Source: Tetradesmus obliquus
Taxonomy: Eukaryota > Chlorophyta > Chlorophyceae > Sphaeropleales > Scenedesmaceae
DNA: 64,000 nt
Direction of reading: 5' to 3'
Assembly (NCBI GenBank): GCA_030272155.1
Contig: CP126197.1
Coordinates: 3,588,001 to 3,652,000, forward strand
Made by a program: the position numbers and the translations under genes. The notes under the pieces were generated by a model. The model was not told the origin of the DNA, ran no database searches, and saw nothing but the letters and a program-made list of their open reading frames with translations. This document shows, one piece after another, positions 1 to 64,000 of the stretch. How positions within the stretch are numbered: the first letter of the stretch is position 1; each line of letters begins with the position of its first letter.

Positions 1-857
1 CGCTAGCAAAGGCGTCTTAATTGCTCTTCCAAAAGACTGGCTTGCCAAGTCCGTAAGCGGAGCAAAAAAATACGGGAGACGGTGCGCTATGTCCTGCGCC
101 ATTGCGATAGACAACCAGGGCGGGGAGACAGCTCCCGTGCTCTGCTTCTGCTTGTGTCCGCGGCTGCTCGCTGCTCAGATAACTTACAGCACCCTTACTA
201 CCTCTCTAGCTCAGCTGTTGCGGATTAACAGCACGCGGAGCTGGCAGGAGCTGCTTGGCGCCAAAGACAGGCTGCGCAAGGGTACAACTTGCCGTGCCAG
301 GTATGCAACTGTTGCAGGACGCCTGCTGCTGTTCAATAGCTGCGTCTCAATCTGTTGTCGGTGTGTGCAGCCGCTGCTGTCCCTTGCAGCATTTGCTGAC
401 TGCATGACCTAGCATGTGCATCCCAGGGCCTACTGCTTTGTCAGTGGCCTTTGCAAGCAGCAGCCATGCCACCAGCACAGCAGCATGCATGTTTGTGCTT
501 GTTGTCAGAGGCTGCGACTGCTGGCAGCTTTGTTTGTGCAGACAGCAGCTGAGGATATGCTACTGTTACCAGCTGCAAATGCTGCAGCAGCGGCTGCGCT
601 GCATGCTGCTCTGCGCTAGCCGCTGCTTCTTGCAGCCCTGCTGCTTCTGCTGCTCCTCCTGGCCTGCTGCTGCTGTAGGCAGCAATGGGTACCACCGCTG
701 ACAGCGTAGCAGCACGAAGTGTAGGCAGCAGGTGCAGCTGCTTAAACCACCCACGAAAAAACCACAAACAACATGCTGCCAGATTCACCACGCATGCACA
801 ATGCCTATAGGCACGCATGAGTTGATGCATGCACCTCACACAGCCGAAATAGTGTCC
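1..857. other. Left-edge non-coding stretch
   Basis: I see no supportable gene here. Short open frames exist on both strands but are rich in Cys, Leu and Ala from GCT/TGC-type repeats and show no domain, no chain of splice-compatible exons and no similarity that I recognise. The stretch lies downstream of the minus-strand F-box/LRR gene, so part of it is probably that gene's 3' untranslated region; a minus-strand TGTAA (TTACA at 184-188) is present but far from the stop. Confidence 0.5.
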
Positions 858-2661
858 TCAGGTGTACGGCAGCAGTTTCAGCGACCGAAATTGGGACAAG
901 TCAGGCAGCCGCTGCAGGTTGCTGCAGCCCCCGCACACCAACATCCGCAGTGTTGATGGCAGCTCTGGCAGCTGTTGCAGGTTGCTACAGCCCCCGCAGT
1001 CCAATACTTGCAGAGTGGGGGGCAGCTCTGGCAGCTGCTTTAGCGCTGTGCAGTTGCGGATCAGCAGCTGCTCAAGCCCAGACGGAAGCTGCGTAGGCAG
1101 CTGCTGCAGGGCGCTGCATCCACAGCAGTCCAGCACTTCAAGGCCTGCAGGCAGCTGCTCTGGCAGCTGCTGCAGCTGCGTGCAACCATACAGGAACAGC
1201 ACACGGCAGCTTGGCAGCCTCTCTGGCAGCTGCTGAATGGGTGTGGCGCCACACTGCAGCTCTTCTAGGCGTGGCAGGGAGCCAGGCAAATTGCTGATGG
1301 CTGTTGCAGTGACACACAGCTTCTTCAGCCTCTCTGTAGGCAGCCTGGGTAGCCTGGCGACTCGTGGGAGTGAGGATGCCTGTAGGTCTTCAAGGCTGTC
1401 TGGCATGTCTGGCAGCTCCTCCAGCAGGTCACAGCTGTAGCAGATGAGATGAGAGAGGCTCGTGTGTGCTAGCTGCGGCAGCTTCTGCAGGGACGTGCAG
1501 AGGGAAGAGTCCAGGTGACTGAGGGACTTCGGCAGCTCTGGCAGTTGCAAGGCATACAACAGCGGAGGTGAAACACGGCAGACACGAAGCCAGGCAAGCA
1601 AATTTATAGTCATAGGTATATAGCTGGCATCAACAACAGCCGTGCTTGGGTGACCCGTTCGGGCAAACGTGATAACACACATGACATCAGCAACTGCACA
1701 GCACTCAAGCAGCTGCCAAACCACCAACAACAATGCCTGCTCACGGCTGTCAGCGCCTCACAAGTGGAAGTGTTCAGGCGCTTAAGGCCTTCAGGCAGCG
1801 CCGGCAGCCGCAGCAAGCTGCTGCAGTTGACCACTTTCAGCTCGACCAAGCTCCGCGGCAGCCGTGGAAGGCTCTTGAACGTTTTGCAGTCGCTGCAGTC
1901 GAGCACTGAGACAGCAGTGGCGCTGAGGCTGATAGGTAGGTCCTGCAGAAACGCGCAGCCTGTGCACAGCAGCTGTCGCAGCGTAGGCGGCAGCGCTGGC
2001 AGGGTGTGCAGCCTGACGCAGGGCCCCACATGCAGCTGCTCAAGCTTTGGAGGCAAGGCCGGCAACACCTCCACGTACCAGCTGCTGATGCGCAGGCAGG
2101 TCAAGTTTCTGCAAGAAAATGATAGCGCATAGCACATCAAGACTGATACATTGGTGCAAGCAGCGGATTGTGCAGCTGGTGGCATTGGCGGTCGCAAAGG
2201 TCGCCATGTGGGCGGCAACAACTCTGCCATCTCACTACTTCACAAATTGACTGTGCCAGTCACCGTGTCTCAAAAAGCGCTGGCGAGTGGCAACAACCTT
2301 GACCAACGGCTTTGTAAGGGCCTTCGGAAATCGAAGGCACGTGCACCATTGCCACTGCAGTTCCATGTTCAGAATGCTGCTGCTGCTGCTGCTGCTCGCA
2401 CCTGCCAACCTCCATAACATCCTGCAGCATCCTCCGGGGATAAGAAATATTTAGCCTGAGGTCAAGCTTCTGCATGGACTTGATGTTCTTATGCAGCCAG
2501 GCCACACCAGAGAGCGAACCGTCCAGCTGGAACACGATGCTGTGGTCTTGCCAAGACACATGCATGCCCAGCAGCTCATGACAGGTGCATCTAAACATGC
2601 ATACGTCTTTTGGTGCCAGGCGAGGGAGGCAGAGCTGCAGGATCTGCGTAAGCTTGTCCAT
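858..2661 (-). CDS. F-box / leucine-rich repeat protein
   Basis: Three exons: 2661-2402, 2108-1745 and 1535-858. Phases join correctly and give 433 aa. Residues about 4-35 look like an F-box (ILQLCLPRLAPKDVCMFRCT), the Skp1-binding module of SCF ubiquitin ligases. The rest is a tandem array of roughly 21-residue leucine-rich repeats with the pattern LPxLPxxLxxLxxxxCxxLxxLP, many carrying Cys-Gly or Asn-Cys pairs (for example LDCGGCSNLQQLPELP). The first splice restores an Arg codon (AG|A). The second joins CTG-ACA-GCC to CTG-CCG-AAG and keeps the LRR register unbroken, which supports both junctions. I chose ATG 2661 because the upstream in-frame codon near 2706 is TTG. Likely role: substrate-recognition subunit of an SCF ligase; the substrate is unknown. 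A (CTG)n tract follows the first donor. An LRR protein without SCF binding is the alternative, since the F-box match is only moderate. Confidence 0.75.
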
Positions 2662-3660
2662 GCCGTGTGTACCAGCAGGTGGTATTATCACCTGGTTTTG
2701 ATGCAAGCATGCCCTGTGTAGTGTGGACAGTGAATGATACAGAATACCTAAAGCTCAACACTTGGTCCTAGTAGGTCACCATTTCCAGCCGCAAGCACGG
2801 CAGTCGACTCGGACTTCCTTGGACTTCTTGTGACCGTCACAGCGAAGACACCGCTTGCTGTTGAGCCAGCCTAAAGGGCGTGAACGTAGAGCGTTTTCCG
2901 TCGGAGCGGACATTAAGGTGTATGCCTTGCATCGTATGTACCGGAGTGCGCACATGCACAGTGCACATGTTGACGACCGTCAGCCTGAGTCTGAGCAGGC
3001 ACCAGCATGTTTGAATGAATCAAGTCAGCATGGGCGCGAAGCTCCGACCTTCACTAGAAAGCAAGTTCCCTCTTCCGTATACTGCTGCTTCTGGGACGTG
3101 ATATCGCATGTACACCACAGCGACTGAACAGGACAGGTGCAAGCTGTACGCAATCCAGCCTGGCAGCATCCAACGACATACCGCAGGACAAGCAAAGCAA
3201 GATCAGCTACATGCACCAAGCCATCGCCATGAAACAGCAGTAGAAGATCATCAGCCAACCAAGGCCTTGCTGCCTGCCCAGACTAACCTGCTCTCATTCC
3301 TGCTGTGATGGAGCAACATCGCCTGCCTCCTTTGCTCCACAACCCACATTAGACCAGGTGCAGCGTTGTGCCCTAGGTGATAGGTCATGATAGAAACGCT
3401 GCCACATCCCACTGTTGTACAGACTGACTCATGGCATGATATTGTGAGAAGCACCGCATGTCATGCAAAATGTGGCGGGCTGCCTAGATGGTGTCACAGC
3501 ACTGCAGTGCTCCAGAGCTGGCGCTGCTGTCATGTGCTGTGTGACAGAAGCATGTTGCACTCTGCAGCACCTCACTATAAATATGCAACCTGCAAATTTC
3601 TTTATATATGTACCGCCTGCCAGCATGGCCCCGAACTGCTGCCCACTGACGCTCATGCAA
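2662..3660. other. Intergenic: upstream of F-box/LRR gene
   Basis: About 1 kb between two minus-strand genes. It should hold the promoter and 5' leader of the F-box/LRR gene and the 3' untranslated region of the coiled-coil gene. Base composition is less CTG-biased than the genes. I see no convincing open frame, TATA box or repeat. Confidence 0.4.
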
Positions 3661-4506
3661 TTAGTGCGCCGCGGTGAGGTTGTTGCCGCTGCTGGCTGCT
3701 GCTGTGGCCGCCTGCACGCTGTTCATGACCTCTATCTGCTGCTTCAACGCTGCCTTCAGGTCCCCGAACTCGCTGCGCAGCTCATCCACCTCCCGCGACA
3801 GCGCCTGGCGCAGCTCGCCAATCTCCTGCAAGCGGCAGAGGAACAAGGCGCCAAGGAGAGAGAGAGGATGTTCAAGGGGGCGCATTCGATTCAAATGCTG
3901 GGACAAGCAGCTGAAGCGACAGTCTGCAGATGCAAGTGGGGCTGCAGGGGCAGGCATGTACAGCTCCTCGCCACCAGTTGCTGCTGTTTTGAACTGACCT
4001 CTCCACCATACTACTGTTGCTATCACTGCCACTAGCGTTTCATTGTTGTTTGTTGGTTTGTGCTGCGGGTGTGTTGCTTTACTCACTGTCTTGTAAGACG
4101 TCACTTGTGAAGCTAGCTTGGTGCGCCAGTCCTGCAGGTCTGTCTTCAGCACCTGCACCTTCTGGAGCAGCTCATTCTTCTGTTCTTGTAGCTCCTGCAG
4201 GTTAACACAGCATGTTGCTGTCAGTGCCACTGTATGTCAGCGGCAGGGGACTTGCATGCTGCCACTAGAAACTACTATGTTGCCAACTTTGGCATGTACA
4301 GCGCGCTGTTACGCTGCACTGCATCATAGCATGCAGCAAACAGCTGTTGCATGGTGTTGAGGGCGCCGCGTGAACAGTGCCTGGCTGGGCAGGTCTTGTG
4401 CAATACCCAGAACAAGGCACAGCAGACACAATCAGCTTAGCTCACTGACCGTAAGGTACTGCGACTCCACATTGATCTGTGTGTCGTCTAAGTCCTGCCA
4501 GTTGTT
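3661..4506 (-). CDS. Short coiled-coil protein (N-terminus unresolved)
   Basis: Three phase-0 exons can be supported: 4506-4450, 4194-4087 and 3825-3661 (stop). Together they encode 109 aa, almost entirely heptad-like coiled coil: NNWQDLDDTQINVESQYLT, then ELQEQKNELLQKVQVLKTDL, then EIGELRQALSREVDELRSEF, ending in an Ala/Ser/Asn tail. The donor of the middle exon (ACA|GTGAGT) and the acceptors (CTGCAG, TTGCAG) are strong. The N-terminus must lie upstream; a candidate first exon starts at ATG 5218 and ends at a GTGAGC donor near 5115, but it carries no recognisable motif. If that is right, the gene shares a promoter of under 100 bp with the divergent ABC ATPase. Length and composition resemble small structural coiled-coil proteins (ciliary or trafficking complexes), but I cannot assign a family. 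Confidence 0.6.
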
Positions 4507-5218
4507 CTGCAGTTGCAGATGCAACCTTGTAAGCAGAGCGCCACCGGTGCCACCTGTCAGGTGGCTGCAACTGCCATGCACGAAGCAGCTGCTTCACTGC
4601 CTACCTGCGCCATGAGTGCTGCTATATGCTGCTTAGAGCAGCCAGAAGGTGCTAAGCTCAGGAAGCGGCTCAGGAGATGGCTGTGATACTGTCTTGCATT
4701 GACCAGTGACTGTGCAGCCTGCTTGCTATGTACGTCACTTCAGCAGAATGACATGAAGCTTATAGTGGTAGGCGAGTCTACTTGTGGACGTGTGTGACTT
4801 CTGGGAGAGCACGGTTGAGCAAATGCAAACGCCGAAACGATTGGAGCACCGTTCGTTCCACGTAATGTGTGCAATGACAGTACATGAAGCATACAGTTGT
4901 CGCACAACGCGGTCAACACGCACCCACGCGTCTGTCGATGTTCGCAAATGAACAGCAGTGCAGTTTGAATGTGACAAGTGCCAAAACCAGCCATACCAGC
5001 CACGTTGCTGCGTTGGACTACTTCATATGGGGACTTGCATAGACAATTAGAACGAGTTTATGTTGGTTTGATACCTGCAACTGCTGCAGCAAGCAGTGGT
5101 GTCAGCAGCTCACCAGCAGCATCATCATCAGCGCGTTGGCATCTGCTGCTGCCGTCCTGCAGACTGTGTTCAGGCCCACTCTGTCAGAGCCTTGCGCGCA
5201 CATGGTGCAGCAGGACAT

Positions 5219-5309
5219 GCTGTAGGTGATGTACAGAAGCTTGCTGTTGATCAAACAGACAACGGCAGCACTGCCCCAGCGCACCAGACACTTCGTAACC
5301 AGCTGCAGC
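5219..5309. promoter_or_regulatory. Possible short bidirectional promoter / 5' leader
   Basis: The ABC ATPase starts at 5310 on the plus strand. The best N-terminal ATG candidate for the coiled-coil gene is 5218 on the minus strand. If both are right, about 90 bp separate two divergent coding regions. No TATA-like element is visible. This is inference from gene arrangement only, and it fails if either first exon is wrong. Confidence 0.25.
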
Positions 5310-8300
5310 ATGTCAGGCAGGGGTGGCGGCCGTGGCTGGTACTACAAGCAGAAGTATGGAGGCGGTGCTAGCCGCAACAGGCAGCAGCAGGAGCAGCAAG
5401 GTGAGCAGCAAGAGCCATGCTTTTCAGCAAGCAGGGGTACTGGGCGCATTCAATCTGTGTGCAAGCGCCAGGAGACCGCTATGGTGTGACTGTTCACAGT
5501 TGAAAATTTGTTCAAAGTAATAAGAGGTAACCTTTGCTGCCACTTCTGTGTTTCCTGCAACTGCTTATTCGACCGGCAGGAGGACAGTATGGCAACCAGG
5601 CAGATGAAGGGTACAGGGGCTACAGCGGCAACAGGCAACCAGAAGCAGCGCCAGCAGCAGGCTGGGATGGGGATGATGATGACGTCCCAAGCCAAGCAGG
5701 CTACCAGGTGAGATGCATTCACATGGCTGCTTGTGCTGAAGCAGCAGCAGCAGCAGCAGCAGCAGCCGAAACAGCAGGCGGATGCAATGTTACAGCTTGA
5801 CTACCACTGCACGCCAGCAGAAAATGAAGCACCACACACAGCGGCCAGCATAACCTCCAGCGTCCGTCAAACCTCACAATGCACAGGCGTTCATCCACCA
5901 AGGCCCGTTGCAACTTCACCCTGCAATTGCACCCCATGCCGGGCTTCGAAATGCATTGCTTTTCCTCCCGCATGCACACTGCAGGCTGGGTCTAGGCTGC
6001 TAGGTGATGCGCAGCAGCTGTTTGCAACCTTGAACCGCCTGGATGGCAAGGGCTACAAGGCCTACAGAGACATCCAGGGTGCCTGGCAGTTCAGCGGCTT
6101 TCAGCTGATCGTGGACCACTGCCAAGGGGACCCCTACGCAGCCCCCAGCAGGCTGCGAGTGCAGGTGTGCGATGAGGCCTTGCCTGGATATTCGTTTTAT
6201 AACAGTGTTACAATGATGTTGTGGCAGTGATGTGGGTGCAGTGCAGCCAACCAGCTAATGCGCAGGGAAGCATGTGTTCCTGCAGACTGCAGGTGGCTTG
6301 TTTAGCGCAGACTGTCTCATGTTGCTACCTGAGCTTGCTGTCACATCACGTGCTCTCTCTTACGACGCTGCAGATGCCAGCAACCGTCGCAGCACTGCCA
6401 CCTGAGCTGTGGAGCAGCAAGCTCCGCCGCATAGCGCTGGGTGACTGGCTGGCGCGCAAGCTCGCTGCAGAGGCAAACAGAGCCAGTGCAGCAGCAGCAG
6501 GGCAGGCGCAGGGATGGCATGGCGCAAAGGGCGGCGATGTGACAGTGGACCTGCCAGGTGCGGTAACCAAACACACGTTGCACGTACGTCTAGACGTCAG
6601 ACACGGCAGAGCGCCATTGTAGGCATGCTATGTATCTGTCATCTATACATTTTAGATTTATGCGTAAATGGTGACAGCCGTGACAGGATTTGAAAGCCAC
6701 CTTCTACACTCCATCAGCAGATCAGCAAAAGCACATCGTGCTGCAGCAAAGTTGCTGGGATGGCGTCTGTTATTATACACTACACAGCAACAAACTACTC
6801 GTCTGCCTGCACGGCCGGCTGTTACCTCATTCCAGTCACCCCTGCAATGGCTGATTTAAGGATTTGACTGGCAATGGCCACTCTGCCTCCTCTGTTTCTG
6901 TCCTTTTGCGCCAGGCCAGCATGTGGTGCAGCGCACCGCAGTGCTGGTGTCTGCTGCTGGTGATGTGGAGGCCCGCTTCACTGTGGGGCTGCCTGCGCCT
7001 GTTGCTCCCCCATGTTGCCTCTGTGCCAGGTCAGCACACCACCGTGCTGTTGTTGCCTGCTGTTTCAACACCAACGTGGCAGTGAATTTATTGGCAACCA
7101 TTGCCCTGCCTCCTCTGTTCTCACCCTCATTTCTCTCTGCGACAGGTCAGCACGTGTTGGAGCGCACTGCCGTGCTGGTGTCTACTGCTGGTGATGTGGA
7201 GGCGCGCTTCACTGTGGGGCTGCCTGCACAGGGCCGCAGCATCATGGGGCCCTGGGCCGGCCAGATATTGACACAGCACCTGGCCAGGTGCGGCGGCAGC
7301 TGCAATTTTATACAAGAGAAACCCTGGAGCTCGATAACAGCATATGCAGAGCAAGATCATATGCAGAGACTCAACCTGCTCTGTCAGTGGGTTGTCAGTG
7401 GGTGACGAGGCAGAATTAAGTGCAGATTGCAGCAACTGCCTGATGCATGTATTTCATCGTGGACCTTTGCATGCGCCAACGCAACCCCACTTGCGCTTTG
7501 TTATCCTTGTTATTCTAAACCCACAGGGCTGTGCAGGCCGCACTGATGTACCCTGCGCTGGACGGCGCCTCCATCTGGCGACACATCACCACCGTGGAGG
7601 ACACGGAGGTGCTGCGCGCCGCGCTGCCCGGTTTGGGCCTGGTGGGCTTTGTTGGCGACGGCGCCATCCTGCCGCGTAAGAGGTGCGATTCAACGTACCT
7701 CAAGTCAACTTTGACTGAGTCAGTCGACGCAACAGCAGCAGCATATGCATTGTCTTGGGCCTGGTGGGCTTCGTTGGCGATGGCACCATCCTGCCTCGCA
7801 AGAGGTGCGCGCTGAGCCGGGTTGCTCCGCACCCTCACTGGCAGTGGAGGGTCGCTGCAAGATGTTGCTCTGCACTCCTTTGCTGCTGCAGCCTTGATGC
7901 ATTGGGTGAATTCACTAGTGCTGCTGCTGCTGCTGCTGTTGCTGATTCTTGTATCTGCAGTGGCGCTAGCGACCTCCCCATGCCGCCTAGCGCCAGCCTG
8001 GTGCCATTTTCGTCCCCTGCCTCACTGGCAGTGGAGGTGGCGCTGCCCCACAGAGGGCGTGTGCGGGGCATGGGCATCAAGCAGGGCATCACACTTATTG
8101 CTGGTGGCGGCTTCCATGGCAAGAGCACGCTGCTGCAGGCGCTGGAAGCCGGAGTGTACAACAAGGTGGGATGGCGGCTATGTCACATGCTTAGACTGTG
8201 CTTAGACTGTGCGTCTGGCGCAGGGAGTGGGATGATTGCCGCCGCTTCAAGGCAAAGCTAGTGGGATTGACGGGTGGGTGCCTAGCAACACTGGCTCACC

Positions 8301-10958
8301 GCATGCTGGCCAGTGCAGCTGGCAGGTGCAGCGTGGCAGCCACAGGAGCCTGCAGTTGCTGCTCCCTTGCTTTGTGTCTCTGCTGCAGACACGCGGTTGC
8401 AGCAATGCATTAAATGCTGCCTGAGGCGTACAATCGCATGCTTTATCAGTCAACTGTGACGGCTGACACTGCAGGTGCCGGACGATGGCAGGGAGCTTGT
8501 AGTGATGCTGCCGGATGCTGTCAAAGTCTCAGCAGAAGATGGCAGGCGTGTGGAGGCTGTGGACATCAGCAATTTCATCAACAACCTGCCAGGGGGCAGC
8601 AGCACGGTCGCATTCCGCAGCGACGACGCCAGTGGCAGCACCTCGCAGGCGGCAAACATCCAGGTGGGAGTGGACAGCGGCTGCTGCTGCTGCTGCTGCC
8701 GCCAGAAGTACAGCATCGTACAATGTGTTGTTTGCTGCGCGCACATTGGCAGGTTCCAAGGCTGTGCTGTCGAAGCTTGCTGCTCTGCAAGGCGCAGAGT
8801 GTATGCGTTGTTGTTGTTCAATATGCGTTGTCACATGTTTGATGTGGAGCGCAGGAGGCGTAGGAGCTGGGTGCGTCCTTGCTGCTGATGGATGAGGACA
8901 CCTGCGCCACCACTTTACAAGGCTGTCAAACACTGTTACTTAACATTGTTATATGTTACTTGTGTCCTGCAGGAGGCGCTGGAGCTGGGGGCTTCCGTGC
9001 TGCTCATGGATGAGGACACCTGTGCCACCAACTTCATGATGCGTGATGCGCGCATGGCAGCGCTGGTGGCGCCAGCCAAGGAGCCCATCACGCCCTTCAG
9101 CAGCAGGATCGCGTGCGTGGCGGCGGCAGCAGCAGCATCAGAGCCTGAGCCTGAGTGCGGCAGCAGCTGCTTGCAGCTGCTCGCATGTGTGCCTTCTGCT
9201 TAGCAATACCATGACTGCGGCCGTTGTGAAGTGCATAGTTGTTGACAGCCTGATGCAAGTGCAGCTTTGCATTACGACATTATTGCTCAGTGCATTATGT
9301 GCTGAAAATCTGTTATGTAACACTGCTGGGAACGCTGAGTCAGTGGCACAGATGTGCTCAGTCAGCAGCCGCAGGACTCATGTTATCATAGAGCACTTAC
9401 TGGCTTGTGCTGAAGAGTGTTCTTCAATCGTACGTGCACTTGTCTATTGTCTGCAGGCTGCTGCGCGCTGCAGGCATCTCCACAGTGCTAGTCATGGGCG
9501 GCAGTGGTGACTACTTTGAGCATGCAGACACTGTCATCGTGATGGACAATTACCTCCCAAGCGATCAAACCCAGGCTGCACATGCGATAGCAGCACAGCA
9601 TGCAGCAACAATGGCAGCAGTAACAGAAGCAGCACCTGCAGCAGCAGCAGCAGTGGGGCAGCCAGTGCGGGGTGGGGTGAAAGTGACGCCGCGCGTGCCG
9701 CAGCGTGTGTATGCTGGAGGTCAGAATGATTACAGAGGAGTGAAGACACACGTCAGGGGGCTGCATCACATACAGGTGAGGGGCAGCTGGCACTTGTGAT
9801 TGGTTGAATTTGACCATGCATTGGTGAGTGCAGTCGCAAGGGCTGATGGCATTGCTGCCGTGGTGAAATGCTGATGACTGTGCAAGTGTGCTTTTCTGCT
9901 GCCTTGCCTGTCTGATCTGGTCCCTGCCTGGTTCCCCTCCTGCATGCACCTGGTCATGTTACTTTTCCATGTTTGCCGTGCTGATGTGCCTCGCCTGCAG
10001 TACGGCAACCAGGACATCCAGCTGTCTGCAGCAGAGCAGCTAGTAAACGAGTGTCCCCGCTGCCTGCTTGCCCGCCTGTCTGCATGCTTGGCTGCTTACT
10101 GTCAAACTTGCCTGCCTGCCTGCCTTGCCTGCAGTATGGAGATCAGGACATCCAGCTGTCAGCAGCAGAGCAACTAGTCGACAAGTCGCAGACAAGGGCT
10201 GTGGCAGACGCACTCAAGTGGCTGCAGGCGCAGCTGCAGCGCCAGCAGCAGCAGCAGCAGCAGCAGCAGGGTGGGAAGACGCTGCTGCAGTGGCTGGACG
10301 AGCTTGATGCGGCGATAGAGCAGCAGGTGGGTGTGGGCTTGCACGGCACTGCTGGCGCAGCAGCTGCAGCCGGTAGCAGGCTGTGTGCAGCAGAACTGCA
10401 GCGAAGCGTGCGATAGGCTGCATCACAGGTCCGGCCACCCGTATGAACACGCGCGTTGGCTCATTGAAACGGGGATACACCTAAGCTGGAGTTTACACCC
10501 AAGTATATAGACAGCTTCTCCAACAGCTGCCTCCAGTTTGCGATGAGCACGTGCATGCATGCATGCTTGAATGTGCATTGCGCTGAGCAGCTACATGCTG
10601 CAGCTGTGCAGCTCATCTTAACACTCAAATGCACGTGTGCTAAACAGTGGTGCACTGCCAAGGATGCGTCATTGGTATGCCTGCAGGGCCTGGATGTGCC
10701 TGCCTTCTACCTCAAATTTGCTGAACACGTGCGTGCATGCAATGCTTGAATGCACAGTGTCCTAAGCGGCTGCATGTTGCATTGGGCAGCTCATCTAGGT
10801 CTGACACGAAACTGCATGTGGTATACTGCGTGTCAATCTGCATTCAAATGCCTGCAGGGTCTGGATGTGCTTGCGCCGCAGCTGCTGGGCAACCTGGCTC
10901 GGCCACGACGTTTTGAGGTAGCAGCAGCCATCAACAGAATACGCACACTGCAGATGAC

Positions 10959-11013
<55 letters not shown>
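5310..11013 (+). CDS. Predicted ATPase of the ABC class (ABC_ATPase family, PF09818-type)
   Basis: Twelve exons with matching phases: 5310-5400, 5580-5707, 5985-6164, 6374-6557, 7146-7287, 7527-7682, 7961-8165, 8475-8663, 8973-9112, 9457-9775, 10135-10326, 10858-11013; 693 aa. The N-terminus is RGG-like (MSGRGGGRGWYYKQKYGGG), as in RNA-binding proteins. Family hallmarks follow: RLDGKGYKAYRDIQG near residue 90, a Walker A loop AGGGFHGKST (about 337-346), the LLMDEDTCATNFM segment (about 434-446) that acts as Walker B, and GGSGDYFEHADTVIVMD. This is the widespread family that databases often mislabel as an isomerase; a kinetoplastid member (MRB1590) belongs to an RNA-editing complex, so an RNA role is plausible but unproven here. 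The C-terminus is 17 consecutive CAG-encoded Gln before the stop. Five introns contain decayed copies of the neighbouring exon, so automated models may add false exons. Confidence 0.9.
6915..7005 (+). repeat. Decoy copy of ABC ATPase exon 5 (5' part)
   Basis: An AG-preceded 91-nt segment reads GQHVVQRTAVLV followed by DVEARFTVGLP, nearly the same as the start of the real exon at 7146 (GQHVLERTAVLV). The copy then runs into unrelated sequence with no good donor, while the 7146 copy continues into conserved family sequence. Both have compatible acceptor phase, so the copy could be used as an alternative exon start, but not productively as far as I can read. Confidence 0.8.
7758..7806 (+). repeat. 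Decoy copy of ABC ATPase exon 6 (3' end with donor)
   Basis: A near-copy of the exon end at 7636-7682 (GLVGFVGDGAILPRK) lies 122 bp downstream, including the AGAG|GTGCG donor. It differs by a few silent or conservative changes. It sits inside the intron before exon 7 and could act as a competing donor only if an upstream acceptor were also used. Confidence 0.8.
8855..8914 (+). repeat. Decoy copy of ABC ATPase exon 9 (5' part)
   Basis: A CAG-preceded degenerate copy of the start of exon 9 (real exon at 8973, offset 118 bp). It matches most of the first 60 nt, but indels and substitutions bring TGA into the frame at the position of the Met-Asp-Glu-Asp segment, so it cannot encode the Walker-B-like region. 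This is a clear example of a decayed exon copy within the intron. Confidence 0.75.
10001..10052 (+). repeat. Decoy copies of ABC ATPase exons 11 and 12
   Basis: The start of exon 11 (YGDQDIQLSAAEQLV at 10135) is preceded 134 bp upstream by a CTGCAG-flanked near-copy (YGNQDIQLSAAEQLV at 10001) that reads on into Cys/Leu-rich intron sequence. The start of exon 12 (GLDV at 10858) likewise has a copy at about 10687-10720, which diverges after the first few codons. The downstream copies are the ones that continue into coding sequence. Confidence 0.75.
10960..11010 (+). repeat. (CAG)17 coding microsatellite
   Basis: Seventeen uninterrupted CAG codons form the glutamine tail of the ABC ATPase and end directly at the TAG stop. 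Length polymorphism between strains is likely. Confidence 0.95.
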
Positions 11014-11061
11014 CGGTAGCAGCAGCGACCGGCGGGCTAACTCAGAGGTCATGTTGACGGA

Positions 11062-11066
11062 TGTAA
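11062..11066 (+). terminator. Candidate TGTAA poly(A) signal, ABC ATPase
   Basis: TGTAA is the usual chlorophycean polyadenylation signal. This copy is 49 nt after the stop codon. The motif is short, so chance occurrence cannot be excluded. Confidence 0.4.
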
Positions 11067-11358
11067 GCCGGGTTTTGTCGATCGTGGGAGGTGGATTCTC
11101 TGCACAGTGGCGTTCCGTCCATTCAGAGTGCGCAACCTCGAGATGTTACATAGGTAGCCTCGTTCTTTGAGGGGTGCATTGCAGCATGTCGTGGTTCAGC
11201 AGCAGTGTAAGTGAGCACTGCTGAGCCAGGCAAGCAAGCCGAGGATTCATCATGATCATGCCATGGCGACACTGTGCTGTGTTGATTGATTGAGCTCATG
11301 CAGCAGCGCAACACCCCAAGACAAGCTTCAGCCGGTGATGCTCACACTGTGGCACCAT

Positions 11359-11400
11359 GCACCTTGCCAGGATACTATGCATAATATCCTGGCAAGGTGC
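11359..11400. ncRNA. Perfect inverted repeat (16-bp stem, 10-nt loop)
   Basis: The arm GCACCTTGCCAGGATA (11359-11374) is followed by a 10-nt loop and its exact reverse complement (11385-11400). The loop contains part of a further small palindrome. It lies in non-coding DNA between convergent genes. It could be a small-RNA precursor, an RNA 3'-end hairpin, or a remnant foldback element. The stem is short for a typical microRNA precursor. The sequence shows the structure only; the function is unknown. Confidence 0.45.
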
Positions 11401-12324
11401 GCGTGGATTTTAAGCACCAACACAGCTCAGCAGCCGGACGGCAGGATATCACAGCACACCGCAGCAGTGCCGTGATACAACTGTCATAACGAACTCAACC
11501 GTGACCTAAACCAAACATGGTGCCAGGACCCACACATACGTTCCTCTTCTGCCAAAACATGATGGTGCAGGAGCTGCTCAATGCACGCTGTGGTGCAGGA
11601 GCACAGCAACAGTGAAGCAGCCGTTGCGCCAGCTGCAGCATGCTGCTGTTGCTGTCAACTCTCCTGCTGCACACTGTTGCTGCTGCAGCCGCCAGTGTGG
11701 TGCTCCAGGCAGCACCCAGCTGCAGCAAGGACAGCACATTTCACATTTTCACATTTTCGAGGACAGCACCACCACACGAGCTGTAAACCTATGCGTAGCC
11801 AGCAAGCTGCCGCCAACCATTGCACGTCCAATGAATCAAGGAGTGTGTGTGGCGCTGTGCAGAACAGTTCCGCAGGTACTGCAGCACCCAGCTAAGCCAC
11901 AACCACGCGCTGCTGCATCACCAGAACTGTGGTCCAAGCAATAGCAACAGCAGCTGCAAGGCCTTGGGAGCAGTCTGCTGGTGCAGCCAGAGCAGTAGCA
12001 CTGCTGGTGACAACATCTGCTGCAGCTGCTGCAGGTGCCACTGGTCCTTAACTTAACTCGGTCAGCTGCGCTGGCAATGCGCACTGATGCCAGCACTGCA
12101 TCAAGTGCATTCGCCGTTGAGGCAGCCGCAGACTACTGCATTGACTGCAGCAGACAAACGACAAACAGACAAACAGCACACGCAACTGTGACACAGCCTT
12201 CTGCAACACAGCTTCAACTCCTCTGAGGCACCAACCAACAAACGTAGTCGAACGTTAAGTTTGCAACTGCCTGACACACTCTACACACACTATACCAACA
12301 AACTATCTGCCACTGTACCGCTGC

Positions 12325-13175
12325 TCAGCGCTTGTAAAAGTCGCGGACCAACGGGTGGTTCAGGGGGTTGAGCTGCTTGCGTGCTGCTGCCACCTGCTCA
12401 TCGAGTGCTGCCAGCGCCTTCTCTGCAAGCGCTGCCTCTTTCCGGAACTTCTCAATATCGCTGCGCGCCTGGTCGCGCTGCTGCTGCGCTTTCACGACGT
12501 CGGCGCGCATGCGTTGCACATCAGCCTCCTTCTGCTGCTGCTGCGCCTCCAGCTGCTGCACCTGCATGGACAGAAAGGGGTTTGACATTGGGTGATTGTG
12601 GTTTTTAAACAGGTCGGTTTGGGGCAGGACGGTAGTAGATGAGCATGCGTATGAATGCTTGGCTTGTGTGTGTTCTTGCTGTGCACGGTGGGGTGAATAC
12701 GGGCATAGCATATGGATGCCAAGAACAGAAGGCAATGCAAGTGTGCTCTGCAGGCTGCAACACTACTGCTGCTGCTACACACTACATAAGTTGGCTTTAC
12801 ACAATGCCATGTCAGAAATGCACAACCCAAACAAGTTACAGATGCAGCAAGCACAAGGTTTGCATCTTCTTGGCCCACCTTGAGCTTTGCTGCTTCTAGC
12901 TCTTGGCTGATTGCTGTAATGGCCCGCATGTCTAGGTCTGTCTGCTGCTGCAGGGCCTTGATCAGGCTCTCTGACTCTAGAATGTCGCTTTCTGCACGCT
13001 TGAACTTGCCCTTCGCTACGAAAGTCTTCGTAGCGAGCACGTCATGCTCCTTCTCCAGCTGCTTTACTGTGCCTATCTGGGACATGTAGTATGCGCCCCC
13101 GCCTGCAACAAACAGGCCGCCTGCGGCCATTACAGCTTTTCCTGCAGGCGATCTGGTAGCTACTGCTGTCGCCAT
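12325..13175 (-). CDS. Small membrane-anchored coiled-coil protein, unknown family
   Basis: Two exons, 13175-12879 and 12561-12325, joined in phase 0 (AAG|GTGGGC donor, TGCAG acceptor); 177 aa. An N-terminal hydrophobic segment (AGKAVMAAGGLFVAGGGAYY, about residues 11-30) with nearby Arg and Lys could be a membrane anchor or part of an organelle targeting sequence. The rest is a charged coiled coil: SQIGTVKQLEKEHDVLATK, then a Q/E/K/R-rich helix, ending in a short conserved-looking tail (NPLNHPLVRDFYKR). The layout, one N-terminal membrane helix followed by a coiled coil, resembles small mitochondrial or plastid inner-membrane organisers, but I do not recognise the family. ATG 13175 is the first ATG in frame and has a purine context. 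Confidence 0.75.
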
Positions 13176-14057
13176 GATGGCAGCTGGTGCCGGAGCGGAG
13201 TGATCTCGTCGGCTAGCGTGGCGTAGGCTTCAGATAAATGAGCGCGGAAGACAGAATAGCACGAAAACTTGTAAAACAGCAATCGCTTGCATGCTGAAGT
13301 GCAGCTTCACAAGCGCCTGATCACAGCAACCCTGGTCACCCGTTGTCATGTCACACCCGGCAGGTCACCCTGTGTTGCGAGCCCCAGTAATCGACCCCAG
13401 GCCCATTGTCTGCGGCCAGGTTGTAATGGATTTGAATATTTTGATTGCTGCTTGTCGGGACAGCGTCCATGTATAATCTGATGCTCTGAGGTGGATTTTG
13501 TGCCTGGCGTTGGTGGTGCTCCCAGCAAACCTGCACACCTGCAATCAAGCGCGTGACGTCCAGCACCATGTTGGACTTTGCAGTGCAGCCTCTGACGTGA
13601 GCATGAGACATCCAGGCACGAGCTGCCGCACTGTGACACTGTCACCTGCCTGAGGCACGGCATGCAAAGCCCTAACCAACTAACAGTGCCCCCGCCCTGC
13701 CCTCCCACTGCGCCCACGTCATTGGTGCAACTGTGAAAGGCAAGGAAAACGTTGCCGTTGTGTATCCTGCAGCACCCAGCATGCTGCAGCAGTCTTTGTG
13801 AGAGGCCTGGCTGTGCACCTGCACTGCTCTGCTTGTGCTGCACAGCAGGCCTTGGACGTCCCAAGCAGCATGAAGCAGCACAGTGAATATATGCCATTAG
13901 ACGTAGAAACAAATTTGTGGCCGGGCTTCAAATCAATTCAGGAGTTCGAGCAGGAGCGAGGCGTTCGAACGTGCGCACACGGTGGAGCTCAGGCTGCAGC
14001 TGCGATGAGTGCATGTAGCTACGTGCATCTGAAACGTGTCTTGATCCTGCAGTAACG
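13176..14057. promoter_or_regulatory. Divergent promoter region (coiled-coil gene / GGT)
   Basis: About 880 bp separate the divergent starts at 13175 (-) and 14058 (+). It should contain both promoters. A 188-codon minus-strand open frame (13912-13346) crosses it, but it is Cys-rich and lacks any domain, so I do not annotate it as a gene. No obvious TATA box. Confidence 0.35.
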
Positions 14058-17000
14058 ATGGCAGGACCAGCAGAAGGAAGGCCGTCCTCACATGGTGCAT
14101 CCTTGGTAAGCAACCCGTGCTAGGCTGGCATCCCATGCTTGCTGCTGGTGCTGCTGCTGCTATCAGGCATCCTAGTAGCATGCATGCTGCGCTGCACCCA
14201 ACTTCCTACATCGATGTTTTGAATTCGTTTGCACACTATGTGCTAACCTGCTGCAGCTGCATGGCGGTGAGGTGGACTGATGCACACCCACAAAGTGCCT
14301 GCTGTTGAACACTCCAGTTGCACAAGGCAGCAGCGGCGTCTCTCCTCAGCCTTACCCAGCACGGATAACTACATTCAAGTGTGTTAACACCACCAAGCAC
14401 TTGGATTTGCTGCTGCTCTTTCTGCTGCTGCAGGCTCCATCTTCTGTGTGCTGCTGGTGCTGGCAATCCTGACCACCAAGCCTTACAACTTCTCCAAAAC
14501 AGGGCCGTTTGGCTTTGCACACCACAGTAGCAATGGCAGCAGCAATGGTCCATATACAGATGGCCCGCTGGGGCTGTGGAGCGAAGGAGGGCATGCAGAT
14601 TTTGCTGACCTGGCAGCTGAGGGCCTCGACCAGGCTGGCACTGTTTCCTGCAAAGGATCGAGTTTAAGGTGTGATGTGGTCAACAGGATACCAAAGCCAG
14701 AGGTGGGTTGAACATTTTGAAATAATGAAAGCGGAGTGGTGTTTAAAGAAAGGCAATGTCGCGTGCTTGGGTGGCACTGTTGGCAGCTGCAATGTCAGCA
14801 TGCAGAACACAGCACGAGTGATGCAGCGTAGCGTGTCACTGTATTGCGGCCCATGCTGTACATCTGAAATGAATAGCTCACAAGCATGATGCTGCTGCTG
14901 CTGCAGCTGCTACCAGCTTTTGCTGGTACATATCACTGCCGTCTGTTGGCTGTTCACTCCTCCGGCTGCCTGCTGCCGCCGCTTCCTCTGTAACGCTACA
15001 ATCCTTATAACATAACAACACCTGGCCCTGGCACTTCCGCAACTTCAGCAGCCTGACCACTGCTGCTGCTGCTGCTGCTGCTGCGTGCCCCTGCTGCTGC
15101 TTCCACCGCAACAATCCACTCAAAAACACCTGGCAGGCCGACTTCCGCAACCTCAGCAGGCGCAGCACAGCACGCCGCGGCATGGTGGCAGCAGACAGCA
15201 GCAGGTGCAGCGAGATCGGGCGCGATGTGATGTCACAGCAGCGTGGCAGTGCAGCTGATGCAGCCGTTGCAGTTGCGCTGTGTCAAGGGGTTGTGAACCC
15301 TGTGGCTAGTGGTTTAGGCGGCGGAGCTTTTATCATGGTTCGGCTGGCAAATGGCAGTGGGCTATTTGTTGATGCGCGGGAGACAGCTCCTGGTGCCGCA
15401 ACAGCAGATATGTTTGCAGGTGGGTGGCTGTGTGTTTGTGTGATGCATGTGCTGTGTTTGGAGGTGGGTGGGTGTTGTGCGTCGGCTGTGCTTGCGGTTG
15501 TAGAGAGCAAGTGAGCCAGCAGCTGCTGAATTGGTGTTGACGGTCGCCTCTCTGTGGGTGTCGGCAACAGCAGATATTGTCTTGCGTCTATTATTGAGGC
15601 CTGGCACAGCTCTGGGCTGGTGCTGCTGTTTACCAGCAGCTGAGATGTGTGTCATGCGGAACTGTGTGATGGCAGATTTTGGCTGTTGCTGCTGCAGCAG
15701 CATTGTCTTGCTTCCGTTTGTAGTGTTCACTGCTACTGCTGCTGCTGTCCACCATCAAGCCTACGCTCCCCTGTGTTCTGCTGCTGCTGCCGCCGCATGT
15801 TTCAACAGGCCTACCGTCTGATGCGTCGCTGTTTGGACCATTGGCCATTGCAGTACCTGGGGAGCTGCAAGGCCTGGCAGAGGTAAGCATTGCAGATTGC
15901 AGGCCTGCAATGCATGCCAAGAATGCAACAGTCTTTGTATGGATGAGCTACCAGCAGCTCGCTGCTCGCATGGCACCTGCAACCCACACGCCTGCAAGTA
16001 CATGCATTCTTCGATCCAGTAAGCTGCAACGGCGGCCCTTACACCTCTGCACGTTGCCTTCTCGCCGTGCCTGCGCAGATGCATCGGCGCTTTGGCCGCC
16101 TGCCGTGGGCGGCGCTGGTGGCGCCCGCTGCTGACCTGGCGCGGCGCGGCTTTGCGGCGCACCCCTACCTAGTGTATGCGCTGTCAGGGCAGCTCAGCTT
16201 CCAGAGGATACAGGTGACTGCTGTCAGTGATTGATACTTTGGAGAGTGCCGTTCCCTGGGAGTTACGAGAGCTTTAAATTTTGCAGAGATGTTGGTTAGC
16301 GCACTTGCGCAGCTACACGTCAATGCGCGCCACTGCATTATCAAAGAGGTGATCGTATGCCCTGCCAACGACCAGGTCAGTATCTCCATGCTGCTGCTGT
16401 AATTTGCAGTCGATCCCCGCAATGCGCGAGGCGTTTCTCATCAAGGCGGGCAATGGCAGCTGGCGGCTGCCACGTATTGGGGAGCTCTGCTGCAGGCGGC
16501 CGCAGCTGGCAGAGACCTTGGACAAAAGTGAGCGCTAGAACAATGCAGGGGTGGTGCACAGCTGGCATTACCTTGGACAAAAGTGTGCGCTGCGGTAGAC
16601 ACAATGCATCCTCTGCGCAGCTGCGCGATGTGCTTCAGGGGCGGTTGCTGGACGTGTCTTTCTAATGCTGTGCAGCCTATTTGTTCAGAACATGTTTTCT
16701 GCACTTGATCAGCTGTGAATTTCCTCCAACTCACCATTGCCTCTGTCCCTCATGCTGTCCATGCTGCTTCTGCTGTTTTTGTACAGTTGCTGCTGATCCC
16801 GAGTACCTGTCCCGGCCTGCTGTTGCTGCTGTGCTGGCATCTGAGCTGGCAGCAGCAGGAGGCATCATCAGGGCTGGCGATTTTGCAGCAGCAGCGCCTG
16901 CTGTCAGGGAGCCCCTGAAAGTGCAGGTACGTAGGCAAATATTGCCGCACATGCTGCATTTACACAATGCACGCTGTCTGTTATCTGCACGTTCGTTGGT

Positions 17001-17185
17001 ATGTGCATGTGCTCACACCACAGGGGAGGCCAGGAAAACAACTGTCTAAAACCTCCTCTCCTGTTGAACCCAGCACAAAAATAACATACAACGTGTGAGT
17101 CATGCTGCATGCGGCTCCTCACAAACATAGAAGCCTTGCAGAATGGTCCTTGCACAGCTATGATGAGCTGCAACTGGCCTGTTCC

Positions 17186-17246
<61 letters not shown>

Positions 17247-20200
17247 ATGTTCTCAGATTGGGGAGGTGGAGCTGCTGGTGCCGCCACCACCCTCCTCAGC
17301 TGCAGTGGTAGCTTTTGCCCTGAAGTTCTTGGCAGGCTACGGCAACACCCTGCTCAGCAGCAGCAACGACAACAGCAGCAGCAGCTACTCTGCCAGTGGT
17401 TTGCAGCAGTCGGATGCTGGCAGCAGCAGCAGCAGCAGGGTGGCGCCGGATGGCCAGCCCCTGGCTAGCTTTGGTGTGGATGCTGCCAGGGATGGAGGCC
17501 TGGGCATGCAGCGGCTGGTGAGTGCTGCATTTGCCGGTAAAAGGCGATTTCAAGCTTTTTTGGACATGTGCAATGCTGCAGCGCTATCATTTTGCCCTTG
17601 GCCATTGCACCTGAGTGCTGCAGCTCCTCACACATCAAGCCTTGTTTCACCTGGCTGCGGCACACCCTAATTGCACCCATATCACCTTCTGCGGCTGCTA
17701 CTGCACTGCAGGTTGCGGCGCTTAAGCACGGCTGTGCCATCCGCTTGGCTTCCTTAGTTGCATCTCATCTGCAGCCGCCTGCCCTTATTTGGCTGCAAAC
17801 TTGCATTTCAGGTTGAGGCAATGAAGCATGGCTTTGCCATCCGCACCGCACTGGGTGACCCAGGCACAGCGGAACGGCCCTTCCCACATGCAGATGCAAT
17901 CAACGCAGCAGTGAGGGACTTGCTGGATGATTCTTTTGTGGAAAAGCTGAGGGCAGCAACAAGGGATGATGGCGTGCTGCCGGATGATGAGTACGGCGGC
18001 AGGTGAGCAGCGGCAGCCCAATACGTTCATGTAACAGCTTGCGCAGCAGACTCGTAACATTTTCTGCAGAGGTTCTTGTTGTGTGGCTGGGTGATTCTCA
18101 ACTTGACAGCGCTGCAGCAGGGCAGGACTCTGTTGCACAATGGATTTTCCAAATAGATTTGGGCAGCCACACGGGATGATGGCGCGCTGCCAGATGATGA
18201 GTACGGCGGCAGGTCAGCTGCCTGAGCGCGTTACTTTCTGTACAGCTTTGTGAAGCACCTGTACACACCAAAGTTGTGCTGGGAAGCGCCTGCGCAGCAT
18301 CCTTGCAAAGGGTGACTGTTGAGCTGCTGTGCGAGCCTGATTCAGAATATCTGTAGCCAGGTGTGCCAGCTGGCACATGAGTGGTGCGTCCGGCTGCAGT
18401 CAACGCTGCTGCTGCTGCTGCTGCTGCTTCATCCTCAGGTGGAACCCCAGGGGTGTGCCGCCTGCCCCTGAGTCAGGCACCAGCCACTTCAGCATCGTGG
18501 ATGAGGAGCGCAACGCAGTCAGCGTCACTACTTCAGTGAGTCAGCGGGGCAGTGAGGCAGTGCAGCTTGGTAATGCAGCACGGAGGGAGGCAGCATGTGT
18601 ATTGATGCGGGCAAATGACACTGATACTTGCCAGCTGGCGGCTACAGTGCTTTGCACGCCAGATGGCATGTGCACGGGCGACCAAATCTGCGCTGGCCAG
18701 AATTTTGTGGCTGTTCAAGCTGCATGCTCTAAGCGTGGTGACTCTTGTTCCGCCTGCACTGAGCTGTGTTCGTGCTGCTGCTACTGCTGCTGTGGCTGCA
18801 GATCAACGCGCCCTTTGGCGCTGGCGTGGTGTCGCCGTCCACTGGCATCCTGTACGGCAACACCATGGACGACTTTGCACAGCCAAACAAGTACGCGAGC
18901 GCATGTGGGCGCTTTGGTATAATGTCGGATGCAGCTTTACTTGCCAGTATGTTGCGCTGCTCAGGTCTATGTTGCCACCACAGGTCCAGCTTGCAACAGC
19001 GCAGCCCTTAGATTTCACACCATGTGTATGTGTTTGTAGGGTCACCATCAGCACCTGTCCCTTTGCTGCAATGCATTGCCACACCCCACAGGTCCAGCTT
19101 CGTGACCCCGCATCCTTCAGAGGCCAACTTCATCGCCCCGGGCAAGCGCCCGCTATCGGCCATGTCACCCATCATCGCCAGCCACAGGCGCAGCGGGCGG
19201 CTGCTGGCGGTGGCAGGAGCCAGTGGAGGGCCGCTGATTGTCAGCGCCACACTGCAGACGCTTGCACGGTGAGTAATGGTACACCTGTGTGGGTCTTTGG
19301 CAGCCTGGTTATCCGCAGGACTTGCTGCAGTGTGAGCGCAAGGCCTTGGGCTTTTGTTAGACTGTTTATCAGGGATTGCTGGATGCCATGGCCCATCAGG
19401 ATGCGTGCTGCATCGTCTTTATCTGACACGGTAGTGAAAGCATGCTGCCGTACATTCGCACGCCCGCGGGGGGGCGTTGATTGTCAGCGCCACTCTACAG
19501 ACGCTGGCGCGGTGCGCCGCACAAGTCCCAGGGCTGTTTGTTGTACCACTCCTGTGCTGTGCTGTGCTCTGCTCTGCTGCTGCAGGTTGCTGCTGGAGGG
19601 TGCTGACGTGGCGCATGCTGTGTCAGCGCCACGCGTGCACGACCAGCTGCTGCCACAGAGCAACGCGTACTACGAGAACTACACATGTGAGTGTGGCTGC
19701 TGCTGCGGCTGCTGCTGCGGGTCCGCCTGCTGCCTTTCTATCCTTGACTCTGTTGGTGATGCATTCGGCGCCTGATTTTTAATGACCTGTGGGCTCATAC
19801 TCCGCATGCCAGCTGCAACCTACCTTTGCCAGTTGCAGGAATGCACAGTCAGCAGCACTCGCAGACTTGTAAGTCAAGAGTGTTGATGCAGCCTAACCAG
19901 AGGTGCTATGTCACCAGTTGCTCATGGTTGTTGGCTCAGGAACGCCAGAAGAGCTGCCACACGCCATCATTGAATTGCGGTTGCTTTTACCCGTGTGCTG
20001 CCTTCTGTGCTGCTGCTTTTACCTGTGATATGAACAAATGCTGCCGCAGGGGGCTTCACACAGCACCAGGTGCCGCAGCAGCTGGTGTCCTTCCTCAAGT
20101 CACATGGTCAGCAGCCAACAGCTGGCCCCTTCCCTATGGGCGTCTCGCAAGCAATCAGTGTCAGCTACAGCAGCAGCAGCTACAGCAGCAGCAGCAGCAG

Positions 20201-20318
20201 CAGCGGTGCGTTGCAGCCTGCAGATGGTGGCGGTGCTGCTGATGCAGATTTGAGCCGGCTAGGGCTGCTGCTGGGAGCCAGTGATGCCCGGAAGGATGGG
20301 GCTCCACTGGGGTACTGA
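14058..20318 (+). CDS. GGT: Gamma-glutamyltransferase (GGT), type II membrane form
   Basis: Fourteen exons: 14058-14094, 14434-14702, 15137-15419, 15809-15882, 16079-16213, 16410-16527, 16787-16926, 17257-17517, 17812-18002, 18439-18535, 18802-18890, 19092-19268, 19586-19686, 20050-20318; phases match, 746 aa. GGT cleaves the gamma-glutamyl bond of glutathione and transfers the glutamyl group. A membrane helix (SIFCVLLVLAIL) near residue 15 suggests a signal anchor. Family marks: GRDVMSQQRGSAADAAVAVA, VNPVASGLGGGAF, the substrate-carboxylate Arg in DARETAP, the autoprocessing/nucleophile Thr in SGTSHFS (about 517), INAPFGAGVVSP, and the oxyanion-loop-like GASGGP. Large and small subunits would form by self-cleavage before that Thr. 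Ser-rich inserts and a C-terminal extension make it longer than the usual 560-620 aa. The first donor (CATG|GTGCAT) is weaker than a nearby GTAAGC at 14106, which would break the frame, so the extreme N-terminus is uncertain. Confidence 0.9.
15015..15055 (+). repeat. Decoy copy of GGT exon 3 start
   Basis: The sequence around 15015-15055 repeats the AACACCTGG...CTTCCGCAAC...CAGCAG pattern found at the start of GGT exon 3 (real acceptor at 15136, offset near 120 bp) and then runs into a (CTG)n tract. The match is imperfect. Confidence 0.6.
16561..16595 (+). repeat. Decoy copy of GGT exon 6 end
   Basis: ACCTTGGACAAAAGTG recurs about 55 bp after the real exon end at 16527, with its GT still present (AAAA|GTGTGC). 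It could act as a competing donor. Confidence 0.65.
17188..17245 (+). repeat. (GCT)n microsatellite at a 3' splice site
   Basis: About 19 GCT/CTG units lie 11 nt upstream of the GGT exon 8 acceptor (TTCTCAG at 17256). The tract seems to serve as the pyrimidine-rich part of the acceptor. Confidence 0.85.
17713..17756 (+). repeat. Decoy copy of GGT exon 9 start
   Basis: CTGCAG followed by VAALKHGCAIR at 17713 mirrors the true exon start VEAMKHGFAIRTALGDP at 17812 (offset about 99 bp). Only the downstream copy continues into the conserved GDPGTAERPF segment. Confidence 0.8.
18161..18214 (+). repeat. Decoy copy of GGT exon 9 end
   Basis: A near-copy of the exon's last 45 nt (TRDDGVLPDDEYGGR) sits about 210 bp downstream of the real one (18002), with AG|GTCAGC in place of AG|GTGAGC. 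If used, the donor phase would be the same. Confidence 0.8.
19473..19513 (+). repeat. Decoy copy of GGT exon 12 end
   Basis: LIVSATLQTLAR with its donor recurs at 19473-19513, 243 bp after the real exon end at 19268. A shorter decayed copy of the start of the same exon (GTCCAGCTT) lies near 18985, about 107 bp before the real acceptor at 19091. Confidence 0.75.
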
Positions 20319-22282
20319 AAGTGAGGCCACTGCTGCTGCTGCAATGCAGTAAAGACTCATGCTTGTGTGGGCTGCTGTTGCGCATGTGAAACTCAACCAA
20401 ATCGTTTGTAGAACCATCTGCAGAGTTGCTTGTAGCCCTGACCTTGTCATGCAGTGTACAGCTGGATAGCATCATTTGCATCATTTGCATAATTTGCACA
20501 TATGCATAGTGCGTAAATGCGTCTGCCGGCCAATGCTGCTGGCGGAGCAGCAGGCTGTGTTTGTGAGGGTGTTGCTTGTGGTGTCCCAGCTCACACTGTG
20601 CTGCAACAGCACTGTTGTGCCGCAGGTGGCACCAGCACTTGCAACTGTGTGGGTGAGGGAGGATGGTGGCCATCTCTTGAGGCATGGCCATCTCTTCTGT
20701 TGATGCTTCAAATCTGCATGACATCGCCGAGTGCTGTGCAGCGGGGTCGTGCTGTTGTACAATGTTGGATGGCAGCCGCAGCGTTGCGGTGTCGTGTATG
20801 CTAGCTTGAGCGCCCCTCAGCACTGGTGTCACCTGCCTGGTGTGCCCGCTCCTGTACCTGTAGGCAACATACATGCATGCTAACACGGAGTTTGCATACG
20901 ATGCATAGTTTGCTTCGTATATGTAAGCAGTGCATGTGTGGCGTGGGTTGCTGCAGTGCGCTTTGTGGCAGCATCGGCATTTGATTTGCTGCTTGCCACC
21001 TTGTTCTCTGCACAGGTGGTTTGCTTTCCTTCTGTACCGGCTGTCAGCATGTAGTGCTGCCTTCTCTGCACTTGGAATGCACTGTACATTCCTGGCACTC
21101 ACTGCTGCAGTGGCAGTCTCCGTGCAGCACACAATGTGTGGTAACGATGCTGCGTTGGAGATCACATCGTGCCGTTACATCAGTCACAGCAACATACTCC
21201 CCTGCTTTGTATTCCACTACGGTGAAGAGAGGAAAGGTGGTCCAACAGACCAGAACATGCAGGTGTCAGGCTGCTTGACGCAGCCAAAAGCACTGTGCTA
21301 GTAAAAACGTAGCCCAACACGTGAGTGCCTAAGCACCTGACACGGGTGCTGCACAGTTCTACAACCGTGCAACATAAGGCACGTCCAAGGTTTTAATATC
21401 AGACACTTATGCTTGACTATAGTCAAAGCACGTGCAAAACACGTGTTTCGTGCCATGCTCCAACGCTGGCGCTGCTCAGGCTGCAACCAGCTGGGAACCG
21501 TCGCGCATATGGGACCACCATGAGTTGACAGCAATGAACAGCCGTTGGCTTGCAAGCCCCAGGGAGGCAGTGCTGCAGGGTAGATGCACGTGCGCCGTGC
21601 ATCAGATGATTATGCGCAGTGTGTACAACTGGCATGACATCTTTGTGAAGTATTCTTCACTTCATTACGTAATGCACCGACTGATGAGGTGGTGCTCCGT
21701 GGCAGAAGTGAGCCCCACTGCGGGCAGCGATGAAAGCGGGCGGTGCACACATGGCAATGAAGAGTAAACATTGCCAGCAGTCATGGTGCCATATAGTCAC
21801 AGCCCCGCCATGTTTGTCTGTCCAAAGTGGGCAAGCACGCTGTGCTTGTGACATTTGCAGCCACAACAACGCTCTAACAAGCCCTCACAGTCGATCATCG
21901 CCATTGCAGGCGCCCAAACCATGCCCAGCCCAGGAGTGCAGTGTAGAGTGTTGCACGATATACACACAAAGAGGATTGCGGCTGCATATGCCCTATGTTG
22001 CAGCTTTTGCAGCAGAACAATCTATGCAAGCAGTCACACAGGATAGTTTGTCCTCAAAGCTCAACCCCTCCCCTCTGATGTGCTCAGCGGCAGTGCTGCA
22101 AAAGTATCAGCGCCCACCATGCAGCACTGGCTGCACAGCAAATGGTCAGTGCTGCAGTCTCCATGAGCCAGTGCAAGCAGCTCAAAAGATGCAGCGACCA
22201 TGCCTATTCCGGTATATATCTCATTTTCGCTGCCCCCGTCCCAATCAAAGCCCCACTGCTAGTCAACCCCCCTGGCAAACCC

Positions 22283-22287
22283 TTACA
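22283..22287 (-). terminator. Candidate TGTAA poly(A) signal, secreted-protein gene
   Basis: TTACA on the plus strand is TGTAA on the minus strand, 391 nt past the stop codon at 22678. Distance is plausible for an algal 3' untranslated region, but the motif is short. Confidence 0.3.
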
Positions 22288-22620
22288 GGGTGAGCGGTAG
22301 GCAGATCTGTCAAAGTTGCCCACCGACATATGTACAGCAGTGCAGACCCACGCACACGGCACCTGCAGCTGCTATGATCGAAAAGTCTCTTGGAATTGTG
22401 TTTGCAACGCAAGCAAATGCATGTACAGCTGCGCGTGCTGCAACACTCAAAGAACCATGCGCACATACTTCACCCCATGCACAGCTCGGAACCTGCTCTC
22501 AAAACCTGCTGATACGTAACAGGTGAAGGGTGTGGAGCCCAGGGGCCGACGCTCCTGGCCACACACACCCGCTTAGCCTTAACTTACCCAGGAGCTGCAG
22601 AGCTGCCTGGGTAGTCACGC

Positions 22621-22640
22621 ACTCACTCACTCACTCACTC
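22621..22640. repeat. (ACTC)5 microsatellite
   Basis: Five perfect tetranucleotide units in the convergent intergenic region. Confidence 0.9.
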
Positions 22641-22677
22641 CTGCTGATGCCGCATCAGGCAGGGCCAGTGCCACCAG

Positions 22678-25600
22678 CTAGCACAAGCGCAGCACCACCT
22701 TATGCGTCTGCTGGTCTGTAGTCAGCACAGTTGCCCTGTAACACCCCGGCAGCCTCGCCGGCTTCTCAGGCACCAAGCGCCAGCTAAACATGCTGGCCCC
22801 AGCAGCACACGCCTCACTTCCAGCCCTCACAGCAGCGTTTGGAACCACGTTTAGCACCTTAGCAGCAAGCCCAGTAGGGCAGCTGGGCATGCGTGCTGAC
22901 TCAACCCGTATCATCTGAATGACCGGCTTGTTCACACAGATCGGCCTGCCGGCAGCACCCAAAACACTGAAGGGAACGCGCACAATGCGGCCTGCGTCAG
23001 ATGCATTTGCAACCAGCATCTCAGGCAGCACAATGTTCCAAGCACAATGCTGCTCCGGCTGATAGAATGCAGCTACAGCAACATTAACAACAGGCCCTGG
23101 CATGAAGCCCTGTGTTGCATCACAAATGCATGCATTCGCGCCAACCACAGGCACTTGCGGGCAGCCGCCATTTGCAGGCCCGCCGCATTTTGTACCGGCA
23201 CACAAGCCGCCAGCCCTGCAGCTAGCCATGTTGCACGGTGCTGCCGCTGCTGGCTTCACTGCAAACCTCACGGTTCCAACATCCACTGACCTCCACCACC
23301 TCCAGATATCCAGGAGCCGGAAGCTGATTTCATCTGGTCCAGTGTAACCGCCGGTCGGCGTGTATCGCACCCCAGTTAAGAAGGCATCTGTATCGATGTC
23401 ATTGTATCCTCTCAGCACATACTCCCACACAAGCTCTACTGTGCCATGTGAAGGGTAGGCAACCAGTTCCGAGCTCAGTTTGCGGCCCTGTGAGTGGAGG
23501 CCATGCTGTGTGAGGTTGACGAAGATGCTGCGGCCGTATTTTACTTCGTATGTTGGGATGCTTGATGGGTTGAGCACAGGAGGGCTTGGGTAGCTGCCAG
23601 CAGGGTCAGCTGCAAGCAAAGGAAAGGCGCGCCAGCGTGGAGCAAATATGCATTTATGTGTTGGAGTGACCGACTGAAACAGTATGTGGAGTGTGATGTG
23701 GGTCGTATTTGCTGGCTCGCATCCGATGTTGCAGGGTGCAACATAGTGCTGTGTAGAGCACGCTGTTTGTTCTGCTGATTTGCGTGCTAAGGCACACTGC
23801 TGCAGAAACAAGTGCTGCTGCTTTTGCACAAGCCACCTTGCAGCACATCACACACCAAGGTGATGCCCTACTCCGCTAGCTGCAAACCCCATCTTAGGTC
23901 CAGTGCCGCTGCTGCTGATGTTGCAGCAGTTCATGGGCAAAAAGAGCCAACCGTTGCTTGACATCACACTCACCACAGGAAGCGTAATTATAGGTCTGCA
24001 GCACAACATGTACCCAAGCTTGTGTGGTGGTCTTGCCATCTGTCACCCAGTAGCTGAACCTGATGCTTGGCGGGCAAGGCTCAGACACCGAAGCCTTCAG
24101 GAAGCTCAATGTGAACTTGTAAACGCTGTTGCTGCGAACTTCCACAGGATCAGTCTGCAGGATTAGGGGCTCAAGGGTGTACTCATAGTCATCAGTGTTG
24201 CAGCAGCCCCTTTGCACCCTTGCAATGTGCAGTGTGTCGCCATTGGTATCTTTTGTTGCTTGCAGGAGGTTGATGTTGATGCTGAACTTCCCTTTCCAGC
24301 CTGGCACCTCGTCGCCGTTTGTTATGTTGACTGTTATGGCACTAACAACTGGTGGCTGATTTGGTGGGCTGCCACCTGCAAAGGGAAGGAGGGAAAGGAA
24401 AGCAAAGGAGCCCGGCATGCACGTAAACAAAGTAATGCAGAGACAGGAATGCTGCTGCTACTGCGTTGGCTACCAGCTTCTGTGCAGTGCTATTTGGCGT
24501 AACACACAGCAGCATACAGTCTGGTGCACAATTCACAGCCAAGAGCAGCGCTGGCGCAAGCAGCAATAGTGCGCCCACAGCAGCTGCCAGTGTTCGCCTG
24601 TCTTGCATCGTACCTGTTATGGTGATGGTGACGGTTGCTGGTGCCTGCTCAGCTGTTGCGGTGCCATCAGATACGTAGTACCTGCAACATGACCACCACA
24701 CCAGCTGCGTCAAGCTTTTTCACTGTGTTGATCAGGCATAGGAGTGCATGATATGCTCTACAAGCATCGCAGCCCTGCAGTAACCTTGCCACTGCCAAGC
24801 TGAAAGGCGCCTCAGTCATCTAACAGCAACCCACTTATCATGCCCTGTGCTGGCTTCTTGTACTGCTATACATGGTCGCAACAGGCAATGCCCTGCCTGC
24901 ATTTGCGCCAACCACAAAACCAGCAACACACCTGAAGCTGTCAGTTGTGCTGCCAATGCCTGGCGATGGAGTATACACCAGCACCCCTCCACCTGGTCGT
25001 GTTCTCACAAGCCTGCCATATCGCGGCAGTGTATGCACAGTCAGCTGCAGCTCGTCCCCATCTGGATCAAAATCATTAGCCAGCAAGTCCATGGTTATGG
25101 AGCCTCCAGCAGCCACTGTGTAGGTATCATCCACAGCGATTGGTGCTGCATTGTTTGGGCGGTAGTACGAGCCTGCGCAGCATGGCAGCACAGCAGCGCA
25201 GTCATTGTCATTGTTTAATCGTGACATGTCATGCAGCGTCACGCTATGTGTGTGGGGGTTTGCTCAAAGGCTGGATCTGCTGTGGATGGAGGCGGCTGGG
25301 GAAGCCTGCATGATGTAAGTTAAGAAAAGGCAAGAAATGCTCAAGCAGCGAGAGTTCCCAGCACCAGCGGTGGTGCTGTGCCGATGGCTGATTTCGGCGT
25401 CTCAGCACCAGACACCCTACTGGTGGCCAACCAGCACGCGCTGTCGGCAGAGCCACACCCAGACGCGCACTCTTGCACACAATTTGCAAGTCCAGCCGCC
25501 GACTCACTGGCAGTGATGTGCACTGTTCCAGCAACTGACTCCGCGCCCCTGGCATCTTTCACCCAGTATGCGAACGAGTCGGCAAACTCGCCACCCTCCA

Positions 25601-28022
25601 ACGATGCATTGTACAGCAGCATGCCGCCTTTAACCATCTGCACTGAGCCTCGCTTGGGCTGCATGAATTCAGATACTGAGAGCTTCCCCGCATCTTCAGG
25701 GTTTGCATCATAGCAGCTGCTCAGCACGTCGATCAAGTGGCCCGAGAAGGAAGCGATGACAGGGCTGATGTATGTGGTTGAGTACACGTCGACAGCAACT
25801 GGTGGTGTGTTCCTGCCTGGCGGGCCTGCGGGGCAGAAGCAGCAGCAATGGAAAAGGTCAGCAGTGGAATTGGTTGTGGGGATTGGGTATGGGGCCAAGT
25901 GGGTGGACCAGAGTCGTATCTGAACCTGCTGCTGCTGCTGCTGCTGTTCAAGTCGTTGCATACCATGGCCTTACCCTACCATTCACACACAGCACAGCTG
26001 CTGCTGCTGCTGCGGCGGCGGACAACAGCACACACCCCGCCTCTTACCTGCAATGTCGAAAAACACAATGCCTCGATCCAGCTGCCCATCGCTGGTCACC
26101 ACGCTGTACTTGATTGTGTCAGTCACCGCTGCTGCCTTGGCCGCAACAGTGTACTTGTACGTCCTTGATCCAGGGCTGCTGCTCAGTAGCACCAAACTGC
26201 CTCTCCTGGGACCTTCGTCAATAGCTAGCAGCCGGTTGCTGCCTCCTACGCGGTCTGTTGGTATTGCTGGCAAGGTGAACTGCACTGATCTGCTGCCTTT
26301 GTCATCTGGCAGGGTGAATCTGGAGGTTGTTGATGAGGGGCTGCTGCCATCTGCAGCAGCAACAGCCACGAGGCAGGGTGGCCATGTAACATGACAGCTT
26401 TAGGCATGGTAAATGCACAACCTTTCACGTGCAAGCAATGCTGGCCATGTACATTCCCACGCTGCACTGCTGTTTCGCGCATTAGTGGAAGCGATGCACC
26501 TTATGAGGACGGCAACAGCTGTTCATTGGCACAAAACAATTTGCTGCCCTGTCTTCCCTCTCTGAACAGCAAGCAAAGCTGCAGGCACAGCAGCATGGTT
26601 ACTATGGCACATTCAAGCAAGGACTGTTTGAATTGATGCAGGCGTGGCCCCGCACCTGCCACAATGGTGACCGTTGCAGTCCTGTAGCGAATCTGCTCAT
26701 AGCCTGTCACTGGGTTGTAACGCGCATCAGCCACGGTGTATGTGAACTGCAAGCAGCATGCCAACAGTGGCACAGCAGTTTAGCACAAACAGGTACATGA
26801 CAGTGGGCCCAGGCAAGCAGCTACAGCCTGAGGGCATGCACTGTGGCTAGCCCACACCGGCAAAGCCAACAAGCAACGAGCATGCTGCAGCTGAGTTTCA
26901 AAAGTACAAGGAAGCGGAATGCACATTCCACTCAGCGCCCTGCTGTGTCCATGCCTTACCTTGTCGATCAGCGGTCGTGGTATGCTGTAGTTGAGGGCAT
27001 ACTGCAGCAGGCCATTCTGCTTCCAGTCCCTGATGCTGCCCCCTCCCCCAGCTGCTGCTGGACTCACAGCTCCCGACATCTTTGCAGCGGCAGCAGCAGC
27101 AGTGCTGCCGGCAGCCGCTGCCTGTGATCTGTCCCATGGGAAGATGGGCTGAGAATCTGGAAACTTCACGGTCCCATATAGGGGTTGTGTGAAGTTCACT
27201 ACGTACATGTCGCAGATCGGCCGGGTTGTGTAGTAGCCGTGATCTGTGCATTCATAGTCTGCATCATTTTCCAGCACATTGAAAGCAGCAGAGCTGCCGG
27301 AGCCGATGTAAAAGACGTCGTCCAGTGCGACAGGGGCTTGGTTGTCTGCAGAGCATTGAGCAGGCGGATGAGTTTGCCGGGTTATGTTTGTGTCAGTTGC
27401 GGAGCACGCCGGTTCCAGAGGCACCTTGATGTGGGTGCCGAGGAGGCTGCAGGTGCAGTCACAGAAGAACGGTACTAGACGCCTGCTGCTGCTTACCAGC
27501 ACACCAGTTGTAAACTCCCTGTGTACATATACACTATGGCACAGTGTGTGTACATATTGCTAACACATATGCATTCTGCAAGCACGCACCTCAAGCTACC
27601 TGTGGCTGTGCACCCCAGTCACATTCAATTCAAGTTGTATCTATCTCCCACTCACCCACGTAGATGTAGGCAGTCTCGGTGGAGTACTGTGACGTGTCAC
27701 TTTCCAGTTTCCAGTCGCAGTTGTCAACCATGCCATACTGTGTGGGGTCCTGCAGGGTGTACTTGAAGATGCGGCCCTGCCTAACATAGCTCAGTAAGCC
27801 TGCAGCAGCACGAAATGCACATGTATAGTGACATGAACAGCTGCAGGGCATGGCAGCAACAGGCAATTTTGCGTCTGGCATGTGCCGTGTGCGCCATTGC
27901 TTGCCACAGCAGCAGCAGCAGCTTAGCACGAAGTTGGCAGCAGCGGCGGAGGCGGCAGTGCTGCCTTGGATTCTCAGCCATCGTCACGCCTGCTGTTCCG
28001 CAGGCTGCTGCTGCATGAAAAA

Positions 28023-28057
<35 letters not shown>

Positions 28058-28740
28058 AGGACTTCTATTTGAGGGAAAGCTCAAGCTGCTGCATCAAGTT
28101 TTGCCTGTGTTGAATGCATGTTGCATTACTACAGATAAGTTATTGTCACCTGACCAGCAGAAGACAGGGTGGTTCTTGAAGTCCGTGCCATCCTCGCTCA
28201 TGATCCACTTTATCTCTTCGCCTGATGTGTAGTTGGCCAACAAGTCAACAGTCCTAGGGATTTGAATGCGGCTCAAAGGGATTGGGTAGCGCCTTGCATT
28301 GTCCCAGGATGCTGTCGACACACCCTCAGCTGCCAGGCTGCTGCTGTACACGCAGCGGCAACAACAGCCACAGGCACATGCCATGACGCACCGAGTTCAC
28401 GTGGGTTGCTGAGTTTGTCAATAATATGTGTGGTGTATGAGTTGCTGTACTAGGAGCGGCTGTATGTACTGTGCAGGCAGTGTCAGCTGTGCTGGTCAGG
28501 CTGCAGAGGAGAAGCAAAGCTTGCATGTGTGCTACTGTCGTCAGGTAGCCACAGCTGCTTAGCACCGCTGTGCAAAAAATACGTTTTCATTCATGTTTTA
28601 TACGAGCTCGCCTACCTTGGTTCCTCTGGTGCGAGGCTGTCCCCGTTGGCTTGCAGGAGCAGCAGCAGCAGCATGCTGCAGGTAGCTGTCCGGCCACGCC
28701 ACACCTTCCACCGGTACTGCGTCAATCGTATTGGCTGCAT
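22678..28740 (-). CDS. Large secreted protein with tandem Ig/cadherin-like (VCBS/Big-type) domains
   Basis: Eleven exons: 28740-28616, 28337-28150, 27799-27656, 27345-26960, 26746-26656, 26350-26048, 25825-25508, 25172-24932, 24681-24614, 24375-23974, 23609-22678; phases match, 1065 aa. The N-terminus has a signal peptide-like core (SMLLLLLLQANG). Several roughly 100-150 residue domains begin with a P-V/I-A-x-D-like strand (NQAPVALDDVFYIG, TPPVAVDVYSTTYIS, AAPIAVDDTYTVAAGG, PNQPPVVSAITVNI) and carry LxNDxDxDGDxL and YTPxxG.....DSFxYxVxDxxG motifs, as in bacterial and algal VCBS, Big_9 or cadherin-like repeats with calcium-binding-type Asp residues. Near the C-terminus a Cys-rich stretch (CRAGGLCAGTKCGGP and CICDATQG) resembles an EGF-like module, followed by a Cys-containing unknown domain. 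There is no C-terminal membrane helix. Probable role: cell-wall or extracellular-matrix adhesion protein. I cannot name an orthologue. Confidence 0.8.
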
Positions 28741-29533
28741 AATGAGTTTGTTATAATTTAGTTTGCTTTGAATCTTGTGCCGTGGCGGAACCTCAAGAAC
28801 TTTCACTGAAGTTCCTGAGCATGGCAGTGGTATGCCGCAGGACGCCCTTGATTTCGCTATCAAATGGGTTGGTTTAGCGTTCTCGACGGCTCCAATATGG
28901 TTGCTCTCTGAGGCGATCGATACTCACGTCGTCACCGCGGGCGTAACGGGAGGTGCTTGCTTCTTGAGTTGTGTTGTCGTGTATAGACAAAGCAGCGTTG
29001 CACAGGTGCAAGATTTTACGTCGACGATCGGGGGTTGCTCAAGCACGTTGCCCTGCCAACTTGTCAAGACTCTGACGTCAGTGTCATCTGACAGTGCAAT
29101 CAGCCGTGGGTGGCGTCAAAGCTCCATGCTTACGACATGCTCAGGGCATTTGGCTGAGCACTTTTGTACGGTGGAAGGCTATGCATAAGATCTTCACTAC
29201 TGGGCATGCTGTAGCATGTTACAATGTCCATTCTTCTTGCTACCACTCTGCTGCGATGATGCTGAAAGCTTGAGCCTGGCAAGCTTTTCCAGTGCACAAG
29301 ATACAGCCGCAAAGTAACTCAAGCGTGCAATGCTGCAGGCACCGTACAAGCCCCCTTTCGGCAGCGTATGCATATGCATGCTCCTGCCCCACGCCTGTCC
29401 ACTGCGCACTGCTGCAACCCCATGCAGCCACGTGCAGTGCACCCCTGGGGAGTTGCCCTTGCCGGACACTAGCCGCTATGCATGAAGCACTTCACTCCTG
29501 CAGCGCTGCCGCTACATGCACCTGGGCACATCA
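28741..29533. other. Intergenic: upstream of secreted-protein gene
   Basis: This stretch holds the promoter of the minus-strand secreted-protein gene. It differs in texture from neighbouring gene bodies (few CTG/CAG runs up to about 29200). A 137-codon plus-strand frame starting with ATG at 28775 contains a hydrophobic segment, but I see no family and no splice partners; it may be chance or a small gene. Confidence 0.35.
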
Positions 29534-29850
29534 GCTCCTGTTGCTCTCCCGCAGCGCCTGCCTGCCAGCCTGCCCACCCGCTGCTCCGCAATGCCGGCGC
29601 CACCGTGCATGCACATGTTACATACAGCACCTTAACGCTGCCTCTGCAGGCATCTGTTCGATTTCGATCAGATCCTGTTGCTCTCCCGCAGCGCCTGCCT
29701 GCCTGCAGCCCACCAGCTGCCCCGCAATGCCGGCGCCACCGTGCATGCACATGTTACATACAGCACCTGTATGCTGCCTCTGCAGGCATCTGCTCGAGTT
29801 CGATCAGCTCCTGTTGCTCTCCCGCAGCGCCTGCCTGCCAGCCTGCCCCC
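29534..29850. repeat. 137-bp tandem repeat spanning the SMC2 3' end
   Basis: Three copies of a roughly 137-bp unit start at 29534, 29671 and 29807 (the third partial). Each has the block CCTGTTGCTCTCCCGCAGCG, which in the third copy encodes the C-terminal residues of SMC2 in reverse orientation; the second and third copies run across the stop codon and the 3' untranslated region. Copies differ by scattered substitutions. Confidence 0.8.
29754..29758 (-). terminator. Candidate TGTAA poly(A) signal, SMC2
   Basis: TGTAA on the minus strand, 46 nt past the SMC2 stop. It lies inside the 137-bp repeat, so a second copy is present near 29617. Confidence 0.35.
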
Positions 29851-32416
29851 TCTGGCTCGCCTTGCCGCCTCCTGCATACGCATTCTCGCGCGCGCCGCGC
29901 GCTGCACCGCCGCCGCCGCCGTGCGCCGCCGTGCTGCTGCTGTCGTTCACGGTGCGCGTGACGGTTGACACGCCGTCCACAAACTTGGTGCGGAAGATGA
30001 CATTGGCGTTGTTGAACATGCCCTCCTTGAGCGACACCACGATGAACTGGCTCTGTGGTTGTAAGGCAAGTCGTGGGAAGCATGACTCAGTACGCAGAAG
30101 AGTATGCGGACTAGGGGGAAGAAGAAAGGATGATGAAACAACACAGGCTAGCATCAAAGCACAGCAGCTATTGGAGGCCAACAGATCAAGACGCAACCCC
30201 TTAAGTCAACTCCCACAGTGGAATAGTTTCTTCCCCACGCAACCACGTAGCTAAGCGCACCTGCGGGAAGTGCTGCTTGACCATGGCGCCGATGTTCTGC
30301 GTGTGGTTCAGGTCCAGCGCCGCATCCACCTCGTCCAGGATGTAGATGGGCGCGGGCTTGAACCTGCAAAATAAAGTGCAGACAGCACAGCGGCGTAATC
30401 AGCACAGCAACTGTCAGGCTTGCTGCATCCTCGTCCAGGATGTAGATGGGTGCGGGTTTGAACCTGCAGGAGATGATACTGCGGACAGCACAGAAACAAT
30501 CATCTAACAAGTAAGGTGTGCTGCTGCAGCAGCAGCATGCAGGATGATACCGCAGACGTGCGGCCACAGCGAGGTGACCAGAGTGATGTGCACAGCCCTT
30601 CCTCTCATCTGCTTTCTCATCTTCCCCTCATCATACACGGCTGACAATACACCAAACATGTATCAGTGTACGCGTCCATGACGCCTCACCTGCACAGCGC
30701 CAGCACCAGGCTGAGTGCCAGCGCCAGCACCAGGCTGAGTGCCAGCGCCAGCACCAGGCTGAGTGCCAGCGCCAGCACCAGGCTGAGTGCCAGCGCCAGC
30801 ACCAGGCTGAGTGCCAGCGCCAGCACCAGGCTGAGTGCCAGCAGGCTGCGCTGGCCGCCGCTCAGCTCCGTCAAGCTCTCCTTCCAGGTGCCGCCAAAGG
30901 CCACGCGCACCTTGGAAACGCTGCCGGTCAAGTCAAATGCACAACAGCACTACCCCGTTGCCCCTGACACATCATCTCCTTATCCTCTGTTTCACTTGAC
31001 ACCGTGTATCTGCTGCATTCACCCAACCTCACCTGCACAGCGCCAGCACCAGGCTGAGTGCCAGCAGGCTGCGCTGGCCGCCGCTCAGCTCCGTCAAGCT
31101 CTCCTTCCAGGTGCCGCCAAAGGCCACGCGCACCTTGGAAACGCTGCCGGTCAAGTCAAATGCACAACAGCACTACCCCGTTGCCCCTGACACATCATCT
31201 CCTTATCCTCTGTTTCACTTGACACCGTGTATCTGCTGCATTCACCCAACCTCACCTGCACAGCGCCAGCACCAGGCTGAGTGCCAGCAGGCTGCGCTGG
31301 CCGCCAGACAGCTCTGTCAAGCTCTCCTTCCAGGTGCCGCCAAAGGCCACGCGCACTTCGAGGCCGTCCAGGAAGGTGCCGCCCTCGGGGGGCGTCAGGC
31401 GCGCGGCCGTGCCGGGCAGCAGCGTGGAGAAGATGGCATTGAAGTCGCCGTCAACCTGCGGGGGAAAATGCAAAAGGAGTGATGTGGTAGTATGTGGGTT
31501 GAAGAGTACATCGAGATTGAGGGAGTGTGCTGAGCAGCAGCGTGGAGAAGATGGCGTTGAAGTCGCTGTCAACCTGCAGAAAAGATATACATAGGGGTGT
31601 GAGGTTGAGTGCGAGAGAGTGTGAAAGAGAGTGAATGGGTGCCGACAGCAGCGTAAAGAAGATGGCACTGAAGTTGCCATCCACGTGTGGGAGCAGCCAG
31701 GTCAGAAAATAGCGAGAGAAGTGAAACTGGCGACGTCTGAAAAGGATTCTTCCTGGCAGCAGCATGGAGAAGATGGCGTTGAAGTCCCCGTGCAACCTGC
31801 AAAGCAGGTGGAGAGATACTTTGAAAAAGACCGGAGAGAGGGATCTAAACGAGAGAGAGCGCGCTTGGCAGCAGCATGGAGAAGATGGCGCTCCTATGTA
31901 GTGACAGCAGCCGCACCTGCTTCCAGGTGAGCTTGAGCGCCACACAGACTCACACACAGCATAACAACAACTAACTATAGCAGCATCCGCATTCAGCACA
32001 CCGCACCTGCTTCCAGGTCTCCTTGAGCGCCTCTCGCTTCTTCTCATCCAGCTGCTGGATGACAGCCGTGATCTGGCCACGGTCGTCCTCCACCTGGGTG
32101 TTGCACAGAATTGATACGTTAGACCGTTATGGCGACCCAGCAAGCAGCAGCAACAGCAGCATACAGGGTCAGCGATTGATCTGAGCCGCAGCAACACCAG
32201 CGCCATCAGCTGCCACGTGGTCTCTTCGTGCGATTGAACAAACAGTTTTGTGCTGCAGCACGCCTGCACAAGCAAGCCTTTGATTGAACATGAGCCGGCC
32301 GCTGCAGGATTAACAGATCAGTAGCGATGCTGATGCTGCTGCTGCTGCCGTCACCTGCTTGCGCTTGGCCTGCAGCCCCTCCACCTCGTCCTTGTTGCGC
32401 CTGTACATCAGCTCAG

Positions 32417-32453
<37 letters not shown>

Positions 32454-35400
32454 CACGAGTGTTGAGCGATTACAACTACTTGATGCACGACATCCAATAT
32501 GCTGCATGCTCAAAAACAAACATATTTTGACTGTGCATACAGAATGTTTGCAGCTGCCAGACACTACTGGAGTGCCTGCTGTGAAGCCTAATGTTGATTG
32601 TGCAATCAACCAGTCTGCCCTCCCAGCGTCCTGCCCCATTTGCAGCTCCCGCTCACCTGCCGCTCCAGCCCCCCGTGCTCCTTGATCTCCTTCAGGCGCT
32701 TCTCAGTCTCCTCGTACTCCCTGCAGCAGCAGCAGCAGCAGCAGCAGTGGGGCACCTGCAACCCCTACATCTGTCCTCTTGGAGCACAAGCACGAATAGT
32801 TTCAACTGCCTATAAGCTTGACACAACATCAGGTTTGCGCGTAATTCAACCCACACCGCATGGAAGGGTACACTCACCTGTACAGCGCGTCCACATCGAC
32901 CTTTTCAAAGTCATACTCGCCGCGCCCAAAGCCCGCCTTCTCCCGCGCCACCCACTCGTAGTCAGCCTCCAGCCGCTCTACGCAGAACTGCAACACACAC
33001 CAGCGCCGCCGCACTTCTGCAATACTGCTACACCCACCTCTCCTGTAATCCACCTCACACCTACTGTAAACCACACACGACAGAACCAAAGAACACGATC
33101 TGCAGCTCAAACACAGCGTCAGACTCTCCCTCACCTGTACAGCGCGTCCACATCGACCTTTTCAAAGTCATACTCGCCGCGCCCAAAGCCCGCCTTCTCC
33201 CGCGCCACCCATTCATAGTCAGCCTCCAGCCGCCGCAGCCGCTCCACGCCCTCGTTGGACTGCGCACGCTTGGCGGCCAGCCTGTGGCAGCAGCAGCGGC
33301 AGCAGCTCAGTGTGTGTTAGTGCGGGCTGTCATGCAGCAACATGGCGCCTATCAGCCGCTCCACTCCCTCATTGGACTGGGCACGCTTGGCGGCCAGCCT
33401 GCGGCAGCAGCAGCAGCAGCAGTTGTGTGAGTTGGTGCAGGCTTTCATGCAGCGCCATGGAGCCTACCAGCTGCTCCCCTGCTGAGCAGCCTCATCAGGC
33501 TGGGCACGCTTGGCGGCCAGCCTGCGGCAGCAGCAGCAGCAGCTCAGTGAGTGTTAGTGCAGGCTTTCATGCAGCGCCATGGCGCCTACCAGCTGCTCCA
33601 CTCCCTCATTGGACTGGGCACGCTTGGCAGCCAGCCTGTGGCAGCAGAAGCAGTAGCAGTTGTGTGAGTTGGTGCAGGCACTCATACAGCACCATGGCGC
33701 CTACCAGCCGCCGCAGCCGCTCCACGCCCTCGTTGGACTGCGCACGCTTGGCGGCCAACCTGTGGCAGCAGCAGCAGCAGTAACAGCAGCATATATGAGG
33801 CTGGTGCAGGACTGCATGCACATTGCTTGTGGCTCCAAACTGATGTGAACATCACAGCAAGCACACGAGCAGCTCCCACGCAGGACGCATGCTCAACGCA
33901 ACTGCAGCATGCACATTAATGACGTGGTAACTTGCCCTGTCCACCCACTTGGTGTCGCGTCGCTTCGCCTCCACGTGCGCCTCCTGCGCCTTCTTCAGCA
34001 GCGCCTGCCGCGCCTTTTCCAGCCCTTTGATCTCAGCATCACACTCGCACTACAACTTGCTCACATGCCCACCAAATGCAGCACAAACTGCAGGGCCAGC
34101 ACACCCAGCAGCCCACGCCCAGGACGCCTGCAGACCCACTCTCTACAGCATGCAAACAGGCGTATGTGCCACATTGTTTTCTTTGCTCACTTGGTATCGC
34201 GTCGCTTCGCCTCCACGTGCGCCTCCTGCGCCTTCTTCAGCAGCGCCTGCCGCGCCTTATCCAGCCCTTTGATCTCAGCATCACACTCGCGCAGCCGCGC
34301 ACGCTTCGTCTCCAGCTGCGCGGCCGCAGCCTCATGTGCAGCACGTGCTGCATCTGCTGCCGCCTTGAGCGCTGCCACCTCGGCAGCCAGGCCTGCAGCA
34401 GCAAGGCAGGAGCAGCAGCAATGTGGAAAATACATGAATCAAGCGATCCTTGTGTACTGACGAGGCCAGCTCGCTGGAAGCATCGCTGAAATGATGCGTG
34501 CTGTGGTGGGAGGGCCATAGCCTTGCACAGCCACAGCAGCAGTCATGGCCTTTTCAAAGATGCCAACGGGGCAGGCAGGCCTGGTGCTGCATGCCTTGTC
34601 ACACAACTGCACGTGTGCATAATAAATCACGACCTCCTGTGGTGGAAGCTGACGCTCCACACAGCATGCGGTTAGTCCGCGTGACTGTCCCGAGCCACCC
34701 TCACTCAGGCTGCTGCTCACCCTCAATGGCCTGCCTGCCAGCCTGCATCTGCTGCTCCAGCTGGCCTCGCTCGCCAGCAGCAGCATCGCACTCAGCAGCA
34801 GCCTCAGCCAGCTGCGCCTCACGCTGCCGCAGCAGCTTGCGCGCTGCCTCCAGCGCCTGCAGGCATACGGGAAAAGCATGTGTTTGCATATGTGCAGTGC
34901 ACACAGCGCAAGGCGCGAGTGGCAAACGACTAGGTGGGGCGCTTGCAGCGCAAGCTGTCATGGTGCAGTTGTTGGTGAGCTGAGGGTACGCCAGGTAGCA
35001 GCATCACATCAGGCTGCCGCACAACAAGCATCACCTTGCTGCTGCTCTGCAGCTAGCTGCTGTGTGTGCAGCACGCGCGGTTGGCAGCAGGGAACGGCTG
35101 TTGCTTGGGCATTGATGCCATTGAATGTCAGCATGTCGGCGGACGCATCCTGCTGCAGGCACCTGCGATCCTGCTTACTGTTGCTACAGCACATGCATTA
35201 GGGCATACTTTGCAAGTGCCAATACAGTGTGCAATGCGCCCGCACCTGCTTTGCGGCCTTGAGCTTGGCTGTGGCGGCCTTCACGCGCTTGTCGTGGTCC
35301 TTGGAGAAGTCGGCGATCTCGCGTTCCAGGTGCTGCAGCGGCGACAGAAACAACACATGTTGGGTATGCGATTGTAAAAACGACCTGGCTTGAATGCATA

Positions 35401-37356
35401 TGATGCATGTTCTTATGTTCTGCAACACCTGCACCCTGTCGCAGCGCATGCACGGAGTTCACACTGCAGAAGGACGACAAAGCAGTGCAGTACTGCGCAT
35501 CCTGCGCAAGCGAGTCCTCATCTTTTAGTTGATGCCGCTGCAAGCTGATTGCCTCTAACTGATCGACTGCAGGGCCACCGGTCAACGTCACCGCATTGCT
35601 GCTGTCCAAAATGTGTCCTTGAAGTGATGTGCTGCTCACCTTTGCCAGCGCCACCATCTCCTTTTTCTTCTCTGCTGCCGCGCCCGCCTCCTGCTGCGCT
35701 GCGGCCAGCTGCTCCTCTGTTGCTGCCAGCGCTGCAGCCAGCTGGTGGCCCTCGCTGCCTTCCAGGCGGCCCTGCAGCAGCTGCAGGCTGTGCTGCTGCA
35801 GCTCAAGCTCCTGCTGCAGCCTGCAGTCCAACGGGTTTTGCAACAGCAGTCCACAACAGAATGCTCACTCACATGCAGGGGGCCAGGTCGCAAGACGGGC
35901 AGGTTGCAAGGTGGGTGTGCTCCAATCCCCTAGATGCAGGGCTAGGGGCGCTGTCTGCAGGAGGGGTGTCTCTTTCACACGTAGCTGATGCATTTCTGTC
36001 GCCAGACTACTGCCCTTGTGTGCTTCACAGAGGATTAGCTGCAGTGTATCACACGGCTCTTGGGAAATTACGTGCACCACACGACACAACTGCGTAACAA
36101 CAGCACACTCCAGTGCAGCATGTTCATCTTGAACCATCGCAACAAGAACACCGTCATGCTCAATCTAATACTGCACACGCCAACTCACTTCCTGTGCTGC
36201 CTCCCCAGCGGCTCCAGCTGCCGCAGCTGCTGCTCAATCTGCTGAAGCTGTGCGGTGTGTGCAGCCAGTTTGTCTTCTGCCTCCAGCAGCTCGTGCAGCC
36301 TGAGCAGCAGGCTGCCGCCAGCGCCGCGGCTGCCACCTGCATAAATTCAATGAACAGGTTGTGAATGGTTAGATGACATGGGAAGCGCTCATCATGCTTA
36401 CTAGTACACCAGAAGCTGCCACCTGCCATGTATGATGATGCAGCGTTGATGCTCACAGCAGCCAGCCACAGCGCCGCATCACCTATGCTCGTGCAGAGTC
36501 AAAGTACGGTCCATGGTGTGGCAGCGCCCGCACCTGTGAGCAGGCCTGAGGGGTTGAAGTCGTCGCCCTCCAGTGTGATGCAGCGGCTGTTGACCTCGCG
36601 CGAAAATGCGAGCTTCTTGGCGGTGCCGGTGTCCTGCACAGGCGCAGACGTCAGCAGGTCAGAAGATGGACAGCAACCCCACATCAGGCCCCCGCGTACC
36701 ATTGTCATATCAGTATATCTCAGCCTGCTGTTGCACTGCTTGCTTATGCACCCGATGCAACAATCGGTGCAAGTGACAAGCAAATAACGCCAGTCGAAGA
36801 CCGCAAAAGCCTCTTAGGCAAGCAAAAACTCAGGAGACAACCGCAGCGCGCACCTGGCACACGAAGGTGGTGCCGAAGGCGTACTTGACTGCTGCTTCCA
36901 CCTCGGGCGCGTAGCCCACCAGCTGCAGCGCCGGCTGCGCCTTGCCGCCGCCCATCTGCGCTGCCGCAGACAGCACGGAGGGGTGCGTGTCCTGGTAGCG
37001 CACCTGCAGCACACAGCACCCAGGCAGCGTAGACACAGAATCAGGCACAGATCAGAGACATCGGATGAATCACGCGGCACGGAGGGGTGCGCCTCCTGGC
37101 AGCGCCCCTGCGGTCAGACCAGGCAGCACGGGCAGCTGAGGGTAGGCAGGTGAGGCACATGCCAGGCAGCACAGCCAGCACGGAAGGGTGCGCCTCTTGG
37201 TAATTATGGAAGTTCCCCAGACTCACACTTGTAGCTACCCCTTTCATCTGCAATGCTGCCGCACCTGGTTGAGCGGGATGATGGTGACGCGCTTGGTGAG
37301 CTGGCCGCGGTCCAGCAGCGCCTTGGCGCTCTCATGGGTGTCAACCACCACCTGGC

Positions 37357-37388
<32 letters not shown>

Positions 37389-40300
37389 GGCACACGGCAG
37401 TCACAATGGCTGTTGATAACAACATAGACAGCGCCAAGCAGCTCTGCACAGTACATGCATAGCAATCAAACGTCACCGACAGCACCTGCATCTTATGAGA
37501 GCAGTGCAACAAGGAACACTGAGCAAGCGCTGGCAGTCCACAGGTTTGCTGTGCAACATTTTCAACTGAATGCGTGCATGACGAGCACGTGATGTGCGCC
37601 TGCTGTCCCACCTGGTACAGGCGGCCTCCTGCAGCCACCTCCAGTGCAGTGGCTGCTGCGGGGTCCTTCACACGCACCAGCTTGGCAACAACCTGCAGCA
37701 GCACCAATGGGACAATCACAGTGTTGGCTCATGCATAGTGTTGACCAGCACAGGTGCATAGCAGTTGCATCGGTAGCGCAACCCCCTGCACACCTCACCC
37801 TGCTGCTGACGGCACTGCAAGTCTTTGCACCATACTCGATAAACTAGTACAGCTATTAAATAACTGTACCTACTGCTGAATAACTTACTTGCAACAGCGG
37901 TGATCCACCACATGTCAAATCTAATTGAACTCACCCCCTTGACCTTGCTGCGGTCCCAGCCACGCTCGGGGTCCCTGTAGGTGAAGTCCAGGCCATGCAT
38001 CTGCGCCCCCAGCGCCTCTACTGCCTCCTTGGCACTGCGCAGCGCTGCCAGCTCAGCGCGGCGAGCTTCTTCCAGCTGCTCTGCTGCTGCAGCATCATAG
38101 CCCAGCTCCTGTACGCAGCAACCAGAAGATGAGAAGATAGAAGTATGATGACATGTTGCAGGATAGGCTTTGACTTGTTGGGCACAGCTGTGATTGAGGG
38201 CACAGTGTGCATGGCTAGCTGTGTGTGCCGCTGAACAGGGGCTGCTTGGGGCATATGTGTGCCCGAAGGAGGGGGGGGGGGGGGGGGGGAGATGGGGAGA
38301 AGTGCTGCGCCCTCGCATTCTATGCAGCCTTGCGGCATGTGCATAGCAGCTGCCAGCTTGCTGGACACGCCACCTTGGCTACATACCAAGACATACTCCT
38401 CCCACATCAACAGGCTGCTTTCAAGAAGAAAGCAAGAAGAAAGCAATATCGATATAGATCAAGAAGAAAGCAATACGATAAAAACCTCTGCACGTGTGAC
38501 CTAAAAACCGCCACATCGCGTGAGAATTTCCACCTGCAGCGCCTGCGTGCAGCGCGCCACCTGCTGCTGCGCCTTGTCCAGCTGCTGCCGCATCGCGCTG
38601 CCCTCCTTGTCCTTGCTTGCCAGCGCCTTGCGCTGCTCTGCTGCTTGCTTGCCCAGGTGCTTCTGCTTGATGTCTGCTGCCTTGGCCCCCGCGTCTGCAG
38701 CCGTCTGCGCGTTCTGCGCATCTGCCAGCCGCTCCTGCAGGCTCTTGTTAGACTCGTCACGGCCATCGCCAGTCTCAGCACCTGTTTTGGTTTGTACGTG
38801 GCACAAATGCACAGCCGCAGTAGTAACAGCAGTATGTGTGTTGGTCGTCAGTTTGCGTGGTTCATGTCAGGGAGCACTTATCAATGCTTGCAGGAGGCTT
38901 GCACCCTGCCACACAGCAACGCAGCAGACCACTTCAAGAATGCAGCAGGTTCAACCTGCACTGCACAACTGCGCCACACACACCTGCCAGCTCGCGTGTG
39001 GCAGCTTCCACAGCATGCTCAGCAGCCTGCAGGCCAGCAGCCGCCTCATCACGTGCCGCTGTGGCTGCTGCCACGCGTGCATTAAGCTCCTCTTGGTTGA
39101 GCTCTGCCAGCTGGCCCTGCAGGCTCGCCAGTGCTGCCTGCTCGCTGTCCAGCATGTCTTGCTTGTTCTTCCAGTTGGCGGTGTCCTTGGTGAGCCTGGT
39201 TTTGTGACAGCAACAGCAGCAGCAAATGGTGTGACAACTGTCCTGGTTGTGGGACAGCAACAGCAGCAGCAACGGCCGCGGCAGCAGATGGTGTTGAGGC
39301 AGTCCACCTACAAACTTTCCTGAAGCTACTCGGCACACATGTCCCCTGCCGCTAGCGATCAGCAGTGCTGATGCATGCCAGCCATGCATTCGCAGGCTTG
39401 CGGTAGTACAGTGGCTGGCCAAAGCTCCGGCACATCACACGATTAACGAACCACACTCACTTCATAGCCAGCTGGTCCGCCCCCTGCTGCAGCTCCTTGA
39501 CCTCGCCGCCAGTCTGCAGCTCCTTCTCTGTCTGCAAGCCCTGGATGTCGCTGGCCTTGTCAGACGCCTCGCCCTCCAGCTCAGCAGCCTGCTGCTGCAG
39601 CTGCGCCACGTCAGCAGCCATGGCCGCCAGCTCAGCCTCGCCAGACTCAATGACCCTGCATTGCAACAATAGTCATAACATGTTCTAAACTCGTTCCTCA
39701 GCAGCAGAGCATGAGGCCGCCAGCTCAGCCTCGCAAGATTCAGTGACCTTGCAAAGCAACAAACATGTTGTATTTGTTCCCGAGCAGCTGCGCCACGTCA
39801 GCAGCCATGGCCGCCAGCTCAGCCTCGCCAGACTCAATGACCCTGCGAAGCAACGAAAAAGCAAAAGGTTCGTTTTGAACCCTCCCCAAGCAGCTGCGCC
39901 ACGTCAGCAGCCATGGCCGCCAGCTCAGCCTCGCAAGACTCGATGACCCTGCAAGCAAGGATAGTCATAACATGTTCTAGAATTGTTCCCCAGCAGCAGA
40001 GCATGAGGCCACCAGCTCAGCCTCGCAAATGGAAAACAGGTTGGCCAGGCAGCAGCACATGAGACGGAGGGTCCAGGGCAGCAGAGCATGCGCCTTGGCT
40101 GCCTCTGCTGGAAGACAGCCCTCTGCAGGATGCTTGTTTGCAGGCAGCAGATGAGCGCACGCATGCTGGTCCTCGTGACAGAATCACGCACTTGTCAGAC
40201 TTTGGTGGAATCAACACGCACTGTCAGCGCCGATGATGAGTGAGTGACCTTGCCCAACACAGCAAGCTGCCCTGCACGCCACTCACTTCTGCGTCTGCAT

Positions 40301-42741
40301 GTAGTCGTTGGCCACGCACAGCCGTTTGAGCATCTCGTTGCGCTGGCTGGTCACGGCGTACTCGTGGTACTGCTCGCACTGCTTCTCCAGCTTGCGCAGG
40401 CTGGGCAGCAGCTCCGTGTTCATCAGCTGCAGTGACGCATGACACAACAGGCGCAGTGCAGCATGTTTCATCAACTGCAGGGGAGTACGGCATGGCACAG
40501 ATTGTGTACTTTTGACTTGTCAAGACACGGAGAAGCAGAAGCAAACAGAAGTGACGCGGGCCTCAGACTATAACGCTCCCGCGCAAGGGATGCAGCGGCA
40601 CTGCATGTGCTGATGCGAGTGCAGCATTGTCCTGGGGACGATTCGTTTTCAAACCCCCACGCATTACATCAATCAAACTGTTGCACCGGCCCACCTCGTC
40701 GATCTCGTCGAGCTTGGTCTGCTTCTTGGCCAGCGTCTTCATGGCGGCGTCCTTCTTGCGCTCGTAGAGCTTGGTGCCGCTGGCCTCCTCCAGCAGCGAC
40801 AGGATCTCGTGAGGCTTCATGTTCATGATCTGCATGCATTCAAGGTCAGTGAGGCAGCAGGTCAGCAGCTTGTTGCTTTGGACAGATACCAGGCTGATCT
40901 GCGCGCTTGACTTGCATGATCAGCAGGCCAGCAGGTCAGCACTGTAGTCATCGGTTTGTTTGTATGGGAACCGTGCTCTACCCCAAACTAATTTTGGTTC
41001 GGCCTTTGCCTGAATGAACAATCGTGATTAAGGCAAGACAAGGAAGCATATATCTGTTGTCGGTCTTGGCGGCTGCACAGCATGTGATGCGGCTGCTTTA
41101 CATAGGATGTTTAGATCGCATACTCCTAGAAGCATGACTTGGCCCGCAGGTTGAGCAAGTCCCTGCTTGAAGGGAAGCCAGCTGGCTTACGTGTTTCTGA
41201 TCGTACCTTGGTGACGCGGCCTTGCATGATGAGGAAGTGGGGGTTGTTCACATTCAGCTGCACCGATTGGAACAGGTCAGCAACGCGCCTGCGTGGTGGG
41301 AAAGCACAGCACAAAATGTGTTCCAGGTGCGTTGTGGTGAGTCGGGGAATATACATATATCTTCAAAGTTGCACAGGAGGCATGTTGGCGCATGTAGCAT
41401 GGTTGATTGCTTTTGTGGCCATGCACGTCCACCAAACATTTGCAGCAGCTCTTGCGCCCCTGCAGGCTGCATGCTAGTCCACCGGCACGGCAGCCTCCCC
41501 CATTGCTGCTGCTGCTGTGCTAGCCAGGTTGCTTTGCTAGAAGGTTGTGATATGGATGCAGCAAGCCATGCAGCTGCATGCCTTTGAAGCTGCTGGATGT
41601 TGCTGCCGTTGGGGTGCTGCGAGCTGCAAGTGTTCAAGACTCACCCCTGCTGTGCTGCATGGCCATTGATGGAGTACTTGTCCCTGCCGCCAATGACAAT
41701 CTGCAGCAGATAGCACAGCAGTGTTGAAGCCAGCAGCCGATAAACTTTGCGCCAGGTGGATGCTGGTTGTAACTGAAGGCAGTGAAGTGTCCACACAATG
41801 AGTGTGCTCACACAGCTTCAAACCAACGTACATGGCTAATGCTGCAAGTCAGTGAAGAAGCCGCTACTGCTCGTGGCATAGCATGCTGTGTCCATGGATG
41901 TGTGCTGCGATGTTTGCGTGCTGAACCTCACGTCCGCTGCGCTGCTGCTCCCACGGCGGCAGCTCTGCTGCTGCCACCGCCGCTGCTGGTACTTTTACAG
42001 GTTGAGAAGTGCAGACATTGGCTGCTGGTGCTGCCGCTGCCACCGGTGCTGCTGGTACTGTCGCTGCTGCTAAAACAGCACAAAGTGCAGAACATCTTCT
42101 GACCTGGCGAGTGACGGTGATGTACTCCTTGTCTTCATAGCCGGAGGGCCCATTTGCTGGGTCGTTGTTGTGGAACACGATGCTGACGGTGGCCTTGGTG
42201 ATGCCAGCGCTGCCCTGCTTATACACAAGCTCCTGCAAGTTGGCTGCCCTCACCTGCAGGCGCACGTTGCAATATTTACAGCAACACAGGATGCATAATC
42301 ACTTTGAGAAGCATGGCAGGTGGCTGGCAGGTGGAAATCGCTGCTCCTGGTGGTTGCTGTGAGGGGTTGCAGCCTTGCAGCAGGAGAGCTGGTGTAGGGC
42401 TGTCAGCCAGTGAAGCATAGAGTATGACATAGCTAGAACACCACAGCATGCATGTAGAACGGCCTGCTCTGCAATCAGTGTATGTCTGTAGCCATGGGAC
42501 TGCTGCTGTGCACAGCTAAAGCACTGTTGCCCAGCAGGCTGCAGTTGACGCTTGGCTCATTGCAGTTGCTCACCGCTGACAGGTTCTTGATGCCCATGAC
42601 GAAGCATAGGCTGTCCAAAATGTTGGACTTGCCGCTGCCATTGAGCCCAGTGATGGCATTGAATCCAGGATCAAAGTTGGTGAGGCACACGCGCTGCGCG
42701 TATGACTTGAAGCCATCTATGCTGACTTCCTTGATGTACAT
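29804..42741 (-). CDS. SMC2: Structural maintenance of chromosomes protein 2 (condensin core subunit)
   Basis: Twenty-six exons with matching phases: 42741-42574, 42253-42104, 41700-41645, 41288-41207, 40829-40695, 40426-40287, 39655-39461, 39195-38984, 38781-38534, 38108-37935, 37692-37612, 37351-37265, 37003-36854, 36633-36534, 36336-36189, 35820-35640, 35332-35246, 34856-34721, 34392-34191, 33281-33135, 32720-32657, 32417-32355, 32093-32007, 31455-31256, 30363-30261, 30052-29804; 1214 aa, the usual SMC2 size. [18 protein letters not shown] and Walker [10 protein letters not shown] mark the N-terminal ATPase half; [17 protein letters not shown] and [15 protein letters not shown] are SMC2-typical. 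Coiled coils flank a hinge (about 505-660: [12 protein letters not shown] to [19 protein letters not shown]). The C-terminal half has signature [13 protein letters not shown] (about 1080) and Walker [13 protein letters not shown]. It pairs with SMC4 in condensins to compact chromosomes. Introns carry many decoy copies of adjacent exons, so gene predictors may fail here. Confidence 0.95.
30420..30463 (-). repeat. Decoy copy of SMC2 exon 25 start (Walker B)
   Basis: A near-copy of the first part of exon 25, with its TGCAG acceptor, lies 100 bp upstream of the real junction (30363). It reads [12 protein letters not shown] and then breaks down, so the catalytic Asp-Glu is reached but the conserved continuation is lost. 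Confidence 0.8.
30698..30841 (-). repeat. 24-bp minisatellite from the SMC signature region
   Basis: Six head-to-tail 24-bp units, with core CACCAGGCTGAGTGCC on the plus strand, translate on the minus strand as LSLVLALA repeated, ending in LSLVLALCR with a donor. It is derived from the LSLVLALC helix that follows the ABC signature of SMC2 exon 24. It is intronic in my gene model. Confidence 0.85.
30841..31256. repeat. 223-bp tandem duplication with no visible difference (SMC2 exon 24 end plus intron)
   Basis: The block starting at 30841 recurs at 31064 with no difference that I could see over about 223 bp. It includes the 3' end of exon 24 ([20 protein letters not shown]) plus intronic sequence. 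The real exon 24 is the next copy (31256-31455), where the intron side ends. Lack of divergence implies a recent event or an assembly effect. Confidence 0.85.
31540..31941 (-). repeat. Decoy copies of SMC2 exon 24 start and exon 23 end
   Basis: Copies of the exon 24 start ([15 protein letters not shown]) occur with junctions near 31573, about 31683 and 31796, spaced 118, about 110 and 113 bp from the previous one (real junction 31455). One reads [13 protein letters not shown], another [16 protein letters not shown] copy of the exon 23 end (WKQ plus donor) lies at 31915-31941, 90 bp from the real donor. Confidence 0.8.
32874..33000 (-). repeat. Decoy copy of SMC2 exon 20 (3' part)
   Basis: [19 protein letters not shown] and [14 protein letters not shown] with a GTGAGT donor repeat the 3' part of exon 20 (real copy 33135-33281) about 258 bp downstream in transcription. 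A TTGCAG precedes it, but its phase does not allow simple insertion between exons 20 and 21. It could be used only as an alternative end of exon 20. Confidence 0.8.
33340..33762 (-). repeat. Four extra copies of SMC2 exon 20 start
   Basis: The exon 20 start ([18 protein letters not shown]) with its acceptor occurs at the real junction 33281 and again at 33398, 33521, 33635 and 33759, spacing 114-124 bp. Most copies end in CTGGTAGGCGCC, giving a potential GT donor. The most distal copy (33759) is closest to the real exon; the middle ones are more decayed. Confidence 0.85.
33949..34050 (-). repeat. Decoy copy of SMC2 exon 19 end
   Basis: About 100 nt repeat the 3' end of exon 19 ([20 protein letters not shown] through the Lys-Arg-Arg-Asp end), 242 bp from the original, which is about twice the usual offset. 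The match is nearly perfect. Confidence 0.85.
37070..37205 (-). repeat. Two decoy fragments of SMC2 exon 13 start
   Basis: The Y-Q-D/E-T/A-HPSVL stretch of exon 13 (real 36854-37003) recurs as QEAHPSV near 37076-37105 and [13 protein letters not shown] near 37176-37205, about 100 bp apart. Confidence 0.7.
38271..38289 (+). repeat. G19 homopolymer
   Basis: Nineteen consecutive G on the plus strand inside an SMC2 intron (C19 on the sense strand). It could form a G-quadruplex on the non-template strand or be a sequencing hotspot. Confidence 0.9.
39700..40035 (-). repeat. Four decoy copies of SMC2 exon 7 start
   Basis: The exon 7 start ([19 protein letters not shown]) with acceptor occurs at the real junction 39655 and near 39748, 39842 and 39948 (spacing 92-106 bp), plus a weaker fragment at 40005-40030. 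The 39842 and 39948 copies are almost identical for about 55 nt and then read into unrelated sequence. Confidence 0.85.
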
Positions 42742-43556
42742 GGCTGCGTTGCTGGCCACGTAGCGGGTGTGTCACTGCATAGAGCTGGCTTTGTGCCGGT
42801 TCAAGACCCCCAGCTGCTTTGTGGCTGGCTGGCTGTTGGCCCCAGCAGTATGCAGAACCTGCTGCTTGGTGTGCCCCTGCACCGAGTCTGGCAGCACTTG
42901 TTGCGACGATCAGACGTAATAACGTATTAGTATATCAGTAACGTCGTTAGTAAGCCTGTTTCGCCTTTGACAGCGACTGGACGACAAGTGCAACACTCCC
43001 TCGACAGCAAGCAAACGGGGTGATGCCGCCTATAATGTTTTACGGGTAAACGATGGTAGCACTTGATGTTGCGGAAAGCGTTTCGCTGGTTCACCCACAA
43101 GTGTCAGAATTTTGAATTGCGGTGACTGACAAACCGCACGACAGACAGGGTGCGCCACACTCAATCGCTTACATCTGAAATAAATCTTTCATTTGATAGA
43201 CCCACACTGTCTGCCACGCTCATTACCCCTGCGGCCTCTCAAGGCAGCTGGCGTTCTGGCACTGGACCAGTGCTTGCCTGATGCAAGGGAAGGGTGCCAC
43301 ACAGGCAGCTGCAGTGCACTAGCATACGTGACGCAGACAGCTAGAACCTTCAGACAACCTTGGTGGCTATCGATCATGCTGCTCCAGCAACTGCCATCAG
43401 GTAGTCCCGCAATCGTCATGAGCTGCCAGCTGCAAGCCACGTAGGGCCCCTGCCTCCCGGGGAGGCACACGTCCACAGCTGATGCTGCAAGTGTGCCCAG
43501 ACTGCTTCCACAGCGCCACATGTTGACCAGCACGCCGTGCAGCTGCTGCTATGATG
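42742..43556. promoter_or_regulatory. SMC2 promoter region and MOB1 3' end
   Basis: About 0.8 kb between two minus-strand genes. It should hold the SMC2 promoter and the MOB1 3' untranslated region. The segment near 42900-43200 is relatively AT-rich for this window and lacks CTG runs. No gene seen. Confidence 0.4.
43169..43173 (-). terminator. Candidate TGTAA poly(A) signal, MOB1
   Basis: TGTAA on the minus strand, 384 nt past the MOB1 stop. Confidence 0.35.
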
Positions 43557-45844
43557 CTACCGGATGCTGTTCATCTTGCCAGCCAGGAACTGCTCTATCA
43601 GCTCGCTGAGCGGCGCCAGCTCCTTCTCTTCTACTAGGTCAAAGTGCTGCAGCATAGCACCCCAACACAGTAGCCAGAATTCGCAGCAGCCACGCACACA
43701 GGTCAACGTCAGCACTCACTTAGTCAGCATGTCTGATGCTGGCAAGACACACTACCAAGACAGCTCCAGCTCTGCTCTGCTGCAGCACCGCGTGACGCAA
43801 ACATCACCATGAATGGCACCAACACATGCGTTGTACACTGTTCCTGCAAGCCCTTGAGTCCACGCCATGCAGCCGCATCAAAATCCGATGCTATCTGCAA
43901 GACCCACTCACCCGCACGAAGAAGATGAAGTGCTTGAAGCAGGTGTTGAGGTGCGCCTCCTCGCCCAAGCTGCAGACCTGCTTGAAGTGGCTGTGGTAGA
44001 TGTGCGCGTACACGCGGAACAGCCGCTTGAAAATGGTGCGCACCACCTCCATGAAGTTTGGGGGGAAGGGCTCCCCAAACTGGCCCGGGAAAACAGATGG
44101 GTCGTCGATCTGTGGAGATCATCACCAGAGCACCGGAGGAGAACTCGTCAGTGGGGCAGTTGGGGGACGAGGGACGGGCACAGCAGCAGTGAGTAGTGCT
44201 GGTGCGGGCAGCAGCGCTGGTGCTGGTGCGCCTACTGTTGCCATGATGTTTGCTGAAAGACAGGGGCTGCAGCTGTGCTTCAACGTAGCTGAAGGTTCGC
44301 AGCAATGCCCAGAAGCTTCGCGCAACACAGGCTGTTGCAGCACCTGCTTTTAAAGTGGTGGCCACTGCCAGCACGGCAACCAACCAGCTGCTGCTGCTCC
44401 TGCTGCCAGCCAGCGTCTGCTGCTGTCGCCGCTCCGTTGCTGCTGCACCTACTGCCCCCAGCTCGGCCGCTGTTGCTGCTCAGCCTGTTACCTAGCTTCT
44501 GCTGCTGTACAGACACACCGCGCATCTGCGCACCTGGTCCTCTATCCAGTCGAACAGCTTGTCTACATACTCCGGCGCTGATAGCCGCACAGGCTTCTTG
44601 TACTTGACGCCGTCTGCCCACAGGTACTCGTACTGCAGACAGACACAAGCACCGTGCAGAGGCAATGGGTGCACCGGCGCACGATTTGCCCAGCTGCCAC
44701 AGACAGCTGTCTGTGCTGCTGAGCGAATGTTGTTGCTGATGCTGCTGGCAGCAGGAAACAGCCCAGCAGCCTCATACAGCTGCTACAAGGGCAGCTGGCT
44801 ACTTACTGCTGCTGCCGCATTGACTGTTGCAGATTTGACAGTTGTAGGGTGCCATTGCTGCACCTGCTTGCGCTTGCCCAGCCGAACTTGTCAAATGCAA
44901 GCGTGTTAGCTACCACCATGCAATTGCAATTGCTGTTGTGTCTAGTTAATACTCTGCTGTGCATTACTGCCGCCTAAGCATTTGATGCACGAAAACGTGT
45001 GGTGTGCGCACCTTGCTGCCTGCTGACATGACCTCGCAGTTGCGCTCTGTGCAGAACTCGGCCAGTGTGCCATACAGCACACTGATGGCATTGTAGAAGT
45101 CGACTGTGTTGACTGCCAGCCACTGCAACCACAAGCACAACAACACAGTCAATGCGCTGGGTTGACTGTGGACTGGCAGAGCTGGGCTGTAGACAGCAGG
45201 ACCGAATGAGAGCTGCCCACGTGCTCAGCAGCCAAACTGCAGCTGACGCTGGTTCAACGATTGAATCAGGGGAAGCAGATAAGCCATGAGCACAACGACA
45301 ACGTGATCAAAGGCTACTGCAAAAGACAGCAAGAGCTGCTGCCATGCCTCCTGCAATACCTCGGCTCAGTTTGAGCCAGATTTTACGAGGTAGCAGCTGC
45401 ACCATGCCACACCTCCTGAATGTCTTCGCCTGGCGGCAACCGCACTGCTTCTAGTAAGTTGCCTTGGCCTAGGGTGGCGTCAATGTGTCGTTTTAATTGC
45501 AGGCCCTGCGGTCAGCAGAGTATAAGCAGGCAGTAAACCAGCACTGTTCCCAAGCACCCTCATAACCAACTGCACCACTTTCCGCCGCTGAACTATTGGC
45601 AGATGCTGCACTGTGACATGTAATCAGGCCAAGCTGCCAAGCCCAAGCGTCTGCAGTGGAGGCTGCAGAACAACTTCTGTACCTTTGCTCCAACTGGTGT
45701 GTTCTTCTTGGGCCTAAATGTCTTGGCTGTGTTCCTGTTGCAGTGGAGCGTGCCCAGTCAGTGCAGAATATAGGGGTGTAAGCTGTTGGCTAGCTTGCCG
45801 GAGAGAACAGGCAGTTCTCACCTTCCTAGGCCAAAAAGACTCAT
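43557..45844 (-). CDS. MOB1: MOB1 kinase activator (Hippo/NDR pathway, mitotic exit)
   Basis: Seven exons with matching phases: 45844-45822, 45734-45683, 45505-45413, 45122-45012, 44632-44534, 44109-43912, 43646-43557; 221 aa, the normal length. The tiny 23-nt first exon encodes the conserved start MSLFGLG, followed by [14 protein letters not shown]. The MOB fold is complete: [14 protein letters not shown] loop, [11 protein letters not shown] with the first two zinc ligands (Cys-x4-Cys), [20 protein letters not shown], then YAHIYHSHF with the two zinc-binding His, and [17 protein letters not shown]1 binds and activates NDR/LATS-type kinases and controls cytokinesis and proliferation. I see no decoy exon copies in this gene. 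It shares a divergent promoter region with LARP6. Confidence 0.95.
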
Positions 45845-46494
45845 GCCGGCTGCTGATTGCGCCCTCAGCCTTTGGCAACTACCCAGTACCAGCGAGCAGG
45901 ACAAGGTGGTGCAGCACTGCAGCTGACTGTCCACAGCAAGCCAGACCGAGTAGCAGCTGATCAAATATAAACTAGTAAGAGATCGTGAGCATCGAAGGTA
46001 AGGTCAGCGCATGTGCAATCGTCTTTTGTTCAGGGAACGAACTGACTGACACAACCGGGTTGTGTGTTGAGGACGGCATCACGCGCTGAAGATGGCTGCC
46101 ACAGCTGTGTGTCTTTTCAACGCGTCTTCCTCTCCCTGCGGGGCAGCCCTTTTTACCCATCACCATCCTTCTGCAGCGGTCTCGTCCTTAGCGACGGGCT
46201 GCCTCTCTACACACACCACACCGTAACCATCACTGCCTTCAGTTGTGCTCTGGGTGAGTACAGCGCAGCAAGCAGAGGCAGCGGGCTTCCATCGGCAGCT
46301 GTTCCACTTCGTTGCAGTCGTCTGCGCAGCTAACCGCCCGTTAGACGCTGCTGCCAAGGGCTTTTTGATGCGACGACATGGTAGTTTCTCAATACCATCA
46401 GCTACGTTGATGCTTGTGACTCAGACGTGCTGACTGGCAGCTGCACTTCACTTTGCCACTGCAGTCAGAGGACACTGAGCCCCCCAGCAGAGCC
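45845..46494. promoter_or_regulatory. Divergent promoter region, MOB1 / LARP6
   Basis: About 650 bp between divergent starts. The plus-strand side contains a possible acceptor (ACTGCAG ending at 46464) in frame with LARP6, so a 5' leader intron or an additional N-terminal LARP6 exon may lie here. No TATA box recognised. Confidence 0.4.
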
Positions 46495-49400
46495 ATGACA
46501 GACGTCGTTGCATCCCCAGTTGCTGGGCTTACATCAGCAGATAGTGCTGGGGAGGAGACAGAGCACTCGCTGCTGTCAGCAACATCAGCAGGCGAGGAGG
46601 GCAGCGATGGTGACACATCAGGACCTGCAGGTGCAGCCGGCAAGCCCACCGACCATGCAGAGGTCATGCCTGCTGTGAAGAAGCAGGTACGCATATAAAA
46701 AACTACAGCAGTGGCAGCCTGTTGTAGCGGTCGTGTACCAGCAGTTCGCTTGTGACGCATATACTGATAGGTCTGCTTGTACATGAGCGTGGCGCATCAT
46801 GCCGACAAGTGTGCTGCAGTGCTGCTGTGTAGTTTTGCCGCTAGCTATGCTGCTAGTACATAATCAGCACATGGAGAAGTGCTTTAAGCGACTGCATGAT
46901 GCACCGGGTTCCACCACATGCGCAGGTTGAGTTCTACTTCAGTGATGCCAACCTGCCCACCGACAAGCACTTGCTGAAGCAGATCCAGAAGGATGCAGAG
47001 GGTTATGGTGAGCAGTCACGCCATCATCAACATCAGGTTTTCGGTCACATTAATCTGCAGCAGCAGGGGTAGCAGTAGTCGCTAGGTTGATCCGATGCAT
47101 GCACAGCACATGCAGCTCTGTTGCGGCCACGGCAGCAGTGCACTCTCAGCGGTTGAGTTGTCTGCACAGAACCGCTAGCATGATCTGTTGTGACAGCAGA
47201 AATGCACTCGCTATCTTGCTGGAGGTCGCTGACCGCTGTATCCGTGTCCTGTGGCACCTATGGTCCTGTCTATCGTGCGCGCCCACAGTGCCCCTGCGCA
47301 TGATCGCCAACTTCAAGCGCGTCAAGGCGCTCACCAAGGAGCTGACTGTCGTCGCAGAGGCGCTGCGCAGCAGCAGCCTGCTCAGCCTAGATGCTGAGGG
47401 CACGCGCGTGCGGCGTGCGGCGCCGCTGCCTGCGTTTGATGTGGGCGACATCACGCGGCGCACAGTGGTGGTGGAGCACCTGCCAGACAAGCCTACCATT
47501 GGTGAGCGCGAGCGCGCTTCGTCAGCTGCTTTTCCTGCTGATTTGAGCTGCACATGCACGTATGGTGCGTCGGTTTGATAAATGGCATTGCGTGGGGCCC
47601 ACGTATGTCTTGATCCTTCTTGTGCTTGCCTCCTCACTCGCTGACTGCAAGCGTGCTGCGCCGCCCTCTGCCTGCTCCTGCCTGGACAACTCATTCTTCC
47701 CGCCCTCAGAGTCGGTGACGCAGCTGCTGGCGCAGTACGGCCGCGTGGTGATGGTGCGCATCTGCTCACGCGGCAACACTAGCAAGCTGCCGGCGTGGCT
47801 CGCCAAGGCGGTGGAGTCCATCAACGTGACCATGGCCCCGGGCGAGTTTGCGCTGGTGGAGTTTGGCAGCGAGGAGGACTGCGTGGCGTGCGTGACAAAG
47901 ACCAAGAACCCTGACAACTGGTGAGCCTTGCTGTACTTGTTGGCAGCCCCGTCAAGCTGTGTGGCCAAGTGTGGCCAATCCATTGTGTGGGAGACAGGGT
48001 GGTTCGTCTCATCGCCTGCTGTGCTCGCTGTTGGTTGTGTCTGAGCTTGTGCTGCTTGTGCATGCTGTGCCGCGACTTCGTGTTTTGTCGCAGGCGCACC
48101 AGCCTGCGTGTGCGCCACCTGCTGACCAACTTCAAGCCCAGCACCAAGGCCAGCAGCAGCAGCAGCGGAGCGAGGCCCAGGTCTAGCCTTGATCACGGCA
48201 GCAGGCACGAGGCAGAGGCTGCCGGGCACCATGGCAAGCCGCACGGCAGGGAGAGGGAGCACAGCGGCACAGGCGACGGCAGGCGCACAACATCGAGCAG
48301 GCGCTCCTCACACGATGGCGCCAAGCGTGCCTCTCATGATGGCTACAGCCAGCAGCAGCAGCACAGGGACGAGCGTGCTGGCAGCAGCGCAGCAGCAGCT
48401 GCAGCAGCTGACCTGCCTGTGCACCTGTCGCCAATCAGGACGCATGCAGCTGATGCCGCAGCGCAGCAGCAGCAGCGCTCCGCAAGCCCGTATGCCAACG
48501 GAGCCGCACGCATGAACGGGGTGGTGTCGCCGTCTCCTGCGCTGTCTCCTGTCAGGACAGGCACATCTGGTGTTGGAGGATCTATCGGCAGCCCTCGCAC
48601 AGTGCCCTCTCCTGCCCCAGCTGCTGTTACTTCATTCATTGACAGCATCCTGTCAGCACCAACAGCCAGCACACCCACACGGGATGCGCGCAGCAGCGCC
48701 GGCGGCGGTGCAGAAGGCCGCTGGGGCGGCGACTGGGGCGCTGGCAGCAGCAGCGGCGGCGCTGGCAGCATGACGCCAGCAGCAGCCGTGGCGGCAGCGC
48801 TTGCAGGAGTCAGCACGCCACCACAGAGCGGCTCGCCGCGGCACTCTGCAACAGGCGGCGGCGCGAGCAGCACTCGTACATCGCAAGCTGGAGGCTTCAG
48901 CGGCGCAGCAGCGCCCAGCACGCCGACGCGGCTGTCTGTTGCAAGCGGCAGCGGCAGCAGCCACACGCCGCTGGCTGTGCAGCAGGGTGCGCTGGCAGCG
49001 CAGCTGGCAGCTGCAGCAGCAGCTGCAGCGCAGGCGGCCATGGCTGGCAGCCCTCGTGCCGCACAACAGGGCAGCGGCGCTGCAAACTGGCGCAGCGCCA
49101 ACACGAGCGCAGCAGGCGCATCCATCAGTGCTCCCACAACGCCACTTGCAGGACTCAGTGCTGGAGATGCAGTGGCAGAGGCATTGGAGTCGTTGGGGCT
49201 GGGCGGCGGCGGCAGCAGCAGCAGCAGGCCTGTCCCGGTGGGCTCTCCAGACCTCAGCAGCTCCCCAAAGCCAGCCCCATGGGTGCCTGCCAGCCGGCTG
49301 CAGCACATGCAGCAGGCAGCAGCGCACGATCACCATCATCATTCACGGGGCGGCAACATGCGCAGCAGCGGCTCTGAGGCGGAGGCTAACAGCAACGCAG

Positions 49401-50608
49401 CAGGCAGCTGGCGGTCGAGCTGGACAGGGCAGGCAGGCTCACCGCTTGGCGGCTCGCACATGCGGCCGCCGAAGCACCGCACGAGCGGCAGCGGCAGCGC
49501 GAGTCAGTCCGGCGGCAAGCAGCGGCGGCGCTCGTGGCACACACATGACGATGAAGTGGAAGCAGCGGCTCCGCGCGGCAGCAGCAGCGGGGCGGCAGTT
49601 GAGGGCAACAACAGTGACGGCGGCGCGGTCAAGGGTCCCGGTGGCAGCAGCAGCAGCAGCAGCAGCGGGCGCCGCAGCAGGCTAGCGCAGCAGCAGGGTG
49701 GTGACGCTCATCACAAATCCAACATTTGTGCCATTAGGGAGGCTAGTGGTGAGCTGGAGGCGCTGGTTGCTGCTGCTGCTGCAGAGGCTGGCAGCAGCAG
49801 CACACAGCAGCGGCGCCGCAGCAGCCACACTGGGCATGATGCTGGCAGCAGCAGCAGGGATGCAGGGGAGGAGCAGGATGATGAGCATGAGGATGGGGAG
49901 CATGATCATGACAGCGAGCATGGCAAGCGGCGGCGGCGCCGGCACAGGGGCAGCGGCAGCAGGCGCGCTAGCTTGGATGAGTCGCACCCGGGTGGCAGCA
50001 GGCGGCAGAGCTTGGACGAGGGCAGCAGGGGCGGCAGCAGGCGGCAGAGCCTTGATGAGTCTGGCGGCAGGTATGGTGGCAGCAGCAGCAGCAGGCCTGG
50101 CAGCAGGGCTGGCGCGCCGTCTCCGCTGGAGGATGCTGCTGCTGCTGGGCAGCATGCGCATGGGCAGCACAGCAGGCCGCATTCTTCGTGCAGCGCTGGG
50201 GGTGGCAAGCCACACAGTCACCATGGCAGCCCGAGTCCTGCAAGCCACATGCCTGGGGAGCGCCGCGGCAGCCACGACGGCTCAGCTGCTGCTGCGAAGG
50301 AAGCTGGCAGCAAGAAGAAGGAGAAGAAGGATTATGCCAGCTGGGCAGCAGCTACGCCTGAGTTCCGTGCGGCGGCTGCAGCAGTGAAGCACAGCGGCGG
50401 CGGCAACGGCAACAGCAGCAGCAGTAGTGCGGCGCTGGGCAGCAGTCCTGCGAGGGCGGGGCTGAGCCCGATGCGGGCGAGTGGGGGTGGTGGAAGTGTG
50501 GCCAGCGGGCATGATGGCGACAGCCATGTGCGCATTGCGCGCATGCCAGACGGCTCGCGTGGATTCGGCATGGGACGTGGCAGGGCGCTGACGCCTCCCC
50601 CGCAGTGA
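46495..50608 (+). CDS. LARP6: La-related protein 6 (LARP6) with long disordered tail
   Basis: Five exons with matching phases: 46495-46686, 46926-47007, 47289-47501, 47710-47920, 48094-50608; 1070 aa from the first in-frame ATG. The La motif (VEFYFSDANLPTDKHLLKQI then GYVPLRMIANFKRVKALT) is split over exons 2-3, followed by an RRM (RRTVVVEHLPDKPTI, SVTQLLAQYGRVVMVRI, GEFALVEFGSEEDCVA) and an RVRHLLTNFKPS linker. The large last exon is an 838-codon low-complexity region rich in Ser, Ala, Gly, His and Arg, with repeats of the type SRRxSLDEG. It ends in MPDGSRGFGMGRGR, the SUZ-C/LSA-like box typical of LARP6. The protein is expected to bind RNA stem-loops or poly(U) and control translation. An exon starting at 46465 (after ACTGCAG) is an alternative N-terminus. 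Plant and animal LARP6 proteins are much shorter, so the tail is unusual. Confidence 0.92.
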
Positions 50609-52896
50609 TGTGACGGGTTGTAACAGCAACAACAGGCAGCTGTGGTAACACAGGCGTGCGGTCGTGGAACTTGGGTGCAGGTGGCACAGGAAGTGTGTGA
50701 GGTTGGTGTTCATGGCAGCGTGTTTTTGACCTGCCGGTGTTCAGTTTGTGTGGTTGCTCAGACGCTGCATGTGCTTTTGGCGGCGCACATTGTGTTATAA
50801 CATTCTGGTGAGATGTCCCAGCATCTCCAGCTGCAGCTTCAGAGCGAGTGAGCAACATCAGCTGCAGCTAGTTTGTGGTGTGGCGAGCAGCCAGTGTATT
50901 GTGAGTAGGCAGAATTGAGGGATGCACCCTCTACAAGCAGGCAAACCGGGTGCAACCTGCTGTGGCTGGTTCCTGCAATGGGGTGTTACGTGAGGCTGTG
51001 ACAGTATGGCTGTGGTGGCCTTCTGCTTCTGCTTGACTGGGCATGCTGCTGTGCCAGATCAGCATCTGCACTTTTTGGCTGACAACGCAAGACTCTGTTG
51101 CTTGAGAACAGCATTCTGGCAGGCTGGTTTCCTTTACAGCTGCTTGTATGTCAGCTGCAATGCAACGTTCAAACACAGCAAAGCCCCTTCCTGTGAGGGG
51201 TTGCACCAGCCGACAGGCTGGCATGATACTTGTTCTCCTATGAACATCAGAACAGGGCTGAGCAGCACGCAGTATACTACACGCACCAGTGGTGTCTGCT
51301 GTGCAAGCACAGCAACCAGTGACAAGGCGCACCAGGACGTCATTGGCAGTACGCATGTGGGTTTTTGGCTCCTGCTAGGCAGATGCAGTGGCCCTGTGTG
51401 CATGTGTGCAAGAGTGCCCTGTGGTTCTGTGCTGTAAACTGGTGGCAGGCGCGCATGGCGTGGCTTGGGGGCTGCACTTCATGTTGCTTGGAGCTGGCGT
51501 CTGGGTACACGGGACAGCACATTTGCGTGTAGCCAGGCGTGCGGCGGTGCCTCTTACAAAAAGTTATGTATTGCGCTGCGTGCTTCGGCACAGCCGTGGC
51601 AAGGAGGTGGTAGCCATGTTTGGCAGTAACATGCTGGTGATGCGTGTCGCCCACAGCAGTTTGGCTTTGCAAGTGCTGGGGTGAAGCTTCAGCGCGCATT
51701 GCATCAAGCAGTGTCGTCCTCATCACGGTGCTGTACCCTGTTTTGTCTTCAGGGCAGCTTTGCTATGGATTATGTGGCTTTGCCTGTGCCAGGTTTTGGC
51801 TGAGGGGCTGTGCAAGGATTGCCTGCTCTCACTGCATCTTGCGTGCTTGTCAGCGCTGACCGTCAGTTTTGGCCCAATTTGACGCAGTCGCGCCGGCAAC
51901 AGCAAGCGACTGGCATGTTGGTGGGCAAGGGTGGTGAATTCTTTTGCGGTGTGGTTTACACGTGGTTCAAGCTGCGGCGCGGCTGTGGCAAGAGAGCAAC
52001 GCATGCACTCGCAGGTGTGCAGGGGTGTGCAGCATGTAGTAAGGGAGTTGACGGTGTGTTGGTGTGTGCGGCTAGCATGGCGTTCATGCTGTTGTGTTCT
52101 AGCTGTGCACGGCGGCATCATTAGTAGTTGACTTGGATGGATCCAGGTGGATCAGTTTTGTGTAGGCCAGCATGCTGCAGGTAGTGCGCACGAGCTGCAT
52201 TACATCTCAACTTTGATGGCTGTTGCACGCATATTCTTTGAGGGTTGTGTTGTGCAAGGCAGGCACGTAAAATTCGTTGTCCCGCAGCACAGGGGTGAGC
52301 TTGCAGCATGCATCATCAGGCACGTTTCAGCAGGAAAGGTCACTCCCTCAGTGCTGGCTTGATCGCACATTATGCGTGGAGGGACATGTAACTGCTCGCT
52401 GCCATGGAGCAGGCGGTTGCTGTGCTTTGTTTGCTGCTGCAGCAGCTGCTGCGGCCGCCACAGTCAACTGCACGCATGCGTGCCAGGAAATCTGACTCTC
52501 TGGCAGTGCCAGAGCATCTTTGACAGTGCTATGACCAGGAGACATCACCAAGGGCGAGCCTTCGGCTCATAACACCTGACGCCAGGGTGCAGGACCTGCA
52601 CTGCAGGTGCACTGACGGCATGTCACCGACCTCTGCACAGCCCTAGCCGGTTCGAACCGCAAATCACGTCACGCACCGGTACCACCAGGACGTGCTCACT
52701 CAACCGACTGCTTGCTTTGCAATATCTGCAACGTGTTGCAGGCTTACTCTAGCAGATCCTCAGCACATCGGGATGAGCTTGAAATCGGCTCGGTAGCATG
52801 ATACAGAGCAGGCGACATCATTGCAGCTCAAGTGACTGAATCCTCTTGCAGTGTTGTTGATTCTGTCCACAGCTCGTCCATCGCAGGCCCGCCAGA
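50609..52896. other. LARP6 3' untranslated region and RING1 promoter
   Basis: About 2.3 kb without a supportable gene. Open frames up to 168 codons exist on both strands but are compositionally like noise. The sequence is rich in TG and poor in CTG runs, consistent with a long 3' untranslated region. A small perfect palindrome with 7-bp arms (ACCTGCA-C-TGCAGGT) lies near 52600. Confidence 0.45.
50619..50623 (+). terminator. Candidate TGTAA poly(A) signal, LARP6
   Basis: TGTAA 11 nt after the stop codon. It is very close, so a more distal signal may be used. Confidence 0.3.
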
Positions 52897-54414
52897 ATGG
52901 CGGGCCAGGAAACAGCAGCTAGAGCAGCACAGGAGACTGACTGGCATGAAGAGGTGGAGAGATGCAGCAAGATGTACAGTATAGACCAGTGGATGCAGCC
53001 TAGGAGGTGGGTGGGAGGCAGAGTTTCGAGGATGCTAGCTGTATGCATCACACAACAATGCTTCAACTGCTGACGGCGGCGGCCGCGGCTGCCTTGGTAC
53101 CTGCAGCATGGTGCAAGTGCAGCTGGCAAAACTCAAAGAAGAGACTCGTTGCCCCATGTGCTTTGGTGAGTGTGTGCTTCTGTGCTAAGAGGAGCACTTA
53201 TGCCTGACTCGTCTGTGGGGCACCACTGGCGGTAATCAGTACCATACCTGCTGTGTGTGCTGCACCTTGCACTTGGCAGCAAGCATTGCTGCTGTGCATG
53301 GTCACGGTGCTGTACAACAGCAGCTATCCATTCAATCCTTCTTGCTGCTGTATGTGCAGTGCCCACTTCATTCATCAGTTCCCTTGTTCCATATGCACCT
53401 GCTGTTCTGCATCCTGCAGGCAAGATCCGCAGCGCCAGGATCTCAATGGTCTGCCTGCACCGCTACTGCGCCAAGTGCATAGAGCAGTACCTGCGCGCCA
53501 AGGTGCCAGGCAGGTGTGTGTTCACAACAGCAGTACACAGCTGTACGTAGCAGTGCAACTGGCTAAACTGATGAACATGTGTAGTACTGCGCCAAGTGCA
53601 TAGAGCAGTACCTGCGCGCCAAGGTGCCAGGCAGGTGTGTGCTCACACCGCAGTACTACTGCTGTGAGCAGTACAACTGACTGAACATGTGGCCGGCAAA
53701 ACGCAGCAGCACTTTGGCACATGGCCTTGCAGGAGAGACAGGGGTAGCTGACAACACTGAATCCCTCAGCAAGTATGGTGCAGTTGGAATGGGCTCAGAC
53801 GGGAAGCATAGCACTTGTGCTGTTGCTGTAGTCGGCCCAAGGTGCGCATCAGCTTGACACAGAGCATCCTGTCAGGTACCGCCCGCCTGATCTGTGATGT
53901 GTTGTCCCTGCTGCCCTTGTTTACTGCTGCAGGCATGGTGATGACAAGGAGTGCCCCGTGTGCAGGGCGCACCTTCACAGCCGCAGAGCAACCAAGCCGG
54001 TGAGAAGTCTGCATCACAGCCGTGTAGCTGTTCACAAGGCATTGCATACACATTGCTGCTGTGGTGGTGCTGCACGAGCAGCATGCATCTGCTTGCTCTG
54101 CCGTACCAGCACCTGCCAGCAAACATGGTCATGACTGCGTGTGCTGCACTTGCTGCAGCACCAGCTGCTGCTGCCCAGCTTGCAATGTAATGCATGCTGC
54201 CTTGCAGCATGTACATGCGCCTGTGCTGCCAGTCGATAGTGTGCTGTGCTTGAGGGTGTGTGTTGGTTTTCTGTTTGACCGGTGTTTGACCAATGTTTGA
54301 CCTGCTGCTTGCAGGACCCCATGTTTGACAAGATCATCAAGGCGCTGTACGGGGATGTTGACCAGTACGATGCAGAGGTGAGAGCAAGCACCGAACTGCC
54401 TGCTGCATGACAAT

Positions 54415-54462
<48 letters not shown>

Positions 54463-55944
54463 AAAAGTTTTTAAACAATAGTTGATGCTGATGGTGGTGC
54501 TGATGGCTGAGCTGCCCCTGCTTTGCCGCTTGCACTAAACATGACAGCAATGCAACAGCCATGCATGCTGCGCGCACATCGCGAGATGTAGGTGGCGTGC
54601 CTGCGCCTCCTGCCAGTGCTGTAGCTGTGTCTGTTGCTGTAGCTGAGGCGCATGTGATCAGCCCAGTCACACACAGTGTTACACACTCGTCCGCAAGTTT
54701 GACTGGCTCAGCCTGTAACAGTCAACAACAAAAGCAACATAGCTGTTATGCTATGTGTTCCCATTCGTGCTGCCTTGCAGGAGGAGGAGCTCATTGCGCA
54801 GGACAACAAGGCGCACGTGGCAGCATGGCAGGCGCAGCTCGCAGACATGAAGGCGCGCCAGGCAGCAGCAATAGCAGCAGCGCGCGCAGCCAGCGGCACG
54901 CTCCCAGGCAGCAGCAGCGGCCTCTCGCCCGCGGCAGCTGGCGCAGCAGCAGCTGCTGCTGACGGTGCGCTGCGGCCTGCGGGCACCTTCCACCATAGCA
55001 GCAGCGGAGCAGCAGCAGGAATTGCTGCTGCTTCTGGTGGCATGGGCAGTCGGAAGCGCAGCTTGACTGACCTGCAGAGGCAGGCCAGCGCGCGCAGCAG
55101 CAAACATCCGAGGCTAGCGCATGATAGTTTAGACGATGGTGATGAGGAAGGAGCTGCGCTGCTGGCTGCATATGTGAGAGCAGAAAGAGCCGCAAGCGGC
55201 GCAGGCAGCAGGGGCGGCAGCGGGCAGCTTGCAGGAAGTGGAAGGCTCCCTTCAAGCAAGCTTGGCAGTCCTGCAGGAATCAAGCGGGAGGCCAGCAGCC
55301 TGGCCATTGCGGCAGCAGCGGCTGGGGCTGATGCTAGCGCAGGCGGGAAGAAAAAGAAGAAGCCCAGCGCGCGGCAGGTTGCTGCGCAGCTGCTGGGCGT
55401 TGCTGCGCGCGCTGCTGCTGCTGCGCCGCGGCAAGCTGCCTGCTGCTTGATACACCTGCTGCCTGCAAACAGGCAGCCAGGCAGCAGCAGCGCAGCGGCA
55501 GGAAGTGCAGCAACAGCAGCAGCAGGAGTGCCGGCGAGCAGGGAGGGTAGAGGCCGGAAGCAACCGAGTCAGCAGGCTCAGCTAGCGGCTCTGCGGCTGC
55601 AGCAGCAGTGGCAGGAAGGCGGTCAAAGGTACTCCGCGCCTGACGTTGACCAGCCGTACCTAACGTGCCCGATGGGTTTGACCGTGGGCTGCTTGAAGCA
55701 GCTGCTGATGCAGCAGCTGCGGCAGCAAGGGGCTGCAGAGTGGAGTGGGCAGCAGCTAGGGGATGTGCAGCTGCTGCTGGTGCAGCCTGCAGGGGCAGGG
55801 GCAGAAGCAGCGGCAGCGGCTGAAGCAGCAGCAGCGGCGGCGGCGGGCGTGCTGTCTGATGCGTTGACTGTGGCGCAGCTGTATGAGCGCTGGTGGGGGG
55901 TGGGGCCTGAGCTGCAGGTGCAGTACAGACTGCTGCTGAGCTAG
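52897..55944 (+). CDS. RING1: RING1-type E3 ubiquitin ligase (Polycomb repressive complex 1)
   Basis: Six exons with matching phases: 52897-53006, 53107-53165, 53420-53513, 53933-53999, 54315-54377, 54781-55944; 518 aa. The RING domain (about residues 48-95) is assembled from exons 2-4: EETRCPMCFGKIRSARISMV, CLHRYCAKCIEQYL and KECPVCRAHLHSRR, giving C-x2-C, C-x-H-x2-C-x2-C and C-x2-C. DPMFDKIIKALYGDVDQYDA right after the RING is typical of RING1/RING2 rather than of other RING proteins. The centre is Ala/Gly/Ser-rich with basic patches. The C-terminus (TCPMGLTVGCLKQLLMQQL ... LSDALTVAQLYERWWG) matches a ubiquitin-like RAWUL domain. The expected activity is histone H2A monoubiquitination in the nucleus. 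A perfect 57-nt copy of the exon 3 end sits in intron 3. Confidence 0.93.
53585..53641 (+). repeat. Perfect 57-nt copy of RING1 exon 3 end
   Basis: Positions 53464-53520 and 53585-53641 are identical (offset 121 bp). The block encodes YCAKCIEQYLRAKVPG and carries the AG|GTGTGT donor. The following intronic bases also match in part. Only the first copy is linked to the upstream RING half. Confidence 0.9.
54427..54461 (+). repeat. (GAT)n microsatellite
   Basis: About twelve GAT units in RING1 intron 5, directly after a short (GCT)n run. Confidence 0.85.
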
Positions 55945-56109
55945 CACGTACACGCTGCTGCTGAACCAGCAGTAGCTGGCTAGCTGGGACATGCTGCTGT
56001 TCAGCTACCCTAGCTGAGCTAGTACAGGCCCTGTACCTGTACCAGGTGTTGGGCTTTTAGCAGCGCTGCTGAGCTAGCGGCCTCTGGTCTGGTGGTTGCT
56101 CAGCGTACG

Positions 56110-56129
56110 AACGCACCTTTTGGTGCGTT
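56110..56129 (+). terminator. 8-bp hairpin downstream of RING1
   Basis: AACGCACC-TTTT-GGTGCGTT is a perfect 8-bp stem with a 4-nt loop followed by T residues, 166 nt past the RING1 stop. It looks like an RNA 3'-end structure but does not match the histone stem-loop consensus. Function is inference. Confidence 0.35.
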
Positions 56130-56237
56130 TTGTTGGGCTAGTATGTGCAGGCATTTGGGGCAGGCCACTTGACTGACAGTACTGTCACTAGTGTGCTGTA
56201 TTCAGCAGCAGTGTGCGTGTGCTGATAACCCCCCCGA

Positions 56238-56242
56238 TGTAA
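56238..56242 (+). terminator. Candidate TGTAA poly(A) signal, RING1
   Basis: TGTAA 294 nt after the stop. Confidence 0.35.
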
Positions 56243-56542
56243 CAGACACTTGAAACAACAGCTAGCACAGTGTTACAGCTGGCAGCATCTGCTGCGCCCT
56301 TTGTCACGACACCCTGCAACACCTGGCAGGCATGCCGACAGCCCCAAGATCATTACGGTAGCAGCACACCAGTTAACACAGTGTCACAGCCTGCAGTGCT
56401 TGCTTGGACACAGTCCACAACAGTGGCAACACAACAGAGATCTCTGCCTAGACAATGCAACAGCTACAACCATTTGCAGCTGGCGTCACTAGCGCAGCTG
56501 CATAGCGTGACAGCCGTACTGCATGCCAGCGCATCCGATGAG

Positions 56543-57252
56543 TCATGCGCCTGCTGGCCCGCTGCTGCCTTCCCTTGCTGTGGGGTGCTGCTTGCCCTTG
56601 AGCGTGCCAAAGATGGGCCCACCCGCATGCTTCTTGGCACGAGGCTTGTGTACGATCCTGATCGCCATATCATCCTCATCTACAGGCTCGCCATCTTCAT
56701 CATCTGCTGCTGCTGCTGCACGTGCTGCTGCTGCTGCGGCGGTGATTGATGGGGCCTCAGGCGACCCGTGTTCAAGCTGCTGCTGCTGCTGCTGCTGCTG
56801 TGCCAGCTGGCCACTGCCAGCCGCCGCCAGCCCTCCCCTCTGCTGCTGCTGCTGCTGCTGCTGCCCTCTCAGCCTGCCAGCCACCGCCTGCTGCGCCTCT
56901 GCAGCATCTTGCGCCTGCAGCAGCTGCCGCAGCCAGCCATTCCAGTCCTGCTGCAGCCTCCGATGCCCGCTGGCAACACGATGCAGCATCCGCTCATGGC
57001 TGCTGAGTTGCTTTGGCTTGCCTTTCTTCGTTGGTGTTATGCTCGGCCTGCTGATGCCGCCATTGCTGCCGCCTGCTGCTGCTGCTGCTGCTGGTAGTGG
57101 TGCTAAAATATCCAAGCTGAAGGGTAGCTGCGATCCTGCTGCTGCTGCTGCTGCTGCAGCTGCATCCAACCTGCTGGCAGAAGCAGGAGTGGCGCCTCCC
57201 GGTGAAAGAGACGCTAACATCTCACCAACGCGCTGCCGCTTGCTGGCTGGCT

Positions 57253-57292
<40 letters not shown>

Positions 57293-58889
57293 CCTGTCGA
57301 GGATGCTGCCAGGGGTGTAGTCATGGCCAGGCTGTGCAGCCATGCTGTCGATGGCATCGCAGTAGCTATCATGCACGCGCTGCGCATGGCTGGCTAGCTC
57401 CTGCAGCTTTGTCTGCAGCAGCGAGGCGGCCTGCTGCAGGGAGCTGTTTTGCTGAGTCAGCACATCTAGGACACCTGGCGCAGCGGCAGAGCAAGTGGGG
57501 GTTGCAACAGCAGCAGCAGCAGCCGCAGCAGCAGCAGAAGGAGAGAGAGTAGGAGCAGGTGGTTTGGTCACGCCTTGTGAATGGTGGTGCTCCGCAAGCC
57601 TACGCCGTGCATTTACAAGGCCCTTGTGTGCCCAGTGAGTGCCTGCCACGCCAGCAAAGCTGGCAGGACAGGTTCAAACGCCTGTTAAAGGCTGCTGCAC
57701 TGCTGGCAGCAGTATCCCAAGCATGTTGCTGCATTGCATGCGCCTGAGAGCTGCTTTGCACTCACGTGCATTGGCAGCGTTGAAGGCGGCACCCTGCTGC
57801 ACTTCCATCTCACCAAACGGCGGCAACCTGCATCAACAGCAGGTGCCAGGCCAGCAGCAGCAGCAGCAGCCATCATCACGGTAATCTTTCCAAGCTGTTA
57901 CCGCTTGCAGGCCACAGCCATAGATAAGGAAACCTCTACAGCACATCATGTTGCAGTACTGCTGCTGCTGATTGGACAAAGTATGGGGATGTGGCTGACA
58001 GTAGAGCAGCGAGCAACAAGAAGACTGAGCAATATGACACAACAATGAACGGGGAGATGAGTTCACCTGAAGATTGCAGGCACGAAATCTTGCCTATCGT
58101 ACTGCAATTGGATGTGCAGGCAACTGGCAGCGGCAGCACCTGCGGATGTAGGGAACAGGAAACACATCACCTATATTTGTGACACCGCTTACTCAAAGCT
58201 GTGTCGGTTATACATCAACTGATGCAGGAGGTGATAATGAAGCGAGCAGGACAGCCCCATGTTTAAGCTGCTGGCGCTTCAAAGCACATAGTTGCTGCTT
58301 TGGTGTTGACGCACATGCCAGCAATGGCTTAGTACTGTTCCTGCAACGCTGCTGCATGCCATTGTGCGCCGCCAAACAAGCACAAGGCCTGCCCTGCGCT
58401 GCCCAAAGCATTTGCCAGCTACTCAAGCCCTGTGGGCTGTGTATCACTGGAAAGATTGCTGCTGCTGCTGCTGCTGCAGTGGCAGTGGTGTCCTGGCGGT
58501 GCTGCCCACCTGACCAGGCCAGGCGTATGTTGCCAGGGCTGGCAGACGCTGCCAGTGCACTGTCAAGCTGCTGCCCAAGGTCCGTGAGATCCTGAGGCAT
58601 ACAGGTAGTTGTTATTTGTTTAAAAGATGAAGTACATGCATGACAGGTCAGCAGCATGCACCCCTGGGATCCAGTGCAAGGCAGCACCATCAAAACGCAA
58701 GCAACAGCCCAGCTTCCAGCAACTGGCAGATGCAGCTACAGCAGTGACGGCTGAAGAGGGACGTACATGCATGCACGGATGGCGTGCGGCATAATTGCTT
58801 GATGTGCATCTGCTACTGCAACGAGCATTTCATGTTCAGCTCACTGCTGCTGCTACCGCTGCTGCCGCCGCTGCTGCTGCTGCTGCCGC

Positions 58890-58934
<45 letters not shown>

Positions 58935-59020
58935 GGCTGCACCTGCCGCAGCGCCTCCTCCACATCGTCCCTGCTGAAGCTGCTGCTCCAGGCCCTGCTG
59001 CCGTGAGCATCCAGCACACA
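56543..59020 (-). CDS. Ala/Gln-rich nuclear-type protein, unknown (5' exons uncertain)
   Basis: The last exon, 57573-56543 (343 codons), and the preceding one, 57827-57766 (LPPFGEMEVQQGAAFNAANA), join in phase. The last exon has a predicted helical segment (VLDVLTQQNSSLQQAASLLQTK and following), a basic nuclear-localisation-like stretch (EPASKRQRVGEM), several Ala and Gln homopolymers, an acidic patch (DDEDGEPVDEDD) and a basic end. Likely upstream exons are 58591-58510 (DLTDLGQQLDSALAASASPG) and one near 58990-58945 (SSFSRDDVEEALRQ, ending CAG|GTGCAG). These two join each other in phase 0, but the 58510 end (phase 1) does not match the 57827 start (phase 2), so an exon is missing or a junction is wrong. 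I do not recognise the family; a transcription- or chromatin-related role is only suggested by composition. Confidence 0.55.
58857..58933. repeat. (CTG)n / (CAG)n imperfect microsatellite
   Basis: About 77 bp of CTG units with CCG interruptions, next to the candidate donor of the SSFSRDDVEEALRQ exon on the minus strand. Confidence 0.85.
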
Positions 59021-60256
59021 CAGCTGACTGTGGAGCAGCAGGGTTGCAGGGAGCTCTTGATTACTTATAATGGCAGCAGTTGCATCCACCTGCTGCTGTG
59101 GGTACTGCTGTGTGTTGGGCAAGCAAAGACTGCCGCTGCCGCAATGTTTACTTGCAGTGCAAGCGCCATCAAGTGCTCCATTTGATGTTGCGGTTGTTGC
59201 TGTCACAGCATTTGGGGTGTTGTACTCACTATGTAGCCTCCTGTTGGCCATTGCTTGCTGCTGCTGCTGCTGCTGCTTTGGTGGCATTGCACTGCAACAC
59301 TATGTGCAGCACAGTGTCAGCCTCCTCAACGCGCACTGCCCTAACCCATGGCTGCTCCATTGGTTTTTGGGATGTTGTCCTTGCAGCTGCCGTTGGCCGA
59401 CATACAGGTTCAGGCTGTGATACTCAGGTTAGCACTTGCTGCTGCTGCTGCTGCTGCTGTTGTTGTTGCTAGCATGAGAGCTGATGGTCAGCTGTTACAC
59501 CTCGTGCAAACAGCGAACAATCAAAGGAACGGTTAGGCGCATGAAAGCTCTGCGGAAGGCGCACGCTCTGTTGTCATCGAAATACCCCACGCAACGGTCA
59601 CCGGGTTCTGCCCCCGGACCGCGTAGCATTGGCCCGTGATTAGCAGCTGCACATACTCCTCAGAAACCCTTAGTTGCTCTGCAATGCACCTGCCAGTTCT
59701 TACGGGCCCGTCCACACCGTATGGTCTGCAGCAATGTAGTAGTTCCAATGTTCAGCTACGTGTTTGCAGCTGTAAAAGCTTGCATTGGCAGCTGGTCAAA
59801 CCACCGCGTACGAAAGTGTCTGCTGTACCAGGTCACGCACAATAACATCGATAGCTAAGTTACAAAGCGGTGTCACCGACAAAGGGTCGGCAAGCTACAT
59901 AGATGTTGCCCAACAAATGGCCGGCTGAGCCCCAGCTGCAGCACTGACCACCAAACTGCACCAATCCTGTGCTGCCTGCTAGTGCACGATATCGTGCACC
60001 AATGCAGCAAGACACATCTGTCCACACACACCGACGTGACAATACCTTCCCCACCGGCCCCAAAATATGGCTGTGCACAACTGAAACGCAACTGCCTGCG
60101 AGTTGCTGCAGCGGTACACCAACAACATCATGATATTTTGGCCCCACTTAAAAACAGTGTTACTTACTAGTACCTGTAGCACCAGTGATGAGCCAACATG
60201 GCAAATGCTGCCACTGCCTGCCAACACGAATAGCTCAGGCGAGCTACCTAATAACA

Positions 60257-60302
<46 letters not shown>

Positions 60303-60528
60303 GATGTGTGGCCCTCCGAGCCCCAGACAACTGCAGCACCTGACTTTGCGAGCAGCAACCCGCAAGCCAACTGTCGGGACAACCTTGCACCAGGACCACC
60401 GCAAGAGCCATCCTGCACCGCTTGCTGCATGCTGCATAGTGCCACGCACGTGGTAGCAGGAGCCAGAGGCCCATGAGCTGTCAGCAAGAAGTCCGCACGG
60501 CTTTGTAACCGGAGTTTGGTTTGAATGA
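59021..60528. other. Upstream region of the Ala/Gln-rich gene
   Basis: About 1.5 kb with no gene that I can support. One minus-strand frame (59748-59533) has a non-repetitive composition (GPVRTGRCIAEQLRVSEEYV), unlike its surroundings, and could be an N-terminal exon of the Ala/Gln-rich gene or a small separate gene. A pure (CAG)n run of about 42 bp lies at 60259-60300. Confidence 0.4.
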
Positions 60529-60627
60529 TCAGCCGCCGTAACCGCCAAGGCCGGCGCCTGTCATGGCTCCTCCCAGGGTTGTGGGGTCCTCCAGCTTGCC
60601 TCCATAGTCGTGGATCTTGTTCATGCG

Positions 60628-60664
<37 letters not shown>

Positions 60665-61813
60665 CAGGAGATGCTGGTCAGGGTCAGCAGCAGAGCATTG
60701 AGTCTCCTGGCAAGGAAGGGGTTCAGACAGTTGTTGAGAGCGAGCTGAGGACGCCCACACAGTGACATATAATTACATTAAAGGTAACAAACAAATAACA
60801 ATATAACAACGCACCAAAAGAAGTCCTGGCCGTCTGTTACCTCCTTGCCAGTGACGGCCAGGAAGGTGGCGGCAAAGCCCTTCGGGAACCACTGCTCCAC
60901 ACAATAACATGTCACTTTTTAAATGTTCAAATGTAACAAAATAACAATATAATACCCACCAGAAGAAGTCCTGGCCGTCGGTCATCTCCTTGCCGGTGAC
61001 GGCCAGCCAGGTGGCAGCAAAGTCCTCCGGGAACCACTGCTCCACCTCACCGATGGTGAAGTAGTTCACAGGGAAATCCGCAGTGCCCAGCATGCCGTCC
61101 CTGCAAAGCAACAGATAGTGTGATAATGTACATTGACTCGTAAACATGACACGTCACTGCTCCACCTCACTAATGGTAAAGTAGTTCACGGGGAAGTCCG
61201 CAGTGCCCAGCATGCCGTCCCTGCAGGTGACATTTGCACTCATGTTAGTGACAGAGTAAAGTAACATGTTGTTCCACCTCGCTGATGGTGAAGTAGTTCA
61301 CGGGAAAGTCCGCGGTGCCCAGCATGCCGTCCCTGCAGGTGACATTTATACTCATGTTAGTGACAGAGTAAAGTAACATGTGTTTTCCACCTCGCTGATG
61401 GTGAAGTAGTTCACGGGGAAGTCGGCAGTGCCCAGCACGCCGTCCCTGCAGGTGACACATCGTATGTTTGTTATCAATCCAAAGCATGACAAAAAGTATA
61501 ATGCATAGTGAAACACTTTGACATCTCGCTGATGGTGATGTAGTTCGCAAGAAGTCCCTGATATATATACGCAAACCCAGTCGCACCTGTGGTGCGGCAT
61601 CTTGAGGAGCAGCAGGAGCGGGCCCCTGCCCACAAACGCCATTCCTCAAATGCCCGCAGCCAATGGATTGATAAAACGTATTTTACACAAACCCGCCGCG
61701 CACCTGTGTCGCGGCATCTTGAGGTGCAGCAGCAGTGCCAGCGCCGCCTCCACCGCCTGCTCCGGCAGCAGCCCGTACGGCTCGTAGTAGGCCTTGCCGA
61801 TGATGATCCTGAC

Positions 61814-61861
<48 letters not shown>

Positions 61862-63583
61862 CCAGCAGCGGCGGCAGCAGCAGACATGTCAGAGTTTGAA
61901 GGAGGTGTTACAAAACATGTCTGCTAGCTGCCGATGTGCCTGCCTGCTTGCCCTGCCTGTGTGGCTGCTTGCCTGGCCTGCCTGCTACAGGACTATTGGC
62001 AGGCGATAGCTGATCAGCCATGGCAGACAAAGCAATCCTGCCCACCTGTGCTTGGGGTCAATGTGGTCGTAGCTCATAGGTAAACAGCACAGACAACCAG
62101 CAAACAAGTCATTCAAGCAGTAGCTCATCAGGCAGTAAAGACAGAACCAGTTCAAACAATGTGGCCTGCATACCTGTGCTTGGTGTCCATGTGGTCAAAG
62201 CTGAGCTTCACATCCATGAAGCAGCCGCCCTTGGTGGGGTACCTGCAGCAGCAGCAGCAGCAGCAGCACGTCAGGGTGCTATTATGTCTTGTCCGAACTA
62301 TTGCAGGTCGCTGCCCCACCAGTCACCTGCTAGTGCGGACTGGCCTCGTCTGCTGCACTCAACACCTGCATGCGCCTGGCTTGACCATGCTTTTTCCCTT
62401 TTCATGCGCGTCCCCAAACAAGCCCACCATGATAAACAGCAGGCAAGCCACACACCACACTCCACACACCACACACCACAAGCACCTGCCTTGCTCCCCA
62501 CATTTCTGTCTGCCCCACCACAGTCTCCAAATTCCAAATTAATTTCAAATTTATTCCAAACGAATTGAGTGTTGCTCACTTGGCTTTGTACTCGACCACA
62601 AACTGCTTGGCCTGGCCGTCCACCACGGCAGTCGCGGTGCGCACGGGGCGCCCGCTGCTTGCCGCTGCACTGGCCGCCTCACTGGCTGCTGCTGCTGCCT
62701 GCTGTGCGCCTGCGTCACCCTGCTGCAGGAAGTCCACCTGGCAGCAGCAGCAGCAGACAAATTTTCATGATGCTGACAAAATTGCGCAGCTTCACACCTC
62801 ACACAAGACATTTAAGCAGTTGCTGAGCAGTGAACAGCCAATCAGTTGATGGAAAAACAGCCGCCACTGCGACGCACTTGGCCCTCCGCCATGCGCTCAC
62901 CACAACACGGACCAAGTCATTCATTACAACACCACATTATAACATTGTTTGTGGCAAAGTAACGCACCTGGCCATCAGCCATGAGCTCCGGGTCAGGCAC
63001 AAACTCCTCCTTGCAGCCACGCGCCTTCAGCGCCGCCTGCAGCGCAGCAGCCTTTTCTGCGGCAGCAGCAGGCTTGGCACGAGCACTGATTGCGCCCGCA
63101 TCCACAGCAGACTGCGGGCAAAAACAAACAAACAGCAAGCAGCCCACACAGTAGCGTCAGCAGCAGCAGCAGCAGCAAAGGATGTATGTGCAGGCGTGAT
63201 GCTGTGGCAGGATGTGCACGTGCTGCACAATCTTAAACGGCTGTAGCTGGTGGCCAAAGCCCAGCCCCCCGACACTTAGCAGGTGCATTGTGTATGCATC
63301 GGCAAGCAAACAGAACCGTTGATAGCAATATCTGCACCTGCCAGGCCTTGCGCTCCAGGGCCAGCATGTTTCTGAGGCATGCAGGCACTAATGTGCACGG
63401 CTGCTAGTGCTGCACAACCCTACAAACGCCAAACTTGATGACACCTGAACCTGGCCCCGCACCTGCCATGCCTTGCGCTCCAGGGCCAATTTGTTGCCTG
63501 GGGGTGGCGCGCCGCACTCGTCAAACCACGCCTGGCGCAGCGCCAACATGTGCTCCTGGTCCAGCACAGGCAGCTGCACAGCC
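60529..63583 (-). CDS. Unrecognised protein, 5' end beyond the window
   Basis: Seven exons with matching phases: 63583-63463, 63111-62968, 62737-62580, 62242-62174, 61808-61704, 61100-60960, 60628-60529 (stop); 278 codons and more upstream, since the first exon starts in phase 2. Sequence features in order: LPVLDQEHMLALRQAWFDEC, an Ala-rich helical linker, GCKEEFVPDPELMADGQ, a Val-rich strand (TATAVVDGQAKQFVVEYKAK), YPTKGGCFMDVKLSFDHMDT, GKAYYEPYGLLPEQAVEAAL, TADFPVNYFTIGEVEQWFPE, WLAVTGKEMTDGQDFFW and a Gly-rich tail (GAMTGAGLGGYGG). Composition is that of a soluble globular protein with conserved-looking Trp, Tyr and Gly; no membrane helix. I do not recognise the family. Four of the seven exons have clear partial copies in the flanking introns and a fifth has a weak one. 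Confidence 0.7.
60815..60905 (-). repeat. Decoy copy of right-edge gene exon 6 end
   Basis: The 3' part of the exon (VEQWFPE to DGQDFFW) is copied 145 bp further on, with TTTTG|GTGCG as donor. The copy has a frame-altering change in the FPEDF region (FPKGF), but the end, including the donor phase, is intact, so it is a possible alternative exon end. Confidence 0.8.
61155..61445 (-). repeat. Three decoy copies of right-edge gene exon 6 start
   Basis: The exon start (DGMLGTADFPVNYFTI) with acceptor occurs at the real junction 61100 and again at 61220, 61332 and 61445 (spacing 120, 112, 113 bp). Each copy is over 90 percent identical across about 65 nt by eye and reads ISEVE instead of IGEVE before diverging. 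Confidence 0.85.
61510..61640 (-). repeat. Decoy copy of right-edge gene exon 5 end and a fragment of exon 6
   Basis: LLLLKMPHHR with AG|GTGCG at about 61586-61620 mirrors the real exon 5 end (LLLHLKMPRHR at 61704), offset about 118 bp. A short TISEM fragment at about 61525-61545 resembles exon 6. Confidence 0.65.
63325..63365 (-). repeat. Decoy copy of right-edge gene exon 1 end
   Basis: LALERKAWQ with its GTGCAG donor recurs about 125 bp after the real exon end at 63463. Confidence 0.75.
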
Positions 63584-63659
63584 CTGCGGCACAGGGTGGA
63601 TTTGGAACAGAAATAGGTGTTGGGATAAGGCAATCTCAGTGAAGATAGACAGAGGGTTA

Positions 63660-63860
63660 CAGGGCGCAGCGCCAGCATGTGCTCCTGGTCCAGCACAGGC
63701 AGCTGCACAGTCCTGCAGCGCCATAGGGTGGTTTTGGAACAGAAACAGGTGTTGGGATAAGGCAATCTCAGTGAAGATAGTTGGGCGGAGGGTTGCAGAG
63801 CGCAGCGCCAGAATGTGCTTGTGCTCCTGGTCTGGCACCGGCAGCTACACGGCCCTGCGG
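63660..63860 (-). repeat. Two decoy copies of right-edge gene exon 1 start
   Basis: VQLPVLDQEHMLALR with a TGCAG or CGCAG acceptor is repeated with junctions at 63712 and 63854 (real junction 63583; spacing 129 and 142 bp). The outer copy is degenerate and contains an in-frame stop. Confidence 0.8.
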
Positions 63861-64000
63861 GAGTTTATACGGCATTGCATGTGTGGGTCGGGAGACGCAC
63901 ATGGCCGCAAGTTACACCTGCCAATTCTACAGTAATTCGGCGCTGACAGTGTGTCAACTGCACGAAGCCAACATAAGACGATTCAATAACAAGGACAACA
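63861..64000. other. Right edge, intron or upstream of the last gene
   Basis: No exon visible. The upstream exon of the right-edge gene must lie here or beyond the window. Confidence 0.4.

Follow-up and report, generated by a model that had tools for sequence, protein, structure and literature searches.

Gene conversion and concerted evolution of repeats leave blocks that are alike, with abrupt edges and diverged flanks beside them. Abrupt-edged blocks also occur at exon edges of the green alga Tetradesmus obliquus, and in one array of its SMC2 gene the copy farthest from the exon is the most exon-like; however, the exchange would here link the edge of an exon with copies of itself that lie about 100 bp off in the intron, and a literature search found no report of conversion between such partners. 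Local duplication involving splice sites is described for ATP2A1 and potato RdRp, the potato case duplicating an existing intron–exon structure (PMC4974935, in excerpt). The alga shares with them the local duplication of splice sites, but its existing introns gather extra exon edges, and 223 introns tested gave no sign of duplicate ends. Direct duplications can also arise without prior repeats, by Pol alpha-primase/CST fill-in and end joining, with test overhangs of about 43–50 bp (PMC8355091, in excerpt). Such small tandem duplications at staggered breaks are a plausible source for those of the alga, which are direct as well, although the excerpt draws no tie to exon edges and in 16 of 25 algal high-identity pairs the match is under 65% of the unit. 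Introners, which occur chiefly in lineages that evolve fast, green algae among them, are likewise a recurrent intron-shaping process (PMC9860276, in excerpt); in contrast, the algal copies derive from the exon next to them, and the test for a common family of elements was a weak one.

The analysis covers the window, that is, the whole 64-kb stretch of DNA, together with 200 kb out of five further contigs (264 kb of T. obliquus, the main sample), and a replicate of 50 kb drawn from five contigs outside the main sample. Repeat pairs were scored by self-comparison with a cut-off of at least 40 bits. An offset filter of 80–310 bp was applied, outside which 1 of 78 clusters fell, leaving 77 offsets. 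Gene models were mostly predictions of our own finder. The SMC2 exons were built by hand (19 exons, 888 aa), and their translation is found unchanged within P0002, T. obliquus OEZ86_007870; the ABC ATPase junctions lie a few bases from the tblastn edges of P0241, a protein of another T. obliquus assembly. The names GGT, RING1, MOB1, LARP6 and secreted-protein gene were taken from a preliminary description of the window. The features found are collected in Table 1.

Table 1. Local repeats in the window found by self-comparison (offsets and units in bp)
Gene	Positions	Strand	Feature
ABC ATPase	6883..7227	+	exon near 7145, copy about 223 upstream
ABC ATPase	7633..7809	+	exon end and donor 7633–7687, intronic copy 7755–7809, offset 122, 91% identity
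ABC ATPase	8828..9030	+	true acceptor and exon start 8946–9030, upstream intronic copy 8828–8912, offset 118
ABC ATPase	9999..10186	+	true acceptor and exon start 10133–10186, upstream copy 9999–10052, offset 134
ABC ATPase	10567..10874	+	acceptor near 10858, decayed copy 179 upstream, 68% identity
GGT region	17702..18248	+	two local duplications, offsets 100 and 210, classed intron-only
GGT	19219..19514	+	predicted exon end and copy, offset 243
SMC2	29530..29848	-	coding-sequence end 29803–29848 copied into 3' flank, about 2.3 units of 136
SMC2	30329..30493	-	true acceptor and exon start 30329–30390, upstream copy 30429–30493, offset 100
SMC2	30843..31356	-	donor-side array, 2.4 units of 223, 98.6% identity
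SMC2	31409..31890	-	true acceptor 31455, upstream copies at 118, 229, 340, fragment at 452
SMC2	31911..32031	-	exon end 32001–32031, copy 31911–31941, offset 90
SMC2	32873..33233	-	exon part and donor 33130–33233, copy 32873–32976, 98% identity, offset 257
SMC2	33221..33780	-	acceptor array, true exon from 33281 down, four upstream copies
SMC2	33946..34290	-	exon end 34188–34290, copy 33946–34048, offset 242
SMC2	36973..37111	-	acceptor and exon start 36973–37007, copy 37077–37111, offset 104
SMC2	39597..40028	-	true acceptor 39655, three upstream copies, offsets 93, 187, 293
RING1-like	53464..53647	+	exon end and 13 bp of intron 53464–53526, copy 53585–53647, offset 121
Right-edge gene	60812..61045	-	predicted exon end and donor 60957–61045, copy 60812–60900, offset 145
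Right-edge gene	61035..61457	-	acceptor array, predicted acceptor 61100, copies at 120, 232, 345
Right-edge gene	61568..61735	-	predicted donor 61704 and copy, offset 116
Right-edge gene	62037..62202	-	predicted donor 62174 and copy, offset 128
Right-edge gene	63334..63488	-	predicted donor 63463 and copy, offset 125, 97% over 30 bp
Right-edge gene	63534..63860	-	array of about 132, 2.2 units, at window edge, class 'mixed'

Near repeats are almost all direct: at 40 bits or more, 196 against 1 inverted in the main sample and 69 against 0 in the replicate, and 52 against 1 in the window alone. About one in five tested introns of predicted genes in the main sample (43/200) contains a copy of its own exon edge, as do 9 of 37 in the replicate. 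The copies lie on the expected side, since own-intron copies were found for 25/200 donors and 23/200 acceptors against 2/189 and 1/180 in wrong-side introns (Fisher p about 3e-6 each); the reverse-complement control gave 2/200 and 0/200. The preliminary description had reported copies of exon junctions in adjacent introns, and these are real: self-comparison recovers the offsets listed there, and the junction-anchored controls are near zero. For the ABC ATPase, 122, 118 and 134 bp were found again, with 223 and 179 besides; the GGT region gave 100, 210 and 243, RING1 121, SMC2 90, 93, 100, 104, 223, 242 and 257 with array steps of 114–124 and about 112–118, and the right-edge gene 116–145 with array steps of 112–120. 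The absence of copies from MOB1, LARP6 and the secreted-protein gene holds as well, no cluster of at least 40 bits and an offset up to 600 starting in 19515–29529 or 40029–53463, the stretches to which we assign these genes. The proposed clustering of offsets near 120 bp or its double needs correction: 61/77 lie at 89–168 bp and 16/77 at 179–302 bp, and the values are not strictly 120 or 240. Local repeat clusters, at junctions or not, take up 17.3% of the intron bases predicted for the main sample. If the copies arise as proposed below, this share may partly explain the long introns of T. obliquus, whose mean length is given as 462 bp (PMC5966456, in excerpt). Repeats are sites of assembler errors, and an assembly artefact might be suspected; it is scarcely credible, as the divergence of most copies from the exon ranges from a few to about 30%, and 10 of the 11 sampled contigs carry pairs at predicted junctions, the C2 block being the exception.

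All 14 repeat clusters listed for SMC2 and the ABC ATPase overlap an exon edge, one of them being the 3' end of the coding sequence. Junction clusters are 61 of 74 in the main sample (6 intron-only, 3 intergenic, 4 'mixed'), which makes 61/70 without the mixed ones and 64/74 under a looser filter with 4 of 78 omitted. Two of the three GGT pairs were counted as intron-only because the exon model is incomplete there. Pairs touching a junction number 142/187 in the main sample and 31/60 in the replicate. The concentration at junctions, strong in the main sample, replicates weakly: 19/27 clusters with masking (null 13.4, sd 2.4, maximum 21) and, in the unmasked 60–170 bp class, 9/16 (null 7.5), or 9/14 against 0.40 (p 0.06). 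Intron-only clusters of the replicate reach 94–96% identity.

According to the simplest account, small tandem duplication occurs everywhere and is followed by purifying selection and neutral decay; junctions would then only seem special because exon-only duplications are purged and intron-only ones decay faster. Direct orientation and nearby placement agree with it in both samples, as do the full-unit similarity of arrays such as 30843–31356, the spacer homology described below and the replicate's junction share, close to chance, geometry alone bringing about 40% of detected repeats to a junction. However, the main-sample share of 61/70 is too high for it, and the shape of the blocks does not fit. 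In simulations of uniform duplication with neutral decay the junction share was 0.39–0.40 and the median ratio of match length to offset about 1.0, and simulated blocks of at least 88% identity had a ratio below 0.65 in 3/117 or 7/92. The main-sample median is 0.65. Among the 53 junction clusters at offsets of 80–170, 25 have at least 88% identity; 16 of these fall below 0.65 (p 1e-8 against the simulated 7/92) and 4 reach at least 0.9. Why it is chiefly the exon part that remains similar, a point absent from the preliminary description, is not easily explained by tandem duplication and neutral decay, and we regard these as an unlikely full account.

The mean match is 0.81 in the exon part and 0.63 in the spacer, unrelated spacers giving 0.49. 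In 25 of 55 units the spacers still resemble one another at p<=0.01, and among two-copy pairs 15/44 have a spacer that matches the flank on the intron side at p<=0.05 (about 2 expected). Duplication therefore underlies many of the copies. The match is not significant in the other 29 of the 44 two-copy pairs, which favours the main rival, direct copying of the exon edge alone. It is assumed there that repair of an intron break, typically 50–90 bp from the junction, inserts an exon-edge tract of about 55 bp without spacer, and that arrays form later as units duplicate between direct repeats. Exon parts are mostly 30–60 bp, as it would predict; those above 65 bp are rare, 2/34 against a uniform expectation of 0.44, which counts against the reading preferred below, although surviving matches are here compared with original units and decay contributes to the rarity. 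In the C4 array 23815–24101, judged by eye, the spacer repeats between copies and the sequence past the last copy is unlike it, again in the direction of direct copying. However, the 15/44 spacers that match the flank speak against it, and it gives no reason why exon edges should be the sources, with so few intron-only and intergenic clusters in the main sample. We consider it rather doubtful.

The reading we tentatively prefer, at somewhat less than even confidence, combines duplication of exon edges, hidden by splicing, with later re-copying of the exon part from the exon in short tracts. A small local duplication, with a unit mostly of 90–170 bp, would take in an exon edge and the adjoining intron. 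The outermost edge, still attached to the full exon, would be spliced and the extra copy removed with the intron, so that the duplication is tolerated; donor copies would thus lie downstream of the exon and acceptor copies upstream, because it is the outermost edge that is spliced. Where a coding sequence ends, the copy would come to lie in the 3' flank, and such copies are found in at least two cases (29530–29848 of SMC2 and 16328–16484 in a predicted gene of the C4 block). The exon part, about 30–60 bp of exon with a few bases past the splice site and without the spacer, would then be copied again from the exon, which is under constraint, onto the intronic copies, in a homogenisation that resembles gene conversion and has the exon as its anchor, while duplications lacking an exon anchor would diverge and become undetectable. 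We infer the re-copying step, and also the duplication step where spacers no longer match. If this reading is true, the introns of T. obliquus are a record of repeated local exon-edge copying and a natural system in which short-tract homogenisation can be measured between coding and non-coding DNA.

A tract of recent identity within older, diverged repeats is clear in two places. The RING1 block is 98.4% identical, yet its spacer match is 0.71. In SMC2 33221–33780 the farthest copy (33699–33764) agrees with the exon at 55/58 positions of the exon part, the three middle copies at 41–44 of 52–58; its spacer agrees with the remaining four at no more than 35–38 of 53–56, whereas those four match one another at 43–57 of 54–65. 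Among the 19 other arrays the nearest copy is better than the next in 11, worse in 7 and tied in 1, and a farther copy is ahead by at least 2 in 6. This order is largely that expected from plain duplication and stands against re-copying. Copies range from near-perfect to decayed, in line with the earlier suggestion of a recurrent local process that often includes exon edges. A broader possibility is that exon edges are copied genome-wide by a short-tract, edge-anchored process of their own rather than by ordinary duplication (repair from a template, or conversion coupled to transcription or splicing), which would refresh the copies and feed alternative exons; on balance this seems doubtful.

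Exon and copy differ at the three codon positions by 0.066, 0.062 and 0.147, and in 45 pairs 92 differences are synonymous and 84 are not. The copies are near neutral by codons and are not maintained by protein selection; the third positions of the exon point to a recent shared ancestry of both exon parts. One could suppose that selection keeps copies as alternative or decoy splice sites or as a splicing buffer, the exon part and splice site being conserved while spacers rot. Synonymous changes make up 52% of the differences, more than the 42% that a neutral copy should show (p 0.004), GT is intact in 20/23 donor copies and AG in 20/21 acceptor copies, and one copy is annotated within an SMC2 isoform. 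However, the codon differences remain near neutral, exon third positions look recent too, GT/AG retention is by estimate about what neutral decay leaves at roughly 90% identity, and 20/77 offsets are divisible by three, which is no in-frame bias. We find such selection distinctly unlikely. The stock of decoy or alternative splice sites proposed in the preliminary description has one annotated isoform case in its favour; owing to the near-neutral retention and the lack of in-frame bias, most copies look like passengers.

A connection with intron gain through duplicated AGGT-bearing segments is not supported. In 223 introns, the 50-bp flank of each donor showed no resemblance beyond chance to that of the acceptor at the other end of its intron (mean 17.65, null 17.53), with a likeness of at least 26/50 in 1/223 (null 0.95) and of at least 28 in none (null 0.3). 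Direct repeats bearing AG|GT in intron-rich genes would suit such gain, or an introner-like insertion with a long target-site duplication, but the dissimilar flanks make the first highly improbable, and for the second the spacer-to-spacer matches, among 15 of 1585 listed, span 8–13 bases, a figure given without a null comparison. Introner target duplications measure 3–9 bp (PMC9860276, in excerpt), and we hold this form of the idea to be equally improbable.

Were the preferred reading true, duplicated splice sites could be followed on their way to alternative exons. The second protein of the SMC2 locus, P0001, differs from P0002 by a 62-aa insertion that includes one intronic copy; this copy, 32873–32976, sits in an annotated in-frame alternative exon (about 32878–33063). 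Intronic copies were called exons by our own gene finder and in one public SMC2 isoform, a caution for gene annotation, where such copies can pass as exons. P0241 contains the 7633–7687 copy only and omits the intronic donor copy. In SMC2, the copy 33946–34048 retains a codon that is found in the proteins of other strains and is absent from the exon of this strain.

Partial repeats of exon edges in the adjoining introns, here called copies, are real and common in this genome. The assembly comprises 104.66 Mb in 17 contigs, and the window covers positions 3588001-3652000 of contig C7. Self-comparison, in which short-period repeats were masked first and pairs within 1 kb scoring at least 40 bits were kept, gave 196 direct repeat pairs vs 1 inverted in a main sample of 264 kb (the window and five 40 kb blocks of other contigs), and 69 vs 0 in a 50 kb replicate (10 kb from each of five further contigs). 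Each junction cluster was represented by its smallest offset, which is 89-168 bp in 61/77 and 179-302 bp in 16/77. The offsets listed in the preliminary description were recovered when the window was compared with itself, and the stretches that it called clean contain no cluster. The density of clusters differs strongly among regions, with junction clusters per predicted intron of 20/94, 14/62, 0/47 (C2 1200001-1240000), 5/53, 14/54, and 25/63 (the C5 block) in the six blocks of the main sample (p 9e-6). The longest intron-only cluster of this sample, an array of ~182 bp units, lies within a predicted intron of the C5 block. A large diverged array in L030, the replicate piece on contig C10, has copies without a predicted junction and is either an intron-only array or marks exons missed by the gene finder. 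CAG/CTG runs are abundant across the window, within exons and upstream of acceptors.

Introns were predicted by a small gene finder trained with hand-made SMC2 exons. These were taken from the minus strand and joined, giving 888 residues that form an exact substring of P0002, one of two T. obliquus proteins of this locus; the SMC2 protein of the window is Tetradesmus obliquus OEZ86_007870. A first gene finder, which fragmented genes into tiny exons, was rejected; with an exon-length prior, 18/19 hand-made SMC2 exons were recovered, SMC2 being in the training set. Set against P0241, an ABC ATPase protein from another T. obliquus assembly, the gene finder misplaced some ABC exon ends and took one copy for an exon. 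It also joined two copies into a helicase of contig C1, for which the protein search gave no T. obliquus protein among the best 120 of 954 matches. SMC2 and ABC together have 14 listed clusters, and every one overlaps an exon edge, which in one cluster is the 3' end of a coding sequence.

The terminal 30 bases of each exon (its end for donors, its start for acceptors) were searched for in the adjoining intron of that junction, at least 21/30 matches counting as a copy. The scan covered 200/373 predicted introns of the main sample (223 had exon scores of at least 5, before length and complexity filters) and 37/77 of the replicate. Copies were found for 25/200 donors and 23/200 acceptors, in 43/200 introns, counts that carry error, as do all those based on the gene finder. 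The reverse-complement control gave 2/200 donors and 0/200 acceptors, the intron at the exon's other side 2/189 and 1/180, and random introns 0/200 donors at 22/30 matches. The observation of the preliminary description is confirmed in the 264 kb sample, the controls being near zero. The replicate gave 4/37 donors and 7/37 acceptors, in 9 introns, vs 1 and 0 for the reverse complement and 0/34 and 1/33 for the wrong side. Own-intron copies thus far outnumber wrong-side ones: a donor copy is found downstream of its exon and an acceptor copy upstream, in either case where it is hidden by splicing. Coding-sequence ends are copied likewise into the 3' flank in at least two cases, so the process may depend on the exon edge rather than on a splice site.

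In the masked main sample, a predicted junction falls inside the copy in 78/92 clusters, vs 41.1 under random placement (sd 4.1, maximum 52 in 300); the remaining clusters (null in brackets) are 5 intron-only (17.2), 3 intergenic (15.4), 1 exon-only (5.5), and 5 mixed (12.7). Without hard masking, at offsets of 60-170, 61 of 74 clusters are junction, 6 intron-only, 3 intergenic, and 4 mixed. The masked replicate, which is small and whose 10 kb pieces cut genes, has 19 junction clusters among 27 (null 13.4, sd 2.4, maximum 21), with 4 intron-only, 1 intergenic, and 3 mixed; unmasked, at offsets of 60-170, it has 9 among 16 (null 7.5), with 5 intron-only and 2 mixed. Taken alone, the replicate gives no clear junction excess. 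This weakness raises confidence in plain tandem duplication followed by neutral decay, the first reading considered. It lowers confidence in the leading reading, a small duplication across an exon edge followed by short-tract re-copying of the exon part; in direct copying of the exon edge alone, a serious rival that we regard as unlikely; and in the general claim that exon edges are copied into the neighbouring intron by a process of their own and not by ordinary duplication, which is rather unlikely.

Because geometry alone puts ~40% of repeats on one junction, plain duplication was simulated at two indel rates, with 1600 events per rate. Positions and ages were drawn from uniform distributions, a position being drawn anew when the duplication would be harmful, and the simulated repeats were then searched with the same aligner. 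The simulated junction share was 0.39 or 0.40 for the two rates; the high share observed thus argues against plain duplication, in the main sample only. The shape of the matching blocks argues against it as well. Simulated junction pairs have a median match/offset ratio of 1.00 or 0.99, vs 0.65 for the 53 observed junction clusters with offsets of 80-170 in the unmasked main sample. At an identity of at least 88%, the ratio is below 0.65 in 16/25 observed clusters (and at least 0.9 in 4), vs 3/117 or 7/92 simulated ones, a comparison that is approximate, as the simulated classes are true placements and the unit was set to ~115 bp. The masked comparison gave 21/23; the unmasked one, given here, matches the unmasked simulation. 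Plain duplication with neutral decay is therefore judged improbable.

Across 44 clusters with two copies, matching blocks comprise a median of 41 exonic and 9 intronic bp (masked sequence). Likeness between spacers, the remainders of the units between copies, is weak (p<=0.01 in 25/55 units), and spacers resemble the intron flank at p<=0.05 in 15/44 two-copy pairs. A looser spacer alignment was rejected, its wrong-offset controls scoring about equal. Both layers are visible in RING1, where a 63 bp block is 98.4% identical and the spacers match at 0.71. Between exons and copies, 92 differences are synonymous and 84 are not (45 pairs, 1923 codon sites), with rates of 0.066, 0.062, and 0.147 at codon positions 1, 2, and 3; the synonymous share is 52% vs 42% predicted for a neutral copy and a silently changing exon (p 0.004). 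These counts indicate copies nearly free of protein constraint, and they suggest for the exon parts a common ancestor later than that of the spacers. It is tentatively proposed, at slightly under an even chance, that duplication and re-copying together formed the copies. The process would likely start with a duplication across the exon edge, and exon-anchored re-copying would then likely keep the exon part recognisable.

Features discussed in the text (window positions unless a block or piece is named)
Feature	Position	Description
SMC2 acceptor array	33221-33780	true exon and four upstream copies
SMC2 intronic copy, P0001	32873-32976	
SMC2 copy with GAA	33946-34048	
SMC2 acceptor copy, P0005 junction	30329-30493	
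Minisatellite	30695-30842	perfect, 24 bp unit, 6.2 copies
Copied coding-sequence end	29530-29848	
Copied coding-sequence end, C4 block	16328-16484 (near 1216400)	predicted
ABC donor copy	7755-7809	
ABC copy taken for an exon	7742-7804	
Array, C5 block	31968-33786 (near 732000-733800)	
Array, L030	1680-3078	

The farthest copy of the SMC2 acceptor array lies ~477 bp from the exon and matches its exon part at 55/58, vs 41-44 of 52-58 for the three middle copies, two of which are without nine exon bases. Its spacer matches the other four at 35-38 of 53-56, vs 43-57 of 54-65 among those four. This is most simply explained by transfer limited to the exon part, in one array, the copy order being mixed among 19 other arrays.

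The preliminary description cites duplication of AGGT-containing segments as a proposed route of intron gain. A link of the copies to intron gain found no support: in 223 introns, the donor flank resembles the acceptor flank of the same intron no more than in shuffled pairs; insertion with a long target duplication was put to a weak test only. The pattern of exon-edge copies was not found described in the titles and abstract openings of the open-licence papers listed by literature searches, up to 20 per search. One of them, to judge from an excerpt, concerns intron retention in a Scenedesmus gene, a different pattern (PMC12899622).

P0001, the second protein of the SMC2 locus, equals P0002 with 62 additional residues, encoded by an intronic copy and the sequence upstream of it; annotation of this copy as an exon is no proof of use. 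P0241 is without the ABC donor copy. Another SMC2 copy has GAA (Glu) where the exon of this strain has GAT (Asp). Glu is common to two other T. obliquus proteins, P0003 and P0004, so the state preserved in this copy is one that other strains have in their exon. In SMC2, the minisatellite lies next to the array on the donor side of the signature-motif exon. In P0005, SMC2 of Scenedesmus sp. NREL 46B-D3, 20 extra residues are annotated at one exon junction, which in the window has an acceptor copy; they are possibly a misannotation arising from a similar copy.
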